From contig NZ_ADGX01000045.1 of assembly GCF_000177675.1 (NCBI RefSeq), positions 1 to 61,644 on the forward strand: a DNA stretch of 61,644 nucleotides, read 5' to 3'. This DNA comes from Parafrankia sp. EUN1f (GTDB taxonomy: Bacteria; Actinomycetota; Actinomycetes; Frankiales; Frankiaceae). A program made the translations under genes and the position numbers. Shown here piece after piece: positions 1 through 61,644 of this stretch. The notes beneath the pieces were generated by a model. It saw nothing but the letters and a program-made list of their open reading frames with translations. It was not told the DNA's origin and did no database searches. The first letter of the stretch is position 1. Each line of letters begins with the position of its first letter.

Positions 1-472
1 CCGCTCCCGCTGGTTCAGCGTCGCCATCGCCGGATCCTCGTGCCGGCCCGTCCCGCAGCCGCTCCAACACCCGACGCGTCACCGACGGAGCCAGCAACGA
101 CTGACCCGACGCCACCGTCCGGATCGCACCCACCAGGTCGTTGCCCCGGATCTCCTTCAGCACATACCCCGCCGCACCAGCCATGATCGCGGAGAACAGC
201 GCCTCGTCATCGTCATACGACGTCAGAATCAGACACGCCACCCCCGGCAACGCCGACCGGATCTCCCGGCACACGTCGATGCCACTGCCGTCAGGCAACC
301 GCCCGTCCAGCACCGCCACATGCGGATGCAACGCCGGAATACGCCGCAGCGCCTCCGCCGCCAGCCCGGCCTCACCGACGACCTCGATATCGTCATGCCG
401 GGCGAGCGTCTGACGCAGACCATTCCGCACGATCTCGTGGTCATCGAGAACGAACACCCGGATCTTCTCCAT
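1..472 (-). CDS. NarL/DosR-family response regulator, partial, apparent frameshift
   Basis: N-terminal receiver domain of a LuxR/NarL-type response regulator, truncated by the window edge before its DNA-binding domain. Starting at the ATG at 472, acidic pocket D10-D11, phosphoacceptor D56 (VAVLDGRLPDG), switch T84 and K106 (YVLKEIRG) are all present. It is divergent from the Rv2004c-like gene and lies two genes from a DosS-like kinase, so it is the probable partner regulator. The expected linker into the HTH domain (HEDPAMATLNQRER) is encoded in a different frame, one base out, after about position 43. The annotated frame instead continues without a stop into RGSGDGDAEPAG. A one-base insertion or a sequencing error near 40-45 is the simplest explanation. 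Family assignment is firm; the DosR role is inferred from neighbours. Confidence 0.8.
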   Translation of the reverse strand, partial: MEKIRVFVLDDHEIVRNGLRQTLARHDDIEVVGEAGLAAEALRRIPALHPHVAVLDGRLPDGSGIDVCREIRSALPGVACLILTSYDDDEALFSAIMAGAAGYVLKEIRGNDLVGAIRTVASGQSLLAPSVTRRVLERLRDGPARGSGDGDAEPAGA

Positions 473-811
473 GACCGCGACGATACGGTCTCCGGACCGC
501 CTCGCCAATCGACCTGGATCACCTGAACGGGTGATGCCGGCGGTTCCCGCACCCGCCCGCGCCGCGAAGCGTACGTCCTGCGGCGGAGTCGGGCAAAGGG
601 ACGGCAAAGGGACCTTTGGCGGGCGGTGGTCGGTGCAACGTCACCCGGACGGGGGCGCCGGAACGTCCGGCCGCGGGCGGCGGTGCGGCGGGCGGCAGGT
701 CCGGGAAACGGCCCGTGGGCCCGTTGGTCCCGCCGGTCGCGGGACCTTTGAACGCAGCCCGCCCGACTCCGGCAACCTGCGCGGCGAGGGTGCTGCCGTC
801 AGGGTGGACGT
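473..811. promoter_or_regulatory. Divergent intergenic region with candidate DosR-type boxes
   Basis: Spacer between the minus-strand response regulator and the plus-strand phosphotransferase gene. It holds GGGACCTTTGGC at 609-620 and GGGACCTTTGAAC at 741-753, both resembling the GGGACnnnnGnCCC core of the mycobacterial DosR/DevR box. A reversed GGTCCCGCC half-site lies at 726-734. Placement between divergent dormancy-type genes suits autoregulation. The sites are seen directly; binding is inference. Confidence 0.4.
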
Positions 812-2440
812 ATGGATGTGGCGACAGCGACCCTCACGGCCGGCCTTCCGGTGAGCGCGGAGAGCTCGCGCCCCGACCGCGACGCCCCGACCGCCCCGGG
901 CACACCGACCGCACCGGGCATGCCCGGAGCAGTGGCCACACCGGCCGCGCTGGTCGAGACGCACACATCCGTCCTGATCTTTCTCGGGGACCGGGTCTAC
1001 AAGGTCAAGAAGCCAGCCGATCTCGGGTTCCTCGACTTCCGCACGCGCCAGGCACGCCTGGCGGCCTGCCAGGCCGAGGTGGACCTCAACCGCCGCCTCG
1101 CTCCGGACGTCTATCTCGGTGTCGCGGACGTCCAGGGCCCGGACGGCGCCCTCTGCGACCACATGGTCGTCATGCGCCGCCTGCCCGCCGACCGGCGGCT
1201 GTCCACGCTCGTCGCCGCCGGTGTCGACGTCGCTGATGATCTGCGGGCGACAGCCCGCCTGCTCGCGGCGTTCCACACCCGTTGCGAGACCTCCGCCGAG
1301 ATCGCGGACGCCGGTTCGTCCGCCACGCTGGGCGGGCTGTGGGAGGAGAGCCTGCGGGGCGTCGAGCCCTACCTGGGCACCGTCCTCGACGGCGCCACCA
1401 TCGACGCCATCGGTCGGCTGGCCGCTCGTTTCCTGGCCGGCCGGGAGCCCCTGCTGCGGGAACGGCAGCGCCTCGGGCTGGTCCGCGACGGGCACGGTGA
1501 CCTGCTCGCCGGTGACATCTACTGCCTTGAGGACGGCCCCCGCATCCTGGACTGCCTGGAGTTCGACCAGCGGCTGCGCGTCGGTGACGTCCTCGGTGAC
1601 ATCGGGTTCCTGGCGATGGATCTGGAGAGCCTCGGCCGCCCCGATCTCGCCGCGTTCCTCCTGGCCCACTATCGCCAGTACGCGGCCGAGAGCCATCCCC
1701 GCTCGCTGGCCGACCTCTACATCGCCTACCGGGCGCTCGTCCGCTGCAAGGTCGCCTGCACCAGGTACGCGCAGGGCGTGGAGCCCGCCGCCGCCGAGGC
1801 GCGGGCACTGGCCGCGCTGGCCCTGTCGCATCTGCGTCAGGGACGGGTGCGGCTCGTCCTGGTCGGCGGCGCGCCCGGGTCGGGCCGCGGTGCGCTGGCC
1901 GCCGGCCTCGCCGACGCCGAGGAATGGACGCTGCTGCGTGCGGAGGGCATCGGTCTGGTCCACGGGCCCGACGGCGATCCCACCGGCACTGATCCCACCG
2001 GCGCCGCCGCGGGCCGTGATGCCGCCGCGGGCCGTGATGCCGCCGCGGGCCGTGATGCCGCCGCGGGCCGTGATGCCGCCGACGGTGACGCGGCCGATGT
2101 GGAGGCCGGCTACGACGAGCTGTTCCGGCGGGCCCGCGTCGCACTCGAACGCGGTGAGAGCGTGGTCATCGACGCGGCCTGGGAGCGCCGCGCCGACCGT
2201 GACCGCGCTGCCGAGCTCGCACGGGTGACCGCCGCCGACCTCGTCCAGCTCAGAACGGCGCGCGGCGGGTCCGGCAGCGCCGCGGGGGGTGCCCTGCGGT
2301 GGGAGTGGACGTCCGGGCCGGTGCGCAGGATGGCCGCGGCCAGCTCGGAACATCCGGATCCCTGGCCGGAGGCGACGACCCTGCCCCAGGGCGCCGGGCC
2401 CGGCGCCCTGCTGCGAGCGGCGCGGCGTGCCGCGGGATGA
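812..2440 (+). CDS. Rv2004c-like bifunctional aminoglycoside-phosphotransferase/ATPase protein
   Basis: 542-residue protein with an APH/kinase-like N-terminal domain and a C-terminal P-loop region, the architecture of Rv2004c, a member of the M. tuberculosis DosR regulon. Kinase signs are VYKVKKP near residue 65, catalytic HGDL at about 228 and a metal-binding DCLEFD near 251. The second domain begins VGGAPGSGRGA near 351; its Walker A is degenerate, with Arg in place of the usual Lys and Gly in place of Ser/Thr, so ATP use by this domain is doubtful. Residues about 398-421 are four copies of AAGRDA encoded by an 18-bp tandem repeat. The substrate is unknown. Neighbours (DosS-like kinase, USPs, PPK2) suggest a hypoxia or stress role. 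Confidence 0.8.
   Translation: MDVATATLTAGLPVSAESSRPDRDAPTAPGTPTAPGMPGAVATPAALVETHTSVLIFLGDRVYKVKKPADLGFLDFRTRQARLAACQAEVDLNRRLAPDVYLGVADVQGPDGALCDHMVVMRRLPADRRLSTLVAAGVDVADDLRATARLLAAFHTRCETSAEIADAGSSATLGGLWEESLRGVEPYLGTVLDGATIDAIGRLAARFLAGREPLLRERQRLGLVRDGHGDLLAGDIYCLEDGPRILDCLEFDQRLRVGDVLGDIGFLAMDLESLGRPDLAAFLLAHYRQYAAESHPRSLADLYIAYRALVRCKVACTRYAQGVEPAAAEARALAALALSHLRQGRVRLVLVGGAPGSGRGALAAGLADAEEWTLLRAEGIGLVHGPDGDPTGTDPTGAAAGRDAAAGRDAAAGRDAAAGRDAADGDAADVEAGYDELFRRARVALERGESVVIDAAWERRADRDRAAELARVTAADLVQLRTARGGSGSAAGGALRWEWTSGPVRRMAAASSEHPDPWPEATTLPQGAGPGALLRAARRAAG
2003..2074 (+). repeat. 18-bp in-frame tandem repeat, 4 copies
   Basis: Unit GCCGCCGCGGGCCGTGAT repeated four times, inside the Rv2004c-like gene between the P-loop and the C-terminal helix region. 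The unit is a multiple of three, so copy-number change would alter only linker length. Confidence 0.95.
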
Positions 2441-2495
2441 GCCGGTGGCCGGGGAATCGGCATCATCCGGGCGTGGTCTCGCGTATTTTCCTCGC

Positions 2496-4469
2496 GTGGC
2501 GGCGAGATCCCAGTCCTCGGCCCCCCAGCCCCCGGGCGCGCACTCCGCGGCCCCGGGTCCCTCCGGCGCGCAGCCCGTGGCCGCGCAGCCGGCAACGTCG
2601 CCGGGTGATGGGCTGATGTTCCCCACGGTGGCCAGGCTGGAGCTTGACGACCTGCTCAGCCAGCTCGTCGAACGCGCCCAGGACGTGCTGGCCACCCAGA
2701 GCCGGCTGCGTGGCCTGCTCCAGGCAAACCGGGCCATCGTCACCGACCTGCGGCTGCCTGTGCTGCTGCGCAGCATCGTCGAGGCCGCCACCGTCCTGCT
2801 TGGCGCCCGCTATGGTGCCCTCGGCGTCGTCGCGCCGGATCGCACCCTGGAGGAGTTCGTCCACGTCGGCCTGGACGAGTCCGATGTGCGCACCATCGGG
2901 AACCTGCCTTCCGGGCACGGCCTGCTGGGCCTGCTCATCGACGACCCGCGCCCGCGGCGCGTCGCCGACATCTCCCGGGACCCGAGCTCGCAGGGCTTTC
3001 CGCCGGGCCATCCACCGATGAGGTCCTTCCTCGGCGTGCCGATCATGGTGCGGGGTGAGGTCTTCGGCAATCTGTACCTGACCGACAAGCATGACGGTGT
3101 TCCGTTCACCGCGGAGGACGAGGAGCTCGCGCTCGCGCTTGCCGCGAACGCCGGTGTGGCGATCGCGAACGCCCGGCTCTACCACGAGTCGCAGCAGCGG
3201 CATCGCTGGATGGCCGCCTCCGCAGAGATCACGCGCCTGCTGATGGCCGGCGCCGACGACGCGCTCACGGCGCTCGCCGCCCGGGTGCGGGTCGTCGCCG
3301 ACGCCACCTTCGTCGCGCTCGTGCTGGACGCCGATGCCGACGCCGACGCCGACGCCGATGCCGATGACCACGACCAGGACGACCGGGATGACCACGGTGA
3401 GCGCGGCGATCAGGGTGAAAACCGTAAAGAGGGTGAGAGCGATCGCGAGGAGGACGCGGCCGGCTACGCTCGTGTCGTCGCCGTGGTCTCGGGCTCGGTG
3501 ATCTCAGGCTCCGGAGTCTCGGATTCCGTGGCCTCGGATTCCGCGGGCGCTGGCGCGGCCGAGGGCGCGAAGGTCGGTCACCTCGTCCCGCTGGGACGGA
3601 CCCTGACCGGCCGTGTCATCGCCGAGCGGCAGGCGCTGCGGGTCGATGACGCGGAGCTCGACGCGCTTCCCGAGGAGCGCGCCGCGAGCACCGGGCCGCT
3701 CATGGTCGTCCCGCTCGTCGCCGGCACCGACCAGTGCGGCGGGGCGCTGCTCATCGGCCGCGACCGTGGAGACCACGGATTCACGGACAGTGACCTGGAC
3801 ATGGCGTCCAGTTTCGCCGGGCACGTCGCCGTCGCACTCGAACTGGCCCGCGCCAAGATGGATCAGGAGCATCTTCGCGTTCTCGCCGACCGCGGCCGAA
3901 TCGCCCGGGACCTGCACGACCACGTCATCCAGCGCATGTTCGCCGTCGCGCTCGGAATGCAGGATCTCGCCCAGTACGAGAATCCGTCGAACGCGAAGCG
4001 GATCAACGGGTACGTCGAGGACATCGACGCCACCATCAAGGACATCCGTCGCACCATTTTCGAGCTGCGAGGCAAGAGCGCCGTCAGGCGCGGCCGCCTC
4101 CAGGCCGCTCTTGACAAGATCGCCGAGGATGTCCGGCCGGCGCTCGGTTTCGCGCCGAACGTGGCCCTCGCCGGCCCGCTGGACACCGTCGTCGACGACC
4201 AGCTCACCGACCAGTTGCTCGCCGTGGCGCGGGAGGCCCTCACCAACGTGGCGCGCCACGCCCGCGCGACCAGGGTGGAGCTGCGGCTCGCCGTGGACGG
4301 GGGGAGCGTCACCCTCGACGCCGTCGATGACGGGGTCGGCATCGGTGACACCGTCCGCCGCAGCGGTCTGGACAACCTGCGGGCCCGGGCCGAGAACCTG
4401 GGTGGCACCTTCGCCGCGACGACACCGCCCACCGGTGGAACCCATCTGCGCTGGACGGCCCCGCTTTAG
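2496..4469 (+). CDS. DosS/DosT-like GAF-GAF sensor histidine kinase
   Basis: Two GAF domains followed by HisKA_3 and HATPase_c. The first GAF contains QGFPPGHPPMRSFLGVP and GNLYLTDK, closely matching M. tuberculosis DevS/DosS, where this His is the haem ligand and the Tyr sits in the distal pocket; His is residue 172 from the GTG at 2496. H-box RIARDLHDHVIQR carries the autophosphorylated His (about 474). The ATPase has DDGVGIG and GLDNLRARAE. The second GAF is interrupted by an acidic insertion, (DA)n then D/E/H-rich, encoded by a GAC/GCC repeat at 3328-3370. Probably a redox/O2/NO/CO sensor acting on the neighbouring response regulator. ATG at 2616 is an alternative start close to the length of mycobacterial homologues. 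Confidence 0.85.
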   Translation: MAARSQSSAPQPPGAHSAAPGPSGAQPVAAQPATSPGDGLMFPTVARLELDDLLSQLVERAQDVLATQSRLRGLLQANRAIVTDLRLPVLLRSIVEAATVLLGARYGALGVVAPDRTLEEFVHVGLDESDVRTIGNLPSGHGLLGLLIDDPRPRRVADISRDPSSQGFPPGHPPMRSFLGVPIMVRGEVFGNLYLTDKHDGVPFTAEDEELALALAANAGVAIANARLYHESQQRHRWMAASAEITRLLMAGADDALTALAARVRVVADATFVALVLDADADADADADADDHDQDDRDDHGERGDQGENRKEGESDREEDAAGYARVVAVVSGSVISGSGVSDSVASDSAGAGAAEGAKVGHLVPLGRTLTGRVIAERQALRVDDAELDALPEERAASTGPLMVVPLVAGTDQCGGALLIGRDRGDHGFTDSDLDMASSFAGHVAVALELARAKMDQEHLRVLADRGRIARDLHDHVIQRMFAVALGMQDLAQYENPSNAKRINGYVEDIDATIKDIRRTIFELRGKSAVRRGRLQAALDKIAEDVRPALGFAPNVALAGPLDTVVDDQLTDQLLAVAREALTNVARHARATRVELRLAVDGGSVTLDAVDDGVGIGDTVRRSGLDNLRARAENLGGTFAATTPPTGGTHLRWTAPL

Positions 4470-4551
4470 CCGGTGCTGGTGGCCGGTGCCGGTGCCGGGA
4501 TGGATCATGATCCGCCATCCCTCCGGTTTCCGCTGCCACCACTGCTTCTGA

Positions 4552-4603
4552 GCAAGAATTGAGGATTTTGGCTGCTGCAACAACCGAAATTCTCACTTCT
4601 TGC
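4552..4603. repeat. 52-bp interspersed palindrome, copy A
   Basis: Imperfect palindrome bounded by GCAAGAA and TTCTTGC, with inner arms GAGGATTTTGG and CCGAAATTCTC. It lies between the sensor kinase and the universal stress gene. It matches the other 52-bp copies in the window (see findings). Confidence 0.85.
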
Positions 4604-4908
4604 GGATTGTTAAGTGACTCCTCGGCCCAGTTTGTCCATATTGGCGTGAATTGCTGGCGCTGCGGCGCTGGCTGCTGATCTCGCGGGTGACCCGACGCCC
4701 CGCGGGCGCGCCGCGTCTACTGGCACACCGCCGCAGCAGTCGATCTCACAATTTGCTGTGACATCCCGGGCGGATCCGACCCCCGATATTGACCCGTCGG
4801 TCCGCACCCACCCGCCGCAGGCCGATCCACCGTGGATCCCGCGCCGCCGCCACCAGGGCGACGGCCGCATGGTGCGTCCTTGCTACCCGACCAGGCGCGA
4901 GCGCGCCA

Positions 4909-4922
4909 GGGCCTTGGGTCCC
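4909..4922 (-). promoter_or_regulatory. Candidate DosR-type box upstream of USP gene
   Basis: On the minus strand this reads GGGACCCAAGGCCC, fitting GGGACnnnnGnCCC. It lies about 118 bp before the universal stress protein start. A match by eye only. The rest of the 4604-5039 spacer shows no gene. Confidence 0.3.
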
Positions 4923-5039
4923 GCCACCGGCGTGTCCGACGAACCGCGCACGGCAGATCGGACGACAGATGCACCGTTCCGGCCATGATGCGAAATTTGA
5001 ACTGTCAATTTTTCCTCAGCAACAAAAAGGTGGCCGGAA

Positions 5040-5984
5040 ATGGACAGAACAATTCTTGTCGGTGTGGACGGATCCACCGGCTCCGAAGAAGCTCTGCGCT
5101 GGGCTTTCCGCGAGGCGCGACTGCGCCGGCGGCCGGTGACCGCACTGCTGGCCTGGGGCACGGACGGATTACCGCGGGAGCTGCACCGCCGGGCCGGCCG
5201 GGCCGACCACGCCGAACTCGAGGCCTCGGCCGTCGCGGCGCTGGACCAGGCCATCGAACGCGCCGACGCCAACGGCGTCGAGGTGTACCCGATGCTGGTC
5301 GAGGCGGCACCCGCGGTCGCGCTGGAGGAGAACGCACCCGGCGCCGAGATGATCGTCGTCGGGTCGCACGGCCACGGGCCCATCACCCGGGTCCTGGCGG
5401 GCTCGGTGGCGCAGACCGTCGTCAACCACGTCCAGGTCCCCGTGGTCGTCGTCAGGGGAAGAACCGCGCAGCGCCCCGGCGGCCAGCGTCCGAACGGCCA
5501 GCGTCCGAACGGCCAGCGTCCGAACGGCCAGGGCCCTGACGGCGAGCGGCCCGACAGCCAGCGCAGACCGGTCGTGGTCGGCGTCGACGGCTCGGGGAAC
5601 TCCGTGGGCGCGCTGCGCTGGGCCGCCCAGGCAGCGGCCCTGCGGCGGGCGCCCCTGCGGGTCGTGTTCGCGCTCGGCCGCACGGATCCGCTGTACCCGG
5701 AGCTGATGATCAGCGGGCAGGTGGACCTGCTGCGACGGGCCCAGGCGATGCTGGACGAGACGGTCGGCAAGGGGCTCGCCAGCGCCGCCGAGGTGGCGGT
5801 CGACACCGTTGTCGCCCCGGACGCGCCCAGCGTCGCCCTGCTGCACGAGGCGGAGCTCGCGCAGCTGCTCGTCGTCGGGCGCCGCGGCCACGGCGGCTTC
5901 GCCGACCTGCTGCTCGGCTCGGTCAGCCATCAGTGCCTGCTGCACGCTGCCTGCCCGGTGGCTGTCGTCCACGACGAGGCCTGA
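5040..5984 (+). CDS. Universal stress protein, two UspA domains
   Basis: 314 residues, with two tandem Usp folds (about 1-140 and 175-312). Each has the ATP-binding signature of the family: VVGSHGHGPITRVLAGS in the first and VVGRRGHGGFADLLLGS in the second, plus start motifs ILVGVDGSTGS and VVVGVDGSGNS. The linker holds three copies of NGQRP from a 15-bp tandem repeat at about 5481-5530. ATP-binding tandem USPs are typical DosR-regulon products in mycobacteria; here the gene follows the DosS-like kinase and precedes PPK2. ATG at 5040 follows a GGTGGCCGGAA ribosome-binding region. Confidence 0.9.
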   Translation: MDRTILVGVDGSTGSEEALRWAFREARLRRRPVTALLAWGTDGLPRELHRRAGRADHAELEASAVAALDQAIERADANGVEVYPMLVEAAPAVALEENAPGAEMIVVGSHGHGPITRVLAGSVAQTVVNHVQVPVVVVRGRTAQRPGGQRPNGQRPNGQRPNGQGPDGERPDSQRRPVVVGVDGSGNSVGALRWAAQAAALRRAPLRVVFALGRTDPLYPELMISGQVDLLRRAQAMLDETVGKGLASAAEVAVDTVVAPDAPSVALLHEAELAQLLVVGRRGHGGFADLLLGSVSHQCLLHAACPVAVVHDEA

Positions 5985-6094
5985 GCGCTGGACCGCGAGC
6001 CCGTCAGGTGGAAGTCTTGGTCGCCCTGTGTGATCTTGTCAGTAGCCGAAAGGGCTCACTGGCATCGGACGTCCACCGAAACTGGAGGCGCGCT

Positions 6095-6925
6095 GTGCCT
6101 GACCGGCCGGAGGCGGCCCCGGAGGCCGTCGACACCGCACCTGCTCGGCTGTCCAAGGGCGCGTACGACAAGGAGCTCGTCCGGCTGCAGACCGAGCTGG
6201 TGCGGATGCAGGAGTGGCTCGTCGTCACCGGCGGCCGCCTCGTGGTCGTGATGGAGGGCCGGGACACCTCCGGCAAGGGCGGCACCATCAAGCGGCTGAC
6301 CGAGCGGCTCAACCCACGGCACTACCGGGTGGTCGCCCTGGGCACGCCGACCGAGCGGGAACGGTCCCAGTGGTACTTCCAGCGCTACATCACCCACCTG
6401 CCGTCGGCCGGGGAGATCGTCTTCTTCGATCGAAGCTGGTACAACCGGGCCGGGGTGGAACGGGTCATGGGATTCTGTACGGACGAGGAATACGACGAGT
6501 TCCTGCGGACCTGCCCGCAGCTCGAACGCGCGCTCGTCCGTTCAGGAATCACCCTGGTCAAGTACTGGCTGTCGTTGAGCGACGAGGAGCAGGAGCGCCG
6601 CTTCACCGACCGGATCCGGAATCCGGAGAAGCGGTGGAAACTCTCCGATCTCGACCTGCAGGCCCGCGCCCACTGGGTCGACTACGCCGAGGCGAAGGAC
6701 GAGATGTTCGCGTATACGGACATCCGGCAGGCGCCCTGGTACGTGGTCGACGCGGACGACAAGCGCAGCGCGCGCCTGAACCTGATCAGTCATCTGCTGT
6801 CGATGGTCCCGTACGAGTCCGTCCACTACCCGGAGGTGAAGCTGCCGCCCCGCCAGCAGCGCGCCTACAAGCGTCCGCCGATCGACAGCCAGAGCTGGGT
6901 CCCGCGCCGCTACGTCGTCGACTGA
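6095..6925 (+). CDS. ppk2: Polyphosphate kinase 2 (PPK2 family)
   Basis: 276 residues, the usual length for a single-domain PPK2. PPK2 enzymes transfer phosphate between polyphosphate and nucleotides. Walker A EGRDTSGKGGTIK lies near residues 52-64, Walker B with lid FFDRSWYNRAGVERVMGF near 110-127, followed by the family's KYWLSLSDEEQERRF and RAHWVDYAEAKDEMF blocks. GTG at 6095 is preferred because GGAGG lies 6 bp upstream. The gene follows the universal stress protein in the same direction with a 110-bp gap. Direction of catalysis (nucleotide synthesis versus polyP synthesis) cannot be read from sequence. Confidence 0.92.
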   Translation: MPDRPEAAPEAVDTAPARLSKGAYDKELVRLQTELVRMQEWLVVTGGRLVVVMEGRDTSGKGGTIKRLTERLNPRHYRVVALGTPTERERSQWYFQRYITHLPSAGEIVFFDRSWYNRAGVERVMGFCTDEEYDEFLRTCPQLERALVRSGITLVKYWLSLSDEEQERRFTDRIRNPEKRWKLSDLDLQARAHWVDYAEAKDEMFAYTDIRQAPWYVVDADDKRSARLNLISHLLSMVPYESVHYPEVKLPPRQQRAYKRPPIDSQSWVPRRYVVD

Positions 6926-7078
6926 TCCCCGCCGTCTGATCCCCGCCGTCGAAGGGCCTGCGCGGCGCCGGGGTGTCGCTGCGGTTGTTCGGCGACACCA
7001 TCGGTCACCATCTGCGCATCAGTGGATGCGAAGTGTGGCATCCCTGGGGCTGTTCGGGGCCCGCCGGCACAGGTAGGG

Positions 7079-8377
7079 ATGCGGGGACGGATGAGACTGT
7101 GGTCCGCGGGCCGGCGTTCCGCCGCCGGGCTGGTCATGACGGCAACGCTTGCGGCGCCGGTCAGTGCCGCCCCGCCGGCCCCGTCAGCCCCTTCCGGCGG
7201 CGCGCCGCGCAGCGGGCTGTTCGCGCTGCCGGAGTACTACCTCAGCGGGCACGGGCCGGTGTCGGTCGCCGCGGGGGACCTCACCGGTGACGGTCGGCAG
7301 AGCCTCGCCGCCGTCAACATCGCCGACGGCACGGTGTCGGTGCTGCTGGGCCGGGGGGACGGAACCTTCGGCCCGCCCGTGCCCTACCCGGCCGGGTCGG
7401 GTCCGTCCGATGTGGCGATCGAAGATCTGCGGGGCGTCGGCGTCCTCGATGTGATCGTCGCTGACTCGTCCAGCGGCCTGATATCGGTGCTGCTGGGCAA
7501 CGGGGACGGAACCCTCGGCCTGCCGGTGCCCTACCCTGCCGGGCCCGGCCCGTCCTCGCTGTCGGTGGACGATTTCAACGGCGACAGCGTTCCTGACGTG
7601 GCCGCCGCGGACCAGTACAGCGGCACCGTGTCGGTGCTGCTGGGCCGGGGCGACGGGACCTTCGGCCCACCGGTGCCGCAGCTGGCCGGGTCGGCGCCGT
7701 CGTCGTTGGATTCCGGTGACTTCAACGGGGACGGGATCACCGACATCGCCGTCGTGAACCTCGGCGACGCCACCGTGTCGGTGCTGCTGGGAAACGGTGA
7801 CGGCACCTTGCAGCCACCGCGGCCCTACCTCACCGGCCCGGGCCCGACGGACCTGGCGGCGGCCGTCCTGCGTGGCGAGAGCGACGACGAGGGCAAGGGC
7901 GGCGCAGGCAAAGGCAAGGAAGGCGGCGGCGGCGACGCCGGCAACCTGGACCTGATCGTCGCCAATGCCGGTGACGGCACGGTGTCGGTGCTGCTGGGAA
8001 ACGGTGACGGCACGTTCCAGCCGGCGCGGCCGTACCTGTCCGGCCCGGGGCCGTCGGCGGTGGACACGGGTGACTTCTCAGGCGACGGCATCGCCGATGT
8101 GGCGGTCGGCAACGCCTCGGACTCGACGCTGTCGATCCTGCTCGGCAACGGCGACGGCACCCTCGGACCACCACTGCTCCACCTCGCCGGCCCGGGCCCG
8201 TCCACGGTGGAGGTGGACGACCTTCGCGGTGACGGCCATTCCGATGTGATCGTCGCCAACGGGCGTGGCAGCACGGTGACGGTGCTGCTGGGGAATGCGG
8301 CCGCTGGCGCGGGCGCCGACGCAGGCGCGCCGGGCGGCGGGGGCGGGGCTGCCGGTGACGCCCGGGACTCCTGCTAG
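7079..8377 (+). CDS. Secreted FG-GAP/VCBS seven-bladed beta-propeller protein
   Basis: An N-terminal signal peptide (RLWSAGRRSAAGLVMTATLA, cleavage probably after VSA) is followed by seven consecutive FG-GAP repeats of about 48 residues, each of the form DFNGDGxxDIAVVN...TVSVLLGNGDGTF, i.e. a complete seven-bladed propeller with Ca2+-binding DxDG loops. Repeat 5 is broken by a low-complexity Gly/Lys/Glu insertion (ESDDEGKGGAGKGKEGGGG). No catalytic domain is attached, so a surface adhesion or carbohydrate/protein-binding role is an inference. ATG at 7079 or 7091 could be the start; the second gives a tighter signal peptide. Confidence 0.8.
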   Translation: MRGRMRLWSAGRRSAAGLVMTATLAAPVSAAPPAPSAPSGGAPRSGLFALPEYYLSGHGPVSVAAGDLTGDGRQSLAAVNIADGTVSVLLGRGDGTFGPPVPYPAGSGPSDVAIEDLRGVGVLDVIVADSSSGLISVLLGNGDGTLGLPVPYPAGPGPSSLSVDDFNGDSVPDVAAADQYSGTVSVLLGRGDGTFGPPVPQLAGSAPSSLDSGDFNGDGITDIAVVNLGDATVSVLLGNGDGTLQPPRPYLTGPGPTDLAAAVLRGESDDEGKGGAGKGKEGGGGDAGNLDLIVANAGDGTVSVLLGNGDGTFQPARPYLSGPGPSAVDTGDFSGDGIADVAVGNASDSTLSILLGNGDGTLGPPLLHLAGPGPSTVEVDDLRGDGHSDVIVANGRGSTVTVLLGNAAAGAGADAGAPGGGGGAAGDARDSC

Positions 8378-8404
8378 GGCGTCACCGGCAGGGTGTGCAT
8401 CCGG

Positions 8405-8441
8405 CAGGGCGCCCCGAGCAGGGCGCCCCGAGCAGGGCGCC
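8405..8441. repeat. 15-bp tandem repeat between convergent genes
   Basis: AGGGCGCCCCGAGC repeated in tandem (about 2.5 copies) between the propeller gene and the convergent USP gene. No clear terminator hairpin with a U tract is seen here. Confidence 0.6.
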
Positions 8442-8451
8442 ACCGCCCGTC

Positions 8452-9336
8452 TCACGCGTGGATGACCGCCACCGGGCAGGCCGCGTGCAGCACGCACTGG
8501 TGCGCGGTGGAGCCGAGCACCAGCTCGGCGAACCCGCCGCGCCCCCGCGTACCGACGACCAGGAGCTGGGCCTGCTCGGCGGCCTGCAGGAGCGCGTGTG
8601 ACGCGGAGTCGTCAACGGCGTCCAGGCTGACCTGGACGGTGCTCTCGTCATCGAGATCGGCCGTCGCCACGTCTTTGAGGAGCTGCTCGGAGCCGGTGCG
8701 CAGCGATGGGTAGAAATCGGGCACGGGCACGCCGAACGTCGTGATGTCGATGCGGTAGCCGTGCACGAGGTGCAGGGCGACACCCCGCTCCTGCGCCCGC
8801 GCGGCGGCCCAGCGCACCGCCGCCTGCGACGGCTCGGAGCCGTCGACGCCGACGATGATCGGCCGACGGTCGGGTGCGTCACCGGTGTCCGGTGCTGTGC
8901 CGCGGACCACGACGACGGGGCCGGACGAATGATGCAGGAGCCGGTGGGCGACGGAGCCGGCCAGGATGCGGTGGACCAGCCCGGCGCCGCGCTGCCCGAC
9001 CACGGTCATCTCGGCGTTCTTGGCCGCCGCGACGAGGGCTTCCACCGGGTCCTGGTTCACGACGAGCTTTCGCAGCTCGACCGGGGGGACCGGGGCGGGT
9101 ATCCGGGCGATTATCCGCTCGAGCTGCTCGGTGGCCGCCTCGGTGAGAGCGTGGTGGTTCGCGGCGACCGCGGCCTCGTAGACGGGCCGGGGCAGACCGT
9201 CGGCGGTCCACCCCAACAGCGCGGTGACCGGCCGCTTCTCGATCTGGGCCGTCTCGTAGGCCCAGCGCAGCGCGGCCGCCGAACCATCTGAGCCGTCGAT
9301 GCCGACCAGGATCTCGCGGCGGTGTTCGGTGCTCAC
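8452..9336 (-). CDS. Universal stress protein, two UspA domains
   Basis: 294 residues with two Usp domains. Motifs are ILVGIDGSDGS and VVGQRGAGLVHRILAGS in the first domain, and IIVGVDGSEPS and VVGTRGRGGFAELVLGS in the second, all consistent with ATP-binding USPs. The C-terminal half is very close to that of the USP at 5040 (HQCVLHAACPVAVIH versus HQCLLHAACPVAVVH), so the two are paralogues. GTG at 9336 is chosen because GGAGGA lies just upstream; longer in-frame extensions look non-coding. It faces the propeller gene tail to tail. Confidence 0.88.
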   Translation of the reverse strand: MSTEHRREILVGIDGSDGSAAALRWAYETAQIEKRPVTALLGWTADGLPRPVYEAAVAANHHALTEAATEQLERIIARIPAPVPPVELRKLVVNQDPVEALVAAAKNAEMTVVGQRGAGLVHRILAGSVAHRLLHHSSGPVVVVRGTAPDTGDAPDRRPIIVGVDGSEPSQAAVRWAAARAQERGVALHLVHGYRIDITTFGVPVPDFYPSLRTGSEQLLKDVATADLDDESTVQVSLDAVDDSASHALLQAAEQAQLLVVGTRGRGGFAELVLGSTAHQCVLHAACPVAVIHA

Positions 9337-9654
9337 CGTGGTCCTCCTCCATCCATCCTGCGTGCCCGGCGCACCTGTCCGGGTGGGCCGGAAGGTGCTG
9401 GAGCCAGCCTGCGACGTGGGAGCGTGATGGGAAACCGACGAAGGGTGATCACAGCGGCAGTCCTTCGGCCCCCGCATCCAGTCCTTCGGCCTGTGGGGCT
9501 GGAGCGCCCGCGCCCGCGCCGGCGCCGGCGCCGGCGTCGGCACCTGCGGCGGGACGGAGGTCGAGCGACCCGTCGGGGATCCAGCGCCGCCGGGGCAACG
9601 CCGGCAATTCATGCCGATAGCGGCAAATGGGGCGCGGAGTTCGCCTGGCAGTCC

Positions 9655-9706
9655 GCAAGAAGTGAGGATCCCGGTTGTTCAAGCAGCCAAAATCCTTACT
9701 TCTTGC
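9655..9706. repeat. 52-bp interspersed palindrome, copy B
   Basis: Bounded by GCAAGAAGTGAGGAT and ATCCTTACTTCTTGC. The 25 bp upstream (GCGCGGAGTTCGCCTGGCA) also match those upstream of copy G at about 42490, so the homologous unit is longer than the hairpin. Its right end joins a microsatellite directly. Confidence 0.9.
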
Positions 9707-9793
9707 TCGGCGGCGGCGGCAGCGGCGGCGGCAGCAGCGGCAGCAGCGGCAGCAGCGGCGGCAGCGGCGGCAGCGGCAGCGGCGGCGGCAGCC
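9707..9793. repeat. (CGGCAG)/(CGG) microsatellite attached to palindrome B
   Basis: Irregular array of CGG, CAG and CGGCAG triplets starting at the last base of palindrome B. All steps are multiples of three although the region is non-coding. Confidence 0.9.
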
Positions 9794-10018
9794 CGAAGCT
9801 CGCTCAGGCTTTGCCTGGATGCGGCGTGCGAGGTGAGGTGGGGTGGTGGGCCTTGACGCGCTTGCCCTGGTATGCGGCGACGAGTACATACGCTGCTTGT
9901 GAGCGGCACTATCCAGCACTCTTATGCAACGGCATTGTGGAGCCGAACCGAGCTGGGGGTGTCTCGGCCGGCTCTGCCGCTCTGACGATCTCCCCGCACG
10001 GAAGGCCGAGGACCGCAC

Positions 10019-10678
10019 ATGCCCACTCTGGAGCGCCACGGCGACGTCGCCGTTCTCGATCTCGGCGATGGGGAGAACCGGTTCCATCCCGACTGGATCG
10101 GCTCCGTCAACGCCGCCCTGGACGAGTTGGAGAAGGCCGACGGGCCCCGGGCGCTCGTGACCACCGCGACGGGCCGCTTCTACTCGAACGGCCTTGATCT
10201 GGACTGGCTGTTCGCGCACGCCGAGCAACACCAGGACTACGTCGACTCCGTGCACCGGCTCCTCGCGCGGATGCTGACCCTGCCCCTGGTCACGGTCGCC
10301 GCGCTGCAGGGGCACGTGTTCGCCGCCGGCGCGATGTTCTCGCTGGCGCACGACTTCCGGGTGATGCGCGCCGACCGTGGCTTCTGGTGCCTGCCCGAGG
10401 CCGACATCCACATTCCGTTCACCGAGGGCATGTCCGCGCTCATCCAGTCCCGGCTGACGCCGCAGACGGCACACGAGGCGATGGTCACCGCCCGTCGCTA
10501 CGGCGGGACGGCCGCGGCCACGGCCGGCATCGTCGACCAGGCAGTGGGCGAGGACTCGGTGCGGTCGACGGCCATCGAGATCGCCGAGGCGCAGGCCGGA
10601 AAGGCCGGGGACACGCTGGGCACGATCAAGGCTCGTATGTACGCGGCCGTGGTGGCCGCGCTACACGGCCACGGCTGA
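10019..10678 (+). CDS. Enoyl-CoA hydratase/isomerase family protein
   Basis: 219-residue crotonase-fold protein, short for the family (usually about 255). It carries GRFYSNGLDLDWL (the first oxyanion-hole block) and VAALQGHVFAAGAMFSLAHDFRVMRAD (the second block). The FWCLPEADIHIPFTEGM segment resembles plant and actinobacterial delta3,delta2-enoyl-CoA isomerases more than hydratases; the canonical hydratase glutamate pair is not evident. The ATG at 10019 follows GAGGA with suitable spacing. It probably works in fatty-acyl-CoA catabolism, with a FadR-type regulator immediately downstream. Confidence 0.82.
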   Translation: MPTLERHGDVAVLDLGDGENRFHPDWIGSVNAALDELEKADGPRALVTTATGRFYSNGLDLDWLFAHAEQHQDYVDSVHRLLARMLTLPLVTVAALQGHVFAAGAMFSLAHDFRVMRADRGFWCLPEADIHIPFTEGMSALIQSRLTPQTAHEAMVTARRYGGTAAATAGIVDQAVGEDSVRSTAIEIAEAQAGKAGDTLGTIKARMYAAVVAALHGHG

Positions 10679-10681
10679 GCA

Positions 10682-10779
10682 CCGATCGAAGGCGCAGGGC
10701 CGATCGATGGTGCGACGGGCGCCGATCGAAGGCGCAGGGCCGATCGGTGGTGCGGCGCCGATCGAAGGCGCAGGGCCGA
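10682..10779. repeat. Tandem repeat of ~38 bp, three copies, after ECH gene
   Basis: CCGATCGAAGGCGCAGGGCC occurs at 10682, 10722 and 10758, separated by CGATCG(A/G)TGGTGCG-type spacers. It starts just after the enoyl-CoA hydratase stop. Each copy contains the palindrome CGATCG. No gene lies in 10679-10983. Confidence 0.9.
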
Positions 10780-10983
10780 GCCACGGCTGAGTGCGGGTCC
10801 GGGGCGCGGCGCTGGTCCAGGGCTCGGCGTCGGCCGGGAACCGCTTGCCGGCAGGTGCGGTTCCAAGCTTCCGCAGCGCGTCACGGGGCGTGGGAGGATG
10901 CGGGAGGCTTAGGAGAAACAGATGCCGGTCTTGGTTCCAGCGTCACAAACGGGCGGCGAGCGTTCTTGAGGAACGAAGCGGAC

Positions 10984-12576
10984 GTGGCCAGCGGCCACGA
11001 CGGGCGAGCCGCCGTGTTCCGGGCGTCGGCCCGTCGACCACCCCTCAAGATCGCGCAGATCCTCGCGGCGGACCTGCGTCGCCAGATCCTCGGCGGCGAG
11101 CTCGTCGTGGACCAGCAGCTACCGCGCGAGGCCGAGCTCACCGCGGCCTTCGAGGTGTCCCGGGAGACGCTGCGCGAAGCACTGCGGATCCTGGAGTCGC
11201 AGTCGCTGCTGGAGGTCCGGCGCGGGCGGGGTGGTGGCGCGGTCATCCGCCGGCCCGGCCTGGCCGCGGTCAGCCGGTACGTGGCGTTGCTGCTGCAGCT
11301 GCGGCGCACGACGCTGGCCCATCTCGAAGAGGCCCGCCTGGTCATCGAGCCGCACGCCGCCGAGCAGCTGGCGCTGCGCTGCGGTCAGGAAGGGCTCGAC
11401 CACATCGCGGCGCTGCACGAGAACACCCGGGCGGCCGAAGGCGATCCACTCGCCTTCGCCACCGCGGTCGCGGCGTTCGACCAGGCAGTCACCGACCTGG
11501 CTGGCAACCGTTCGATCGCGGTGTTCACCGGCGTGCTGCGCGACATCTACGCCGGCCAGGTCTATGCCGTGGTCGGTACCCCCGACCTGGCGTCGGCCGA
11601 GCGGGCGGCCCGCCGCGTCGTCGTCAGCCAGGGCGAGCTGCTGCGGGCCGTGCGTGCTCGCGACGGTGCCCGCGCCAGCCAGGCCTGGAGCGACTATCTG
11701 GTCAGCACCAGCAGGCTCCAGGTGAGCCGCAGCCGCAGCCGGCAGGTGATCGACGTCGTCCCGCTGTGGCGGGCCCAAAGCGGCGCGGTGGGCAGCGGCG
11801 GCGCGGTGGGCGGCGGGCCACCGCAGCGGATGGCGATGGCCGTCGCGACCGAGATCAGGGCGCGGATCGCCGAGGGCCGTCTCGCCGACGGTGCCCGGCT
11901 GTCCTCGCTGGCCGACCTCGCCAAGGAGTTCGGCATCTCCCGTCCCACGCTGCGGGAGGCGTTGCGCATCCTGGAGACCGAGTGCCTGATCGAGCTGCGG
12001 ACGGGGGACCGTTCCGGCCCGCGGATCCGCCACCCCTCGACGAAGGTCGCGGCCCAGCTGGCGGGAACGGCGCTGGAGGCCCGGCAGACGACGCTCGCTG
12101 ACTTCTTCCGCGCGATGACGGTCATCGAGCCGGCGATGATGGAGCTCGCGGCGTCGAGGATCGACCAGGAGTCGCTGGCCACGCTGTGCACCCTGCGGGA
12201 CGAGCTGAGCGCCTGCGCCCGGGACATGCCCCGGTTCGCCGACATCTGGGGCCGGGGCAGCGCCCTCGCCTTCACCGCGACCGGTAATCCCGCGCTCACC
12301 GTGATCGCGGAGATCCTCCAGTGGGTGCGCCTCGGCACCGGGGCGGCGCTCACCACCGGGGTTGACGAGGTCTGGGTGGCGACCGCGCAGGACAACGTCC
12401 GCCTGTTCGAGGAGGTGGTCGCGGCGCTGGTGGCGGGCGACCCGGCCCGGAGCCGGGCGGCCTGGGCGGCGTGTCTGGAGACCAACGCGCCGTTCATCGA
12501 ATCGTCCGAGCTGGCGCGGCGCCGGATGACCAGTGAGCCCTTTCCGTCGTCGTCTCCGACTGGCGTCGTCCGGTGA
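10984..12576 (+). CDS. Tandem-duplicated FadR-type GntR transcriptional regulator
   Basis: 530-residue protein with two full GntR/FadR units. Unit 1 (about 18-250) has a winged helix (LPREAELTAAFEVSRETLREALRILE) and a FadR C-terminal all-alpha domain (RTTLAHLEEARLVIEPHAAEQ). Unit 2 (about 280-515) repeats the pattern (SSLADLAKEFGISRPTLREALRILE; QTTLADFFRAMTVIEPAMMEL). Most GntR regulators are about 240 residues with one unit and dimerise; here a pseudo-dimer is built into one chain. GTG at 10984 follows GAGGA by 9 bp. Likely ligand is an acyl-CoA or carboxylate connected to the adjacent enoyl-CoA hydratase and P450 genes (inference). Confidence 0.88.
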   Translation: MASGHDGRAAVFRASARRPPLKIAQILAADLRRQILGGELVVDQQLPREAELTAAFEVSRETLREALRILESQSLLEVRRGRGGGAVIRRPGLAAVSRYVALLLQLRRTTLAHLEEARLVIEPHAAEQLALRCGQEGLDHIAALHENTRAAEGDPLAFATAVAAFDQAVTDLAGNRSIAVFTGVLRDIYAGQVYAVVGTPDLASAERAARRVVVSQGELLRAVRARDGARASQAWSDYLVSTSRLQVSRSRSRQVIDVVPLWRAQSGAVGSGGAVGGGPPQRMAMAVATEIRARIAEGRLADGARLSSLADLAKEFGISRPTLREALRILETECLIELRTGDRSGPRIRHPSTKVAAQLAGTALEARQTTLADFFRAMTVIEPAMMELAASRIDQESLATLCTLRDELSACARDMPRFADIWGRGSALAFTATGNPALTVIAEILQWVRLGTGAALTTGVDEVWVATAQDNVRLFEEVVAALVAGDPARSRAAWAACLETNAPFIESSELARRRMTSEPFPSSSPTGVVR

Positions 12577-12590
12577 CCGTGCCCCGTGAG

Positions 12591-12620
12591 ACGGAAAGGG
12601 CTCGGTTGAGCCCTTTCCGT
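12591..12620 (+). terminator. Strong hairpin terminator after fadR-like gene
   Basis: Perfect 13-bp stem, ACGGAAAGGGCTC with GAGCCCTTTCCGT and a GGTT loop, 15 bp after the stop codon. A third copy of the right arm (GAGCCCTTTCCGTC) lies inside the gene's 3' end at 12535-12548, allowing an alternative fold. No U tract follows, as is usual in GC-rich actinobacteria. Confidence 0.7.
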
Positions 12621-12761
12621 GGTCGGCGCCGACCGGTGGTATCGCGTGACGGTGCACTGTGAGATGGAGAAGGCTCAGTTGGTTCGACTGACCGATGCGG
12701 CGTGCCGGCTCACGCTGTGGGCCGGTTGGGTGACGACATAAGGAAGATGGGAGATACAGCC

Positions 12762-12950
12762 ATGAAGGTGTCGATCGATCATGACCTCTGCCAGGGGCAC
12801 GCCCGCTGTTGGGATATCTGCCCCGAGGTGTTCGAGCTTGACGAGCAGGGGCACGGCTTAGTGGCGGTGCCGGAGGTTCCCCCGGTTCACGAGGCCAAGG
12901 CGCGCGAGGCCGCGGAGAACTGCCCGGAGCGCGCGATCACGGTCAGCTGA
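12762..12950 (+). CDS. P450-type ferredoxin with CxxHxxC cluster motif
   Basis: 62-residue ferredoxin with DLCQGHARCWDICPEVF and NCPERAI. The arrangement CxxHxxC...CP matches the actinobacterial P450 redox partners in which a non-cysteine residue sits at the second position of the cluster motif; these usually hold a [3Fe-4S] centre. An extra Cys (ICP) follows the motif. ATG at 12762 has GGGAGA upstream. It lies 316 bp before the P450 gene in the same direction and is its probable electron donor. Confidence 0.9.
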   Translation: MKVSIDHDLCQGHARCWDICPEVFELDEQGHGLVAVPEVPPVHEAKAREAAENCPERAITVS

Positions 12951-13266
12951 CCGTCTCAGCTGACTCCTCTGCCGGGCGGCGCCGGGTGACCTCGGTACCC
13001 CGGACCGCCCGGCGGCCGGTCACGCCGGTGAGGCCGGTCAGGCCGGTGTTTGGCCGGCCGGCTGGCCGGCCCGGATACCCAATCAGGCGACCGGCGGTCG
13101 CATTTACTTGCTCGCCGAGTGGTGTGCGCGTCAATCTGCTAGGAGAGGTTGACGAATCAGCGCACAGGCGCCTGTCGGCAACGGGTGCGGGCGTGGCTGA
13201 CGCGGCGACCGGACTGGCTGTCCGCTCGGGCTGGAAGGCGCGGGCATGGTGAGGGAAGGGTTGACC
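12951..13266. other. Ferredoxin-P450 spacer
   Basis: No gene is seen. It contains a short GGCCGGTCA tandem series (about 13013-13045) running into the self-complementary GGCCGGCCGGCTGGCCGGCC (13054-13073), which may fold. A ribosome-binding site GGGAAGG (13254-13260) precedes the P450 start. Confidence 0.5.
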
Positions 13267-14454
13267 GTGACGGACGACCTGTACTGGGACCCCTTCGACG
13301 AGATCGTCGACGTCGACCCCTACCCCGTGTGGCGGCGGATGCGGGACGAGGCTCCGGTCTACCGCAACGACAAGCTGGACTTCTACGCCCTCTCGCGGCA
13401 CAGGGACGTCGACGACGCCCACGTCGATCCCGCGACCTACAGCTCGGCGTACGGCACGGTCCTCGAGCTCATGGGGCCGGAGCCGCTGAGCACCGGGCAG
13501 ATCATCTTCATGGACCCTCCGGCACACACCCTGCTGCGCGCGCTGGTCTCCCGTGCGTTCACCCCACGGCGCGTCGCCGCCCTGGAAGGCCACATTCGCC
13601 AGCTCTGCGCCGAGCTTCTCGACCGGCAGGTCGGCGGCGGTGGGTTCGACTACGTGCAGGACTTCGCCGCGCAGCTGCCGTCGCTGGTGATCTCCCAGCT
13701 GATCGGGGTCAGCCCGGAGGACCGGGAGGAGATCCGGCAGACCATCGACCAGACCTTCCACATCGAGGACGGCAAGGGGATGATCAACGACATCTCCTTC
13801 GCCGCCCAGATCAAGCTGCACACCTACTTCTCCGAGCAGATCGAGGCCCGGCGCCGGGAGCCGCGCGACGACATGATGACCGGCCTCGCCCAGGCCGAGA
13901 TCACCACGGCGGAGGGGACCCGTCGGCTGACCACCGCGGAGGCGACCGACTTCACCAACCTCCTCGTCGCCGCCGGGACGGAGACCGTCGCCCGGCTGCT
14001 CGGCTGGGCCTGCGACCTGCTGGAGTCGCATCCCGACCAGCGCGCCGATCTCGCCGCCGACCCGTCCGGACTGGCGAACGCCGTGGAGGAGACGCTGCGT
14101 TACGAGGCACCGTCGCCGGTGCAGGGCCGCACAACCACCCGGGACGTCGTCCTGCACGGCACCGAGATTCCGGCCCGGTCGCGGATCCTGCTCCTCACCG
14201 CCTCGGCTGGCCGGGACGAACGCAAGTACCCCGACGCCGACCGCTACGACATCCGGCGCCGCTTCGACAGCCATGTCTCGTTCGGCCACGGTCCGCACTT
14301 CTGCCTGGGCGCCGCGCTGGCCCGGATGGAGGGGCGGATCGCGCTGGAGGAGACGCTGCGCCGCTTCCCGAGCTGGGAGGTCGACCGGGACCGTGCGGTG
14401 CGCCTGCACACCAGCACCGTGCGCGGCTACGCGAAGCTGCCCGTCATCGTCTGA
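13267..14454 (+). CDS. Cytochrome P450
   Basis: 395-residue bacterial class I P450. I-helix AAGTET near 235, K-helix EETLRYEAP (ExxR), and haem-binding FGHGPHFCLGAALAR with axial Cys346. GTG at 13267 has GGGAAGG 7 bp upstream; ATG at 13246 is possible but lacks a good ribosome-binding site. The substrate cannot be deduced; clustering with an enoyl-CoA hydratase, FadR-like regulator, ferredoxin and LLM oxidoreductase points to lipid or steroid-like catabolism. Its stop overlaps the 3' end of the convergent LLM gene by 11 bp. Confidence 0.93.
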   Translation: MTDDLYWDPFDEIVDVDPYPVWRRMRDEAPVYRNDKLDFYALSRHRDVDDAHVDPATYSSAYGTVLELMGPEPLSTGQIIFMDPPAHTLLRALVSRAFTPRRVAALEGHIRQLCAELLDRQVGGGGFDYVQDFAAQLPSLVISQLIGVSPEDREEIRQTIDQTFHIEDGKGMINDISFAAQIKLHTYFSEQIEARRREPRDDMMTGLAQAEITTAEGTRRLTTAEATDFTNLLVAAGTETVARLLGWACDLLESHPDQRADLAADPSGLANAVEETLRYEAPSPVQGRTTTRDVVLHGTEIPARSRILLLTASAGRDERKYPDADRYDIRRRFDSHVSFGHGPHFCLGAALARMEGRIALEETLRRFPSWEVDRDRAVRLHTSTVRGYAKLPVIV

Positions 14455-15541
14455 CCGCCGCCTCGTGGGCGGCTTCGGGCTCGGATTCGGGCTCGGCTGC
14501 GGCTGTGGGCACGGGGCCGGGTGTGGGGGAGTAGGGCGTGACGGCGCGGATCGCGTCGAGTGTCTCCCGCACCCGCTCCGGGCCGAAGGACGCCGGCGGC
14601 GTGAAGGCCACCCTGGTCACCAGGCCGCCCAGACGTTCGGCCAGCCGGCGGGGAAGCTCCTCGGGCGTGGTCACCAGGCCGAACGCGTCGACGACGTCGT
14701 CGTCGATCAGCCCGGCCATCTCCACCCATCGGTTCTGCTTCGAAAGCACGGTGAGCTCGGTACCGAGGTCACCCCAGCCGTGCAGCTCCATCAACGGCCG
14801 GTAGGCCGGCGTCGACCCGTAGAAGGCGATCTGGGAGCGCATTCTCTGCACGCCCTCGGTTATCTCCTGGTCGGTTCCGGTAGCCACGAAGCCGCCCGCG
14901 AGGATCTCGAACCCGTCGAGTGTGCGGCCGGTGAGCTGGCGGCCCCGCTCCAGCGCAGGAATCGTGTGTTCTCGGATCCACCGCGGGCTGGTGAACCAGT
15001 GGCACAGAAATCCGTCCGCCACTTCACCGGCGACCTGGGTCATGGCATCCCCGACCCCGGCCAGGAACACCGGCGGCGGCCCGAACGGGTGCGGCGGTGA
15101 CACGAAGGCCGGCGGCATCAGCGTGTGCCGGTAGTACTCACCTTCGAACCTGAGCGGGGTGCCGTCGGCCCAGCACGACCAGATCGCCCGCATAGCCAGG
15201 ACGAATTCCCGCATCTGTGGCGCGGGCCGCCCCCAGGGCATGGAGAAGCGCCGGGTGATGTGCGCCCGCACCTGCGAGCCGAGGCCAAGCCGCAGCCGCC
15301 CGCCGGAAAAGCGGTGCAGATCGCTCGCGGTATAGGCGAGTGACATCGGAGAACGCGCCAGGGCGACCGTGATCGACGTTCCCAGTTCCACCCTGGACGT
15401 CGTCTGAGCGGCGAGGGTGAGCGGCAGAAAAGGGTCCTGGTTGACCTCGCCGGCCCAGATTCCGTCATAGCCCGCGCTCTCGGCGGAGCCGGCCCGCGCC
15501 ACGGCGTCCGCCAGCCCACCGAGAGTGCCGTCGACCTTCAC
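14444..15541 (-). CDS. LLM-class F420-dependent oxidoreductase (TIGR03617-like)
   Basis: 365-residue TIM-barrel luciferase-like protein. Typical segments are SAGYDGIWAGEVNQDPFLPL, TSRVELGTSITVALARSPM, SGGRLRLGLGSQVRAHI and RRFSMPWGRPAPQMREF; the last resembles the TIGR03617 group of F420-dependent enzymes. It probably catalyses a hydride transfer or monooxygenation with F420H2 or FMNH2. The C-terminal tail is Pro/Glu/Ala-rich. It is convergent with the P450 gene with overlapping 3' ends, so the two transcripts are antisense there. Confidence 0.87.
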   Translation of the reverse strand: MKVDGTLGGLADAVARAGSAESAGYDGIWAGEVNQDPFLPLTLAAQTTSRVELGTSITVALARSPMSLAYTASDLHRFSGGRLRLGLGSQVRAHITRRFSMPWGRPAPQMREFVLAMRAIWSCWADGTPLRFEGEYYRHTLMPPAFVSPPHPFGPPPVFLAGVGDAMTQVAGEVADGFLCHWFTSPRWIREHTIPALERGRQLTGRTLDGFEILAGGFVATGTDQEITEGVQRMRSQIAFYGSTPAYRPLMELHGWGDLGTELTVLSKQNRWVEMAGLIDDDVVDAFGLVTTPEELPRRLAERLGGLVTRVAFTPPASFGPERVRETLDAIRAVTPYSPTPGPVPTAAAEPESEPEAAHEAAVRR

Positions 15542-15944
15542 TCGCCGCCCCCTTCAACGCCGCCACCACACATCCCGAACCTGCCGCCGGCGCAGGTCAG
15601 GGCACCCGGCGGCCCGTTGGCGCCTGGCGGTCACCCGGAGCCGACGGTGGAGAAAACGTAACAGTCGGCCCAGCACGGGGCATCCGACCGGCCCAGCGCG
15701 CCGGGTTCGTGAACCGGTCACCGGCGGCTTCGGTTGCGGCGGCCGTCGACCTGTGGTCGTCGGAGTGGAGATCTCATCGTGGAACGGTGCAGGGCCACGC
15801 AACAAAGCCCGTTCCGGGACAACACTTCTTCACGTCCGCGCGGCGTGTCGAGTGTGGCCTCAGTGTTCGGTATGTTGGCGGCTGAACGCGGTGGGAGCCG
15901 GCTGGAAGCCGGTGATCACCAAGCCCTCATCGTGGAGGTTTCGT
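15542..15944. other. Divergent spacer without a larger gene
   Basis: Lies between the LLM gene (minus) and a tiny ORF (plus). Open frames here have no family resemblance. It probably carries the two promoters; no clear motif was found. Confidence 0.4.
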
Positions 15945-16025
15945 ATGAAGCGCGCAGGTCTGATCGTCGCGATCCTCGCCCTTGTCGGTGGCGGATTCCT
16001 GGTGCGGCGCCAGCGCGGTAGGTAA
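15945..16025 (+). CDS. 26-residue single-pass membrane peptide (hypothetical)
   Basis: ATG at 15945 with GTGGAGG (15932-15938) 6 bp upstream and a TAA stop. The product is MKRAG, then a hydrophobic stretch IVAILALVGGGFLV, then RRQRGR. This is one transmembrane helix flanked by positive charges at both ends. It is not recognised as a known family. The perfect ribosome-binding site, rare TAA stop and AT-richer start make it more credible than a random frame. It precedes the PLP decarboxylase gene by about 80 bp. Confidence 0.5.
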   Translation: MKRAGLIVAILALVGGGFLVRRQRGR

Positions 16026-16107
16026 ACCCCTGCCGGTGGGAAACGCGCGGCCGGGCCCACCGCTTGATCTCTTCGGCATGACCCGGGCGGCACCTAGACT
16101 TCGCCGG

Positions 16108-17553
16108 GTGCGCCAGCCCGATTCCCCTTCCCCGATGTTCGAAGCGCTCACTCCTGGCCTCGAACAGGCGGTTGTGGATCTCGCGCGGACGCGGATGAGC
16201 CTCGACCCGGTACCCCTGGACGGGAGTGCCACACCCACCGAACTGGCGGAACGGGCCGGGCTGACGGTTACCCCGGACGGCATCGGCGGGCCGGCGGCGC
16301 TGCGGGTGTTTGACGAGGTTTTGTCCCGGGCCTGCATTTCGGCCGACCATCCGCGCAATCTTGCCTTCATCCCCGCCGCGCCGACGCGCGCTTCGATTCT
16401 GTTCGATCTGGTGGTCGGTGCCTCGTCCATCTACGGCGGGAGCTGGCTGGAAGGCGCCGGAGCGGTCCACGCCGAGAACGAGGCGCTGCGCTGGCTGTCC
16501 GACCTGGTCGGATTTCCGGCGGAGGCGGGCGGCGCGTTCGTGCAGGGCGGCACCATCGGCAACCTCTCGGCGCTGGTTGCCGCGCGGCACGCGGCGCGGG
16601 CCCGGCGCGCCGCCCGGGGCCTGCCCGCGCCGGCCCGCTGGAGCTTCCTGTGCGGAGCCGAGGCGCACTCGTCCCTGCGGCAGGCCGCCGAGGTGATGGA
16701 TGTCGACCCGGTCTTCGTCGTGGCCGACGACGACGGACGGCTGACCGGCCAGGCGGTCGCGGCGGCCCTCGGTGCCCTGGGCCCGCGGGGCCCGGGCCCG
16801 CTGGGCACCCGGGGCGCAGCCACCGCGACCGGCGGCGACTCCGGGGTGTTCGCCGTCGTCGCCACCGCGGGCAGCACTCAGTTCGGCATCGTCGACGACA
16901 TCCGCGGGATCGTCGACGCCGCCCGTCCACATGACCTGTGGGTGCATGTGGACGGCGCCTACGGCCTCGCGGCCGCCGCCGCCCCCTCGACCCGCCATCT
17001 CTTCGACGGCGTCGGCGACACCGACTCGTTCATCGTCGACCCGCACAAATGGCTGTTCGCCCCGTTCGACGCCTGCGGGCTGGTCTACCGTGACCCGGCC
17101 GCGGCGCGGGCCGCCCACGCCCAACAGGCGGGCTACCTGGAGGTCCTCGACCGGGACAGCCCGTGGAACCCGTCCGACTACCAGATCGGGCTCTCCCGGC
17201 GGGTACGCGGCCTGCCGTTCTGGTTCTCGCTGGCCACCTACGGCACCCGTGCCTACAGCGGGGCCGTGGAGGGCTGCCTCGCGACCGCCCGGGCGGCGGC
17301 GGACCGCATCCGGGAGCTGCCCTACGTGGAGCTGGTGCGCGAGCCGGAGCTTTCGGTCGTCGTGCTGCGCCGGCTGGGATGGTCCGCGGAGGATTACCAC
17401 CGCTGGACGCAGTGGCTTCTCGGCAGCGGGCTGGGCTTCGTCACCCCCACCGTCCACAACGGGGAGACCGTGACCCGCTTCGCGATCGTCAATCCCCGCA
17501 CGACCCCGGACGACATTGACCGGATTCTCGCGACGATGTCCGACGGCCGATGA
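16108..17553 (+). CDS. Pyridoxal-dependent amino-acid decarboxylase (group II)
   Basis: 481 residues, fold-type I PLP enzyme of the aromatic-amino-acid/glutamate decarboxylase family. Blocks include GGSWLEGAGAVHAENEALRW, FVQGGTIGNLSALVAAR, HVDGAYG, and DPHKWLFAPFDACG with the Schiff-base lysine K314. Substrate (Glu, Asp, Trp, Phe and so on) cannot be settled from sequence. GTG at 16108 is chosen; ATG at 16078 and 16135 are alternatives. A Gly/Pro/Arg-rich insertion (about residues 225-245) comes from repetitive DNA. Confidence 0.9.
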   Translation: MRQPDSPSPMFEALTPGLEQAVVDLARTRMSLDPVPLDGSATPTELAERAGLTVTPDGIGGPAALRVFDEVLSRACISADHPRNLAFIPAAPTRASILFDLVVGASSIYGGSWLEGAGAVHAENEALRWLSDLVGFPAEAGGAFVQGGTIGNLSALVAARHAARARRAARGLPAPARWSFLCGAEAHSSLRQAAEVMDVDPVFVVADDDGRLTGQAVAAALGALGPRGPGPLGTRGAATATGGDSGVFAVVATAGSTQFGIVDDIRGIVDAARPHDLWVHVDGAYGLAAAAAPSTRHLFDGVGDTDSFIVDPHKWLFAPFDACGLVYRDPAAARAAHAQQAGYLEVLDRDSPWNPSDYQIGLSRRVRGLPFWFSLATYGTRAYSGAVEGCLATARAAADRIRELPYVELVREPELSVVVLRRLGWSAEDYHRWTQWLLGSGLGFVTPTVHNGETVTRFAIVNPRTTPDDIDRILATMSDGR

Positions 17554-17625
17554 AAGCCACCACCGGTCGGTGGCTCCCGCGTGCGTGGCAGATCCCGAGC
17601 TTCAGACAGCCGTTTGCTGTCGAAC

Positions 17626-17673
17626 AAGATCCGAGGAATTTGGTCGCCAGGAGGACGAGAATCCTCAGATCTT
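17626..17673. repeat. Interspersed palindrome, copy C (left of a pair)
   Basis: AAGATCCGAGGAATTTGGTCG...CGAGAATCCTCAGATCTT. It is paired with copy D, 48 bp away. The linker (CTTCGAGC...TTCGTTGC) is related to the linker in the 27.5-kb array. Confidence 0.85.
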
Positions 17674-17720
17674 CGAGCGGTGGTTTCGGGCTTCCGTTTC
17701 GGCCTTCGTTGCTGACGGGC

Positions 17721-17768
17721 AAGCCTTGAGGATTTCGGTCGCCGGAACGACGAAAATCCTCAGATCTT
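17721..17768. repeat. Interspersed palindrome, copy D (right of a pair)
   Basis: AAGCCTTGAGGATTTCGGTCG...CGAAAATCCTCAGATCTT. With copy C it forms a two-hairpin composite between the convergent decarboxylase and reductase genes. Confidence 0.85.
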
Positions 17769-17814
17769 CGGGGGGCAGGCGCGAGAACACTTGAATCCGG
17801 GCCGCCAACCAGAC

Positions 17815-17853
17815 GGGCCGGGCCTCCGGACCGTATGTCCGGAAGCCCGGCCC
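17815..17853. terminator. Long GC-rich hairpin between convergent genes
   Basis: Arms GGGCCGGGC...TCCGGA and TCCGGA...GCCCGGCCC around a short CCGTATG loop, 47 bp beyond the reductase stop. It probably terminates the minus-strand transcript and perhaps both. Confidence 0.65.
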
Positions 17854-17900
17854 TGGTTTGTCGCCGGTTATTACCTCAGGAGGTTTTCTGCGCCGTCAGG

Positions 17901-18545
17901 TCAGTTTCCGACCGTGTACCGCTTGTTGCGGAACCGCGGCTTCTCCACCTCGTCGATGACGGCGAGCGCGAAGTCCTCGTACGAGATTCCGATGTTGCCC
18001 TGCGCGTCCACAACCGGGCGGTCGCTCGCGGTGCGGTACGCGTCGCGGCGGCGGCCCGGGCCGAAGTTCCGCGGCGGCGGGGCGATGCTCGACCACTTCA
18101 CGCTGCCCTTGGCCGCGCGCAGCACGTCGAGCGCGTCGGCCTGGTCCAGAGCTTCCTTGCGCTCGGCGGCGGGGAAGTCCTTCGTGTCGAGAATCCGCTC
18201 GCCGTCAGTGTTCTCCAGCAGCCCGCCGCTGGAGACCTGAATGACCGCGGGAGCCTTGTTGCCGAGCTTGCCGGCGACGTCGACGATCGCGCGGGCGGCG
18301 TTCGCGTGCTCGGGGCGGGCGGACCCGGTCAGCGCGACGACGATGACGTCCGCGTTCTGCGCCTGCTTCTGAATGACGTCACGGGAGGTGACGTCCCCGG
18401 CGACCGCGTTGGCCTGGCGGGAGATTCCGTTCAACGAGTTCTTGTCCTGGTCGACCGCCGTGACCTCGTGGCCGCGCTTGACGGCCTCGGCGACGATGGA
18501 CTGACCTACCTGACCACCGGCACCGAGTACAACGATCCTTGCCAT
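17901..18545 (-). CDS. NAD(P)-binding NmrA/SDR-like oxidoreductase
   Basis: 214-residue Rossmann protein beginning MARIVVLGAGGQVGQSIV (GxGGxxG dinucleotide site), followed by VDQDK (acidic/basic cofactor selector), VIVVALTGSAR and IQVSSGG. No catalytic YxxxK is apparent, as in atypical SDRs of the NmrA/YwnB type. ATG at 18545 has GGAGGT six bases upstream. It may be a redox-sensing or quinone/flavin reductase-like protein; the substrate is unknown. Confidence 0.8.
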   Translation of the reverse strand: MARIVVLGAGGQVGQSIVAEAVKRGHEVTAVDQDKNSLNGISRQANAVAGDVTSRDVIQKQAQNADVIVVALTGSARPEHANAARAIVDVAGKLGNKAPAVIQVSSGGLLENTDGERILDTKDFPAAERKEALDQADALDVLRAAKGSVKWSSIAPPPRNFGPGRRRDAYRTASDRPVVDAQGNIGISYEDFALAVIDEVEKPRFRNKRYTVGN

Positions 18546-19077
18546 TCCTGACCTCCGGATTCGGTTACGGAGCCACCGTGGAAAATCGATCCGCTGGATG
18601 ATGTGCAACAGCGGCATGGTCACGGTTGTTTACCTTGCGCATCGACTATGACACGCTCCGGAGTCAACGCAACTCGAGCACCTTGCGCGGTCGGGCCAAC
18701 CAACGTGTCCTCTGACGGACGCCGTCGCGGCGGTACGCCGGCCGCGCGGCCGGCGCTCCGATGCGGGTTCTCGACGGACCGGCGCGTCCCGCTACGACCC
18801 GCTCAGCCCGCTCACCCGCGACCTCGGGATTCGTCCGGCATGGCGGCTTGGCGGCGGTCGCACAAGAAACAACCTGCGCCGCCAACGCCCCTGGGGACGA
18901 CGGTGGAACCGCAGCCTGACCGACCAGGCTCATCCCCCGGGAGGGATGGGCACACGTCAGGTATCGGTGCCACGGGCTTTTTGGGTCGGGGGGTTTCGGG
19001 GGCCGGCCCCCGGGAGACATGACCGAACCGACCAGGCCCATCCCCCGGGAGGGATGGGCACACGTCAGCCGTCGGTG
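18546..19077. other. Spacer with direct repeats beside tRNA-Ser
   Basis: No convincing gene. It holds two copies of a ~50-bp direct repeat (18917-18970 and 19028-19077) sharing GACCAGGC(T/C)CATCCC, CCGGGAGGGATGGGCAC and ACGTCAG. Each copy includes the palindrome CATCCC...GGGATG. The second copy abuts the tRNA 3' end. Confidence 0.7.
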
Positions 19078-19164
19078 CGGTGGAGGTGGGATTTGAACCC
19101 ACGGAGGGGTTGCCCCCTCACACGCTTTCGAGGCGTGCGCCCTCGGCCACTAGGCGACTCCACC
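19078..19164 (-). tRNA. tRNA-Ser (anticodon CGA)
   Basis: Class II tRNA of 87 nt. Acceptor GGTGGAG pairs with CTCCACC, with discriminator G. Anticodon arm CACGC-CTCGAAA-GCGTG gives anticodon CGA (reads UCG). The long variable arm is GAGGGGGCAACCCCTC, and the T arm is GTGGGTTCAAATCCCAC. CCA is not encoded. Confidence 0.95.
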
Positions 19165-19353
19165 GCGGGCTAGCTTACGCGATGTCGTCCTGGTTCGGTT
19201 CACCGGGGTGGGTGAAGCTGAGGGCGTCCTGTCGCGCGGTCCTGCCGGTCCGGTTCCGCCTGTCCGGTCGTGTCCTGTCCGGTCATGTCCTGTCCGGTCG
19301 GATCGGGGCGGTCCGGTGCGGGGTGTGGTTGGTGGGAGCGGGGGCGCTCGGGG

Positions 19354-19926
19354 TCAGGCGGGCCGGGCCGTCCCGTCGCGGGGACGGCGCTGGGCGCGCC
19401 GGCCGTCGAAGAAGGCGGCGAGCTGGTCGGAGCATTCCTGCTCGCGGACGCCGGAGATGACCTCGGGGCGGTGGTTCAACCGCCGGTCGCGGACGACATC
19501 CCACAAGGAGCCCACGGCGCCGGCCTTGGGGTCGACCGCGCCGTACACGACCCGGTCGACCCGGGCGAGTACCAGCGCGCCCGCGCACATGGTGCACGGC
19601 TCCAGGGTCACGACGAGGGTCGTCCCGCCCAGCCGCCAGGCTCCGAGCTCGGCGGCGGCGTGGCGCAGGGCGATGACCTCGGCGTGCGCGGTGGGGTCGC
19701 CGGTGGCCTCGCGGGCGTTGTGCCCGCGGCCGAGGACCTGCCCGTCCGCGGCGACGACGACCGCGCCGACCGGGACGTCCCCGGCCGTCTCGGCCAACGC
19801 CGCCTCGGCCAGCGCGAGCCCCATCAGATCGTGGTAGGCGCCCGGCGCGGGCGACGGCGCCCCGCCGCCCGCAGTCCGGGCCGCCCTGCCCGTAGGCCTC
19901 GCCGCCCCCGTCGGGACGTCAGCCAC
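19354..19926 (-). CDS. tadA: tRNA-specific adenosine deaminase TadA
   Basis: Cytidine-deaminase-fold protein with zinc motif HAE (TAHAEVIALRHA) and PCTMC (TLEPCTMCAGAL). It converts A34 to inosine in tRNA-Arg(ACG). GTG at 19926 overlaps the upstream gene's stop by 8 bp, suggesting translational coupling; an internal ATG at 19824 gives the usual ~156-residue size and may be the true start. The C-terminus is Arg/Pro-rich. It lies next to tRNA-Ser but is transcribed with its partner gene. Confidence 0.92.
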   Translation of the reverse strand: MADVPTGAARPTGRAARTAGGGAPSPAPGAYHDLMGLALAEAALAETAGDVPVGAVVVAADGQVLGRGHNAREATGDPTAHAEVIALRHAAAELGAWRLGGTTLVVTLEPCTMCAGALVLARVDRVVYGAVDPKAGAVGSLWDVVRDRRLNHRPEVISGVREQECSDQLAAFFDGRRAQRRPRDGTARPA

Positions 19927-20410
19927 GGGCGTCGTCGAAGATCTCCCCGGCGCCGGCCCGCTCGCTGATGGCGCTGATCACGTCGGCGGGCAGCATGCCC
20001 TCCTCGGCGATCAGCTCGAGCAGCGCCTCGGTCGGCGTCCCGAGGTCGGCGAGGAGGTCGAGGTCGCCGACGGGCGACGCCTGGCCGACGGGGGTGTCCT
20101 CGTCGGAGTCGTCGTCGCTGTCGAACCCCGCCATGGACGGAAGCGCGTCCGCGAAGAGGCGCTCGGCGTGATCCGAGGTCAACAGGACCCGGCGGTCCGA
20201 AAGGAAGACCTTCGGGTCGGGATCCCGCGCGGTGATCCGCACGATGGCGAGGTACTCGTCGTCCTCCTCGACGAACGCGATGACGGTGCCGGAGGAGAGG
20301 TCGTGCATGGCGTCGACGAGCGAGTCGAGATCCTCCATGTCGGCGATGTGGAGGTCGTGTGCCGTCCACCGTTCGCCGTGCTGGGCGATCGCTATCCCCT
20401 TGGTGCTCAC
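19919..20410 (-). CDS. tRNA adenosine deaminase-associated protein
   Basis: 163-residue actinobacterial protein found beside tadA. It begins MSTKGIAIAQHGERW and carries VAIVR/DPDPKVFLSDRR segments, an acidic stretch DSDDDSDEDTP, and an LELIAEEGMLPADVISAISER tail. The biochemical role is not established. The 8-bp overlap with tadA supports co-expression. Confidence 0.85.
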   Translation of the reverse strand: MSTKGIAIAQHGERWTAHDLHIADMEDLDSLVDAMHDLSSGTVIAFVEEDDEYLAIVRITARDPDPKVFLSDRRVLLTSDHAERLFADALPSMAGFDSDDDSDEDTPVGQASPVGDLDLLADLGTPTEALLELIAEEGMLPADVISAISERAGAGEIFDDARG

Positions 20411-20796
20411 TGGCTGTCCTCACGTCCCTTCCCGCCGGGTCTGAGCGTGCCCTCATGGGGCCCGCTGGCCTGCCGACCCGGGGTGATGCCGTATCCCTTC
20501 TGTGATTCTCACCGCTGGGTGCCCTACTCATCCATCAGGGGCCGCGCCTTCCTACTCATGAGTGCACCGTGACCGCGTGGCCGCGGGGCGAACGTGCCTC
20601 GCGTGGGCATCACATGCGCCTCGGCGGACGGGCTCGACACATGTCAGTTGATTCCCTTACCCGGGCAAACTGGTGCGAAGGACAGGCGGTGCGCGGTCGC
20701 GGACAGGGCGGGGACAGGGCGGGACAGGGTGGAAACAGGGGCAGAGCGCAGGGCCCGCATCACACCCGCGCGGGCGCATGGCACTCTTGAGACGCG
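20411..20796. other. Divergent spacer, tadA operon / murT
   Basis: No gene is seen. It contains a short tandem G-rich series around GGGACAGGGC (20698-20737). Presumably holds both promoters; murT lacks a good ribosome-binding site, so a near-leaderless transcript is possible. Confidence 0.4.
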
Positions 20797-22047
20797 ATGA
20801 CGACACCCCTGCCACGCCGGCTCACAGCCCGTACCCAGCTTGCGCTCGCGGCCGAGCGGTTGGCGTCGGGTGCGTCCCGCCGCCTGGGCCGCGGCTCCGG
20901 TGAGATGATCGGCGGAAAGATCGCCCTGCGGATCTCCCCGGGCGCGCTGGCCGAGGTCGGCTCCAACCGCCCGACGGCCTGCGTCTCGGCCACCAACGGC
21001 AAGACGACCACCACCAGGCTGCTGGCCCGCGCACTGGGGACGCTGGGCCCGGTGAAGTCGAACGGCGGCGGCGCGAACATGGCGCCCGGCGTGATGACCG
21101 CGCTGGCCAGGCCGCCGTACGACTCTCCCGCGGCCCTGGAGGTCGACGAGATCTGGCTGCCCAAGGTGGCGCGGGCGATCGTGCCGCGGGTGGTGCTGCT
21201 GCTCAACATCTCGCGTGACCAGCTCGACCGGTCCAACGAGACCCGCCGGATCGCCGCGATCTGGCGCGAGCTGGGCGCCGAGCTGCGCGACACGGTCGTG
21301 GTGGCGAACGTCGACGACCCGCTGGTGGCCTGGGCGGCGATGACCTGGTCCCGCCAGGTGTGGGTGTCGGCAGGCCAGAACTGGACCGCGGACGCGATGG
21401 TCTGCCCACAGTGCGCCAGGCTGCTGCACCGCAACGCCTCCGGCTGGTGGTGTGAGTGTGGCCTGGCCAGGCCTGAGCCGATCGTCTCGGTGGCCGGCCT
21501 CGGTGAGCTGATGTGGTTCGGCCGGCGCATCCCCGCCCGTATCGACCTGCCGGGCCGGGTCAACCTCGCGAACGCGGCGATGGCCGCCGCGGCCGCGCGC
21601 GAGTTCGGCGTCGAGGTCGAGGACGCGCTCGCCGCGATGCGTGGCATCGGCGACGTCCAGGGTCGCTACCAGGAGGTTCCGCTCGGCCACGACGGCCATC
21701 AGGCCCGCCTGCTGCTGGCGAAGAACCCGGCCGGCTGGGTCGAGATGATGGAGCTGCTGAACTTGGCGCCGCCGCGGCCGGTCGTGATCGACTTCAACTC
21801 GCAGACGGCGGACGGGCGTGACCCGTCCTGGATCTGGGATGTGCCCTTCGAGCGGCTCTCCGGCCGCCAGGTGCTCGTCACCGGGGGCCGCAAGGAGGAC
21901 ATGAGCGTGCGCCTGGCCTATGCCGAGGTTCCTCACAGCGTCCACGACGACGCCGAGGCCGCCGCCGCGGCGGCGAACGAAAAGGTGGTGGATGTCGTCG
22001 CGAACTACACGGCGTTCCGCGACCTGCTCGTGCGGACCACCCGGTGA
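20797..22047 (+). CDS. murT: Lipid II isoglutaminyl synthase, Mur ligase subunit MurT
   Basis: 416 residues. P-loop ATNGKTTTTRLLARAL, Mur ligase middle domain, a four-cysteine zinc ribbon inserted in it (CPQCARLL...WWCECG) typical of MurT, and C-terminal DUF1727 (GGRKEDMSVRLAYAEVP). With GatD it amidates the D-Glu of the peptidoglycan stem peptide using ATP and glutamine. The stop overlaps the gatD start by 4 bp. Confidence 0.95.
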   Translation: MTTPLPRRLTARTQLALAAERLASGASRRLGRGSGEMIGGKIALRISPGALAEVGSNRPTACVSATNGKTTTTRLLARALGTLGPVKSNGGGANMAPGVMTALARPPYDSPAALEVDEIWLPKVARAIVPRVVLLLNISRDQLDRSNETRRIAAIWRELGAELRDTVVVANVDDPLVAWAAMTWSRQVWVSAGQNWTADAMVCPQCARLLHRNASGWWCECGLARPEPIVSVAGLGELMWFGRRIPARIDLPGRVNLANAAMAAAAAREFGVEVEDALAAMRGIGDVQGRYQEVPLGHDGHQARLLLAKNPAGWVEMMELLNLAPPRPVVIDFNSQTADGRDPSWIWDVPFERLSGRQVLVTGGRKEDMSVRLAYAEVPHSVHDDAEAAAAAANEKVVDVVANYTAFRDLLVRTTR

Positions 22048-22796
22048 TCCGCCCCTCGGCGACCCGGATCGCGCTGATCTATCCGGAGCTGCTCGGCACC
22101 TACGGCGACGGTGGCAACGCGATCGTGCTGGCCCAGCGGCTGCGCTGGCGTGGGCTGCGGGCGGAGATCGTGGAGGTGCCGGCCGGTGAGGTGGTGCCGG
22201 CCGACTGCGACATCTACCTGCTGGGCGGCGGTGAGGACGAGCCGCAGGTGCTGGCCGCCGACGGTATGCGCCGCAACCGCTCGCTGCTGCGTGCCGTGTC
22301 CGGCGGTGCGGCCGTGCTGGCCGTCTGCGCGGGCTATCAGGTGATCGGCGCGACCTTCCCGGCGGGCAACGGCCAGATCCACGACGGGGTCAACCTGATC
22401 GACGTCGAGACCCGCCGTTCCTTCGAACCACCGGACGCCCCGCCGCCGCCGCGCGCCGTCGGTGACATCGTGGTGGAACCGAGCCCCCAGCTGGGCCTGC
22501 CGACGCTCTACGGCTATGAGAACCATGGCGGGCGCACGCGCCCGCTGCCGGGCTTCCGTGGCATCCCGCTCGGCACGGTTCGGGTCGGGGTCGGGGACGG
22601 GACGCCCGCCCGCACCGATGGTGTCGTCGACGGGAAGGTCATCGGCACCTACCTGCACGGGCCGGTGCTGGCGCAGAACCCGGCCCTGGCCGACCTGCTG
22701 CTGACCTGGGTGCACGGCCCGCTGGCGCCGCTGGACGGCCCGCGTGAGGTGGGCATCCTGCGTGACGCCAGAGCTCACGCGCTCGCGGAGGGTTGA
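22044..22796 (+). CDS. gatD: Lipid II isoglutaminyl synthase, glutaminase subunit GatD
   Basis: 250-residue class I glutamine amidotransferase of the CobQ/CobB type. Opening IALIYPELLGTYGDGGNAIVLAQRL, nucleophile C95 in LAVCAGYQVIG, and a catalytic His in GTYLHGPVLAQNP. It releases ammonia for MurT. The four-base overlap with murT indicates a coupled operon. Confidence 0.95.
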   Translation: MIRPSATRIALIYPELLGTYGDGGNAIVLAQRLRWRGLRAEIVEVPAGEVVPADCDIYLLGGGEDEPQVLAADGMRRNRSLLRAVSGGAAVLAVCAGYQVIGATFPAGNGQIHDGVNLIDVETRRSFEPPDAPPPPRAVGDIVVEPSPQLGLPTLYGYENHGGRTRPLPGFRGIPLGTVRVGVGDGTPARTDGVVDGKVIGTYLHGPVLAQNPALADLLLTWVHGPLAPLDGPREVGILRDARAHALAEG

Positions 22797-22949
22797 GCAC
22801 ACCCGCGCCGGTGGTCGGGGGCGACGGAGCGGCGTGAGGGTCGTCCCGGGCGTCGTCAGGTGCTTCCGGCGTCGTCCTGAGTGGGTCTGCCAGGACGCGC
22901 TGCTTCGAATCAGGCGATTTCCGGGCGTGGGGTGTGGTTCGGTTGCATC

Positions 22950-23600
22950 GTGGCGTCGAATCCCCTTGCCGGTTGGTGGGGCAAGAACAAGAGAAACGTG
23001 ATCATCATTGGCGTCGTGCTGGTGGTCGTCTGGTGGCTGGCCGCGGGAAGGGGCCATCCAAAGGTCGAAAAGGCGACCATCCCGGACAGCTATCCCTCGG
23101 CCGGCCGGGAACTGCTCGTCCAGGCGCCCTCTGATCCGGGCGACCCGTTGCCGTTGGTAATCATCCTGCACGATGACAATTCGGATGCGAAGACGTTGGA
23201 AGAGGGGAGCAAGGTGTCCTCGCTGGCGAATCGCAAGGATCTCGCGCTCGCTTTCCCGGAGGCCGTCGCCGGAACCTGGCGACTGGACGACCCGAAAGGC
23301 GCGGACGTGCAGTACCTGAGCGATGTCGTGCGCTATATGGACGAGAAGCGGTCCGACATCGACCTGGACCGGGTGTACCTCTGGGGCATGGGCGAGGGGG
23401 CCCGGCTGGCGCTGCTCGCGGCCTGCACCTCGGCGACGCCCATCTACGCCGCGGTCGGCGTGGTGGGGCAGTTCGACACCGAGCCCGGGCCGACCTGCGA
23501 CAACGTCACCCCGCATGGCCGGTTCGCCGAGACCGAGTGGGACAAGGGCGTCACGGATGCCCTGTGGAAGTTCTCCCGCGACCTGCACCGGACCGTGTGA
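22950..23600 (+). CDS. Membrane-anchored LpqC/PHB-depolymerase-like hydrolase with altered nucleophile
   Basis: 216 residues from the GTG at 22950. An N-terminal membrane anchor (VIIIGVVLVVVWWLAAG) is followed by a short alpha/beta-hydrolase domain resembling the polyhydroxybutyrate depolymerase/LpqC esterase family (PLPLVIILHDDNSD, ADVQYLSDVVRYMDEK, DLDRVYLWGMGEGARLALL). The nucleophile elbow, normally GxSxG, reads GMGEG with Glu149 in place of Ser, so ordinary serine-esterase activity is not expected. The domain is also short after the elbow. It may be a non-catalytic or carbohydrate-binding relative. Confidence 0.7.
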   Translation: MASNPLAGWWGKNKRNVIIIGVVLVVVWWLAAGRGHPKVEKATIPDSYPSAGRELLVQAPSDPGDPLPLVIILHDDNSDAKTLEEGSKVSSLANRKDLALAFPEAVAGTWRLDDPKGADVQYLSDVVRYMDEKRSDIDLDRVYLWGMGEGARLALLAACTSATPIYAAVGVVGQFDTEPGPTCDNVTPHGRFAETEWDKGVTDALWKFSRDLHRTV

Positions 23601-24654
23601 CGACAGTCCGGCTCGACGAGACGGGTGTGACGAGGACGGGTGCGGGGTGCGGGGTGCGCGGTCGGCCCCGCATCTGACCCCATCGGCCCCGCATCGGCCG
23701 CCACGTCACGCTCCGGCCGAGTTGCTCTAGTTGCAAAGAACTAGTCACTTAGCTCGGATGTCCGGCGGCGGCCGAGGATGTCGCAGAGCCGCTGGCCAAT
23801 TCGGGTCTTGCGGATCCGGTGGAGTGTGGATCGGCGGGCCTGCCGGTCAGGCCCCTCGGCTGGCTCCAGGGGGCGCTGGGGGCGCTGCCTCCGGGCCGTC
23901 GGCGCCGGGTGCGGATTCCTGTTCGGGCCCCGACCGTGATCCTGGTGAGGAGTCACGGCCGGGGCCCGCGTGGCCTGTCGGCGTCGCCGGGAGGGGGTAA
24001 CGGCGCCGAAGGCCACAAGGAGGCCGGGTGGCGGAGGGTCCGCTGGCCGCCGGTCCAATGGGGGGGGGATCGGAACGGCGACCAGCGGAGTCCGAGGCCT
24101 TCCGGCCGGATGGACGTCAGATGGGGGGGGATCTGACGTCCATCCCACCGGAAGGATCTACGATCTGCGGATCCGGGTGGGTGGCACGTGTGGTTCTGTT
24201 TTGTTTGTGTGGCAGGCGTTGATGCCCGATGGTCGCATTCTGGACGGTTTGCGCCGCATCTACACCGCTTATGCCGAAGTAGAATGATGTCGCAACGGCC
24301 TAAGCGCCGGAAGTGTCGAGACGGTCACGCGGCGAGCGCGAGTCGCGCGGCGTCGGGCACTTCCCGGCAGTGCGGGCAACGGGGCGTGCTCGCAAGTCTG
24401 CGGAAGGTGAGGCTGCGGTCCGGTGCAAGGGACCACACGTCGGATCTGGTGACCGCCGGGCCGGAGTCAATCCCGACCAACCCCGACCCGGCGGCGGGAG
24501 CCGGGCGCGACCGGAGGGGGAGATCGCGCGGCGGCTCGTTCCGAGGACAGGGCGATCCGTGCTGCCCCGTCAGTGTGTGCGGCTTATCAGGTGAACAGGG
24601 GGGAGCCCGGAGCCAGCCGGCAATGCAAGGTGGGCCGGCCGGTACTCACGGTGC
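23601..24654. other. 1-kb non-coding region with hairpins and poly-G tracts
   Basis: No convincing gene. It contains CTAGTT-GCAAAG-AACTAG (23728-23745), a run of nine G at 24060-24068, a long hairpin with an eight-G loop (24098-24155), an AT-richer segment at 24185-24290, and a possible folded region 24305-24560. Open frames here have no family features. Confidence 0.5.
24098..24155. repeat. 23-bp-stem hairpin with G8 loop
   Basis: Inner arms GGATGGACGTCAGAT / ATCTGACGTCCATCC are perfect (15 bp) around GGGGGGGG. After a CC/CA mismatch the stem resumes with CCTTCCGG / CCGGAAGG. It could be a terminator, a regulatory site or a mobile-element remnant. Confidence 0.85.
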
Positions 24655-25761
24655 TCAGGCGACGCGGCCGACCAGGTACGAGGTGGTGTAGATCGTCTGC
24701 AGCTTGACGACATCGCCGCTGTGCGGGGCGACCCACATCTTGCCGTCGCCGGCGTAGATACCGACGTGGTAGATGTTGCCCGGGGTGCCGAAGAAGATCA
24801 GGTCGCCAGGCGCCTTGTTGTACTGGGAGATGTGCGTGGTCGCCGCGTACTGCTGGTCCGTCGTACGGGGCACGCTCTTGCCGAGCTGCTTGTAGACGTA
24901 CTGCACGAGCCCGGAGCAGTCGAACGAGTTCGGGCCTTCCGCGCCGTAGATGTACGGCTTGCCGGCCTGGAGCGATGCCAGGTAGACGGCCTTCTCGCCG
25001 ACCGTGTTCGCCCCGACGTTGACGCTGACGACGGGCGTGTCGACCTCGACGGTCGAGCGGACGGCCTGACGGGAGGCCTGCGCCGGCACGGGGGGACGAA
25101 CCGTCAGGGTGGCGTCGTTGTCGGAGTGGGCGGACTGCAGCGAGTCCGTGCCGTCGAAGATCGCCGTGACGTTGGTGGTCGTCAGGACTCGGGCCGTGTA
25201 GGAGGCCTGGCCCCGGTCGTCCGTGGTGAGGTGCAGGAAGGTCGCCCACCCGGTGGGGAGCTTGACCTGGACCTTGATGAGCTGGTCGGCCAGCGGGGCC
25301 TTGGTCTGCTCGTCGTAGAGCGAGAAACCGATGTCGACCGGCTCGTTCGCGTTGACGGTGACCTCGGGGTTGGTTACCCGCAGGCCCACATCGACCTTCG
25401 AGGAGAGGGTCGGCGCGGAGATGTCGGTGGTGGCGTCCAGCACAGTGGTGGACCCACTACCGGCCACGGACGCTACCTGGATGGCCCCGTCGACGGCCAG
25501 CCGCGAGCCGATCTGCGTCGCGAGGGTCATCGGGGCGGTGTTCGACGCATCATCAAACGCAGCGTCCGCGTTGATGTCCGGAGCGCATCCGGCGAGCGCG
25601 ACCCCGGAGACCGCTACGGTCCCGGTGGTGACGGCGGCCACAGCTCGGGCTCGGGCTCTTGCTCGACTCGACGCCGTAGGGGCTGACGGTGCCCGGTGGC
25701 GGCCACGGCCTTCCTGCTGCCGGCGTCTCTCGGTATCAAGCTGCACGCTTTGCGCAGACAA
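24655..25761 (-). CDS. NlpC/P60 cell-wall endopeptidase, secreted
   Basis: 368 residues. An Arg-rich N-terminus, a hydrophobic stretch and a lipobox-like LAGC (about residue 58) are followed by an Ig/Big-like domain (VTVNANEPVDIGFSLYDE...TARVLTTTNVTAIFDG) and a C-terminal NlpC/P60 domain: FDCSGLVQYVYKQLG with nucleophile C282, HVGIYAG and APHSGDVV. It should cleave D-iGlu-mDAP-type bonds in peptidoglycan. The TTG at 25761 is chosen because GGAAGGA, the 3' end of a c-di-AMP riboswitch, sits 8 bp upstream. Confidence 0.88.
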   Translation of the reverse strand: MSAQSVQLDTERRRQQEGRGRHRAPSAPTASSRARARARAVAAVTTGTVAVSGVALAGCAPDINADAAFDDASNTAPMTLATQIGSRLAVDGAIQVASVAGSGSTTVLDATTDISAPTLSSKVDVGLRVTNPEVTVNANEPVDIGFSLYDEQTKAPLADQLIKVQVKLPTGWATFLHLTTDDRGQASYTARVLTTTNVTAIFDGTDSLQSAHSDNDATLTVRPPVPAQASRQAVRSTVEVDTPVVSVNVGANTVGEKAVYLASLQAGKPYIYGAEGPNSFDCSGLVQYVYKQLGKSVPRTTDQQYAATTHISQYNKAPGDLIFFGTPGNIYHVGIYAGDGKMWVAPHSGDVVKLQTIYTTSYLVGRVA

Positions 25762-25771
25762 CGTTGCGTTC

Positions 25772-25968
25772 CTTCCCGTACGCCTGCGAGGTGAGCTGTC
25801 GGGTTCGGGCTGGGCTGCCCGGTCCGTCGCGCGACCTTCGTGCGATGGACTTCACCCCTAGACCCGCACCACTACTTGGTGCCGGTCGGTGGAGGTGGGT
25901 CCCCCGCTCCTGCCCGAGGTGACGACTCGGAGGGGACACCGGGGCCGCGGGCAGGATTCGGCGTTCGG
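25772..25968 (-). promoter_or_regulatory. Cyclic di-AMP (ydaO/yuaA) riboswitch
   Basis: Directly upstream of the NlpC/P60 gene on the same strand. Diagnostic conserved pieces are GAATCCTGCCCGC (25947-25959), GGGGTGAAGTCC, GCCCGAACCCGACAGCTCACC (core 25790-25808) and CAGGCGT near 25785, in the order known for this RNA class, which controls cell-wall hydrolases such as NlpC/P60 and Rpf proteins in actinobacteria. The ribosome-binding site follows directly, so control of translation or termination is plausible. Confidence 0.85.
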
Positions 25969-26329
25969 CCCGGTGTTGTCGTGACGTCGCAAGCGAGACT
26001 AGTCCACACGGATGGTGTGGGTAAACACTAGTCCCCCCCAACTACACCGAGTGTGCAAAGAAGTGCCCCTTGCGGGAGCGCATCTGCCCAGGTCAGAGGG
26101 GGTGCTGAGCTTCACGTCACGTTTTTGGACGGCCACACGAGGATCACGGACAAACACTTTAGGTGACGAGAAGTTCCGAACTGACAGCCCGCAACGGACG
26201 CCGGAGCGGGCGGTGAAACCCGGCCATGGAGGGGTGAGGCTCGGCGCGGACGGCGGCTCAGAGTGGACGGGCCGGCTTGGCGTGGACGGGCCTGTCCAGG
26301 GGAACGGTTGCTCGGCGCGGACGGCCGGC
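25969..26329. other. Upstream spacer of the riboswitch gene
   Basis: Contains inverted ACTAGT...ACTAGT motifs (26002 and 26027) flanking CCACAC...GTGTGG, a probable regulatory palindrome or promoter region for the riboswitch transcript. No gene is seen. Confidence 0.4.
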
Positions 26330-26719
26330 TCAGCGCGGACGGCCGCTCCGGCGGCTCAGGAACCCGGAGTTGTGGAGCACCTGCAGCTCGATCGCGAGCT
26401 GTGTCACCTCGGGCGGAAGCGTGCGGTAGCTGCTCTGCATGGCCTCGACGGCCGCGCGGGCGTGCTCGGCGAGATCGTCCAGGGCCTGCTGGCGTTGACG
26501 CATCCGGGCTCGCTCCTCCTGGAGCGTCCGGACCGTGTCCTCCTGCCACTGCCTGGTGCGGATGATGTGCTCGCCGGCGTCCGCGGCCTGGCGCTCGGCG
26601 TCCTCCAGGCGGCTGAGCAGCGCGTCCAGAGCCTCCAGGCGGCTGGCGAGCTCAGCCATCAGATCGCCGCGGCCGGGCAGGAGTGAGAGCTCGTGTCGCC
26701 TCGGCTGGGGGTGCGTCAT
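26330..26719 (-). CDS. Coiled-coil hypothetical protein
   Basis: 129 residues from ATG at 26719. After MTHPQPRRHELSLLPG the chain is nearly all helix with heptads (LMAELASRLEALDALLSRLED, TVRTLQEERARMRQRQQAL), ending in a basic tail. No family is recognised. No membrane segment or signal peptide. Isolated, with a long repeat-rich spacer upstream. Longer in-frame extensions look non-coding. Confidence 0.6.
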   Translation of the reverse strand: MTHPQPRRHELSLLPGRGDLMAELASRLEALDALLSRLEDAERQAADAGEHIIRTRQWQEDTVRTLQEERARMRQRQQALDDLAEHARAAVEAMQSSYRTLPPEVTQLAIELQVLHNSGFLSRRSGRPR

Positions 26720-28654
26720 GGCTGACTCCGGCCGCGGCCTGCGGTGCGGGCCTGCTGGAGGGGCGTCGTGATCCGGGCGGAAGGCAGCCTTGAGGCGCGC
26801 CATCGCCCCGCTCTCAACCATCGCCGAAGTTCCGACACGGTTGGTTACGTTAGTCGACGCATGGATTTTAGGCGTGCGGTCGGCAGGATCCGGCACATAG
26901 TCAACGGACGGCGGCGCGTGTCGGGGCCACCAGACGGGTGTCGACCAACGGATGCACCCGACGAGATGGATCATCACCGGTTGCCGTGTGATCCAGCGAT
27001 CAGAGATCTCCGTGTCGACAACGGAAGGTTTCGGATGTGACGGAACGAAGTGGCGGGCCAGTGGCTCGCGCCGTTCTGGCCACTGGATGCCACCCGACTG
27101 ATCGTCACAATAAGTGACGCGACTTGTGGTCTGCGATCGATCATGATGGCTGTCGTGGCCCCGTAGCACGGGCGGGGCGCGAGTGGCGATGGCCGGCGGG
27201 GCGATCGTGGCTGATGCCCGGTCATCCTCATCATCAGTGTGCAGCCGATCCGTGTGGGTCGTGTCGGTGGATCCGGGTGGCGCCGTGTGGAGTAAGTATG
27301 TGATCCGGTTTTGACGGTTTCCTAAGAATGGGATCCTGTCACGCAATCACGTCGATCAAGGTCGGTTAATCGGGTGGGCATGGCTGGGATCGCCGCTGAC
27401 GGGCGAGCCCGGGCTGCCCAGCCGAAGTCGCTCGCCCGGATCGGCCGCTTCTCGGGATTTTTGCCACCCGCGACCTGGCGACCATAGTCCTCAGGTCTTG
27501 CGCGGCAGTAGTGGCGGCCACGGCGGAAGCTCGAAGCCGCGGTTCGAAGAGTCGAGGATTGTGGCCGTTCTCGCGACCATAACCTTGAGGTCCTGCCCGG
27601 CAGTAGTGGCGGCCACGGCGGAAGCTCGAAGCCGCGGTTCGAAGAGTCGAGGATTGTGGCCGTTCTCGCGACCACAATCCTCAGGTCCTGCCCGGCAGCT
27701 ACGGCCGCGCTCGCGAGTAGCCCCGCGGCCGAGGAGATCGCCCGCCCCTGAACCGTCACCACCAGCGGCAACCACCAGACCCCACCCCGATCCTGCAGCG
27801 ATCGTCAGAAATCCCCGGCGCGATCTGCGACAGGCTCATGGGGGCACATTTTCGTCTGCCAGATGCTCGCGGCGTGTGTCGGGCAAGCGCTGACCAGTTT
27901 GGCCCACGGCAGCGCCGTAACAGCCAGGGCGGTTCGCCCGCATCTCTCGGCATTGCTGTGCGCGGCGGCTGCGGCCCCGCGCCACGGCGGCCCGCAGCTG
28001 TCGGGTGACCTGCTCGATGCTGCTCTTCCCGGCGGGAAAAGAGACCGGCCCGCCGCCGGGCGGTAAGCCTTTCGTCGGTCGGTCCGCCTGTCCGGTGCGG
28101 CAGTTCGGCGCGGCAGTTCGGCGCGCGACTTCGCACCGGCACGGACGGAAGACCCGTCCCGGTGGATTGTCCGTGCTGCGATGGTCGGTGTCGGATCCGA
28201 TCATCGGCACCGGCCACGGCGGTCGGGTGCTTGGGCGCGCGATGAGATGGTCAGGTTGGGGAGATTTGCCGCCGGGCGGGAGATCGGCGGGAGGGAACCG
28301 GACGGGCGCCGCGTGTGGCCGTGCTGTCGACCTGCCCCGTGGCCGCCGCCGGCGGATGGATCAGGCCGCGCGCCGCCGGTGGCCGGGCGGCCACCCTCGT
28401 CGTGTCACACGGTAATCGTGACTCGCGGCACGATGATCGAGACCGGTGACGCTGCGCGCCGGTCGACCCACCCGGCGGTCGACGACGACTCGCGGCCAGC
28501 GGGGCCGTGCCGCAGAACCCGACCGGGGGCACGGCGCGGCGGCGGGGCTGCTCCGACGGGTGGGCCCGACCGAGCCCGTCCAGACCCGGCCAGGGCTGAC
28601 CAGGGTCTACGGGCCACCGGCGATCAACGATCGTTTTGCCCGTAGGGTGACCGC
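26720..28654. other. ~1.9-kb repeat-bearing non-coding region
   Basis: Divergent spacer between the coiled-coil gene and muiA-like gene. It holds the 95-bp palindrome array (27478-27700). The remaining open frames (for example 27836-28210 minus, 28181-28645 plus) are Arg/Pro/Gly-rich with no recognisable domains. It could include decayed genes, but nothing can be named. Confidence 0.5.
27478..27702. repeat. 95-bp tandem array of interspersed palindromes
   Basis: Two full 95-bp units plus a partial third; the phase marker CGACCA(T/C)A recurs at 27479, 27574 and 27669. Each unit has a half hairpin CCTCAGGTC(T/C)TGC, then the linker CAGTAGTGGCGGCCACGG...GAAGCTCGAAGCCGCGG, then GTCGAGGATTGTGGCCG, so successive units form hairpins across the joint. 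Confidence 0.9.
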
Positions 28655-30478
28655 ATGGCTGCCGTGGCGGACGACACATCGGACACCCCGAACGAGGCTG
28701 ACGCGGTCGACGAAGCCGCAGCGGTCACTGAAGCCGCAGCGGTCACTGAAGCCGCAGCGGTCACTGAAGCCGCAGCGGTCACTGAAGCCGCAGCGGTCAC
28801 TGCAACCGCCGCGGTGGCGCTGGACGCGCCGATCACAGCTGTTGTCGTCTACCCCACGGCCGCCAGGGTGACCCGTCGGGGCCCACTCGATCTTTCCGCG
28901 CTGCCGGCCGGTGTGACCCGGGTCGAGGCAGCCGTGAGCGGCCTGCCCATCGGCCTCGACGAGAACTCGGTGCGCGTAGGCGGGACGGGCCCGGCCCGGG
29001 TACTGGGTGTGCGGGTGGTGTCCCAGGCGCGGGCGACAACGGATGCCGGTGCCCTGGCAGACCTGCGTGCCCGTCAGGACGAGCTGCGCGCGCTGCTGGC
29101 CGAGATCGGCGACGAGGACGAGACCGAGCGGGCCCGCCGTACCTTCCTCGATGTCGCCGCCAGGGTGGGGGCGGGCGCGCTGGCCCGCGGCTTGGCCGCC
29201 GGCAGCGGACGTCCGGCCGGCCCAGGGGACGTCGACGCCGCCGGCCAGCTGGTCTCGGTCGGCGATGCGTTCGCGGCACAGATCGCCGGTGTGCACGCAC
29301 GTCGGCGGGAGCTGGCCAGGCGGCGAGAGGAGGCGGAGAAGGAACTGACGATGATCGGCCGGATGATCGAGTCTCGTGGGGCGAAGCCGGTGCCCGACAC
29401 CCGCGCGGTCCTCGTCGATCTGGAACTGCCCGCCGATCTGGAACTGCCCGCCGACAGCGACACCGCCGCCGAGATGGAGGTCTCCTACCTGGTCGGGTCG
29501 GCGTCATGGGTGTCCGGCTACGACGCGCGGCTGGAAGGTGAGCGGGTGACGCTGACCTGGTTCGCGATGATCAGCCAGCGGACGGGTGAGGACTGGCCCG
29601 CGACCGATCTTCGACTGTCGACCGCCCGTCCCGCCAGCGGATTCACGCTTCCCGAACTGGACCCGCAGTTCGTCGACGTCCGGCGTACGCCGGAGTCCAT
29701 GCACATCCGAGGGGCGCTCGCGGCCCCGGGCGGGGCCCCGGTACTGGTCGGCGGCATGCCCACCGAGGCGGGCGCCGCGATGCCACTCGCCGCGGCGCCT
29801 CGGCGGGCACCCGCACCGGCGCCGCCGATGGTCGCCGCCACGGCGGTGCTGGAGTCGGCGGGCGCGGCGTCCACCTACCGTCCCCCGCGCCCGGTGGCCG
29901 TGCCCGCCGACGGCGACCCGCATCGTGCGACGGTGGCTGTGATCGAGCTCGACGCGGTTCTCGACCACCTGACCGTCCCGAAGCTGGCCGCGGAGGCCCA
30001 CCTGCGGGCGGCGGTCGTGAACACCTCCGCGCACACGCTCCCGGCCGGGCGGGTGTCGGTCTTCCACGAGCGGGAGTTCGTCGGCACCAGCAGGCTGGAC
30101 CTCATCCCGCCCGGCGGCGAGCTGGAGCTGCAGCTCGGGGTGGACGACAGAGTGAAGGTCGAGCGCAAGCTGGCTCGCCGGAGCACCGGCCGGCGCATGG
30201 TCGGCAACGTCCGCCGGACGGACGTCGCCTACACCATCCTGGTGACCAACTACGCGTCCATGCGGGCCCGGGTGACGGTCCGCGATCAGGTGCCGGTGCC
30301 GCGGCACGAGAGCATCACCGTGCGGGACGTGTCAGCCGAGCCGGCGGCGGCCGAGCACACCGAGCTGGGGCTGCTGACCTGGAACCTGGAGCTTGATCCG
30401 GGCGCGAGCCGGGAGATCCGGCTCTCCTACCGCCTTGAGCATCCCCGCGGGGCGGAGATCACCGGCTGGGGCGACTGA
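28655..30478 (+). CDS. MuiA-like protein (DUF4140-DUF4139)
   Basis: 607 residues. The N-terminal repeat region is followed by a DUF4140-type segment (ITAVVVYPTAARVTRRGPLDL), a central helical part (RARQDELRALLAEIGDEDET; ARRRELARRREEAEKEL) and a C-terminal DUF4139 beta domain (VSYLVGSASWVSGYDARLEG; EFVGTSRLDLIPPGGELELQLGVDDRVKVER). Proteins of this layout are called mucoidy inhibitor A; the molecular function is unknown. No signal peptide is seen. Its last 52 bp overlap the 3' end of the convergent DUF2314-like gene. Confidence 0.82.
   Translation: MAAVADDTSDTPNEADAVDEAAAVTEAAAVTEAAAVTEAAAVTEAAAVTATAAVALDAPITAVVVYPTAARVTRRGPLDLSALPAGVTRVEAAVSGLPIGLDENSVRVGGTGPARVLGVRVVSQARATTDAGALADLRARQDELRALLAEIGDEDETERARRTFLDVAARVGAGALARGLAAGSGRPAGPGDVDAAGQLVSVGDAFAAQIAGVHARRRELARRREEAEKELTMIGRMIESRGAKPVPDTRAVLVDLELPADLELPADSDTAAEMEVSYLVGSASWVSGYDARLEGERVTLTWFAMISQRTGEDWPATDLRLSTARPASGFTLPELDPQFVDVRRTPESMHIRGALAAPGGAPVLVGGMPTEAGAAMPLAAAPRRAPAPAPPMVAATAVLESAGAASTYRPPRPVAVPADGDPHRATVAVIELDAVLDHLTVPKLAAEAHLRAAVVNTSAHTLPAGRVSVFHEREFVGTSRLDLIPPGGELELQLGVDDRVKVERKLARRSTGRRMVGNVRRTDVAYTILVTNYASMRARVTVRDQVPVPRHESITVRDVSAEPAAAEHTELGLLTWNLELDPGASREIRLSYRLEHPRGAEITGWGD
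28712..28801 (+). repeat. 18-bp in-frame tandem repeat, 5 copies
   Basis: GAAGCCGCAGCGGTCACT repeated about five times, encoding EAAAVT units at residues 20-49 of the MuiA-like protein. Confidence 0.95.
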
Positions 30479-30987
30479 CCGGTCGCCCGGGGCGGCTGAC
30501 CGCCCGTCCGAGGAGTCTGACCGGCGGTTCGGGACGGCTGACCGGCGGTTCGGGACGGCTGACCGGCCGTTCGGGACGGCTGGCCGGCGGTTCGGGGTGG
30601 CTGGCTGGCCGCGAGGCCCCGTGTCCACCCGCCCTCCTCGATCTCCGCGGTGCCGTCGATCACCGCCCAGTCGATCACGGTGCTGGCCGGGACGACCACG
30701 GGGCTGCCCATCCGGATGTGGACCAGGGCCGGGTGCGCGCCGTCGTTGAGGCTGCGGCCGTGAATCGTCCGCGGATCCGGCCAGGTCGACACGATGGCCC
30801 ACAACGCCTCGACCCCGCCGGGCACGGGAAGCTGGTGCCTGATGATCAGATGGCCGAGCGGTGGGAGCTCCCCGTGGGTCAGGCGTCGGCGGGCGTGGCC
30901 GAGTCGCGAACGGGCGACGGTGATCGCCTCGTTCAGAGTGGCCGGTGCGACGCTGCCAAGCATGTACTGAACAGTAGCTGACTCCAT
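30427..30987 (-). CDS. DUF2314-like protein with heptad-repeat tail
   Basis: 186 residues from ATG at 30987 (30963 also possible). The core ALWAIVSTWPDPRTIHGRSLND...VHIRMGSPVVVPASTVIDWAVIDG matches the general pattern of DUF2314 (Trp-rich beta domain ending in DW) by eye. The C-terminal tail is several RTAGQPS units from a 21-bp tandem repeat at about 30500-30600. It ends inside the 3' end of the convergent muiA-like gene. Function unknown. Confidence 0.55.
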   Translation of the reverse strand: MESATVQYMLGSVAPATLNEAITVARSRLGHARRRLTHGELPPLGHLIIRHQLPVPGGVEALWAIVSTWPDPRTIHGRSLNDGAHPALVHIRMGSPVVVPASTVIDWAVIDGTAEIEEGGWTRGLAASQPPRTAGQPSRTAGQPSRTAGQPSRTAGQTPRTGGQPPRATGQSPQPVISAPRGCSRR

Positions 30988-31122
30988 CCGGTCCGTAGGC
31001 ATCCTCCGGCGTTGATCGGGGAAGAACCAGCATTTCCGGCGAAGTTGGGTGCGCATGGTGTTCGTCCGGTGTGAATGCGTCCGGGGGGCGGCCGGCGTAG
31101 CTTGGACGTACGGGAGGCGGTT

Positions 31123-31911
31123 ATGGCTCACCAGGATGAGGCGACCAGCGCCAGCACCGGTACGGAAGTCGGCACCGGCGGTGGCGGCTCGGGCGGTGGT
31201 GCGGATGTGTCCACACTCTCGGGCCTGGTGCATGAGACGCACCGTGATGCGGCTGATCTTTTCGAGCTGGCCAGGCAGGAGCTCGCGAAGAACACCGGCA
31301 GCCGACAGAGCCCGTCGGCGGATCCACGGCTGGCCCTGCATGCGATCGACGCCGCCGTCGCCGCGTTCAGCGCACACCTGAGCGTCATGGAGGGCGTCGT
31401 GTACCCGACAGCTGCCACGGCGGTTCCGGACGGGCCGGCCCGAACCGCGGCGCTGCGCGAGACCGCCCGCGAGGCGGCCGGCATGATGCGCGGGATAGAG
31501 CAGTATGTGCAGGGAGACCGGTACCAGCCCGGCAGCGGGGTGTCCGAGCTCCGCGCCAACCTGGTGGAGCTCGGGCAGGCGCACGCCCGAGCGGAGGAAC
31601 GGCTGCTGAGCGATCTCGAAGAGCGGCTGGCCGGTCCAGAGCTGCTGCGGCTGCGCGAGGACGTCCAGCGGGCGATGCGGCGCGCACCGACCCGCCCGCA
31701 CCCGCACCTTGGGCATCGGGCGGGCGTGGCGAGCCGTCTCGCCGCCCGGCTGGCCGGCCACTGGGACCATCTGCTGGACACGATGGACGCCCGCGCGGTG
31801 GCGGGCCGTCCCGTCCGCGCGCCGGCGCCGGCCGGTCTGTGGGGCTGGTACCTGCTTGGGCGCCCGACCAGTGACCAGGCGCACCCGGGCACCGGAACTT
31901 CCGGAGATTGA
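31123..31911 (+). CDS. Haemerythrin-like (HHE) domain protein
   Basis: 262 residues. A Gly-rich N-terminal tail is followed by a helical bundle with possible di-iron ligands HETHRD, HLSVME (HxxxE) and HARAEE (HxxxE), the spacing seen in bacterial haemerythrin-like domains. The C-terminal part is Arg/His-rich and not assigned. It may bind iron/oxygen or act as a sensor; ligand assignment is by pattern only. ATG at 31123 is preferred over an upstream frame extension. Confidence 0.55.
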   Translation: MAHQDEATSASTGTEVGTGGGGSGGGADVSTLSGLVHETHRDAADLFELARQELAKNTGSRQSPSADPRLALHAIDAAVAAFSAHLSVMEGVVYPTAATAVPDGPARTAALRETAREAAGMMRGIEQYVQGDRYQPGSGVSELRANLVELGQAHARAEERLLSDLEERLAGPELLRLREDVQRAMRRAPTRPHPHLGHRAGVASRLAARLAGHWDHLLDTMDARAVAGRPVRAPAPAGLWGWYLLGRPTSDQAHPGTGTSGD

Positions 31912-32046
31912 GTCCGTAAGCACACGTTCCGCCGCGTGGCCGGCGCTACGTTCTCCTTGTCAGCTGCTAAAACGTTTGCTTGTTACCTGTCAGTATCTGT
32001 TGGTTGCCCGCCGATCAGCGTGGCGTCGCCCCTGCCTGGAGAGAAA

Positions 32047-33261
32047 GTGACGGCAAGCGAGATCCCTGCCATGCGGCCATCCGCGGCCGAGGGCGAGGCG
32101 GCACGCCTGGCGGGCGTGAACTGGCCGCTGCTGCTCGTCGAGGACGACGACGGCGATGCGTTCCTGGTGTCGGCCCTGCTCGACGAGGTCTCCGCCCCCG
32201 TCGAGGTCACCCGGGTGAGGACGGTCGCGGAGGCCGTTCTACGAACCCAGAGCACCGCCTGCGTCCTGCTGGACCTCGGCCTGCCCGACAGCGAGGGCCT
32301 GTCCGCGCTGGAAAGGCTGTTGTCGATCGACGGCGGGGCGCCCGTCGTCGTGCTCACCGGTCTGGTGGACGAGCACCGGGGTGCCGAGGCCGTCGCCGCG
32401 GGCGCGCAGGACTATCTGGTGAAAGGCCAGGTGGAAGGGCGGGACCTGGTCCGTGCCGTGCGCTACGCGATCGAGCGTGAGCGGGCCGACACCGCGGCGC
32501 GGGCGTTGCGCGAGTCCGAGCTGCGAGCGGATGAGAAGGCCCGGCTGGAGCGCGGCCTGCTGCCCAGGCCGCTGATGGACGACGCGACGCTGGAGCACCG
32601 GACCCGCTACCGGCCCGGACGAAGGCAGGCGCTGCTCGGCGGGGACTTCTACGACATGGTCTCCACCAGGGACGGGACCGTCCACGTGCTGCTCGGCGAC
32701 GTCTGCGGGCATGGCCCGGACGAGGCGGCGCTGGGTGTCAGCCTGCGCATCGCCTGGCGCACCCTGGTGCTGGCCGGCGTCCCGGACGCCGACCGCCTGG
32801 GCTTCCTGCAGGAGGTGCTGGTGAGCGAGCGGGAGCACGACGAGATCTTCGCGACGGTCTGCGCCCTGGCGATCTCGCCGGACCGGCGCAGCCTGCGGAT
32901 GACCCTGGCCGGGCATCCGCCGCCGGCGTTGCTGTCTCCGCGGATCACCGCTCTGCCGGGCGAGGTGGTCGGTCCTGCCCTGGGCATCCTCGACGAGCTG
33001 GTGAGCGACGAGGTGACGGTCGAGCTCGGGGAGCAGTGGGCCCTGCTGCTCGCGACGGACGGCCTGCTGGAGGGGCGCGACGGGCCGGGCGGCGAACCAC
33101 TCGGCTGGGAGGGGGTGCTTCCGGAGGTGGCCGACCTGTGGCCCCAGTCCGGTCCCGACGATCTGCTCGACGCGCTGATCGACCGGGTGGAGGAACGTAA
33201 CGGCGGCCCGTTGACCGATGACGTGGCTCTGCTGCTGCTCCAGCGGGTGCTGCCCGCGTGA
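32047..33261 (+). CDS. Receiver-PP2C fusion (RsbU-type phosphatase)
   Basis: 404 residues. N-terminal receiver (LLLVEDDDGDAFLV, phosphoacceptor D76 in VLLDLGLPDS, YLVKGQ) joined by a short helical linker to a SpoIIE/PP2C phosphatase domain (GGDFYDM, LLGDVCGHGPDEAAL, LLLATDGLLEGRD, LTDDVALLLL) with its metal-binding Asp residues. Expected to dephosphorylate an anti-anti-sigma factor under control of phosphorylation. GTG at 32047 follows GGAGAG. It heads a tightly overlapping operon with a kinase and a receiver. Confidence 0.92.
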   Translation: MTASEIPAMRPSAAEGEAARLAGVNWPLLLVEDDDGDAFLVSALLDEVSAPVEVTRVRTVAEAVLRTQSTACVLLDLGLPDSEGLSALERLLSIDGGAPVVVLTGLVDEHRGAEAVAAGAQDYLVKGQVEGRDLVRAVRYAIERERADTAARALRESELRADEKARLERGLLPRPLMDDATLEHRTRYRPGRRQALLGGDFYDMVSTRDGTVHVLLGDVCGHGPDEAALGVSLRIAWRTLVLAGVPDADRLGFLQEVLVSEREHDEIFATVCALAISPDRRSLRMTLAGHPPPALLSPRITALPGEVVGPALGILDELVSDEVTVELGEQWALLLATDGLLEGRDGPGGEPLGWEGVLPEVADLWPQSGPDDLLDALIDRVEERNGGPLTDDVALLLLQRVLPA

Positions 33262-34913
33262 GCGCCGCGGCGATGCGGGGCTGGCGGCTGCGCCGGCGGC
33301 TGGGCGCGGTCTACGGCGCCGTGGCCGTCATCCTCCTGCTCTCCGCGGGCATGATCGGCTGGTCGATGGTGCGCCTGGACGACGCCATCCACGTCCGCAG
33401 CGACATCCTCGCCCCGGTGCAGGTCGGCACCGTCCGGCTGATCTCGAGCCTGGTCGACCAGGAGACCGGCGTCCGCGGCTACGTCCTGGAGGGCGACGCC
33501 CGGTATCTCGATCCGTACACGCAGGGGCGCGAGACCGAGAACGAGCTGCGTGCCAGCCTCGCGGCCAGGGTGGCCAGCCGCCCCGACCTGCAGCGTGGGC
33601 TGGCAACGCTGGAGCAGCGCGTCAACGAGTGGCACAGCGACTATGCCGACCCGGCGATAGCCGCGGTGCGCACCGGTGGCGTCGACGCCGCGAACCGTCT
33701 CGACCCCACGGTCGGTAAGGTCCGGTTCGACGCGGTGCGGGCCGCCGGCACCGCGCTGGACGACGCGGTGCGGGCCGCGGCGCGGCAGGCCCGTGACAAC
33801 CTGAGCGACGCGGTGCGCACGCTGGTGATCTCGCTTGTGGTCGCGGCGGTGGCGCTCGTCGTGTTGCTGACGCTCATCTTCCGCGCGCTGCGGCTGTGGG
33901 TGACCCGGCCGCTGGAGACCGTCGGGGCGGATGTGCGCCAGGTCGCCGCCGGCAGCCTGGGGCACGCGATCGGGCCCACCGGACCACCCGACATCGCGTC
34001 GCTGGCCCGCGACGTCGAGCTGATGCGGCTGCAGCTCATCGGCGAGCTGGAGACGGCGCGGGAGGCACGGGCCTCCGTCGAGGCGCAGGCGGAGATCCTG
34101 CGCCGCTCCAACCGCGACCTGGAGCAGTTCGCCTACGTCGCATCGCATGACCTGCAGGAGCCGCTGCGCAAGGTGGCGAGCTTCTGCCAGCTGCTGTCCC
34201 GCCGCTACGGCGACCAGTTCGACGAGCGCGGGAGCCAGTACATCCACTTCGCGGTGGACGGTGCCAAGCGCATGCAGCAGCTCATCAACGACCTGCTCGC
34301 GTTCTCCAGGGTCGGCCGCAGCACCGAGAGCTTCGTGGACGTCGATCTCACCGACGTCGTCGAGCGGGCCCGGGCGACCCTGTCGATCGCGCTGGAGGGC
34401 AGTGGCGGGGAGGTGACCTCGACCGGGCTTCCGACGGTTCCCGGCGACCCCGTCCTGCTGACCCAGCTGTTCCAGAACCTGATCGGGAACGCGTTGAAGT
34501 TCCATGGCGAGCAGCCGCCGCGGGTGCGGATCGGGGCGGTGGAGCGCCCGGACGAGTGGGAGCTGTTCTGCGCCGACAACGGCATCGGCATCGAGCCCGA
34601 GTACGCGGAGAAGATCTTCGTCATCTTCCAGCGCCTGCACGCGAGGGACGCATACGAGGGAACCGGGATCGGCCTCGCGCTGTGCCGCAAGATCGTGGAG
34701 TTCCACGGGGGGCTGATCTGGCTGGACAATACGGTGGAGTCCGGCACCACCTTCCGCTGGACGTTGCCGAAGCGCCGCACCGTGGTGTTGCCCACCGATC
34801 TGGTCCCGCACGGCAACTCGACGGAGCCGTCGCCCCCGTCGCTCCTCCCGCAGCCATCGCCACCCGCGCAGTCCTCGCCGCCCGCTCTGCCGAAACCAGG
34901 AGGTCCGTCGTGA
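33258..34913 (+). CDS. CHASE3-HAMP-like sensor histidine kinase
   Basis: 551 residues. TM1 about 16-36, extracellular CHASE3-type helical domain ([27 protein letters not shown]), TM2 about 194-216, HAMP-like linker ([20 protein letters not shown]), coiled coil, HisKA with H297 ([14 protein letters not shown]; the phytochrome-kinase type) and HATPase ([29 protein letters not shown]). The start GTG overlaps the preceding stop by 4 bp. C-terminus is Pro/Ser-rich. Confidence 0.93.
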
Positions 34914-35356
34914 CCCAGCCCCAGCCTGTCGTCCCGGTCGAGGTCCTGCTGGTCGAGGACGACCCGGGCGATGTGCTGATGACCCGCGAGGCATTCGAGG
35001 ACCACAAGCTCAAGAACAACCTGAACGTGGTCAGCGACGGTGTCGAGGCACTGGCCTACCTGCGGGGCGAGGGCGCGTACGCGGGAGCGACGCGGCCCGA
35101 TCTCATCCTGCTCGACCTGAACCTCCCACGCCGGGACGGCCGGGAGGTGCTGGCGGAGGTCAAGTCCGACGAGCAGCTGCGGCGCATCCCGATTGTCGTG
35201 CTCACCACCTCCGAGGCGGAGGAGGACATACTGCGCAGTTACGACCTGCACGCCAACGCGTACATCACGAAGCCGGTCGACTTCGAAAGGTTCGTGTCGG
35301 TGGTCCGCCAGATCGACGACTTCTTCATCACGGTCGCCCGGCTTCCCACTCAGTAG
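34910..35356 (+). CDS. Single-domain response regulator (Rcp1-like)
   Basis: 148-residue stand-alone receiver: [20 protein letters not shown], phosphoacceptor D69 in [17 protein letters not shown] and [10 protein letters not shown]. Similar to small receivers paired with phytochrome-type kinases. AGGAGG (34898-34903) precedes GTG 34910, which overlaps the kinase stop by 4 bp. No output domain; it probably relays phosphate or regulates the kinase and the PP2C protein. Confidence 0.93.
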
Positions 35357-35382
35357 TCGCCTCGTCTGCCTAAAGTCACCGC

Positions 35383-36081
35383 ATGGCTGCTGGGCGCGCA
35401 AGGGTGAGACGGGAGATTCTCGCGGACCTGCTTCGTGACCTCGGGCCGGCCAGCCCCACGCTGTGCGCGGGCTGGAGTGCGCACGACCTGGCCGCTCACC
35501 TGGTCACCCGGGAGCGGGTGCCGTGGGCCGGCCCCGGTCTGGTCGTCGGCGCGCTGCGCGGCCTGACGGAAAGTGCTGAACGGGCGACGATGCGTGCACA
35601 CAACTACCCCGAGCTGGTCGAGATGTTCCGCGGCGGCCCGCCCTGGTGGCACCCGACCCGGTTCGGACCCCTGGACGACGCGGCCAACCTGGTCGAGTTC
35701 TTCGTCCACACCGAGGACCTGCGCCGGGCCGCGCCCGGCCGTGTCCCGGCCGTCGCGGACGTCCCGGCCGGTGCGGACGACGCGACTCTCGATCGGGATG
35801 CCATGTGGGCCGCGCTGCGGCTGATCGGGCTCGCCGAGTTCCGGCACAGCGCGGTCGGCGTGGTCGCGGAACGGACCGATGCGCCCGGGCGGCTCACCCT
35901 GCGCCGCCGGGAGCCGGTCGTCGAGATAGTGGGCCCGCCGGAGGAGCTCCTGCTCTTCGCCTTCGGGCGGTACGCCGCGGCCCAGGTCGAGCTGCGGGGC
36001 ACGCCCGAGGCCGTCGCGGCCGTCACGGCGCGAGCTGTCGCGGCGCCGGCTGGTGCCGGCAACCGGGAGACCGCCCGCTGA
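35383..36081 (+). CDS. TIGR03085-family DinB-like metal-binding protein
   Basis: 232 residues. PTLCAGWSAHDLAAHLVTRERVP, GGPPWWHP and NLVEFFVHTEDLRRAAP match the actinobacterial TIGR03085 family of the mycothiol-dependent maleylpyruvate isomerase/DinB superfamily, where His residues bind a metal. The reaction is unknown. The gene is 27 bp from the receiver gene and may share its transcript. A hairpin terminator follows. Confidence 0.85.
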   Translation: MAAGRARVRREILADLLRDLGPASPTLCAGWSAHDLAAHLVTRERVPWAGPGLVVGALRGLTESAERATMRAHNYPELVEMFRGGPPWWHPTRFGPLDDAANLVEFFVHTEDLRRAAPGRVPAVADVPAGADDATLDRDAMWAALRLIGLAEFRHSAVGVVAERTDAPGRLTLRRREPVVEIVGPPEELLLFAFGRYAAAQVELRGTPEAVAAVTARAVAAPAGAGNRETAR

Positions 36082-36115
36082 ACCTCCTGCCGCGCGGATC
36101 GGCGGCAGGAGGTTC
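36080..36115. terminator. Bidirectional hairpin terminator
   Basis: Perfect 14-bp stem GAACCTCCTGCCGC / GCGGCAGGAGGTTC between the convergent TIGR03085 and glycosidase genes. It starts at the last bases of the first gene and ends 13 bp before the stop of the second. Confidence 0.8.
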
Positions 36116-36127
36116 GGTCGCTCGCTG

Positions 36128-36997
36128 CTACCAGAGCGAGGCGTAGAGGGCTGAGCTGTTGGGATTCTCGTTGGGGTTGATCAGCGACGAGTGCACGTTC
36201 CCGGCGCGGGAGTCCTTGAAGTAGGTCTCATAGGCCAGCACATCCGCGTTCGCGCGGAAGGTGTCGTACATCTTCTGGATGTAGACCGGGTTGTCGCCGC
36301 CGGCCTGCCCGGACCGGCCCGCCTCGGTGCCCGAACTGGCGACCAGGCCCCATTCGGGGACGGAGAACTGCTTGCCGTTCGCCCGGGCGAAGGCGATGGC
36401 CGCACACAGGCCCACCGCCTGGAAGCACTGCTTGTCGAAGATCTCCGCGGTGGTGCTGGCGGGCCACTGGTCGTAGGAGTCGATGCCGATGATGTCGACG
36501 TACTCGTTACCGGGGTAGGCATCCCAGGGGCTGGAGCTGTGCGCGTTCATCGCCCAGTCGAAACGGGCCTGCGGGTCCGTCGAGCGGACGGCGGACACAA
36601 CCTGGCGGTAGCAGCTCGCCCAGGCGCCCGGGTTGCCGCGCACCGACCATTCGAACCAGGTGCCGTTGAACTCCCAGGCGAGCCGGATGATGGTCGCCGG
36701 CCGGCCCTTGCTGACCAGCCAGCGGCCGAACTCGGCCCAGTGGCTGTTGTAGGCACCGGACGCGCATGCGGAGATGCTGCCCTGGCCGGTGGGGAAGAAG
36801 GGCTGGGAGATCACCCACGTGCCGGCGAAGCCGGCGAACTTCTCCGTGCTGCCGCCGAGCCACGGATGCGTGATCGTCTCCCAGCTTCCCCTGTCGGCGA
36901 AGGTCAGGACGACGTTCACCGCCGATCCCCGCAGTGCCTCCCAGTCGCGCACCGTGGTCAGGTTGTTCGCGTAGACGCCGCTCATGCCACCGGGCAC
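36128..36997 (-). CDS. GH26-like glycoside hydrolase catalytic domain (split from its anchor)
   Basis: 289 residues from the GTG at 36997. It resembles the GH26/beta-mannanase clan: RLAWEFNGTWFEWS with a candidate acid/base Glu and FSVPEWGLVASSG with a candidate nucleophile Glu. The domain seems complete, but on its own it has no export signal. The upstream overlapping ORF (36982-37422) provides a membrane anchor and linker in another frame, so the two probably form one exported enzyme interrupted by a frameshift. The frame upstream of 36997 stays open (SNTPSGGGGGRVPGG), in keeping with a continuous original protein. Confidence 0.75.
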   Translation of the reverse strand: MPGGMSGVYANNLTTVRDWEALRGSAVNVVLTFADRGSWETITHPWLGGSTEKFAGFAGTWVISQPFFPTGQGSISACASGAYNSHWAEFGRWLVSKGRPATIIRLAWEFNGTWFEWSVRGNPGAWASCYRQVVSAVRSTDPQARFDWAMNAHSSSPWDAYPGNEYVDIIGIDSYDQWPASTTAEIFDKQCFQAVGLCAAIAFARANGKQFSVPEWGLVASSGTEAGRSGQAGGDNPVYIQKMYDTFRANADVLAYETYFKDSRAGNVHSSLINPNENPNSSALYASLW

Positions 36998-37422
36998 CCT
37001 GCCGCCGCCACCACCGGAGGGGGTGTTGGAGCCGGCCGCGCCGAGGGCTGTGCGCGGGGGGTGGTGGGCGGTGTGGTCGCCGCGGGTGGTGTGGTCGCCG
37101 CCGCCGTCGTCGCGACGGGGGAGGGGCTCAGGCTCGGGCTCGGCGACGGGGACGTCGTGTCCTGGCCGCCGCCGGTGTTGACGTCCGGGCGGGCTTCCCG
37201 GAGGTCCTTGGGGTCGATGGCCGATGCCTCGACGACGGCCGAGGAATCACCGTCCCGCTCCGGGGCCAGCGTCCATCCGACCGCCACCGCGACGAATGCC
37301 ATGATGCTCAGCGAAGCTATCCAGGCGGGATTTCTGACTGGACCACGCCATCGACGGCGCAATCCGGACGGTTTTCTGCGCGGGCTGGGCTGGCCCTCCG
37401 CACGATGTCTCACCGCGGACAT
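36982..37422 (-). CDS. Membrane anchor and Pro/Thr linker of the GH26-like protein
   Basis: 146 residues: a basic N-terminus, one transmembrane helix (NPAWIASLSIMAFVAVAVGW), then a long Ser/Pro/Thr/Ala linker ending PPPVVAAAGCPVA. Overlaps the glycosidase ORF by 16 bp in a different frame. A run of six G (six C on the coding strand) at 37056-37061 is a plausible slip site. Together the two ORFs make a normal cell-surface glycosidase. Confidence 0.65.
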   Translation of the reverse strand: MSAVRHRAEGQPSPRRKPSGLRRRWRGPVRNPAWIASLSIMAFVAVAVGWTLAPERDGDSSAVVEASAIDPKDLREARPDVNTGGGQDTTSPSPSPSLSPSPVATTAAATTPPAATTPPTTPRAQPSARPAPTPPPVVAAAGCPVA

Positions 37423-38003
37423 CCCTCCGTGCCCGGCCGTGACGTGCCGGGCGGTGTCGTTGTGGACCCCCCGATCCCACCCGCCTACTCCTGAGCGGAC
37501 GACCCTCCACAGGGCTTGGTCTGACGAAACTCCTACTGGTCACCCTGACGTGACTAGACAGTTGTGACGGCAGCGTACACGGAGGTGGGTGGCCACGTAG
37601 GCGGGGGGAGCTATCCCGCACGGACTGTCGCTCTGCGTGAGCGATGGTTGTTTCGGGCCGCACCTTGTCGTCTGGCCGACACCTTGCGGTGATTCTGGCG
37701 TTGATTCGGCACTCAATTTGTTAATTGAACTTGCTTCGCGGCCAGGTGGTGGTGATGCCGCAACCGAACAGGTGCGGAGGGTCTGGCCCCCGCCCGGCCC
37801 TGGTTCCGCTGTCACCGCACATACGCCTGTGGGGTAACGATGCGCATGCGCGTAACAGCGGCGACCCCCGACCCGGCGACCCGGGCTGGCGACCCCCGGG
37901 TCGGCGACCCGGCCCGGCGAGCTCCGGCCCGGCGAGCTCCGGCCCGGCGACCCTGATCCTCGGACCTTGCTCTGCAGCAGTGGCGGCCCGAAGTCGCGGC
38001 TCG

Positions 38004-38049
38004 AAGATCTGAGGATTCTGGTCGTTGGGCCGCGATCTTCAGATCTTGC
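38004..38049. repeat. Interspersed palindrome, copy F
   Basis: AAGATCTGAGGATTCTGGTCG ... GCGATCTTCAGATCTTGC, preceded by a degenerate half copy and linker (GATCCTCGGACC, then CAGCAGTGGCGGCCCGAAG, 37954-37992). The right end is continuous with a microsatellite. Confidence 0.85.
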
Positions 38050-38202
38050 TCGGCAGCGGCAGCGGCAGCGGCAGTAGCAGCGGCAGCGGCAGTAGCAGCG
38101 GCAGCGGCAGTAGCAGCGGCAGCGGCGGCGGCGGCAGCGGCAGTAGCAGCGGCAGCGGCGGCAGCGGCGGCGGCAGCAGCGGCGGCAGCGGCAGCGGAAG
38201 TG
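38050..38202. repeat. (CGGCAG)/(TAGCAG) microsatellite attached to palindrome F
   Basis: About 150 bp of CGGCAG, TAGCAG and CGG units beginning at the end of palindrome F and ending about 35 bp from the ABC permease stop. Composition matches the array beside palindrome B. Confidence 0.95.
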
Positions 38203-38235
38203 ACGACAGTCTGCGGCTCAGGATTTCCTGCGGAG

Positions 38236-40752
38236 TCAGTCCCAGCGCAGCAGGTGCGAGACCGGCCGCGCGGCGAGGACGCGGGCGGCGAGGCCACCGG
38301 CGGCCGCGCAGGCGAGGGGGGTCACCACGAGGCCCAGCAGCACGCCGAGGCCCGGTCCGTTCCCGTACCCCGGGCCCATCCCGATGCTGGCGGAGACGAG
38401 ATCGCTCAGCACACGGAAGCAGACCAGGCCGAGCGGGATCCCCACCGCCAGACCGAGCATGCCGAGCGCGGCGCCGGCCACCGCTCCCTGCCCGACGAGC
38501 TGGCGCGGGGTGAGCCCGAGCGCCCCGAGAACACCCAGCGCCCGCCCGTTCTCCCGATTGCCGGCGAGCAGGGTGGAGAGCAGGTTCACCAGCGCGACCG
38601 CGGCGACCAGGCCGGCGATCGAGAGCATGGCCGTTCGGACCATGGCGAGACCCTCGGTTGAGCTGTCCTGCAGCTCGAGCGGGACGTCATCACCCACGGC
38701 CTCGCTGAGCTGGTCGGCGAGCGTCGCCGGGCTGACCGACGGCCCGGCTGTCAGCCGGAAGACCGTCGCCACGGCACCCGGTTCGGTGCGGCGCAGCTCC
38801 GCCATCGGCAGCAGCAGGATGTCGCCGGTGTCCTCGGTGGTCCGGTACCAGCCGACCACCCGAGCGGTGTGGGCGGCTCCGGCGACCTCGAACGCCACGG
38901 TGCCGCCGACTGTCAGGCCGTGGTCGGCGATCAGCCCGTAGCCGACGGCGACCTCGCCCGCGCCGAGCGGAAGCCGCCCGGCGCCGACCTGGTAGGCCGG
39001 CGGGCCACCGTCGAAGGCCCGGGCCAGCACGGTCTCGCCGCCGAGGTTCGCCGGGCGGTTGGCCTCGGCGTACCAGCTCGCGACTCCCGGCGCGGCCCGC
39101 ACGACCGAGCCGATCCGCGCGGCCTCGGCGCCCCGCGCGGCCTCGGCGCCCCGCGCCCCCGCGACGTCCGGTGCTGCTGCGACGTCCTGTGTGGCAGCAC
39201 CGTCCTGTGTGGCGGTGCTGTGCTGCGTGCCGCTGCCGTCCTGCGCGGGCGCGCTGTCCGAGGCCTGCGCGCTCACCGTGACGTCCCAGGGGCTGCCGGT
39301 CTGGAACGGGTCGGTCGCCGCACTTTCGACGATGCGCAGGAATCCACCGGTCACGATGAGGCCGACGACAGCGACGACGACGGCCAGCGTGCTCAGCCCG
39401 GTGCGGGCAGGCCTGGTGGCCAGCGGACCCAGCCCGAGCAGGCTCAGCTGTGCCGGCACCCGGGTCGCCGGCCCCCGCGACCACAGCCTTCCGACCGACG
39501 GGCTGTCGCGCAGCGCCTCGGTGACCGGTGCCCGCGCGGCCCGGACGGCGGGGCTGATCGTCGCGATGATCAGCACCAGGCTCAGCACGCCGGCGGTGAG
39601 GAGCAGGTCGGCCACCGACCACACCGGTGCGGGCCGGCCGGCGAGCGGCGCCGCGCCGAGATCGAGCAGCGGCGAGACGAGGGAGCCCAGCGCCCACCCC
39701 GCGGCCGCCGCGGCGAGGCCGAGAACGAGGTGCTCGCCGACGAGGGCGGCGACGATCTCCCGGGGCCGGCAGCCGACCGCGCCCAGCACGGCGATCTCCC
39801 GCCGCTGCCGGATGACCCGGATCGTCATCGTCCCGGCGATGACGATCGCGCAGGCGACCAGCAGGAAGACACCGAAGGCGGAGACGAACCGGCCGAAGAT
39901 CCGGGACGCCACGAGGATGTCCCCGCGGGTGTCCGGCCATGTGTTGGTCCAGCCGGCCAGGTCGGGATGGTCACGCTGGAGGCGTCCGGCCAGCTCCTCG
40001 GGGTCGGTGCCGGGTGCGGCGTCGAGCAGATACCTGGTGGACGACGCCGTCCCCGTCGGGTCGAGCCGGCGCACCCCGAACGAGCTGGCGAACATGCGGA
40101 TCGGGTCGCAGTCCGGAAAGGCGCAGTCGGTCAGATCGGTAGCGGTGCCGACCACGGTGAACGGGACGTCCGCGCCACCGGAGGTGCGCAGGGTGACCGC
40201 CGACCCCGGCACCAGTCCGAGATGGGTGGCGGCGCTGCGCTCGACGACCAGCTCACCCGGGCCGTCGAGCCACCGGCCGGCGGTCACCTGGGAGGCGCCG
40301 ACCACCTGGTCGGGATCATCGGCCGCCGCCACCTCGGCGGACTCGAGGTCCGCCGGCCCCGTGCCGGTGACCAGCTCGCCGTCGACGACGCGCTGCGGCC
40401 CGGCCACCGCCCGGACCCCGGGCACACCGGCCAGCGTCGCGGCACCGTCCCGCGTGGTGGCCGTGGTGGCCGTGGTGGCCGTGGTGGCCGTGGTTCCCGG
40501 GGTTCCCGGGGTGACCGCGGTGGCCGCGGTGGCCGCGGTGGGCTCCGCGGGAAGGCCCCGGGCCTGGACGACGACGTCGGCCACGTTCGTCCGTTCGGCC
40601 AGGTCGTCGAGCCGGCCCTCGCCGCCGCGGGCCACGCTCACCCCCGCGGTCAGCCCTGTCGCGGCGATGACGAGAACCAGGAGGAGCACAGCGGTCCCGG
40701 CACGGCCGCGGCTGCGCAGCCCCGCCATGGTCAGGGCGATGATCGCACTCAT
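38236..40752 (-). CDS. ABC transporter permease, FtsX/MacB type, double
   Basis: 838 residues with two FtsX-type modules: TM1 (AGTAVLLLVLVIAATGLTAG), a large extracytoplasmic domain, three TMs (about 340-460), a middle TM (GLSTLAVVVAVVGLIVTGGF), a second extracytoplasmic domain and the C-terminal TMs. Low-complexity insertions (TATTATTATT; GAEAAR repeats) come from triplet repeats. ATG at 40752 overlaps the ATPase stop (TGATG). With the ATPase it would export lipids, peptides or act in envelope maintenance. Confidence 0.9.
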   Translation of the reverse strand: MSAIIALTMAGLRSRGRAGTAVLLLVLVIAATGLTAGVSVARGGEGRLDDLAERTNVADVVVQARGLPAEPTAATAATAVTPGTPGTTATTATTATTATTRDGAATLAGVPGVRAVAGPQRVVDGELVTGTGPADLESAEVAAADDPDQVVGASQVTAGRWLDGPGELVVERSAATHLGLVPGSAVTLRTSGGADVPFTVVGTATDLTDCAFPDCDPIRMFASSFGVRRLDPTGTASSTRYLLDAAPGTDPEELAGRLQRDHPDLAGWTNTWPDTRGDILVASRIFGRFVSAFGVFLLVACAIVIAGTMTIRVIRQRREIAVLGAVGCRPREIVAALVGEHLVLGLAAAAAGWALGSLVSPLLDLGAAPLAGRPAPVWSVADLLLTAGVLSLVLIIATISPAVRAARAPVTEALRDSPSVGRLWSRGPATRVPAQLSLLGLGPLATRPARTGLSTLAVVVAVVGLIVTGGFLRIVESAATDPFQTGSPWDVTVSAQASDSAPAQDGSGTQHSTATQDGAATQDVAAAPDVAGARGAEAARGAEAARIGSVVRAAPGVASWYAEANRPANLGGETVLARAFDGGPPAYQVGAGRLPLGAGEVAVGYGLIADHGLTVGGTVAFEVAGAAHTARVVGWYRTTEDTGDILLLPMAELRRTEPGAVATVFRLTAGPSVSPATLADQLSEAVGDDVPLELQDSSTEGLAMVRTAMLSIAGLVAAVALVNLLSTLLAGNRENGRALGVLGALGLTPRQLVGQGAVAGAALGMLGLAVGIPLGLVCFRVLSDLVSASIGMGPGYGNGPGLGVLLGLVVTPLACAAAGGLAARVLAARPVSHLLRWD

Positions 40753-41627
40753 CACCAGCTCCCAAGGCCCAGCAGGTCGACGTCGCCGGTGCCGGTGCCA
40801 GCCGGTTCTGGGCCTTCGGCGTCGTCGCCCGAGCTGGAGCCGGCCGCCGCGGTGGCGCCGGGGCCGGGGCCGGGCAGGACCCCGACCACGCCCCCGCTGT
40901 CGGTCAGGCCTCGGGGGCGCCGTTCGTCGGTGACCTTCCCGTCGCGGAGGAAGACGATGCGGTCCGCGGTGGCCGCCACCGCGTAGTCGTGGGTCACCAT
41001 CACGACCGTCCGCCCGCCTGCGTTCTCCGTGCGCAGCAGATCGACGACCGTGCCCGTGGCCTCGCTGTCGAGCGCGCCGGTCGGCTCGTCGGCGAGCAGC
41101 ACGTCGGGGCGGGTCGCCGCGGCCCGGGCGATCGCCACCCGCTGCTGCTGGCCACCCGACAGCGTGGCCGGCAGCGCCCGGGCGACGTCCGACAGGCCGA
41201 GCAGGTCGAGCAGCTCCTGGGCCCGGGCGCGGGTCGCCCGCCGCCCGGTGCCGGCCACCCGCATGCCCAGCTCCACGTTGGCCTGCACGGTCAGGTGGGG
41301 GACGAGGTTGTAGGCCTGGAAGACCAGCCCGACCCGGTGCCGGCGAGCGAGGGCGCGCCGGCCAGCCGAGAGCGCGCTGATCTCCTCCCCGGCGAGGCGG
41401 ACCGACCCGGAGTCGGCCGTGTCCAGCCCGGCGAGCAGGTGCAGCAGGGTCGACTTGCCGCAGCCGCTCGGCCCGACGATCGCCACCCATTCCCCGGGCG
41501 CGACGCTCAGGTCCACCCCGCGCAGGGCGACCCGCTTCGCCGGCGCCCGCCCGAACGCCTTCGTCAGCCCGGTCACCTCGATGATCGGCGTTCCCGCCGA
41601 GCTGGACGGCTTCGGCTCCATGATCAC
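40752..41627 (-). CDS. ABC transporter ATP-binding protein, MacB/LolD type
   Basis: 291 residues. Walker A GPSGCGKST, Q-loop, signature LSGGQQQRVAIARA, Walker B VLLADEPTGALD, switch His (VTHD). The arrangement is that of LolD/MacB ATPases. The C-terminus adds a Gly/Ala-rich tail. The start overlaps the upstream PadR gene stop by 4 bp and the stop touches the permease start, forming a three-gene operon. Confidence 0.95.
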   Translation of the reverse strand: MIMEPKPSSSAGTPIIEVTGLTKAFGRAPAKRVALRGVDLSVAPGEWVAIVGPSGCGKSTLLHLLAGLDTADSGSVRLAGEEISALSAGRRALARRHRVGLVFQAYNLVPHLTVQANVELGMRVAGTGRRATRARAQELLDLLGLSDVARALPATLSGGQQQRVAIARAAATRPDVLLADEPTGALDSEATGTVVDLLRTENAGGRTVVMVTHDYAVAATADRIVFLRDGKVTDERRPRGLTDSGGVVGVLPGPGPGATAAAGSSSGDDAEGPEPAGTGTGDVDLLGLGSW

Positions 41628-42253
41628 AATCTCCCCGAAAGTCGTTCCTCGACCAGGTCGAGCCAGCGCAGCTCGGCCTGCAGGTGCAGGACGGAGGCCT
41701 CGCGCAGCAGATCGCCGAGGCCGACAGGCAGGTCTGTTCGACCGCCGGTGCCGCCGGTGCCGCCGGTGGTGTTGGTGCTGGTGGCACGGGTGTCGTCGGT
41801 GTTGGCGGCCTCGTTCAGGCCGCCGGGGTCGCGGGACTGGCCGGCCGGGCGTTTCGTCGCCCGCAGGTCGGCCAGCGTGCGCAGGGCCTGGATGCAGCGC
41901 ATCCGGTGCTCGGCGACGGCTGGGGCGATCGTCCCGTCGGTGATCAGGCCCGCGACCAGCTTCAGCACGATGTCGCTCTTGCCCACGGGCAGCTCGGACG
42001 GATCAGCCAGCCAGCCGCGCAGCGCCTTGCGGCCGACCTCGGTGAGCTCGTAGATCTTGCGATCGGGCCCGTCCGCGTTGGCCTCGACGTGATGGACGAC
42101 CGAACCGTCACGTTCGAGCCGGGTCAGGGTCACGTAGATCTGGCCGACGTTGACCGGTGGCGCCACGTCACCGAACAGCTCGTCATGGGCTCGTTTGAGC
42201 TCGTAGCCGTGCGCGGGCCCGCGGTCGAGCAGGGCAAGCATCAGGAACCTCAC
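41624..42253 (-). CDS. PadR-family transcriptional regulator
   Basis: 209 residues from GTG at 42253. Winged helix LMLALLDRGPAHGYELKRAHDELFG and VNVGQIYVTLTRLERDGSVVHHVE, the PadR signature, then a C-terminal helical dimerisation region with a Thr/Gly-rich insertion (TRATSTNTTGGTGGTGG). First gene of an operon with an ABC exporter, so it is probably a ligand-responsive repressor of that exporter and itself. Confidence 0.9.
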   Translation of the reverse strand: MRFLMLALLDRGPAHGYELKRAHDELFGDVAPPVNVGQIYVTLTRLERDGSVVHHVEANADGPDRKIYELTEVGRKALRGWLADPSELPVGKSDIVLKLVAGLITDGTIAPAVAEHRMRCIQALRTLADLRATKRPAGQSRDPGGLNEAANTDDTRATSTNTTGGTGGTGGRTDLPVGLGDLLREASVLHLQAELRWLDLVEERLSGRL

Positions 42254-42282
42254 GAGGCGCCGTGCGACGTCCAGCCGGTCTG

Positions 42283-42303
42283 CATAACGGTTATGTATAA
42301 CGG
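42283..42303. promoter_or_regulatory. Candidate PadR operator
   Basis: CATAACGGTTATG (42283-42295) is a near-perfect palindrome, followed at once by a TATAACGG half repeat. It lies 30 bp before the padR-like start in an otherwise GC-rich tract, the expected place for an autoregulatory site. Confidence 0.6.
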
Positions 42304-42512
42304 CTAGGTAGTGACTGTCAACGATCAGCCCGTCTGGGTGACCGTCGGCCCGCGTCGGACGCGGGCCGACGGTCACCCAGAGGTGATCGAAAGCTGGCCG
42401 GGTGGCGCTGGAGCGGTGCCTCGGCGGTTCCCTGCCGCCGGCCAGCGCCGCACGGCACCAGCAATTCACCATAAAAGGGTGCAAAAGGGGGCGCAGATTC
42501 GCCTGGCGACCC

Positions 42513-42564
42513 GCAAGAAAGAAGGATTTTGGTCGTCGGAACGACCAAAATCGTTCACTCTTGC
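42513..42564. repeat. 52-bp interspersed palindrome, copy G
   Basis: GCAAGAAAGAAGGATTTTGG ... CCAAAATCGTTCACTCTTGC with the near-perfect centre GGTCGTCGGAACGACC. Upstream GCGCAGATTCGCCTGGC matches the flank of copy B. Confidence 0.95.
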
Positions 42565-42652
42565 GACTCGCCAAACCGGGCTACCGGGCTACCAGGCGCT
42601 CGGGCTCTCGGAGGTCCCGCGCTCGTGGAGTGCGAACCTCCCTGCCCACCGA

Positions 42653-43126
42653 CTAGAGATCTTGATCGGCGTCGATCTGTGGCAGGCGGAATGTGGCGAC
42701 CCATCTGCGCTGCCAGGGGGTCTCGACCGCCCGGGGGTGGTGGTTTTCCCGGGTCCAGGTGATGGCGGTGGCGGGGTCCAGGCCGGTCAGCACGGCGAGG
42801 CAGGCGATGACCGTGCCGGTGCGTCCGACGCCGCCGCCGCACGCGACCTCGACCGCCGAGCCGGCGGGCTGCGCACGTTCGTGCAGCGTGTGGATGTGCC
42901 GGATGGCCTCGTCGCGATCACGGGGCAGCCCGAAGTCGGGCCAGTCGATCCACTGGCGCGCCCAGGTCAGCGCGTCGTCGTGCCGACGGCGCAGCCGCGG
43001 TGAGCCCAGGTAGAGACCGAAGTCGGGTGATCGTCCGTCCGGGCGGGGGTGGCGCAGGCCGCGCCCGCGGACCCAGGTGCCGTCGGGCAGTTCGATGGCG
43101 CCGGTGAGGGTGGGAACGCTCGGCAT
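42653..43126 (-). CDS. Dual-specificity/protein tyrosine phosphatase-like protein
   Basis: 157 residues. The P-loop VACGGGVGRTGTVIACLAVL fits CX5R(T/G) with the Cys nucleophile; the His usual before the Cys is Ala here. DPATAITWTRENH and the DWPDFGLPRD segment (general-acid loop) fit the family. It begins 1 bp after the cytochrome b stop, so it is the third gene of the sulfite-oxidase-like operon. The substrate (phosphotyrosine or phosphoinositide-like) is not known. Confidence 0.8.
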   Translation of the reverse strand: MPSVPTLTGAIELPDGTWVRGRGLRHPRPDGRSPDFGLYLGSPRLRRRHDDALTWARQWIDWPDFGLPRDRDEAIRHIHTLHERAQPAGSAVEVACGGGVGRTGTVIACLAVLTGLDPATAITWTRENHHPRAVETPWQRRWVATFRLPQIDADQDL

Positions 43127-43127
43127 T

Positions 43128-43784
43128 TCAGGCCTGCGACCCGCCGTCGGCCCCGCTGCCGGCCCCGCCGTCGGGCCCCGTGAGCCAGGCGGGATGTTCG
43201 CGCAGTGCCCAGGGGAGTGGGACCATCCCGGTGCGCATGCCGACCAGCGCGACCGGGTCGCGCGAGGCCATCCACAGATGGCCGCAGACCCCGGCGAACA
43301 GGCCGAGCGCGAGCAGGTCGTGAACGAAGGTGGCGCCGGTGCGGTAGGAGACGGGGATGGCGCCGGGGCCGCCGAACTCCATGATCAGGCCGGTGCCCAG
43401 CATGACGAGTACGGCACCCGCGACGAACGCGGCGTACAGCTTCTGGCCGGCGTTGAACTTGCCGACGGCCGCGCGGTCCCGGCGGCGCGGGCGGGTCCGC
43501 AGCCAGGCCCAGTCGCCGGCGGTGAACCGGTCGAGCGCGGCGACGTCCCGGCGGTACGCGGCGGAGACGGCGGCGGCGAGCATCGGCAGCGGCAACGCGA
43601 GCCCGGCGTACAGGTGGACGGTCGCCACGATCTGCCGGCGGCCCACCAGCGTCGCCAGCGGGCCGAGATACAGCACGGCCGCCGTCGCCAGGCAAACACC
43701 GGTCAGTACCGCGGTGGACCAGTGCGTGGCCCGGCTCGCCCGGCCGAACCGCCGTACCAGAGGTGGTTCGTCAGACGGGCTCAT
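43128..43784 (-). CDS. Di-haem cytochrome b561-type membrane subunit
   Basis: 218 residues from ATG at 43784, four to five TM helices with FGRASRATHWSTAVLTGVCL and ATVHLYAGLALPL (His ligand candidates) and a second pair in FVHDLLALGLFAGVCGHLWMASRDP. It resembles formate dehydrogenase gamma/hydrogenase cytochrome b. Overlaps the molybdoenzyme gene by 14 bp, so it probably passes electrons between that enzyme and the quinone pool. Confidence 0.82.
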   Translation of the reverse strand: MSPSDEPPLVRRFGRASRATHWSTAVLTGVCLATAAVLYLGPLATLVGRRQIVATVHLYAGLALPLPMLAAAVSAAYRRDVAALDRFTAGDWAWLRTRPRRRDRAAVGKFNAGQKLYAAFVAGAVLVMLGTGLIMEFGGPGAIPVSYRTGATFVHDLLALGLFAGVCGHLWMASRDPVALVGMRTGMVPLPWALREHPAWLTGPDGGAGSGADGGSQA

Positions 43785-44487
43785 CGTCGCGCCCGTTCGA
43801 CTGGCCGATCCAGGCGTCGACGTCGTAGCCGCGCTGCTCCCAGTAGCCCGGGGCGACCGCGTCGACCAGCTCGATCTCACCCAGCCACTTGATCGACTTG
43901 TAGCCGTACATCGGTGCCACGTAGAGGCGCACCGGCCCGCCGTGGTCGTGGGTGACCGGGCCGCCCAGCATCGTGAGGGCCACCAGGACCTCGGGATGGC
44001 GAGCCTGCTCCAGGGTGAGGCTCTCGTCGTAGGCGCCGTCGAACGAGCGGAAGGTCAGCGCGGTGGCCGCGGGCGTGGGGCCGGCGGCGTCGAGCAGCGC
44101 CGCGAGGCGCACACCCGTCCAGCGGACGTCGGGGACGCGCCAGCCCGTTACACACTGGAAGTCGCGTACGAGTTCGGTCTGCGGCAGCCGGGAGAGATCG
44201 TCCAGGGTGAGCCGCAGCGGGCGATCGACCAGCCCGTGCACGGTCAGCACGTAGTCCGCGGCCGTCATGGTCGGGACATGGCTGACCACCGAGTAGTAGC
44301 GGAAGCCGCTGGACGGGAGCAGGCCGGTCAGTCCGGTCGGGTCGTTCTCGCGCAGCGGGGCGACGAAGCGGTCGGTGCCGCGCTGCACGTCGGCGCCCAC
44401 GAAGACGCCGAGCGCGCCGAGACCGAGCATGGCGAAGACCACCCGCCGCCCCACCGGAGTTCCCTCGGCCACGATCCCAGTGAACAC
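43771..44487 (-). CDS. Sulfite-oxidase/MsrP-like molybdopterin oxidoreductase
   Basis: 238 residues. N-terminal VGRRVVFAMLGLGALGVF resembles a Tat-type export/anchor segment. The core has RDFQCVTGWRVPDVRWTGVRLAALLDAAG with Mo-ligand C112, LTMLGGPVTHDHGGPVRLYVAPMYGYKSIKWLGEIEL, the SUOX-fold pattern. It is likely a periplasmic/extracellular molybdoenzyme for sulfite or sulfoxide-type substrates working with the adjacent cytochrome b, like the YedYZ/MsrPQ pair. Confidence 0.88.
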   Translation of the reverse strand: MFTGIVAEGTPVGRRVVFAMLGLGALGVFVGADVQRGTDRFVAPLRENDPTGLTGLLPSSGFRYYSVVSHVPTMTAADYVLTVHGLVDRPLRLTLDDLSRLPQTELVRDFQCVTGWRVPDVRWTGVRLAALLDAAGPTPAATALTFRSFDGAYDESLTLEQARHPEVLVALTMLGGPVTHDHGGPVRLYVAPMYGYKSIKWLGEIELVDAVAPGYWEQRGYDVDAWIGQSNGRDDEPV

Positions 44488-44562
44488 CTATGGCCTTGGT
44501 CAGGATCTCGGGGGCAGGTTCCGGCCGTGGAGCGGCAACGACGCAGAACCACGTGACGGTCA

Positions 44563-44614
44563 GCAAGAAGTGAGGATCTCGGTCGCTGCGGCAGCCGAAA
44601 TCCTCACTTCCTGC
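44563..44614. repeat. 52-bp interspersed palindrome, copy H
   Basis: GCAAGAAGTGAGGATCTCGG ... CCGAAATCCTCACTTCCTGC. Lies 75 bp upstream of the molybdoenzyme start. Followed 16 bp later by a tandem repeat. Confidence 0.95.
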
Positions 44615-44630
44615 TTAGAAGCAGCGGCGC

Positions 44631-44700
44631 GTGGCGGCCGCTCAGCGTGGCGGCCGCTCAGCGTGGCGGCCGCTCAGGGTGGCGGCCGCTCAGGGTGGCG
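44631..44700. repeat. 16-bp tandem repeat beside palindrome H
   Basis: GTGGCGGCCGCTCAGC/G repeated about 4.5 times, ending 12 bp from the ABC permease stop. Each unit carries a NotI-like GCGGCCGC palindrome and resembles the GTGGCGGCC part of the linker between paired palindromes. Confidence 0.95.
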
Positions 44701-44712
44701 GGTTCGTCCGGC

Positions 44713-45531
44713 TCAGGCCGTCACGTCGCGGCGTCGCAGGCTGACCGACGCGAACACCAGGGCGGCCACCGCGTAGCCGAGCCCGGCGAGCAGCGCCGGC
44801 GTGTAGGACGCGTCCGGCACACCGCCGCGCCCCACCGCGTCGAAGACGAGACCGGGCAGGACGGACGTCGCGGTGCCCCACGAGTCCTGCACGATGTGCT
44901 CGAGGGGGAAGGTCCAGGCGATGCCGACGACCAGCGCCGCGGTCGTCGAGCGCAGCGCGATGCCCAGCGCCGTGCCCGCGATCGCGAAGAACGCCGCGGC
45001 GAGCAGCGCGTTCAGGTAGGCGGTGGCGACCTCGCCGAGCGCGGTGGCCGTCCACCATTCGCCGGTGTCGATGTCGCGCACGGCGGCCAGCACCGTCGAG
45101 GCGACCAGGCTCAGCACGAGCGCGAGGAACAGCGCGATCGCGACCGTCCAGAGCATGATGCCGAGTCGCCCGACCAGCCAGCTCAACCGCCGGGGCTCCT
45201 TCAGGAACAGGCTCCGCACCGTGCCCTGGCTGAACTCGGCGGTCATGCTGACCGTGAAGAGCACGAAGACGAGCAGCCCGATGAACGTCGTGCCGCCCCG
45301 GAAGCCCAGGACCAGGCCCTGCGCCGTCTCGAGCTGCGGAATCGAGATCGACAGGCCCGGCTGGCCCGGGCTCGGCGGGGTGAAGGTGTCGTCGGCCAGC
45401 ACGATCGCCAGCACCGTGGGCAGCACGGTGAGCAGCGTGACGGCGGCCATGGACAGGGCCACCCCCGGACGCTGCAGCTTGACGAGCTCGGCGCGGTAGG
45501 CGCGGACGGTGGCCTGCAGTGCCGCGCTCAC
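44713..45531 (-). CDS. ABC-2 type permease
   Basis: 272 residues with about six TM helices (LSMAAVTLLTVLPTVLAIVLA, FIGLLVFVLFTVSMTAEFSQGTVRSLF, ALFLALVLSLVAS, FFAIAGTALGIAL, ALVVGIAWTF, LLAGLGYAVAALVFA). The TAEFSQGTVRSLF segment is typical of the drug/lantibiotic exporter permease class. Overlaps the upstream ATPase stop by 4 bp. Confidence 0.85.
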   Translation of the reverse strand: MSAALQATVRAYRAELVKLQRPGVALSMAAVTLLTVLPTVLAIVLADDTFTPPSPGQPGLSISIPQLETAQGLVLGFRGGTTFIGLLVFVLFTVSMTAEFSQGTVRSLFLKEPRRLSWLVGRLGIMLWTVAIALFLALVLSLVASTVLAAVRDIDTGEWWTATALGEVATAYLNALLAAAFFAIAGTALGIALRSTTAALVVGIAWTFPLEHIVQDSWGTATSVLPGLVFDAVGRGGVPDASYTPALLAGLGYAVAALVFASVSLRRRDVTA

Positions 45532-46571
45532 TGGGCACCCCCGGCGGTGACCTCGACCAGATCCCGGTAACGATCCTCCAGGCTGGCCTGCCGCCAGGTC
45601 ATCTCCACCAGAGTGATCCCGTTCGCGTGCGCGGCCCGGTTGACCGCGGCGAGGGCCGGCTCGGGCGCCGGCCGCGCGTCGCCCGCCGGGTCTGTTCCCG
45701 TGGCAGGCCTGATCTCGACGAGGACCCGGTCACCGGCCCGTTCGCAGGGCAGGCCCAGGCCCGCGACCAGGTCCGCCAGCATGCCCAGCGCGTCGGGGCT
45801 CTCGGGCCGCAGCTCGACCCGGCTTCCGGAGGAGGCCATGAAGCTGGCGGTCGGGCCCTGGTAGGCGAGCCGGCCCTTCTCCAGCACGATGAGCCAGTCA
45901 CAGATCTGCTCGATCTCGGCGAGCAGGTGGGACGAGACCAGTACCGTGCGCGCCCGATGCCGTTCGCCGGGCGGCGCCTCGGCCAGTGATCGCACGAGGT
46001 CGCGCATCTGCCGGATGCCGGCGGGGTCCAGGCCGTTCGTCGGCTCGTCGAGCACCAGCAGGTCGGGGTCGGACAGCAGGGCGGCTCCGATTCCGAGCCT
46101 CTGCTTCATCCCGAGCGAGTAGGTGCGGTAGGCGTCGTCGGCCCGCCCCGCCAGCCCCACCTGGTCGAGGACGTCGTCGGCGATGGCCGGGTCCTGCCCG
46201 GCGAGGACGGCCAGCGAGTGCAGGTTGCGCCGCCCGGACAGCCCTGGGTACAGCGCGGGGCCCTCGATCAGCGCCCCGCATCGCGGGAGGAAGTCCTCGG
46301 GCGCCCGCAGCGGCTCGCCCAGCACGGTGCCGTCACCCGCGGTCGGCCGGACGAGGCCGAGCAGCATGCGCAGCGTGGTTGTCTTGCCCGCCCCGTTGGG
46401 GCCGACGAACCCGGCGACGACCCCGGCCGGAACGGTGATGTCGAGATTCTGGACGACGGTGCGGCGGCCGTACCGTTTCGTCAGGCCGCGCACGTCGATC
46501 GCCGGTGGGCCGGTCACCTGCCCGGTCCGGATGGTGGTGGCTGCTGTCATGGCGCTCAGCCTGGTCGTCAC
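45528..46571 (-). CDS. ABC transporter ATP-binding protein (DrrA/CcmA type)
   Basis: 347 residues (340 if the ATG at 46550 is used). Walker A GPNGAGKTTTLRMLLGL, signature YSLGMKQRLGIGAALL, Walker B LLVLDEPTNGLDPAG, switch SSHLLAEI. Works with the overlapping ABC-2 permease. It lies 105 bp after a two-component regulator gene on the same strand, so the pair may control this exporter, as in many Gram-positive resistance loci. Confidence 0.93.
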   Translation of the reverse strand: MTTRLSAMTAATTIRTGQVTGPPAIDVRGLTKRYGRRTVVQNLDITVPAGVVAGFVGPNGAGKTTTLRMLLGLVRPTAGDGTVLGEPLRAPEDFLPRCGALIEGPALYPGLSGRRNLHSLAVLAGQDPAIADDVLDQVGLAGRADDAYRTYSLGMKQRLGIGAALLSDPDLLVLDEPTNGLDPAGIRQMRDLVRSLAEAPPGERHRARTVLVSSHLLAEIEQICDWLIVLEKGRLAYQGPTASFMASSGSRVELRPESPDALGMLADLVAGLGLPCERAGDRVLVEIRPATGTDPAGDARPAPEPALAAVNRAAHANGITLVEMTWRQASLEDRYRDLVEVTAGGAQ

Positions 46572-46676
46572 CGGTTGTCATGTCGTCCGTCGAAAATCGT
46601 CATCGGTCTGCGCAGAGTGGCGGGCCGGTACCTACGCTTGCGGGAGTAGTCGCCGGGGCGCCTGCGCTGGGCGGCC

Positions 46677-47324
46677 TCAGCCCGCGAGCCCGGCCTGGTT
46701 GGCGAGCACGGCGAGCTGGGCGCGGTCACGGGCGGCGAGCTTGATCATCACCCTGCTGACGTGGGTTCGCGCGGTCGCCGGGCTGATGACGAGGTGGGCC
46801 GCGATCTCGTCGTTGGACAGGCCCATGCCCACGAGGCCCATGACCTCGCGTTCCCGGCCGGTGAGGCCGCTGAGATCCACCGCGGCCGGGGCACTGGGCC
46901 GCCGGGCGAACGCCTCGATGACCCGGCGGGTGACGGTGGGGGACAGCAGCGACTCGCCGGCGGCCACCACCCGGATGGCCCGCAGCAGGTCCGCGGGCTC
47001 GGCGTCCTTCAGGACGAAGCCGGAGGCCCCGTTGCGCAGCGCCTCGAAGACGTACTCGTCCAGCTCGAACGTGGTGACGATGACGACCCGGGTGGCTGCC
47101 AGCGCAGGGTCGGCGGTGATCTCCCGCAGCGCCGCCAGCCCGTCCAGGCCCGGCATCCGGATGTCGAGCAGGGCGACATCCGGGCTGACCCGGCGCACGA
47201 GGTCGAGCGCGGCCAGGCCGTTCTCCGCCTCGCCGACGAGCTCGAGGTCTGCCTCCGTCTCGATCAGGACCTTCAGCCCGAGGCGGATGAGCGGCTGGTC
47301 GTCGGCGATCACCACTCGGATCAT
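46677..47324 (-). CDS. NarL/DesR-family response regulator
   Basis: 215 residues. Receiver IRVVIADDQPLIRLGLKVLI with D54 in VALLDIRMPG, TT switch (VVIVTTFELDEY), K (GFVLKDAEP), then LuxR HTH LSGLTGREREVMGLVGMGLSNDEIAAHLVISPATARTHVSRVMIKL. The ATG at 47324 overlaps the kinase stop (ATGA), confirming the partner kinase and its final reading frame. Confidence 0.95.
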   Translation of the reverse strand: MIRVVIADDQPLIRLGLKVLIETEADLELVGEAENGLAALDLVRRVSPDVALLDIRMPGLDGLAALREITADPALAATRVVIVTTFELDEYVFEALRNGASGFVLKDAEPADLLRAIRVVAAGESLLSPTVTRRVIEAFARRPSAPAAVDLSGLTGREREVMGLVGMGLSNDEIAAHLVISPATARTHVSRVMIKLAARDRAQLAVLANQAGLAG

Positions 47325-48993
47325 CCGGCGGTCCCGGCTCGGTCGGCCTGTGCCTGTGCCTGTGCCAGTGGCTGTGGTTGCGGCCGCGCCTGCGGCTGCG
47401 GTTGTGGTTGCGCGGCTCCCAGCGCGGTCCGCGCGGCGATCGGCAGCTCGGTGCGTACGCACCAGCCTCCCGCCGGGCGTGGCCCGGCGGTGAAGGCTCC
47501 GCCCAGTTCCGCGACGCGCTCGCGCAACCCCGAAGGCCGTGTCCGTCTGTGGCCGGAGTCGTCGCCGGGTCCGGCGCATCCGCGGCTTGCGTGGGCGTGT
47601 CGACGATCTCGATGCGCAGCCGGATGTCGGTCGCGTGCAGGGCGACCCTGACCTCGGCGGCACCGGCATGGCGCAGCACGTTGGTCAGCGACTCCTGCAC
47701 GATCCGATAGGCGGCGAGATCTACCTCGGCGGGCAGGCCGTCGAGGTCCCCCTTGGTGGTCAGGTCCACGGCGGTTCCGCAGAGCCGGACCTCGGAGATC
47801 AGGCCCGGCAGCCGGCTCAGGCCGGTCTGGGGCGTCCGGGGCGCACCGCGACCGCCGTCCGCCGCCCGGTCGTCCGCCTCCGGGCCGCCTGCCGCTGGAC
47901 CGTCTGCCGCCGGGCCGTCCGCCGCCCGGCTGTCCGCCTGGCCGTCCGCCGCGCGGCCGTTCGGCACCGGCTCGCCGCCCGCCGGGTAGCTGCTCGGACC
48001 CGCGTGCCCATCCGGCCCGGCGGAGGTGGGCGCGGTGCCGGCGTTCGCCTCGCCGTGAGCGGCGGGTGTTCCGCCGGGCGTGTCGAGGCGCAGGCCGGGG
48101 GCGCGGCCGTCGCCTGCGCGGGTGATCGCGAGCGTGGCGCGCAGCTCGTTCAGCGCGTCGACGCTGGTGCGGCGGATGGCTTCGAGGGCAACCTGGGCCT
48201 GTTCCGGCCGCCGGTCGAGCACGTGCAGCGCGACCGCCGCGTGCAGCGAGATGATCGACAGGCCGTGGCCGACGACGTCATGGACCTCGCGGGCCATCCG
48301 CAGGCGCTCCTGTTCGACCCGCCGGCGGGTCTGTTCCTCCTTGGCCCGCGCCGACGCGATCCGGCTCAGCCGGATGAGGGCCCCCAGCATCGCCGGGATC
48401 ACGGCGACCGCGAGCATCCCGGCACACGCGAAGGCGAGCTCCCAGCCACCGCCGACGTAGCCGCGGAGGTGGGCCACCACGGTGGCCGTCAGCAGAACCG
48501 CCGCGGTTCCCTTCGCCGCCCGGCGAGCGGTACGGGTCGGGGCCTGCACGCTGAGCGTGAAGCTCGCGATGACGACCACGATGACCGCGGGCCCATGTGG
48601 ATAACCGATCGCGGTGTAGACGCCGATGACGAGTACCTCGGCGACGAACAGTGCCAGCGGCTTGTACCTGCGAAGGGGGAACAGGCCGGTCGCCAGGACG
48701 AGCAGGGCGTAGGCGGCGCTGTCCAGCTCGCGGCCGGGTGGGATCTGCCCCTGGGCCGCGTTGCGTGACCCGGCCAGGAAGACAACGCCGAGGATCACCG
48801 TGGGCAGGACGTCGGCCATCACCACCGTCGCGACGCGGCGGACGGTCGCGGAGGGGATGCGCGCGAGCAGGCCGGCAGGCGGACAGCTGCGAACGTCGCA
48901 GACGCCCGTGCTCTCCTCGATCCCGGCCCACTTCCCGAGGCCCGCGACGAGCTGGCTGACCCTCGGCTGGACCCGACGACTGGTCCGCTGCAT
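47321..48993 (-). CDS. DesK-type sensor histidine kinase, apparent one-base deletion
   Basis: N-terminal membrane region (five or six TMs from about residue 35), then HisKA_3 (RMAREVHDVVGHGLSIISLHAAVAL with the phospho-His) and a HATPase split by a long Ala/Gly/Asp-rich insertion. The start-frame reads DGHGLRG then CASASRNW; the correct HATPase end (RERVAELGGAFTAGPRPAGGWCVRTELP) continues from 47527 in another frame. The 48993-47321 span is one base short of a multiple of three. The end frame gives the normal stop overlapping the response-regulator start, so a single missing base near 47528 (mutation or sequencing error) is most likely. Confidence 0.85.
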
Positions 48994-49106
48994 CGTTCCG
49001 ACGGTAACCGGCGGCGGTCCGGAAGGGCATCCGTCCCGAGGCGTAGACCGGGATACCGCAACGGACGTACCGCGTCCGGCGCAGGGCGGGAGCGCGAACG
49101 GCCAGC

Positions 49107-49154
49107 GGTGGCCAGCGTCAGTGGTGGCCAGCGTCAATGGTGGCCAGCGTCAAT
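49107..49154. repeat. 16-bp tandem repeat, 3 copies
   Basis: GGTGGCCAGCGTCA(G/A)T in tandem just before the LmeA-like gene stop on the opposite side, in the spacer to the kinase gene. Non-coding. Confidence 0.9.
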
Positions 49155-49159
49155 GGTGG

Positions 49160-49900
49160 TCAGTGGCGGGCGGGCTCGCGCTGCTCGAAGCGCAGGCGCA
49201 GGCCTTCGGGGGTTGCGACAGCGTCGGCGAGACGGGTCCCGCGGGGAAAGGACGGCAGGATCACCACCGGCTCGGCGAAGACCGCCGTGTTCGCGGAGGT
49301 CATCAGCTCACCCGGCAGCCGCTGGTTCCCCAGGACGATCTCGTCCGGCAGCAGGGCGAGGCGGCCGTCCCGGACCAGGGGGATGCCGATGATCCGGATG
49401 GCCAGCGTGCGGTTGCCCAGGTCGATCTCGGTGCCGATGGACAGTCGCTCGTCGCCGCCGTAGGTGATGTCCGTCCACCGCGCCTCGGGTGGGGACATCC
49501 TGGCCGGGTCGCCGTCGAAGACGGGCCCGCAGGAGTCGCCGAAGACCCCCAGATAGCCGCCGAACAGGGACATCAGCGCGTAGGCCGGGTCGTCCCAGGT
49601 GTTGCCGGCGGCATCGCAACCGCGTCGCAACCGTCGCAGCTCGCCGTAGGACGCCGTCGCGCTGACCTCGAGGACTGCCTGGCGCCCGGTGGCCGCGTGC
49701 AGCAGATAGGGGAACCGCGGCGGCCGGACCCGCACCGTCGCGTCCAGCGCTCCGAGACGTCCGCTCAGCCGGCGGTTGGCGCGGCGGACCGCGAGCCGCG
49801 CGGCCAGCCGGTCGACCGCCGCACCGGCGAGCGTGCCACCGATCACGGCAAGGGAGATGGACGGGGCGGCTGGACGCGGCCTGGCGGCGGACGGCGGCAT
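49160..49900 (-). CDS. LmeA/DUF2993-like exported protein
   Basis: 246 residues from ATG at 49900. Hydrophobic N-terminus (SISLAVIGGTLAGAAVDRLAAR) then a beta-rich domain with VRVRPPRFPYLLHAATGRQ, TEIDLGNRTLAIRIIGIPLVRDGRLALLPDEIVLGNQ, resembling the LmeA-like phospholipid-binding (DUF2993) family of mycolata, where LmeA affects lipomannan/membrane lipids. Match is by pattern only. Confidence 0.6.
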   Translation of the reverse strand: MPPSAARPRPAAPSISLAVIGGTLAGAAVDRLAARLAVRRANRRLSGRLGALDATVRVRPPRFPYLLHAATGRQAVLEVSATASYGELRRLRRGCDAAGNTWDDPAYALMSLFGGYLGVFGDSCGPVFDGDPARMSPPEARWTDITYGGDERLSIGTEIDLGNRTLAIRIIGIPLVRDGRLALLPDEIVLGNQRLPGELMTSANTAVFAEPVVILPSFPRGTRLADAVATPEGLRLRFEQREPARH

Positions 49901-49956
49901 GGCGGCTCCTCGGGGATCCGTACTGGAGGCCCAGGTGCTCGTGTTCGTCTGGATCA

Positions 49957-50013
49957 GGTTCACAGCGGGCGCTGTCGACGTCCCTCCAACGAGACAGCGC
50001 CCAGCTGTGAACC
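49957..50013. terminator. Long imperfect hairpin
   Basis: Arms GGTTCACAGCGGGCGCTGTC (49957-49976) and GACAGCGCCC-AG-CTGTGAACC (49993-50013). Lies between the Ser/Thr-rich gene and the LmeA-like gene on the minus strand. Probable terminator or operator; no U tract. Confidence 0.6.
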
Positions 50014-50158
50014 GGATACGAGATGAAACTGAATTACCTGTGCACTCACTGGTACGTCGCGGTGCCGTGTGAAACCTCACGCGAAAGCTTCGGCCCGTCC
50101 TGCCTCCACCCGGCCAACCCGGGTGGACATACCGGACCGAGGGCCGCGGCCGCTCGGA

Positions 50159-50674
50159 TCAGCCGCAGCCGATGAGGCAGCTTGGGAGCGTCACGGGCGG
50201 CAGCCGCAGGTCGAGGCCCGGCGCCTGGGTGTTCCCGGCGCGTGGCCTGGCCGTCGTGGCCCTTGGCCGCGTGCTGCTCGGCCGGGTGGTCGTCGCGGAC
50301 TGTGAGCGCACTGTGGTGGTGCCGGCGCTGTCGGCCGCGTCGCTGTCGCCGCCCTCGGACGATGTCTGCCCGGCGGTGCCCTTCCCCGCCGGCCGGGTGC
50401 TGGAACTGGGCGTTGTGGTCGGGGTGGCCGGGGTGCGGCTGTCGCCGGCCCCGGTGGGGGAGGTCGGTGCGGCGGTGCGGCAGGCCGGTGCGGAGGCAGC
50501 CGTCCCAGAGCTGGCCGCGCCGGATCGACATTCCTCGGCCACGGCCGAGGAGCCGCCGCCGCCCGAGCCCTTCTGCCCGACCATGAAGGCGGCCACGAGC
50601 GCGATCACCGCCAGCGCCCCGGTAATCAGCTGGGACCTGGGGATCGGTCGCGCGGACCCGCGATGTGTGCTCAC
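50159..50674 (-). CDS. Single-pass membrane protein with Thr/Ser/Pro-rich tail (hypothetical)
   Basis: 171 residues from GTG at 50674. One TM (LITGALAVIALVAAFMVG), then a disordered extracytoplasmic part rich in Ser, Thr, Pro and Ala, ending LPPVTLPSCLIGCG. Four Cys occur in the exterior part. No family is recognised. It may be a wall-spanning or glycosylated protein. Confidence 0.55.
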   Translation of the reverse strand: MSTHRGSARPIPRSQLITGALAVIALVAAFMVGQKGSGGGGSSAVAEECRSGAASSGTAASAPACRTAAPTSPTGAGDSRTPATPTTTPSSSTRPAGKGTAGQTSSEGGDSDAADSAGTTTVRSQSATTTRPSSTRPRATTARPRAGNTQAPGLDLRLPPVTLPSCLIGCG

Positions 50675-50818
50675 TTCGGTCCGTCCGTTTCGTGCGTGGT
50701 GGCGGTGAGCACCGGGCGGTCCCGCCACTCACGCCACGGACACTACGGACATCGGGGAGCAGTTACGACAGGGGCCCCTGTTTCCCTCGTTCCGCCCTCC
50801 GGGTGGGTGTGTGCCGGC

Positions 50819-51769
50819 TCAGCCGGCGGCGACCGGCGTGGGCTGCTGTGCCTCGCGGGCGGCCCGGCGGGCCGCTGCGGCGGCCTTCTTCTCCGTCTGG
50901 CGGGTGGCGAGCGCGTCGAGGCCGCTCATGAAGACGCCGATGTCCGCCTGTGCCTTCGCGGCGTCGCCCGACAGACCCTCGAGGCTGAGCAGCTTCCAGT
51001 GCCGCAGGATGGGAGCGACCACGTCGTCGTGATGGATCCGCAGGTCGTAGATGCCGGACTGGGCGATGTAGCGGGCCTTGCGGCCGAAGTCCCGGATGCC
51101 GGTGCCGGGCATCTCGAACTTCATCAGCTCGTCCCGGATGATCGGCAGCAGGCGCTCCGGGGCCAGCTCCAGGGCCGCGGCGACCAGGTTCCGGTAGAAG
51201 ATCATGTGGAGGTTCTCGTCCGCGGCGACGCGGGTGAGCAGCCTCTCGGCGAAGGGCTCGCCGGTGACGCGCCCGGTGTTGCGGTGGCTGACCCGGGTCG
51301 CCAGCTCCTGGAACGACACGTAGGTCATCGCCTCCAGCGCGGTCTTCGCCCCGGAGTCGTAGCCGCGCTGCATCTGCAGCATCCGGTCGCGCTCCAGCGT
51401 CACGGGGTCGACCGCGCGGGTCACCAGGAGATAGTCCCGCATGGCCATCGCGTGGCGGCCCTCTTCGGCGGTCCAGCGGCCGACCCACGTCCCCCATGCG
51501 CCGTCCCGCCCGAACGCGACCGCGATCTCGCGGTGATAGCTGGGCAGGTTGTCCTCGGTGAGGAGGTTGACCTCGAAGGCCATCTGGGCCGCCTCGGAGA
51601 GCACGGACTGCTCCGGGGCCCACGGCGTCGTGTCGAAGTCACGGCCCTGGCTCCACGGGACGTACTCGTGTGGCATCCACTCCGCCGCGATGCTCAGATG
51701 CCGGTTGACGTTCGCTTCCGCGACCGGCTCAAGTTCGCGCAACAGGTCGATGTCCGTAGGGGATCCCAT
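50819..51769 (-). CDS. Acyl-ACP desaturase (DesA/stearoyl-ACP desaturase family)
   Basis: 316 residues from ATG at 51769. The soluble di-iron desaturase motifs EEGRH (TAEEGRHAMAMRDY) and DENLH (AADENLHMIFYRN) are present, with PWSQGRDF and YHREIAVAFG blocks. It introduces a double bond into acyl-ACP, using ferredoxin and O2. Closest in style to mycobacterial DesA1/DesA2. Lys/Ala-rich C-terminus. It is transcribed away from a 250-bp spacer toward the Thr/Ser-rich gene. Confidence 0.92.
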   Translation of the reverse strand: MGSPTDIDLLRELEPVAEANVNRHLSIAAEWMPHEYVPWSQGRDFDTTPWAPEQSVLSEAAQMAFEVNLLTEDNLPSYHREIAVAFGRDGAWGTWVGRWTAEEGRHAMAMRDYLLVTRAVDPVTLERDRMLQMQRGYDSGAKTALEAMTYVSFQELATRVSHRNTGRVTGEPFAERLLTRVAADENLHMIFYRNLVAAALELAPERLLPIIRDELMKFEMPGTGIRDFGRKARYIAQSGIYDLRIHHDDVVAPILRHWKLLSLEGLSGDAAKAQADIGVFMSGLDALATRQTEKKAAAAARRAAREAQQPTPVAAG

Positions 51770-52017
51770 AGATGAACTCTGACATCGCTCCATGATTGAT
51801 GGCCATGGCCACCCGGAGTGGAATCCGAACCTAAAACTGTCTCCAGGGAACAGTTTTCATGGGCTACCTTCCGGCCGGTCAGGGGACTTCTGCCCGCGCG
51901 GGACAACTCGCGGCCCGCGTTGGGGTAACCCGCGCCGTGCCGCGGTGACCGTGCCGGGCTGGGGACGGCTACGCGGTCCCCGGTCCCCGGTCACCGGGGG
52001 CTGGGGGCTGGGGACCG

Positions 52018-52689
52018 CTAGAGCGACTGCGACGACTGGAGCGTCCGCGCCGACCCGGACAGCAGTGCGTCCAGGACGGCCTCGGCCCCGGTCGCCCGGT
52101 CCGCGACGATCCAGGGGGCGACCCAGCCGTCCGCCGCCAGGTGGCGGTAGATGCCGGCGCAGCGTTCCTGGAGCCCCTCGTCGCGCTCGAACGTGTCCAG
52201 CGCGCGGGTGGCGTCGCCGGCGGCGCGCTGGCGGGCCGCCGCGCGGGCCGTTTCCACCGGGACGTCCAGCAGCACCTGGAGATCCGGCCGCGGCAGGCGC
52301 AGGGCGGTCAGCTCCAGCTCGGCGATCCAGGCCAGGAAGTCAGGCCGCTCGTCGGCGGGCAGGCGGGCGGCACCGTACGCGGCGTTGGAAGCCAGGTAGC
52401 GGTCGACGAGGAGGACGTCGTGCTCGGCCGCGCGGGCGGCGAGCTCGGGCAGCGCGTTCGCCCGGTCGAGGGCGAACAGCAGGGCCGTGGCCCGGGCCGA
52501 CCCCGCAACCCCGGCGAGGCGCTCGTCGCCGTCGAGCATCGCCCGGACGGCGGTGCCGAGCGGCCCGGCCGTGTAGCGGGGGAAGGAGAAGGTCGCGGCG
52601 GTGCGCCCGGCCGCGGTCAGGGCCTCGACGAGACGGGAGGTGAGGGTGTGCTTTCCCGCACCGTCGACGCCCTCGATCGCGACGATCAT
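52018..52689 (-). CDS. tmk: Thymidylate kinase
   Basis: 223 residues. P-loop IAIEGVDGAGKHTLTSRLVEAL (Lys present, His at the usual Ser/Thr position), VDRYLASNAAYGAARLP (the DR(Y/H) substrate motif) and LQVLLDVPVETARAAARQRA. Phosphorylates dTMP to dTDP. Stand-alone between the desaturase and an amidohydrolase gene, both on the same strand. Confidence 0.93.
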   Translation of the reverse strand: MIVAIEGVDGAGKHTLTSRLVEALTAAGRTAATFSFPRYTAGPLGTAVRAMLDGDERLAGVAGSARATALLFALDRANALPELAARAAEHDVLLVDRYLASNAAYGAARLPADERPDFLAWIAELELTALRLPRPDLQVLLDVPVETARAAARQRAAGDATRALDTFERDEGLQERCAGIYRHLAADGWVAPWIVADRATGAEAVLDALLSGSARTLQSSQSL

Positions 52690-52835
52690 CGTGCTGCCGC
52701 CCGCGGACCGGCGAATGCCCGCCGCTGCTCGATCCTGCTCATAGGGCCGTCAGCCTATGGCAACTCGCCGCGGGGGTCGGGCCGGTCTGCTCGGCCACGA
52801 TGCCACCCGCGGGCTCGGCTGATGCTGCTTCCGGA

Positions 52836-52884
52836 CAAGATCTGAGAATTATGGTCGTCGGGACGACGGAGATCCTCAACGCTT
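52836..52884. repeat. Interspersed palindrome, copy I
   Basis: CAAGATCTGAGAATTATGG ... GGAGATCCTCAACGCTT with centre GGTCGTCGGGACGAC. Separated from copy J by a linker, GCTTCGAATCGCGGCTTCCGG ... GGCGGCCACTGCTACCTG, which is the reverse complement of that at 27.5 kb. Confidence 0.85.
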
Positions 52885-52930
52885 CGAATCGCGGCTTCCG
52901 GCTGCCGCCGCGGCGGCCACTGCTACCTGA

Positions 52931-52979
52931 CAAGGCCTGAGGACTTTGGTTGCCAGAACGACCAAAATCCTCAACCCTT
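52931..52979. repeat. Interspersed palindrome, copy J
   Basis: CAAGGCCTGAGGACTTTGG ... CCAAAATCCTCAACCCTT. Second hairpin of the pair. Confidence 0.85.
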
Positions 52980-53019
52980 CGCCCTCCTCCCGGAAAAGGA
53001 GCTACTGAGGCGCCGAACA

Positions 53020-54450
53020 CTAGTGCGGCTGCGGCTGCGGCTGGGGCTCGACCGGCGACGCCGCGGTCTCCGGCGCTCCGGTCTCCGGCGCCGCGATCTC
53101 CACCGTCGCGGACGCGGCTGCCGCGGTTGGCGCGACCGCCGGGAGGCGCGAGGCGGTGACCGCCGCGGTCTCCCGGCCCGGCTCGTCCAGCCGGTAGACG
53201 CGGCGGGCGTTCCCGGCGCCGATCATCTCCGCCAGCCGGGTGGCGTCCTGCTCGGTCCAGTCGCCGTCGGCGATCCCGTCCGCCAGCACGGTCGACAGGG
53301 CTCGGCGGAACAGCAGCGAGCCGAGCAGGTAGAGCTCGCCGAGCCCGAACGCGTCGGTGGAGAACAGGAACCTGCTGAACGGGACCAGCTCAAGCGCCTC
53401 GCCGAGCAGCACCGGCGCCCGGCGCCCGAGGTTCTGGAGGGCGAGCCCGACGTCCATGTGCACGGTGGGCAGGATCTGGGCCAGGTAGCCGGCCTCGCGG
53501 TGGTAGGGGTAGCAGTGCAGGAGCATCACCGGCACCCCGGTCGGTGCGAGCGCCCGCAGCAGGCCGGTGAGCAGCAGCGGGTTGCAGCGGTCGAGGTCGA
53601 GATCGGCGTCGCCGTAGCCGACGTGGATCTGGATGGGCAGACCGGCGTCCACCCCGGTCCAGATCAGGAAGGCGTGCAGCAGCGGGTTCGCCAGCCGGAT
53701 GGGCACTCCCCGCCGGATCAGGGCCATCCACTCCCGCACGGCGGCGGTGACCTCACGGTCGGTCGGCCGGGCCGCCGGCAGCGCGAGGCCGACCCGGTAG
53801 GCGGCGACGGACTTCAGCCCCACGGTTGTCGGGCTCGCCCCGGCGATCCGCTCGCGGATGGTGTCGGCGAAGTGGTTGACGCCGAGCTGGCCGGTGACGA
53901 TGTCGACCGCCAGGGTCTCGGCGAGCCGTTCGAGCCGCAGGATGTCGTGGCCTGCCGCGCCGCAGGCGACGGCGAGCTCACCCGCTGACATCAGCGGCTC
54001 CGGCAGGTAGCCGGCGTCGACGCAGAAGGCGCCGATCCCGGCCGCGCGCACGAACCGTCGGTTGACCTCCTCCACACCGAGCTCCCCGCGGCGCGCCAGA
54101 TAGTCCTCGGGACTGCTGTGCGGGGCGAGGTCGAGGACGGGAGCGCACCAGCGCCGCACGGCGAAGCCGACATGACTGTCGAAGAGCGTGGTGCCGGCCG
54201 GGGCGGGCTCGTCGGACTCGGTGAGCATGCGCTCGAAGTCCGGACGGCTGAGGTCGCGGGTGAGCAGCCCGTGGCAGTGATGGTCCACCAGGGAGAGGTT
54301 CTCCACGAAGGGCAGCACCTCATGATCATGCCCGGTTCTGGGGAGGGCACACTCCCAGACTGTGGATAACTTGTGGATGACCGCGGTCCGCCTGGGGATA
54401 TCAGCGCCCGGAGGAGTGGTCTGCCCCTGCTGGCCGGGGGTTTCCGACAT
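53020..54450 (-). CDS. Amidohydrolase-family protein (FluG N-terminal-like)
   Basis: 476 residues from ATG at 54450 (GTG at 54318 is equally plausible). TIM-barrel metallo-hydrolase with LVDHHCHGLL (metal HxH), VGLKSVAAYRVGLAL, LPIQIHVGYGDADLDL, VMLLHCYPYHREAGYLAQ and FLFSTDAFGLGELYLLG (metal Asp). It resembles the amidohydrolase half of FluG/GlnA-like proteins, without the glutamine synthetase domain. Pro/Ala/Glu-rich C-terminal tail. Substrate unknown. Confidence 0.82.
   Translation of the reverse strand: MSETPGQQGQTTPPGADIPRRTAVIHKLSTVWECALPRTGHDHEVLPFVENLSLVDHHCHGLLTRDLSRPDFERMLTESDEPAPAGTTLFDSHVGFAVRRWCAPVLDLAPHSSPEDYLARRGELGVEEVNRRFVRAAGIGAFCVDAGYLPEPLMSAGELAVACGAAGHDILRLERLAETLAVDIVTGQLGVNHFADTIRERIAGASPTTVGLKSVAAYRVGLALPAARPTDREVTAAVREWMALIRRGVPIRLANPLLHAFLIWTGVDAGLPIQIHVGYGDADLDLDRCNPLLLTGLLRALAPTGVPVMLLHCYPYHREAGYLAQILPTVHMDVGLALQNLGRRAPVLLGEALELVPFSRFLFSTDAFGLGELYLLGSLLFRRALSTVLADGIADGDWTEQDATRLAEMIGAGNARRVYRLDEPGRETAAVTASRLPAVAPTAAAASATVEIAAPETGAPETAASPVEPQPQPQPH
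54361..54382. other. Pair of DnaA-box-like sequences
   Basis: TGTGGATAAC (complement of the consensus TTATCCACA) followed by TTGTGGATGA (one mismatch). In the possible N-terminus of the amidohydrolase; if real sites, they favour the later start at 54318. No oriC context (no dnaA or dnaN nearby). Confidence 0.4.
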
Positions 54451-54962
54451 CGGCACCTGTGGATGGCCGCCCGCCGGGACGACCGCGTCGCGGCTGCGGC
54501 GCGGGTACGGCGCGGCTGCGGGGGTGGGTGGGTACGGGGGTGGGTACGGGGCGGCTGCGGCGCGGGTACCGGGGCGGGAACGGCGTGGCTGCGGGGCGGG
54601 CGTCGGCGAGCGTGGGGCGCGCCGAGCCGGAGCGTCACCGATGTTTGACATGTTTCCTGTCGCCTTGTCGGCGGACGCATGCTCGTCGAGCCCGGGGTGA
54701 CGCGGCCGGACGGCGGGCCCGGGCGGTCGGCGGGCCGTTTCGGGGTCGGTCTGTGGGCGGCGTGGGAACCCCTGTTGTTCCGTAGTTGTGGCATCTTCGC
54801 AGGCGAGGGGGTATCCATACCGGGTCGGCGGGGTGGTGCCGCGTTCCAGGCGACGAAATGTATGTCACTAATCTTGGCGCTCGCCGGCGAAACAGTCGAA
54901 AATCGACGGACCCCCTCGGTCCGTGCGGGACGTTCCGGGGCACATTCCATGAGGAGCCGCGC
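54451..54962. other. Divergent spacer, amidohydrolase / pyruvate carboxylase
   Basis: No gene is seen. It contains a GGTACGGGGTGGGTACGGGG-type tandem series (about 54510-54580). An AT-richer part at 54850-54910 probably holds the carboxylase promoter. Confidence 0.45.
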
Positions 54963-57900
54963 GTGCGCAAGGTGCTTGTGGCAAACCGCAGTGAGATCGC
55001 GGTCCGGGTGTTCCGGGCCGCGTATGAGCTCGGGCTGCGCACCGTCGCGGTCTACACCCCGGAGGACGTGGCGGCGCTGCACCGGACGAAGGCGTCCGAG
55101 GCGTACGAGCTGTGCGAGCCGGGTCATCCCGTACGGGGATATCTGGACATAGACGCGCTGCTGCGGGTCGCGAAGATCGCCGATGCGGACACGCTGCATC
55201 CGGGCTATGGGTTCCTGTCGGAGTCGGCGGTGCTCGCCGAGGCGTGCGCGGCGGCCGGTGTCACGTTCGTCGGCCCGCCGCCGGCGGTCCTGCGGTTGAC
55301 CGGTGACAAGGTGGCGGCGCGCAACGCGGCGATCGCGGCGGGCCTTCCGGTGCTGCGGGCCTCGGAGCCGCTGCCGGACGGCACGGGCTTCGCGGCGGCG
55401 GCCGAGGCGGTCGGCTTTCCGCTGTTCGTGAAGGCGTCCGGTGGCGGCGGTGGGCGCGGTCTGCGCCGGGTCGAGCGGCCCGAGGACCTGGCCGACGCGG
55501 TGACAAGCGCGTCGCGCGAGGCGGCGGCGGCCTTCGGCGACGGGACGGTGTTCCTGGAGCAGGCCGTGGACCGGCCCCGCCACGTCGAGGTGCAGATCCT
55601 CGCCGACAGCTACGGCAACGTGATCCACCTGTTCGAGCGGGACTGCTCGGTGCAGCGCCGGCACCAGAAGGTCGTGGAGATCGCACCCGCGCCGGCGCTG
55701 GACTCCGGTGTGCGCGACGCGCTGTGTGACGCGGCGGTGCGCTTCGCCCGGCACGTGGGCTACGTCAACGCCGGCACCGTGGAGTTCCTGGTCGGCGCGG
55801 ACGGCACGTTCACCTTCATGGAGATGAACCCGCGCATCCAGGTGGAGCACACGGTGACCGAGGAGGTCACCGGGGTCGACATCGTCGGTGCGCAGCTGCG
55901 GATCGCGGCCGGGGAGAGCCTGGCCGATCTGAACCTGTCGCAGGAGTCCGTCTCGCTGCGGGGGACGGCGATCCAGTGCCGGGTGACCACGGAGGACCCC
56001 TCCGACGGATTCCGGCCCGACACCGGAACGATCACCTTCTACCAGTCGCCGGGCGGGCCCGGAGTACGCCTGGACGGTGCCACCTATCCGGGTGCGGAGG
56101 TCAGCCCGTACTTCGATTCGCTGCTGGTCAAACTGACCGCGCGTGGCGCGACGCTGGAGAAGGCGTCGCGGCGGGCCCGCCGTGCCCTGAAGGAGTTCAG
56201 GGTGCGCGGAGTACGGACCAACATCGAGTTTCTCACCAGCCTGCTGGCCGATCCCGACTTCCTGGCCGGTGGGGTGACGACGTCCTTCATCGACGAGCGG
56301 CCGGGGCTGCTGAGCGCTGCCGATGACAGCGACGCGACCAGCCGCATGCTGGCCCGCCTCGCCGAGAGCACGGTGAACGGCCACGCCCGGCCCGCGGGCG
56401 GCGCGCTGACGGACCCGCGCACCATGCTGCCGCCGCTGTCCGCCGACACCCCGGCCTCGGGGTCGCGGCAGCGCCTCGTCGCCCTCGGCCCGGCCGGCTG
56501 GGCCGCCGATCTGCGGGCCCGCACCGAGCTCGCGGTCACCGACACCACGTTGCGCGACGCGCACCAGTCGCTGCTGGCGACCCGGCTGCGCAGCTTCGAC
56601 ATCCTGGCCGCCGCCCCGGTGTTCGCCGAGGCGACACCGGGCCTGCTGAGCCTGGAGTGCTGGGGCGGGGCCACCTACGACGTGGCGCTGCGCTTCCTGT
56701 CCGAGGACCCGTGGGAGCGCCTCGCCGCCCTGCGCGCGGCGGTGCCGAACATCTGCCTGCAGATGCTGCTGCGCGGCCGCAACGCCGTCGGCTACACCCC
56801 CTACCCGGACGACGTCGTGCGCGCGTTCGTCGCGGAGGCCGCCGCGACCGGCCTCGACATCTTCCGGATCTTCGACGCGCTCAACGACATCGAGCAGATG
56901 CGCCCCGCGATCGAGGCCGTCCTGGAGACCGGCACGGCCCTCGCCGAAGGCACCCTGTGCTACACGGGCGACCTCACCAACCCCGGTGAGCGGATCTACA
57001 CCCTCGACTACTACCTGCGCCTCGCGGAGCAGCTCGTCGACGCCGGCGTGCACCTGCTCGCCATCAAGGACATGGCCGGGCTGCTGCGCCCCGCCGCCGC
57101 GAGCCAGCTCGTCACCGCGCTGCGGGAACGGTTCGACCTGCCCGTCCACCTGCACACCCACGACACCGCCGGCGGGCAGCTCGCCACCCTGCTGGCCGCG
57201 TCCGCGGCCGGGGTCGACGCGGTCGACGCCGCCGCCGCGCCGATGTCCGGTGGCACCAGCCAGCCGAACCTGTCCGCGCTCGTCGCCGCCACCGACCACA
57301 CCGACCGGGCGACCGGCATCCCGCTGGCGGCCCTGTCCGCGATGGAGGCGTACTGGGAGGCGGTCCGTGACCTGTATGTGCCGTTCGAGGCCGGGCTGCG
57401 CGCACCGACCGGCGCGGTGTACCGGCACGAGATCCCCGGCGGTCAGCTGACCAACCTGCGCCAGCAGGCCATCTCCCTGGGCCTCGGTGACCGCTGGACC
57501 GAGGTCACCGAGTGCTACGCCGTCGCCAACGAGCTGCTCGGCAAGCCCATCAAGGTCACCCCCACCTCCAAGGTCGTCGGCGACCTCGCCCTTTACATCG
57601 CCGGCGGCTCCGTCGACGTCGACCGGCTGCGTGACCACCCCGAGGAGTACGACCTGCCCGCGAGCGTCCTGGGCTACCTCGCCGGGGAGCTGGGCACCCC
57701 GCCCGCCGGGTTCGCCGAGCCGTTCCGCGAGCGTGCGCTGGCCGGGCGCCACCCCGAACCGCCGGCCGCCACCCTCGCCCCCGACGACGCCGCCGCCATC
57801 GCCGATCCGGGCGCCGGCCGGCGCGCCGCCCTGTCCCGGCTGCTGTTCCCCGGCCCGTGGAAGGACTACACCCAGGCCGTCGCCGCCTACGGTGACTCCT

Positions 57901-58346
57901 CCGTCATCCCCACCGAGGCGTTCCTGTTCGGCCTGCAGCCCGGCCGCCCCGCCCACGTCTTCCTCGAACCCGGCGTCGAGATCATCGTCGAGCTCGAAAC
58001 CATCGGGGAGCCTGACGACGCCGGCATGCGCACCCTGTACCTGCGGGTCAACGGCCAGCCCCGGCCCGTCCGGGTCCGGGACAAGTCGATCACCACCACC
58101 GCCGCCGCGGCCCGGCGCACCGACCCGAACAACCCCGGCCACGTCGGCGCCGGCCTGCCCGGCATCGTCACGTTCGCCGTCGCCGTCGGCGACACCGTCG
58201 AGAAGGGCCAGAAGCTCGCCGTCATCGAGGCCATGAAGATGGAAGCCGCCGTCACCAGCCCCGCCGCCGGCACCGTCACCGAGCTCGTACGCACCAGCGG
58301 CGAGTCCGTCGAGGTCGGCGACCTGCTGCTGGTACTGGCCTCCTGA
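54963..58346 (+). CDS. pyc: Pyruvate carboxylase
   Basis: 1127 residues, the standard length. Biotin carboxylase domain (about 1-450: KVLVANRSEIAVRVFRAA, KASGGGGGRGLRRV ATP-grasp loop, FMEMNPRIQVEHTVTEEVTG), carboxyltransferase TIM barrel (about 530-810: DTTLRDAHQSLLATRLR, LECWGGATYDVALRFL), PC/OADA domain (MSGGTSQPN, VYRHEIPGGQLTNLR) and C-terminal biotinyl domain (EAMKMEA with biotin Lys1092). Makes oxaloacetate from pyruvate. GTG at 54963 has GAGGAG 6 bp upstream. Confidence 0.97.
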   Translation: MRKVLVANRSEIAVRVFRAAYELGLRTVAVYTPEDVAALHRTKASEAYELCEPGHPVRGYLDIDALLRVAKIADADTLHPGYGFLSESAVLAEACAAAGVTFVGPPPAVLRLTGDKVAARNAAIAAGLPVLRASEPLPDGTGFAAAAEAVGFPLFVKASGGGGGRGLRRVERPEDLADAVTSASREAAAAFGDGTVFLEQAVDRPRHVEVQILADSYGNVIHLFERDCSVQRRHQKVVEIAPAPALDSGVRDALCDAAVRFARHVGYVNAGTVEFLVGADGTFTFMEMNPRIQVEHTVTEEVTGVDIVGAQLRIAAGESLADLNLSQESVSLRGTAIQCRVTTEDPSDGFRPDTGTITFYQSPGGPGVRLDGATYPGAEVSPYFDSLLVKLTARGATLEKASRRARRALKEFRVRGVRTNIEFLTSLLADPDFLAGGVTTSFIDERPGLLSAADDSDATSRMLARLAESTVNGHARPAGGALTDPRTMLPPLSADTPASGSRQRLVALGPAGWAADLRARTELAVTDTTLRDAHQSLLATRLRSFDILAAAPVFAEATPGLLSLECWGGATYDVALRFLSEDPWERLAALRAAVPNICLQMLLRGRNAVGYTPYPDDVVRAFVAEAAATGLDIFRIFDALNDIEQMRPAIEAVLETGTALAEGTLCYTGDLTNPGERIYTLDYYLRLAEQLVDAGVHLLAIKDMAGLLRPAAASQLVTALRERFDLPVHLHTHDTAGGQLATLLAASAAGVDAVDAAAAPMSGGTSQPNLSALVAATDHTDRATGIPLAALSAMEAYWEAVRDLYVPFEAGLRAPTGAVYRHEIPGGQLTNLRQQAISLGLGDRWTEVTECYAVANELLGKPIKVTPTSKVVGDLALYIAGGSVDVDRLRDHPEEYDLPASVLGYLAGELGTPPAGFAEPFRERALAGRHPEPPAATLAPDDAAAIADPGAGRRAALSRLLFPGPWKDYTQAVAAYGDSSVIPTEAFLFGLQPGRPAHVFLEPGVEIIVELETIGEPDDAGMRTLYLRVNGQPRPVRVRDKSITTTAAAARRTDPNNPGHVGAGLPGIVTFAVAVGDTVEKGQKLAVIEAMKMEAAVTSPAAGTVTELVRTSGESVEVGDLLLVLAS

Positions 58347-58432
58347 GTTCCTGACACACGTAGCAAGATCCCGAGAAGTGGCGGATCCGGACCGTCGACT
58401 TCGAGGGGCGCGTGGGGTGGGGTTGCGAATCC

Positions 58433-58484
58433 GCAAGATCTGAGGATTGCGGTCGTTCCAACGACCGCAATCCTCAGGTTTTGT
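58433..58484. repeat. 52-bp interspersed palindrome, copy K
   Basis: GCAAGATCTGAGGATTGCGG ... CCGCAATCCTCAGGTTTTGTC with perfect centre GGTCGTTCCAACGACC. It sits between convergent pyruvate carboxylase and glycosyltransferase genes and may also serve as a terminator. Confidence 0.95.
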
Positions 58485-58572
58485 CAGCAGACAGCCCCAC
58501 CGGCACCGCTCCGTCAGGCGATGCCGGTGGTCAGGGGCCATGCGGTGCCTGTCGGTGAGGCGTGCCTGCCGG

Positions 58573-60111
58573 TCAGGCGGTTCCGCCGTGCCGGGCGCGG
58601 GCGCGGCGGCGCAGCCGGGACGGATGGAACACCCAGGCACGCAGGAGCAGGAACCGGATCACGGTTGACGCCAGGTTCGCGAGCACGAGCACGGTCAGCT
58701 CGGGGAGCCGGCCGGGGTCGTCGCTGACGGCGTGCAGGGCCGCCAGCGAGCCGCTGGTCAACGCGAGACCGATCGCGAAGACGAACAGGCCCTGCAGATG
58801 GTGGCGGCCCGCGTCGTCACGCCCACTGACGCCGAAGGTGAGCCGGCGGTTCGCCGCCGTGTTCGCGATCGCCGTCACCAGCAGCGCGATTAGGTTCGCC
58901 GCCTGGGCGCCGGTGGCTCCGTGCAGCAGCAGGAACAGCAGCAGATAGGCCAGCGTGCTGGCGACACCCACGCCGGTGAAGCGCACCAGCTGCCGGGTCA
59001 GCCCCGCCGGGACGCCGGGCACGGGCCCGCCCGCGCCGCGTGGACCCGCGGCGGCGACCGCGGCCGTCCCTGCCCCGGCTCCCGCCCCCGGGCCCAGGCT
59101 GGCCCCGTTTCCCGCAACCATCGAGGCTCCGTTCAGTGGCGCGCGCCCGAACTCGCGGCGCAGCTCGGCGATCGGCAGCGCCCCGGTGCCGAGCGCGCGG
59201 GCGAGCCGGGCGACGCCCAACAGATCGGCCATCGCGGTCGCGACGACGTCCACCCGGCTGTCCGGGTCGTCGACCCAGTCGACCGGAACCTCGTGGATGC
59301 GCAGCCCACTGCGCTGCGCGATGACCAGCATCTCGGTGTCGAAGAACCAACCGCTGTCCTCGACGAGCGGCAGCAGGCTCCCGGCGACATCGGCGCGGAT
59401 CGCCTTGAAACCGCACTGGGCGTCGGTGAACCGGACGGCGAGCGTGCCGCGCAGCAGCAGGTTGTAGCAGCGGGAGATCACCTCGCGCTTCGGCCCGCGC
59501 ACCACCCGGGACGAGCGGGCGAGCCGGGTCCCGATCGCGAGATCCGAATGCCCGGAGATCAGCGGGGCGACCAGGGGGAGCAGCGCGGCCAGGTCGGTCG
59601 AGAGGTCGACGTCCATGTAGGCAAGGACGGGGGCGACCGAGATGCCCCAGGCGGCGCGCAGTGCCCGGCCGCGCCCCTTGACGTCGAGGTGGATCACCGA
59701 GACCTCGGGGAGCTCGGCCTCCATCGCGTACGCGATCGCCAGCGTCCGGTCCGTGCTGGCATTGTCGGCGACCGTGATCTGGAAAGGGTATGGAAATGTC
59801 GTCCGCAGATGTGTGTGCAGTCGGGCTATGCAGGGAGCCAGGTCGTTTTCCTCGTTGTAGACGGGAATGACGACGTCGAGTACCGGACGATCCGTGAAAA
59901 GTCGTTCGCTCCGGGGCCTGGGTACCAGATCGGTGCCGCCCGGCGGCGCGGTGCTTCGCGCCGGTTCGGTGAAGAAGCCTCGCTGTGCGTCGACCGGCTG
60001 GTCTGCGCGGTGGGCTGTTTCCGAGCGGCTCCCCGGTTCCCTGTATCGCGCCGGCATTGCGGCGTCCGTCCTGGTCGCTCTGGTGCCGCCGGTCCAGGCA
60101 TCCGTGGTCAT
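58573..60111 (-). CDS. GT2 glycosyltransferase fused to a GtrA-like membrane domain
   Basis: 512 residues from ATG at 60111. N-terminal GT-A fold like polyprenyl-phosphate mannose/glucose synthases (LDVVIPVYNEENDLAPCI, VADNASTDRT, AYMDVDLSTDLAALLPLV with DxD, CGFKAIR), a Gly/Ala-rich linker, then four TM helices of GtrA type (RFTGVGVASTLAYLLLFLLLHG; NLIALLVTAIANTAANRRLTFG). Likely transfers sugar to polyprenyl phosphate and flips or assists its transport. In other bacteria GtrA and GtrB are separate; the fusion implies coupling. Confidence 0.9.
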   Translation of the reverse strand: MTTDAWTGGTRATRTDAAMPARYREPGSRSETAHRADQPVDAQRGFFTEPARSTAPPGGTDLVPRPRSERLFTDRPVLDVVIPVYNEENDLAPCIARLHTHLRTTFPYPFQITVADNASTDRTLAIAYAMEAELPEVSVIHLDVKGRGRALRAAWGISVAPVLAYMDVDLSTDLAALLPLVAPLISGHSDLAIGTRLARSSRVVRGPKREVISRCYNLLLRGTLAVRFTDAQCGFKAIRADVAGSLLPLVEDSGWFFDTEMLVIAQRSGLRIHEVPVDWVDDPDSRVDVVATAMADLLGVARLARALGTGALPIAELRREFGRAPLNGASMVAGNGASLGPGAGAGAGTAAVAAAGPRGAGGPVPGVPAGLTRQLVRFTGVGVASTLAYLLLFLLLHGATGAQAANLIALLVTAIANTAANRRLTFGVSGRDDAGRHHLQGLFVFAIGLALTSGSLAALHAVSDDPGRLPELTVLVLANLASTVIRFLLLRAWVFHPSRLRRRARARHGGTA

Positions 60112-60354
60112 GCCCTCACTGTCGAGGGCCGGGCTGTGCCGGCCGTGTGGCAGTGCTGTGCGCTCGCTGTGAGCCCGCTCCGCAACCTTTCGAAAAGGGG
60201 AACGAAAAGGAAACACGACGCTGATCCTTTTCTATCTCGCGGGGCATGGAGATCCCGGCTGGGGGTCGGTCGGGACGGTGGTGGCCGGATGGTCCACGAG
60301 GGAACCATCCGGCCACCTGCTGAGCCTTTTTCAGGTCTGCTGGATTAGTCCGGA

Positions 60355-61644
60355 TCAGGTGTTTGAGCTGCCCGAGGAACTCCCCGACGCGGAGGACGTC
60401 GCCGAGGTCGACGCGGTCAGGTCGTAGAGCGTGACGTTGTCGACGGTGGTGGCGGTGAAGTTCTCCTGCACCCAGGCGGCGATCTCGCTGGATGCCTGGC
60501 TGCCACCGCTCTGCCCGCCGAACCCGCCGCCACCGATGAAGTAGTGGATGCGGCCGTCCGCGACGTACTGCTTGAACTGCTCAAGCGTCGGGGACGGGTC
60601 GCTGCCGTTGAAGCCGCCGATCGCCATCACCGGGTCGCCGGTGGCGAGCTGGTAGCCGGCCGCGTTGTTCGACCCGACGGACGCGGCCACCCAGGTGTAC
60701 GACGATGCGTCCTGCTCCAGCAGCGCGAGGATCTCGTCGCTGGGATCGGTGGCCCCCAACAGGCCACCCATGCCGCCGCCGCCCATACCGCCGACACCGC
60801 CGCCGAAGCCGCCCGTCGTGCCGCCGCCCGGGAAGCCCCCGGTGCCGCCGCCGGGGAGGGTGCCCTGGCCCTGGCCGGTGCCGTTCTGGCCACCGCCGTT
60901 CTGGCCCGTGCCGCCCGGGAAGCCCCCGGTGCCGCCGGGGAAGGTGCCCTGGCCGGTGCCGTTCTGGCCGCCACCGAAGGCGGTACCACCCCGGCCGCCG
61001 CCTCCGCCTGGGAAGCCTCCGCCCATGCCGCCGAATCCGCCGCTCCCGCTCGGCCCGGCCGACGGGATCGAACCGGTGTGAGGCACCGCCGCGGTCGCCA
61101 TCGAATACCCCAGCGGGCCGAGCAGCGCGGCGACCAGGGCCGTGGTCACGACCGCCAGCCGGGCGGCGCGGGGCAGCCAGCGGAAGACCACGAAGAGCAG
61201 CGCCGCGGCGAAGCCGATGATCAGCACCGCCCAGCGGATCCACGGATGCCAGTCGGGAGTGCGGTTCAGCAGGACGTAGGACCAGATCGCCGTCAGCGTC
61301 AGCGTGCCGGCCAGGGTGGCCGTGGCGAGCGGGTGCTCCCGCCGGCGCCACAGAACCGCGGCGCCCATGCCGACGAGCGCGCCGACGGCCGGCGCGAGCG
61401 CCACCGTGTAGTAGGCGTGGAAGATGCCCTTCATCCGGCTGAACACGATCATGGTGATCAGCAGCCAGCCGCCCCAGACCACGAACGCCGCGCGGGCCGG
61501 ATCCGTCCGGGCTGCCCGCCTGGTCACCCACAGGCCCGCGACCAGCAGGACGAGCGCGGTCGGGATCAGCCAGGAGATCTGGGTACCGATCTCCGAGCCG
61601 AACATCCGGCCCCAGCCGGTGGAGCCCCACATGCCGCCACCGCC
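60355..61644 (-). CDS. GT39/ArnT-like membrane glycosyltransferase, C-terminal part (cut by window edge)
   Basis: At least 429 residues; the reading frame is open to the right edge, so the N-terminal catalytic half is outside the window. Several TM helices (SWLIPTALVLLVAGLWV, IVFSRMKGIFHAYYTVALAPAVGALVGMGAAVLW, ATLAGTLTLTAIWSYVLL and others), a very Gly-rich repetitive extracytoplasmic segment (GGFPGG, NGTGQG units), then a C-terminal domain (PVMAIGGFNGSDPSPTLEQFKQYVADGRIHYFIGG) typical of the actinobacterial ArnT-like proteins. Likely uses polyprenyl-phosphate sugars, which suits the GT2-GtrA gene next to it. Confidence 0.85.
   Translation of the reverse strand, partial: GGGGMWGSTGWGRMFGSEIGTQISWLIPTALVLLVAGLWVTRRAARTDPARAAFVVWGGWLLITMIVFSRMKGIFHAYYTVALAPAVGALVGMGAAVLWRRREHPLATATLAGTLTLTAIWSYVLLNRTPDWHPWIRWAVLIIGFAAALLFVVFRWLPRAARLAVVTTALVAALLGPLGYSMATAAVPHTGSIPSAGPSGSGGFGGMGGGFPGGGGGRGGTAFGGGQNGTGQGTFPGGTGGFPGGTGQNGGGQNGTGQGQGTLPGGGTGGFPGGGTTGGFGGGVGGMGGGGMGGLLGATDPSDEILALLEQDASSYTWVAASVGSNNAAGYQLATGDPVMAIGGFNGSDPSPTLEQFKQYVADGRIHYFIGGGGFGGQSGGSQASSEIAAWVQENFTATTVDNVTLYDLTASTSATSSASGSSSGSSNT

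What the first reader, a model, noticed from the sequence alone, without database searches (positions are those of the whole stretch)
4552..58484. A dispersed 52-bp palindrome family at nine intergenic loci
Copies at 4552, 9655, 42513, 44563 and 58433 are all exactly 52 bp, from GCAAGA to TCTTGC or TTTGTC, with inner arms GAGGATT.TGGTCG / CGACCAAAATCCTC. Further copies lie at 17626, 17721, 38004, 52836 and 52931 and in the 27.5-kb array. All are between genes and the centres vary while the arms are conserved, as expected for a REP- or MITE-like element rather than a terminator. No transposase or RAYT is in this window.
Basis: seen in the sequence. Interest (0 to 1): 0.8.

Follow-up and report, generated by a model that had tools for sequence, protein, structure and literature searches.

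The report
Hairpin repeats scattered at gene ends
A short mirror-image DNA sequence has been copied a few hundred times into the gaps behind genes of a Frankia-family bacterium; it looks like a worn-down mobile element whose copies now sit where transcription should stop, and the enzyme that spread it does not seem to be the usual one.

Summary
The repeat is real. The window holds 12 full palindromes plus two half-arms at nine intergenic loci. Whole-genome scans show it is genome-wide: about one per 35 kb, roughly 270 copies by extrapolation, in the own genome and in one congener (G004). Four other congeners gave no match. The 48-52 bp palindrome is the hub of a longer modular element (about 245-400 bp) with further arms at the ends of some copies; some copies form tandem units of exactly 95 bp. 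None of 105 copies lies inside a predicted gene. Copies are strongly enriched between convergent genes and behind stop codons.

The RAYT reading fails: no Y1 transposase in the own genome, Y1 genes in congeners without the repeat, no REP tag. Arms covary between paralogues, but 24 arm substitutions in six orthologous copies include no compensated pair: copies look symmetric at birth and erode afterwards. No clean empty site, target duplication or autonomous partner was found.

Best reading: a decaying MITE/REP-like family retained at gene ends, where its hairpin may stand in for the terminator. Separately, all four copies found of an IS30-like element in G004 adjoin a broken arm of this palindrome.

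The parts
4552..4603 (.). 52-bp palindrome, part of a type A composite (nhmmer match 4521-4691, minus strand)
   Evidence: orthologous copy in G004
9655..9706 (.). 52-bp palindrome, part of a type A composite (match 9565-9729, plus strand), followed by a GCGGCGGCA short tandem repeat
   Evidence: orthologous copy in G004
17624..17675 (.). palindrome, first of two tandem units 95 bp apart, between convergent genes
   Evidence: G004 has only one unit here
17719..17770 (.). palindrome, second of the 95-bp pair
27479..27499 (.). right half-arm, remnant of the first unit of the 27.5-kb array
27545..27596 (.). palindrome, array unit (95-bp period)
   Evidence: present in G004
27640..27691 (.). palindrome, array unit (95-bp period)
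   Evidence: present in G004
37948..37968 (.). degenerate right half-arm upstream of the 38-kb copy
38002..38049 (.). palindrome 4 nt shorter at the centre, followed by a CGGCAG short tandem repeat 38051-38197
   Evidence: G004 has the longer centre
42443..42687 (+). type B composite element (about 245 bp), dispersed in G000 and G004
   Evidence: many non-orthologous matches start near query 1444 and end by 1688
42513..42564 (.). 52-bp palindrome inside the type B composite
44563..44614 (.). 52-bp palindrome, absent from G004 at this place; followed by a 16-bp tandem repeat 44629-44701
52835..52886 (.). palindrome, first of a 95-bp pair; G004 carries a type B element in this gap instead
52930..52981 (.). 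palindrome, second of the 95-bp pair
58433..58484 (.). 52-bp palindrome between convergent genes; G004 carries a type B element in this gap

Best explanation
A non-autonomous, non-coding mobile repeat family of MITE/REP type whose unit is a palindrome with arms AAGAnnTGAGGATTnnGGTCG. It occurs alone, in 95-bp tandem units, or as the hub of composites of about 245-400 bp, some of which carry further arms at their ends. SHOWN: dispersal, anatomy, presence in two of six congeners searched, position behind genes, symmetry among paralogues, erosion between orthologues, no Y1 transposase in the own draft genome. INFERRED: it was spread in trans by a transposase that recognised the hairpin arms, from source copies that were symmetric when copied, and that enzyme is now lost or not yet identified. 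Also inferred: copies are tolerated or kept mainly at gene 3' ends, where the double-faced hairpin can end transcription from both sides and stands in for the ordinary terminator hairpin.
For: 105 copies in 2.04 Mb, 0 in 800 kb shuffled. 36 of 78 occupied gaps are convergent against 110 of 798 gaps of at least 100 bp, occupied ones included (Fisher p=1e-10); 0 of 105 copies inside predicted genes; in 30 of 33 tandem gaps the copy is nearer the upstream stop. Module L and the type A flank never occur without a palindrome within 250 bp (0 of 47, 0 of 49), the type B flank once in 13. 30 of 34 unpaired arms lie 47-241 bp from a palindrome start, as composite ends or array remnants. Ten perfectly paired arm variants, six of them seen once; Watson-Crick pairs 1719 of 2208 against 1555 +/- 17 in whole-arm shuffles. 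G-U no commoner than A-C and no preferred orientation to transcription (17 v 21). In convergent gaps of 100-700 bp a second strong hairpin is rare beside the palindrome, 4 of 27, against 22 of 52 gaps without it (p=0.02). Patchy: 3 of 296 class genomes match the strict pattern, the own genome being one.
Against: No clean empty site or target duplication: at the polymorphic loci looked at, the whole gap differs between G000 and G004. No autonomous partner with these ends was found in the part searched. No sign of recent activity for the one element compared: best non-orthologous matches of the 42.5-kb element are 87% over about 240 bp and up to 92% over about 119 bp. No compensated change between orthologues (0 among 24 arm substitutions), so a kept hairpin function is not shown. 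The hairpin replacement is not seen in tandem gaps: second strong hairpin 13% with the palindrome masked, 17% in gaps without it. No T-run: in 41-60 kb only 1 of 5 copies is called terminator-like.
Confidence: 0.55

Rival explanations
1. A classical REP/REPIN family mobilised by a resident RAYT (Y1 HUH transposase).
For: Short intergenic palindromes in hundreds of copies, tandem and composite forms, bias to convergent and unidirectional gaps as reported for REPs in PMC3733652 (passages).
Against: No Y1_Tnp in the own genome; Y1 present in G001 (4 matches), G002 (3) and G003 (9), where the palindrome was not found. GTAG/GTGG/CGTC tag near a foot in 5 of 95 copies against a control mean of 15.7. 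Six of the 18 Y1 matches were read with about 1.5 kb on each side (five in congeners without the repeat, one of the two in G004): no arm better than 14 of 21.
Confidence: 0.07
2. A MITE of a specific DDE insertion sequence whose terminal inverted repeats are the arms (a special case of the best explanation, so the odds overlap).
For: Some composites carry arms at their ends; no coding content noted.
Against: No insertion sequence with these ends was seen among the unpaired arms in 2.04 Mb or at 11 end-type sites fetched from the G000 list (the 11 stretches were read by profile and pattern, not gene by gene); no target duplication seen.
Confidence: 0.25
3. An ordinary terminator family that became alike by selection or convergence, not mobile.
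For: Gene-end position; apparent replacement of other hairpins in convergent gaps; similar GAGGAT..GTCG hairpins behind genes in Actinoallomurus.
Against: Homologous flanking modules far beyond any terminator; no match in four congeners; mostly no T-run; erosion without compensation.
Confidence: 0.15
4. A structured non-coding RNA (3' UTR element or retroelement RNA) read from one strand of the composite.
For: The one composite folded is more stable than shuffles on both strands, z -7.5 on one and -4.4 on the other.
Against: No preferred orientation to transcription (17 v 21); G-U pairs no commoner than A-C on the transcribed strand (54 v 62); no Rfam family at its gathering score over the element in 14 loci.
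Confidence: 0.05

Closest known systems
REP / BIME / REPIN elements with RAYT
   Same: Intergenic palindromes in hundreds of copies, tandem groups, 3'-end and convergent bias (PMC3733652 passages, PMC3116915 abstract).
   Different: Longer (48-52 bp), no GTAG/GTGG/CGTC tag, no Y1 transposase in the own genome, embedded in composites of about 245-400 bp.
MITEs
   Same: Small, non-coding, arms at the ends of some composites, patchy between close relatives.
   Different: No target duplication and no autonomous partner seen; the same arm sequence also forms a solid internal palindrome.
Terminator-like hairpins in Actinoallomurus and in the Frankiaceae MAG Chersky.28_11
   Same: Share the GAGGAT....GTCG arm core; in Actinoallomurus several seem to lie just behind a stop codon (read by eye, frames not checked).
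   Different: Only 9 and 9 places in the two Actinoallomurus genomes and 3 in the MAG (counted, 150 candidates scored in each); different outer stems (GCC/GGC, GGG/CCC); no composite flanks seen by eye.
Palindromic target sites of insertion sequences (IS30 hot spots; ISPpu9 in REPs)
   Same: All four copies found of an IS30-like element in G004 adjoin a broken arm of this palindrome; IS30 is reported to use nearly palindromic hot spots (PMC9333248 passages).
   Different: Only left junctions are seen, each at a contig end; family assignment rests on an 82-residue fragment; the element is not in G000, so it cannot explain the repeat itself.

Membership tests
REP/REPIN | Short palindrome, high copy, intergenic | tested here: met
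   105 copies in 2.04 Mb, 0 inside predicted genes; but 48-52 bp against the 20-40 bp stated in the abstract of PMC3733652
REP/REPIN | GTAG/GTGG or CGTC tag at the foot of the hairpin | tested here: not met
   5 of 95 copies within 8 nt of either foot, control mean 15.7, range 9-28
REP/REPIN | Cognate RAYT (Y1 HUH transposase) in the genome | tested here: not met
   0 in own genome, control genomes ring; distribution across 6 congeners does not follow the repeat; the own genome is a draft of 396 contigs, 99.13% complete
MITE | Terminal inverted repeats, no coding capacity | tested here: inconclusive
   Arms at the ends of some composites; many copies lack them; coding capacity not tested separately
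MITE | Target site duplication at an otherwise clean empty site | tested here: inconclusive
   G000/G004 polymorphic gaps differ over their whole length
MITE | Autonomous element with the same ends | tested here: inconclusive
   None seen in 2.04 Mb nor at 11 further end-type sites; the rest of the genomes was not read
Intrinsic terminator | Position just downstream of genes, including convergent pairs | tested here: met
   with my own gene calls
Intrinsic terminator | T-run directly after the stem | tested here: not met
   1 of 5 copies in window 41000-60000 called; 2 sites found in all against 3.0 in shuffles; the other 7 window copies were not scanned
Intrinsic terminator | Ends transcripts in vivo | not testable with these tools
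   needs term-seq or reporter assays
Rfam RNA family | Match at the family's curated gathering score | tested here: not met
   only sub-threshold microRNA-hairpin matches over the elements in 14 loci; none over the copies in the window

The most novel reading that the evidence does not exclude
A palindromic mobile family that spreads by an enzyme other than a Y1/RAYT. Each new source variant would be symmetric at birth, because one arm templates the other during copying. Insertion or survival would be aimed at gene ends, so that the element replaces the host's terminator and then decays; an IS30-like element exploits it as a landing site.
Probability: 0.25. Interest if true: 0.75.

Novelty: new variant of a known kind. 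Interest (0 to 1): 0.5.

Why it matters
High-copy palindromic repeats are commonly explained by a resident RAYT. Here a dense family in a Frankiaceae genome lacks both the RAYT and the REP tag. It has a modular composite form, was not found in four of its congeners, and seems to trade places with terminator hairpins between convergent genes. It offers a tractable case for asking who mobilises tag-less palindromes and whether mobile hairpins are recruited as terminators.

Tried and rejected
RAYT: rejected. RNA function: a strong fold of the one composite tried was followed up and set aside, because orientation and G-U against A-C counts show no strand preference. Rfam: microRNA hits below threshold are hairpin noise; the tRNA, ASdes and c-di-AMP riboswitch hits are elsewhere. 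Empty-site search in G001, G002, G003, G005: at 44.5 kb the gaps are unalike in all, at 42.5 kb the flanks were not found in the stretches held. Empty-site search G000/G004: gaps replaced as a whole. Autonomous partner: none seen. Viral contigs (strict pattern), plasmids and phages (one composite as query): no match. Actinoallomurus as full homologues: only the hairpin core is shared. Literature: searches were judged by titles and abstract starts, and none describes this repeat; one search listed nothing. Two Frankia papers were searched for the terms (passages only): PMC4447401 counted palindromic repeats in ACN14a, CcI3, EAN1pec and Dg1 in a supplementary table that I did not see; PMC3188489 has nothing on it in the passages shown. 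The library is open access only.

Limits: the gene map is from my own codon-bias caller, not an annotation. The copy number of about 270 is an extrapolation from 22 copies in 760 kb of G000 contigs taken by number, and 23 in 797 kb of G004, of which contig C6 was already known to hold hits. Absence from congeners rests on the 99 best first-look candidates per genome, and for G001-G003 also on a strict pattern (G005 was not in that sample). The ten copies of G004 contig C36 were dropped from the gap counts as orthologues of the window; two edge copies had no context. The orthologue count uses six pairs; the shared loci at 17.6 kb (unit number differs) and 38 kb (centre length differs), and the diverged pair L019/L068, were left out. 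That G000 is Frankia sp. EUN1f / Parafrankia is recall, not from a call; the family Frankiaceae is inferred (same-family genome G011 and the named MAG have the same size, match count and best E-value).

Full report
OBSERVATION. The ten coordinates hold palindromes. An arm scan and a covariance model built from 11 window copies (R1) find 12 full copies at nine intergenic loci, plus two half-arms; 11 of the 12 match R1 by construction. In two genomes the arm-pair scan finds 37 copies in 862 kb of G000 and 68 in 1182 kb of G004, and 0 in 800 kb of locally shuffled sequence. In G000 contigs taken by number there are 22 in 760 kb, and in two long G004 stretches 23 in 797 kb (4 in one, 19 in the other, the latter known beforehand to hold hits). 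That extrapolates to about 270 per genome. The window, with 12, is enriched. The R1 search of the own genome scored 150 candidates and all 150 matched, both strands counted.

DISTRIBUTION. Of 58 genomes searched with R1 (the own one among them; 99 candidates scored in each), the own genome and G004 reach the cap, G011 has 6 weak matches and G046 has 2; the other 54, including four congeners, have none. A strict pattern of the core hits 3 of 296 genomes of the class: G000 48, G004 26, G011 3, with the reversed control at 0. A scan of about 85,000 species found a strict palindrome pattern in a Frankiaceae MAG and in two Actinoallomurus species only (near relatives of the window may be left out there). 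R1 then gives 9, 9 and 3 places in A. spadix, A. soli and the MAG. Those hairpins share GAGGAT....GTCG but have other outer stems, and several seem to lie just behind a stop codon (read by eye). No match in viral contigs, plasmids or phages.

ANATOMY. The palindrome is the hub of a longer repeat. Left of it, many copies carry a conserved module ending ...CGCTTGGCAATCCGC. Right of it they carry either type A (GCTCGG..GCAGCAGC.. and a second hairpin) or type B (GCGACTCGCCAAACCGGG...). Eleven type A copies match most of a 438-position profile; their far-left part is alike in only some. Of 95 copies, 18 carry L plus A, 11 L plus B, 17 L only, 6 A only, 1 B only; 21 sit in tandem groups (19 without a module, one with A, one with L); 21 show nothing recognised. 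Neighbour spacings under 300 bp are 95 bp seven times, 84 twice, and 83, 96, 159, 172, 192 and 232 once each. Modules L and A never occur without a palindrome within 250 bp. Of 34 unpaired arms, 30 lie 47-241 bp from a palindrome start, as composite ends or array remnants; three others are weak and far away, and one 20/21 arm stood at the very end of a G004 contig, which led to the IS30-like insertion. At 17.6 kb G004 has one palindrome where G000 has two 95 bp apart, as expected from recombination between units.

POSITION. With my own gene calls, 0 of 105 copies lie inside a gene. Occupied gaps are convergent in 36 of 78 against 110 of 798 gaps of at least 100 bp (p=1e-10) and divergent in 9 of 78 against 207 of 798 (p=0.004). 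In 30 of 33 tandem gaps the copy lies nearer the upstream gene's end, median 126 bp against 322 bp. Element orientation to transcription is 17 v 21. In convergent gaps of 100-700 bp, those without the palindrome hold a strong hairpin in 22 of 52 cases; those with it hold a second one, once it is masked, in 4 of 27 (p=0.02), though they are longer (median 288 against 177 bp). In tandem gaps there is no such difference (13% of 23 against 17% of 60). This fits replacement of ordinary terminator hairpins between convergent genes, but it is indirect.

ARMS. In 92 copies 1719 of 2208 pairs are Watson-Crick, against 1555 +/- 17 when whole right arms are dealt out among copies (300 shuffles, maximum 1606); related subfamilies can produce part of this. 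Ten different hexamers at positions 4-9 occur in perfectly paired form, in 31 copies, six of them once. On the 11 window copies the covariation score was reached by 14 of 500 shuffles, while the measures that count compensated pairs were not unusual (120 and 78 of 500). Against a kept hairpin: six orthologous pairs G000/G004 differ at 24 arm positions with 0 compensated pairs. G-U and A-C mismatches are equal (150 v 152; 54 v 62 on the transcribed strand of tandem gaps), so RNA pairing leaves no mark. I read this as source variants that were symmetric when copied, followed by erosion.

MOBILISER. Y1_Tnp (RAYT and IS200) has 0 matches in G000, 2 in G004, 4 in G001, 3 in G002, 9 in G003, 0 in G005: no link to the repeat. 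The REP tags are not enriched (5 of 95, control 15.7). Of eleven end-type arms chosen from the G000 list, ten lie in stretches with profile matches of the composite; the eleventh (C359) has no such match, and no transposase was looked for gene by gene. Comparison of the window with its G004 counterpart (91.6-97.2% identical in the aligned blocks) shows shared copies at 4552, 9655, 17.6 kb, 27.5 kb, 38 kb and 42.5 kb. One copy is in G000 only (44563) and one in G004 only (C36 position 18685). At 52.8 and 58.4 kb G004 carries another subfamily in the same gap. In none of these, nor in the further cases, is there a clean empty site. The mobile origin is therefore inferred from dispersal, modularity and patchiness, not from a caught event.

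IS30-LIKE INSERTIONS. The contig end carries an open frame (82 residues) that starts like an IS30-family protein (recalled). Pfam HTH_38 matches at E=0.007, below its cut-off, and NCBIfam gives nothing, so the family name is tentative. Its head occurs four times in G004, always at or near a contig end; in the genus the only other matches are two 34-bp stretches in G000. All four left junctions break an arm of the palindrome: three at the same base near the centre, one at the end of the left arm. The right junctions are not in view.

LITERATURE. REP features were taken from passages of PMC3733652 and PMC6006769 and the abstract of PMC3116915; IS30 target preference from passages of PMC9333248; ISPpu9 in REPs from the abstract start of PMC8450116 in a listing. 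Searches for this repeat in Frankia papers listed none that describes it by title or abstract start; PMC4447401 counted palindromic repeats in four other Frankia genomes (passages).

VERDICT. A real high-copy palindromic repeat family, not described as far as these searches reach. It works like a REP/MITE but fails the two tests that mark a RAYT-driven REP. Its likely present effect is at transcript ends.

Noticed in passing
G004 contig ends C6, C10, C13, C17 (L179, L180, L177, L175): All four copies found of an IS30-like element adjoin a broken arm of this palindrome, three at the same base.
   Followed up: partly
window 25766-25942 (-): c-di-AMP riboswitch (Rfam RF00379) just upstream of the ORF 24655-25761 (-).
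   Followed up: no
window 51396-51463 (+): ASdes sRNA match (RF01781), antisense to the fatty acid desaturase gene 50819-51793.
   Followed up: no
window 9708-9792, 38051-38197, 44629-44701: Short tandem repeats lie next to three of the palindromes; tandem growth may begin at the element's GC-rich right flank.
   Followed up: no
window 42333-42381: A perfect 24-bp inverted repeat with a 1-nt centre just upstream of the 42.5-kb element, unlike it by eye.
   Followed up: no
L063 (G004 C10) 1757-2279 and 16622-17088: Two copies of a larger modular repeat (79% identical) around a variant palindrome with arm AAGATCAAGGGATTTTGGTCG, perfect in one copy.
   Followed up: partly
L099, L100, L101, L103, L105-L108, L110 (Actinoallomurus): Hairpins with the same GAGGAT..GTCG core, several apparently behind stop codons, with variable but mostly paired inner stems.
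   Followed up: partly
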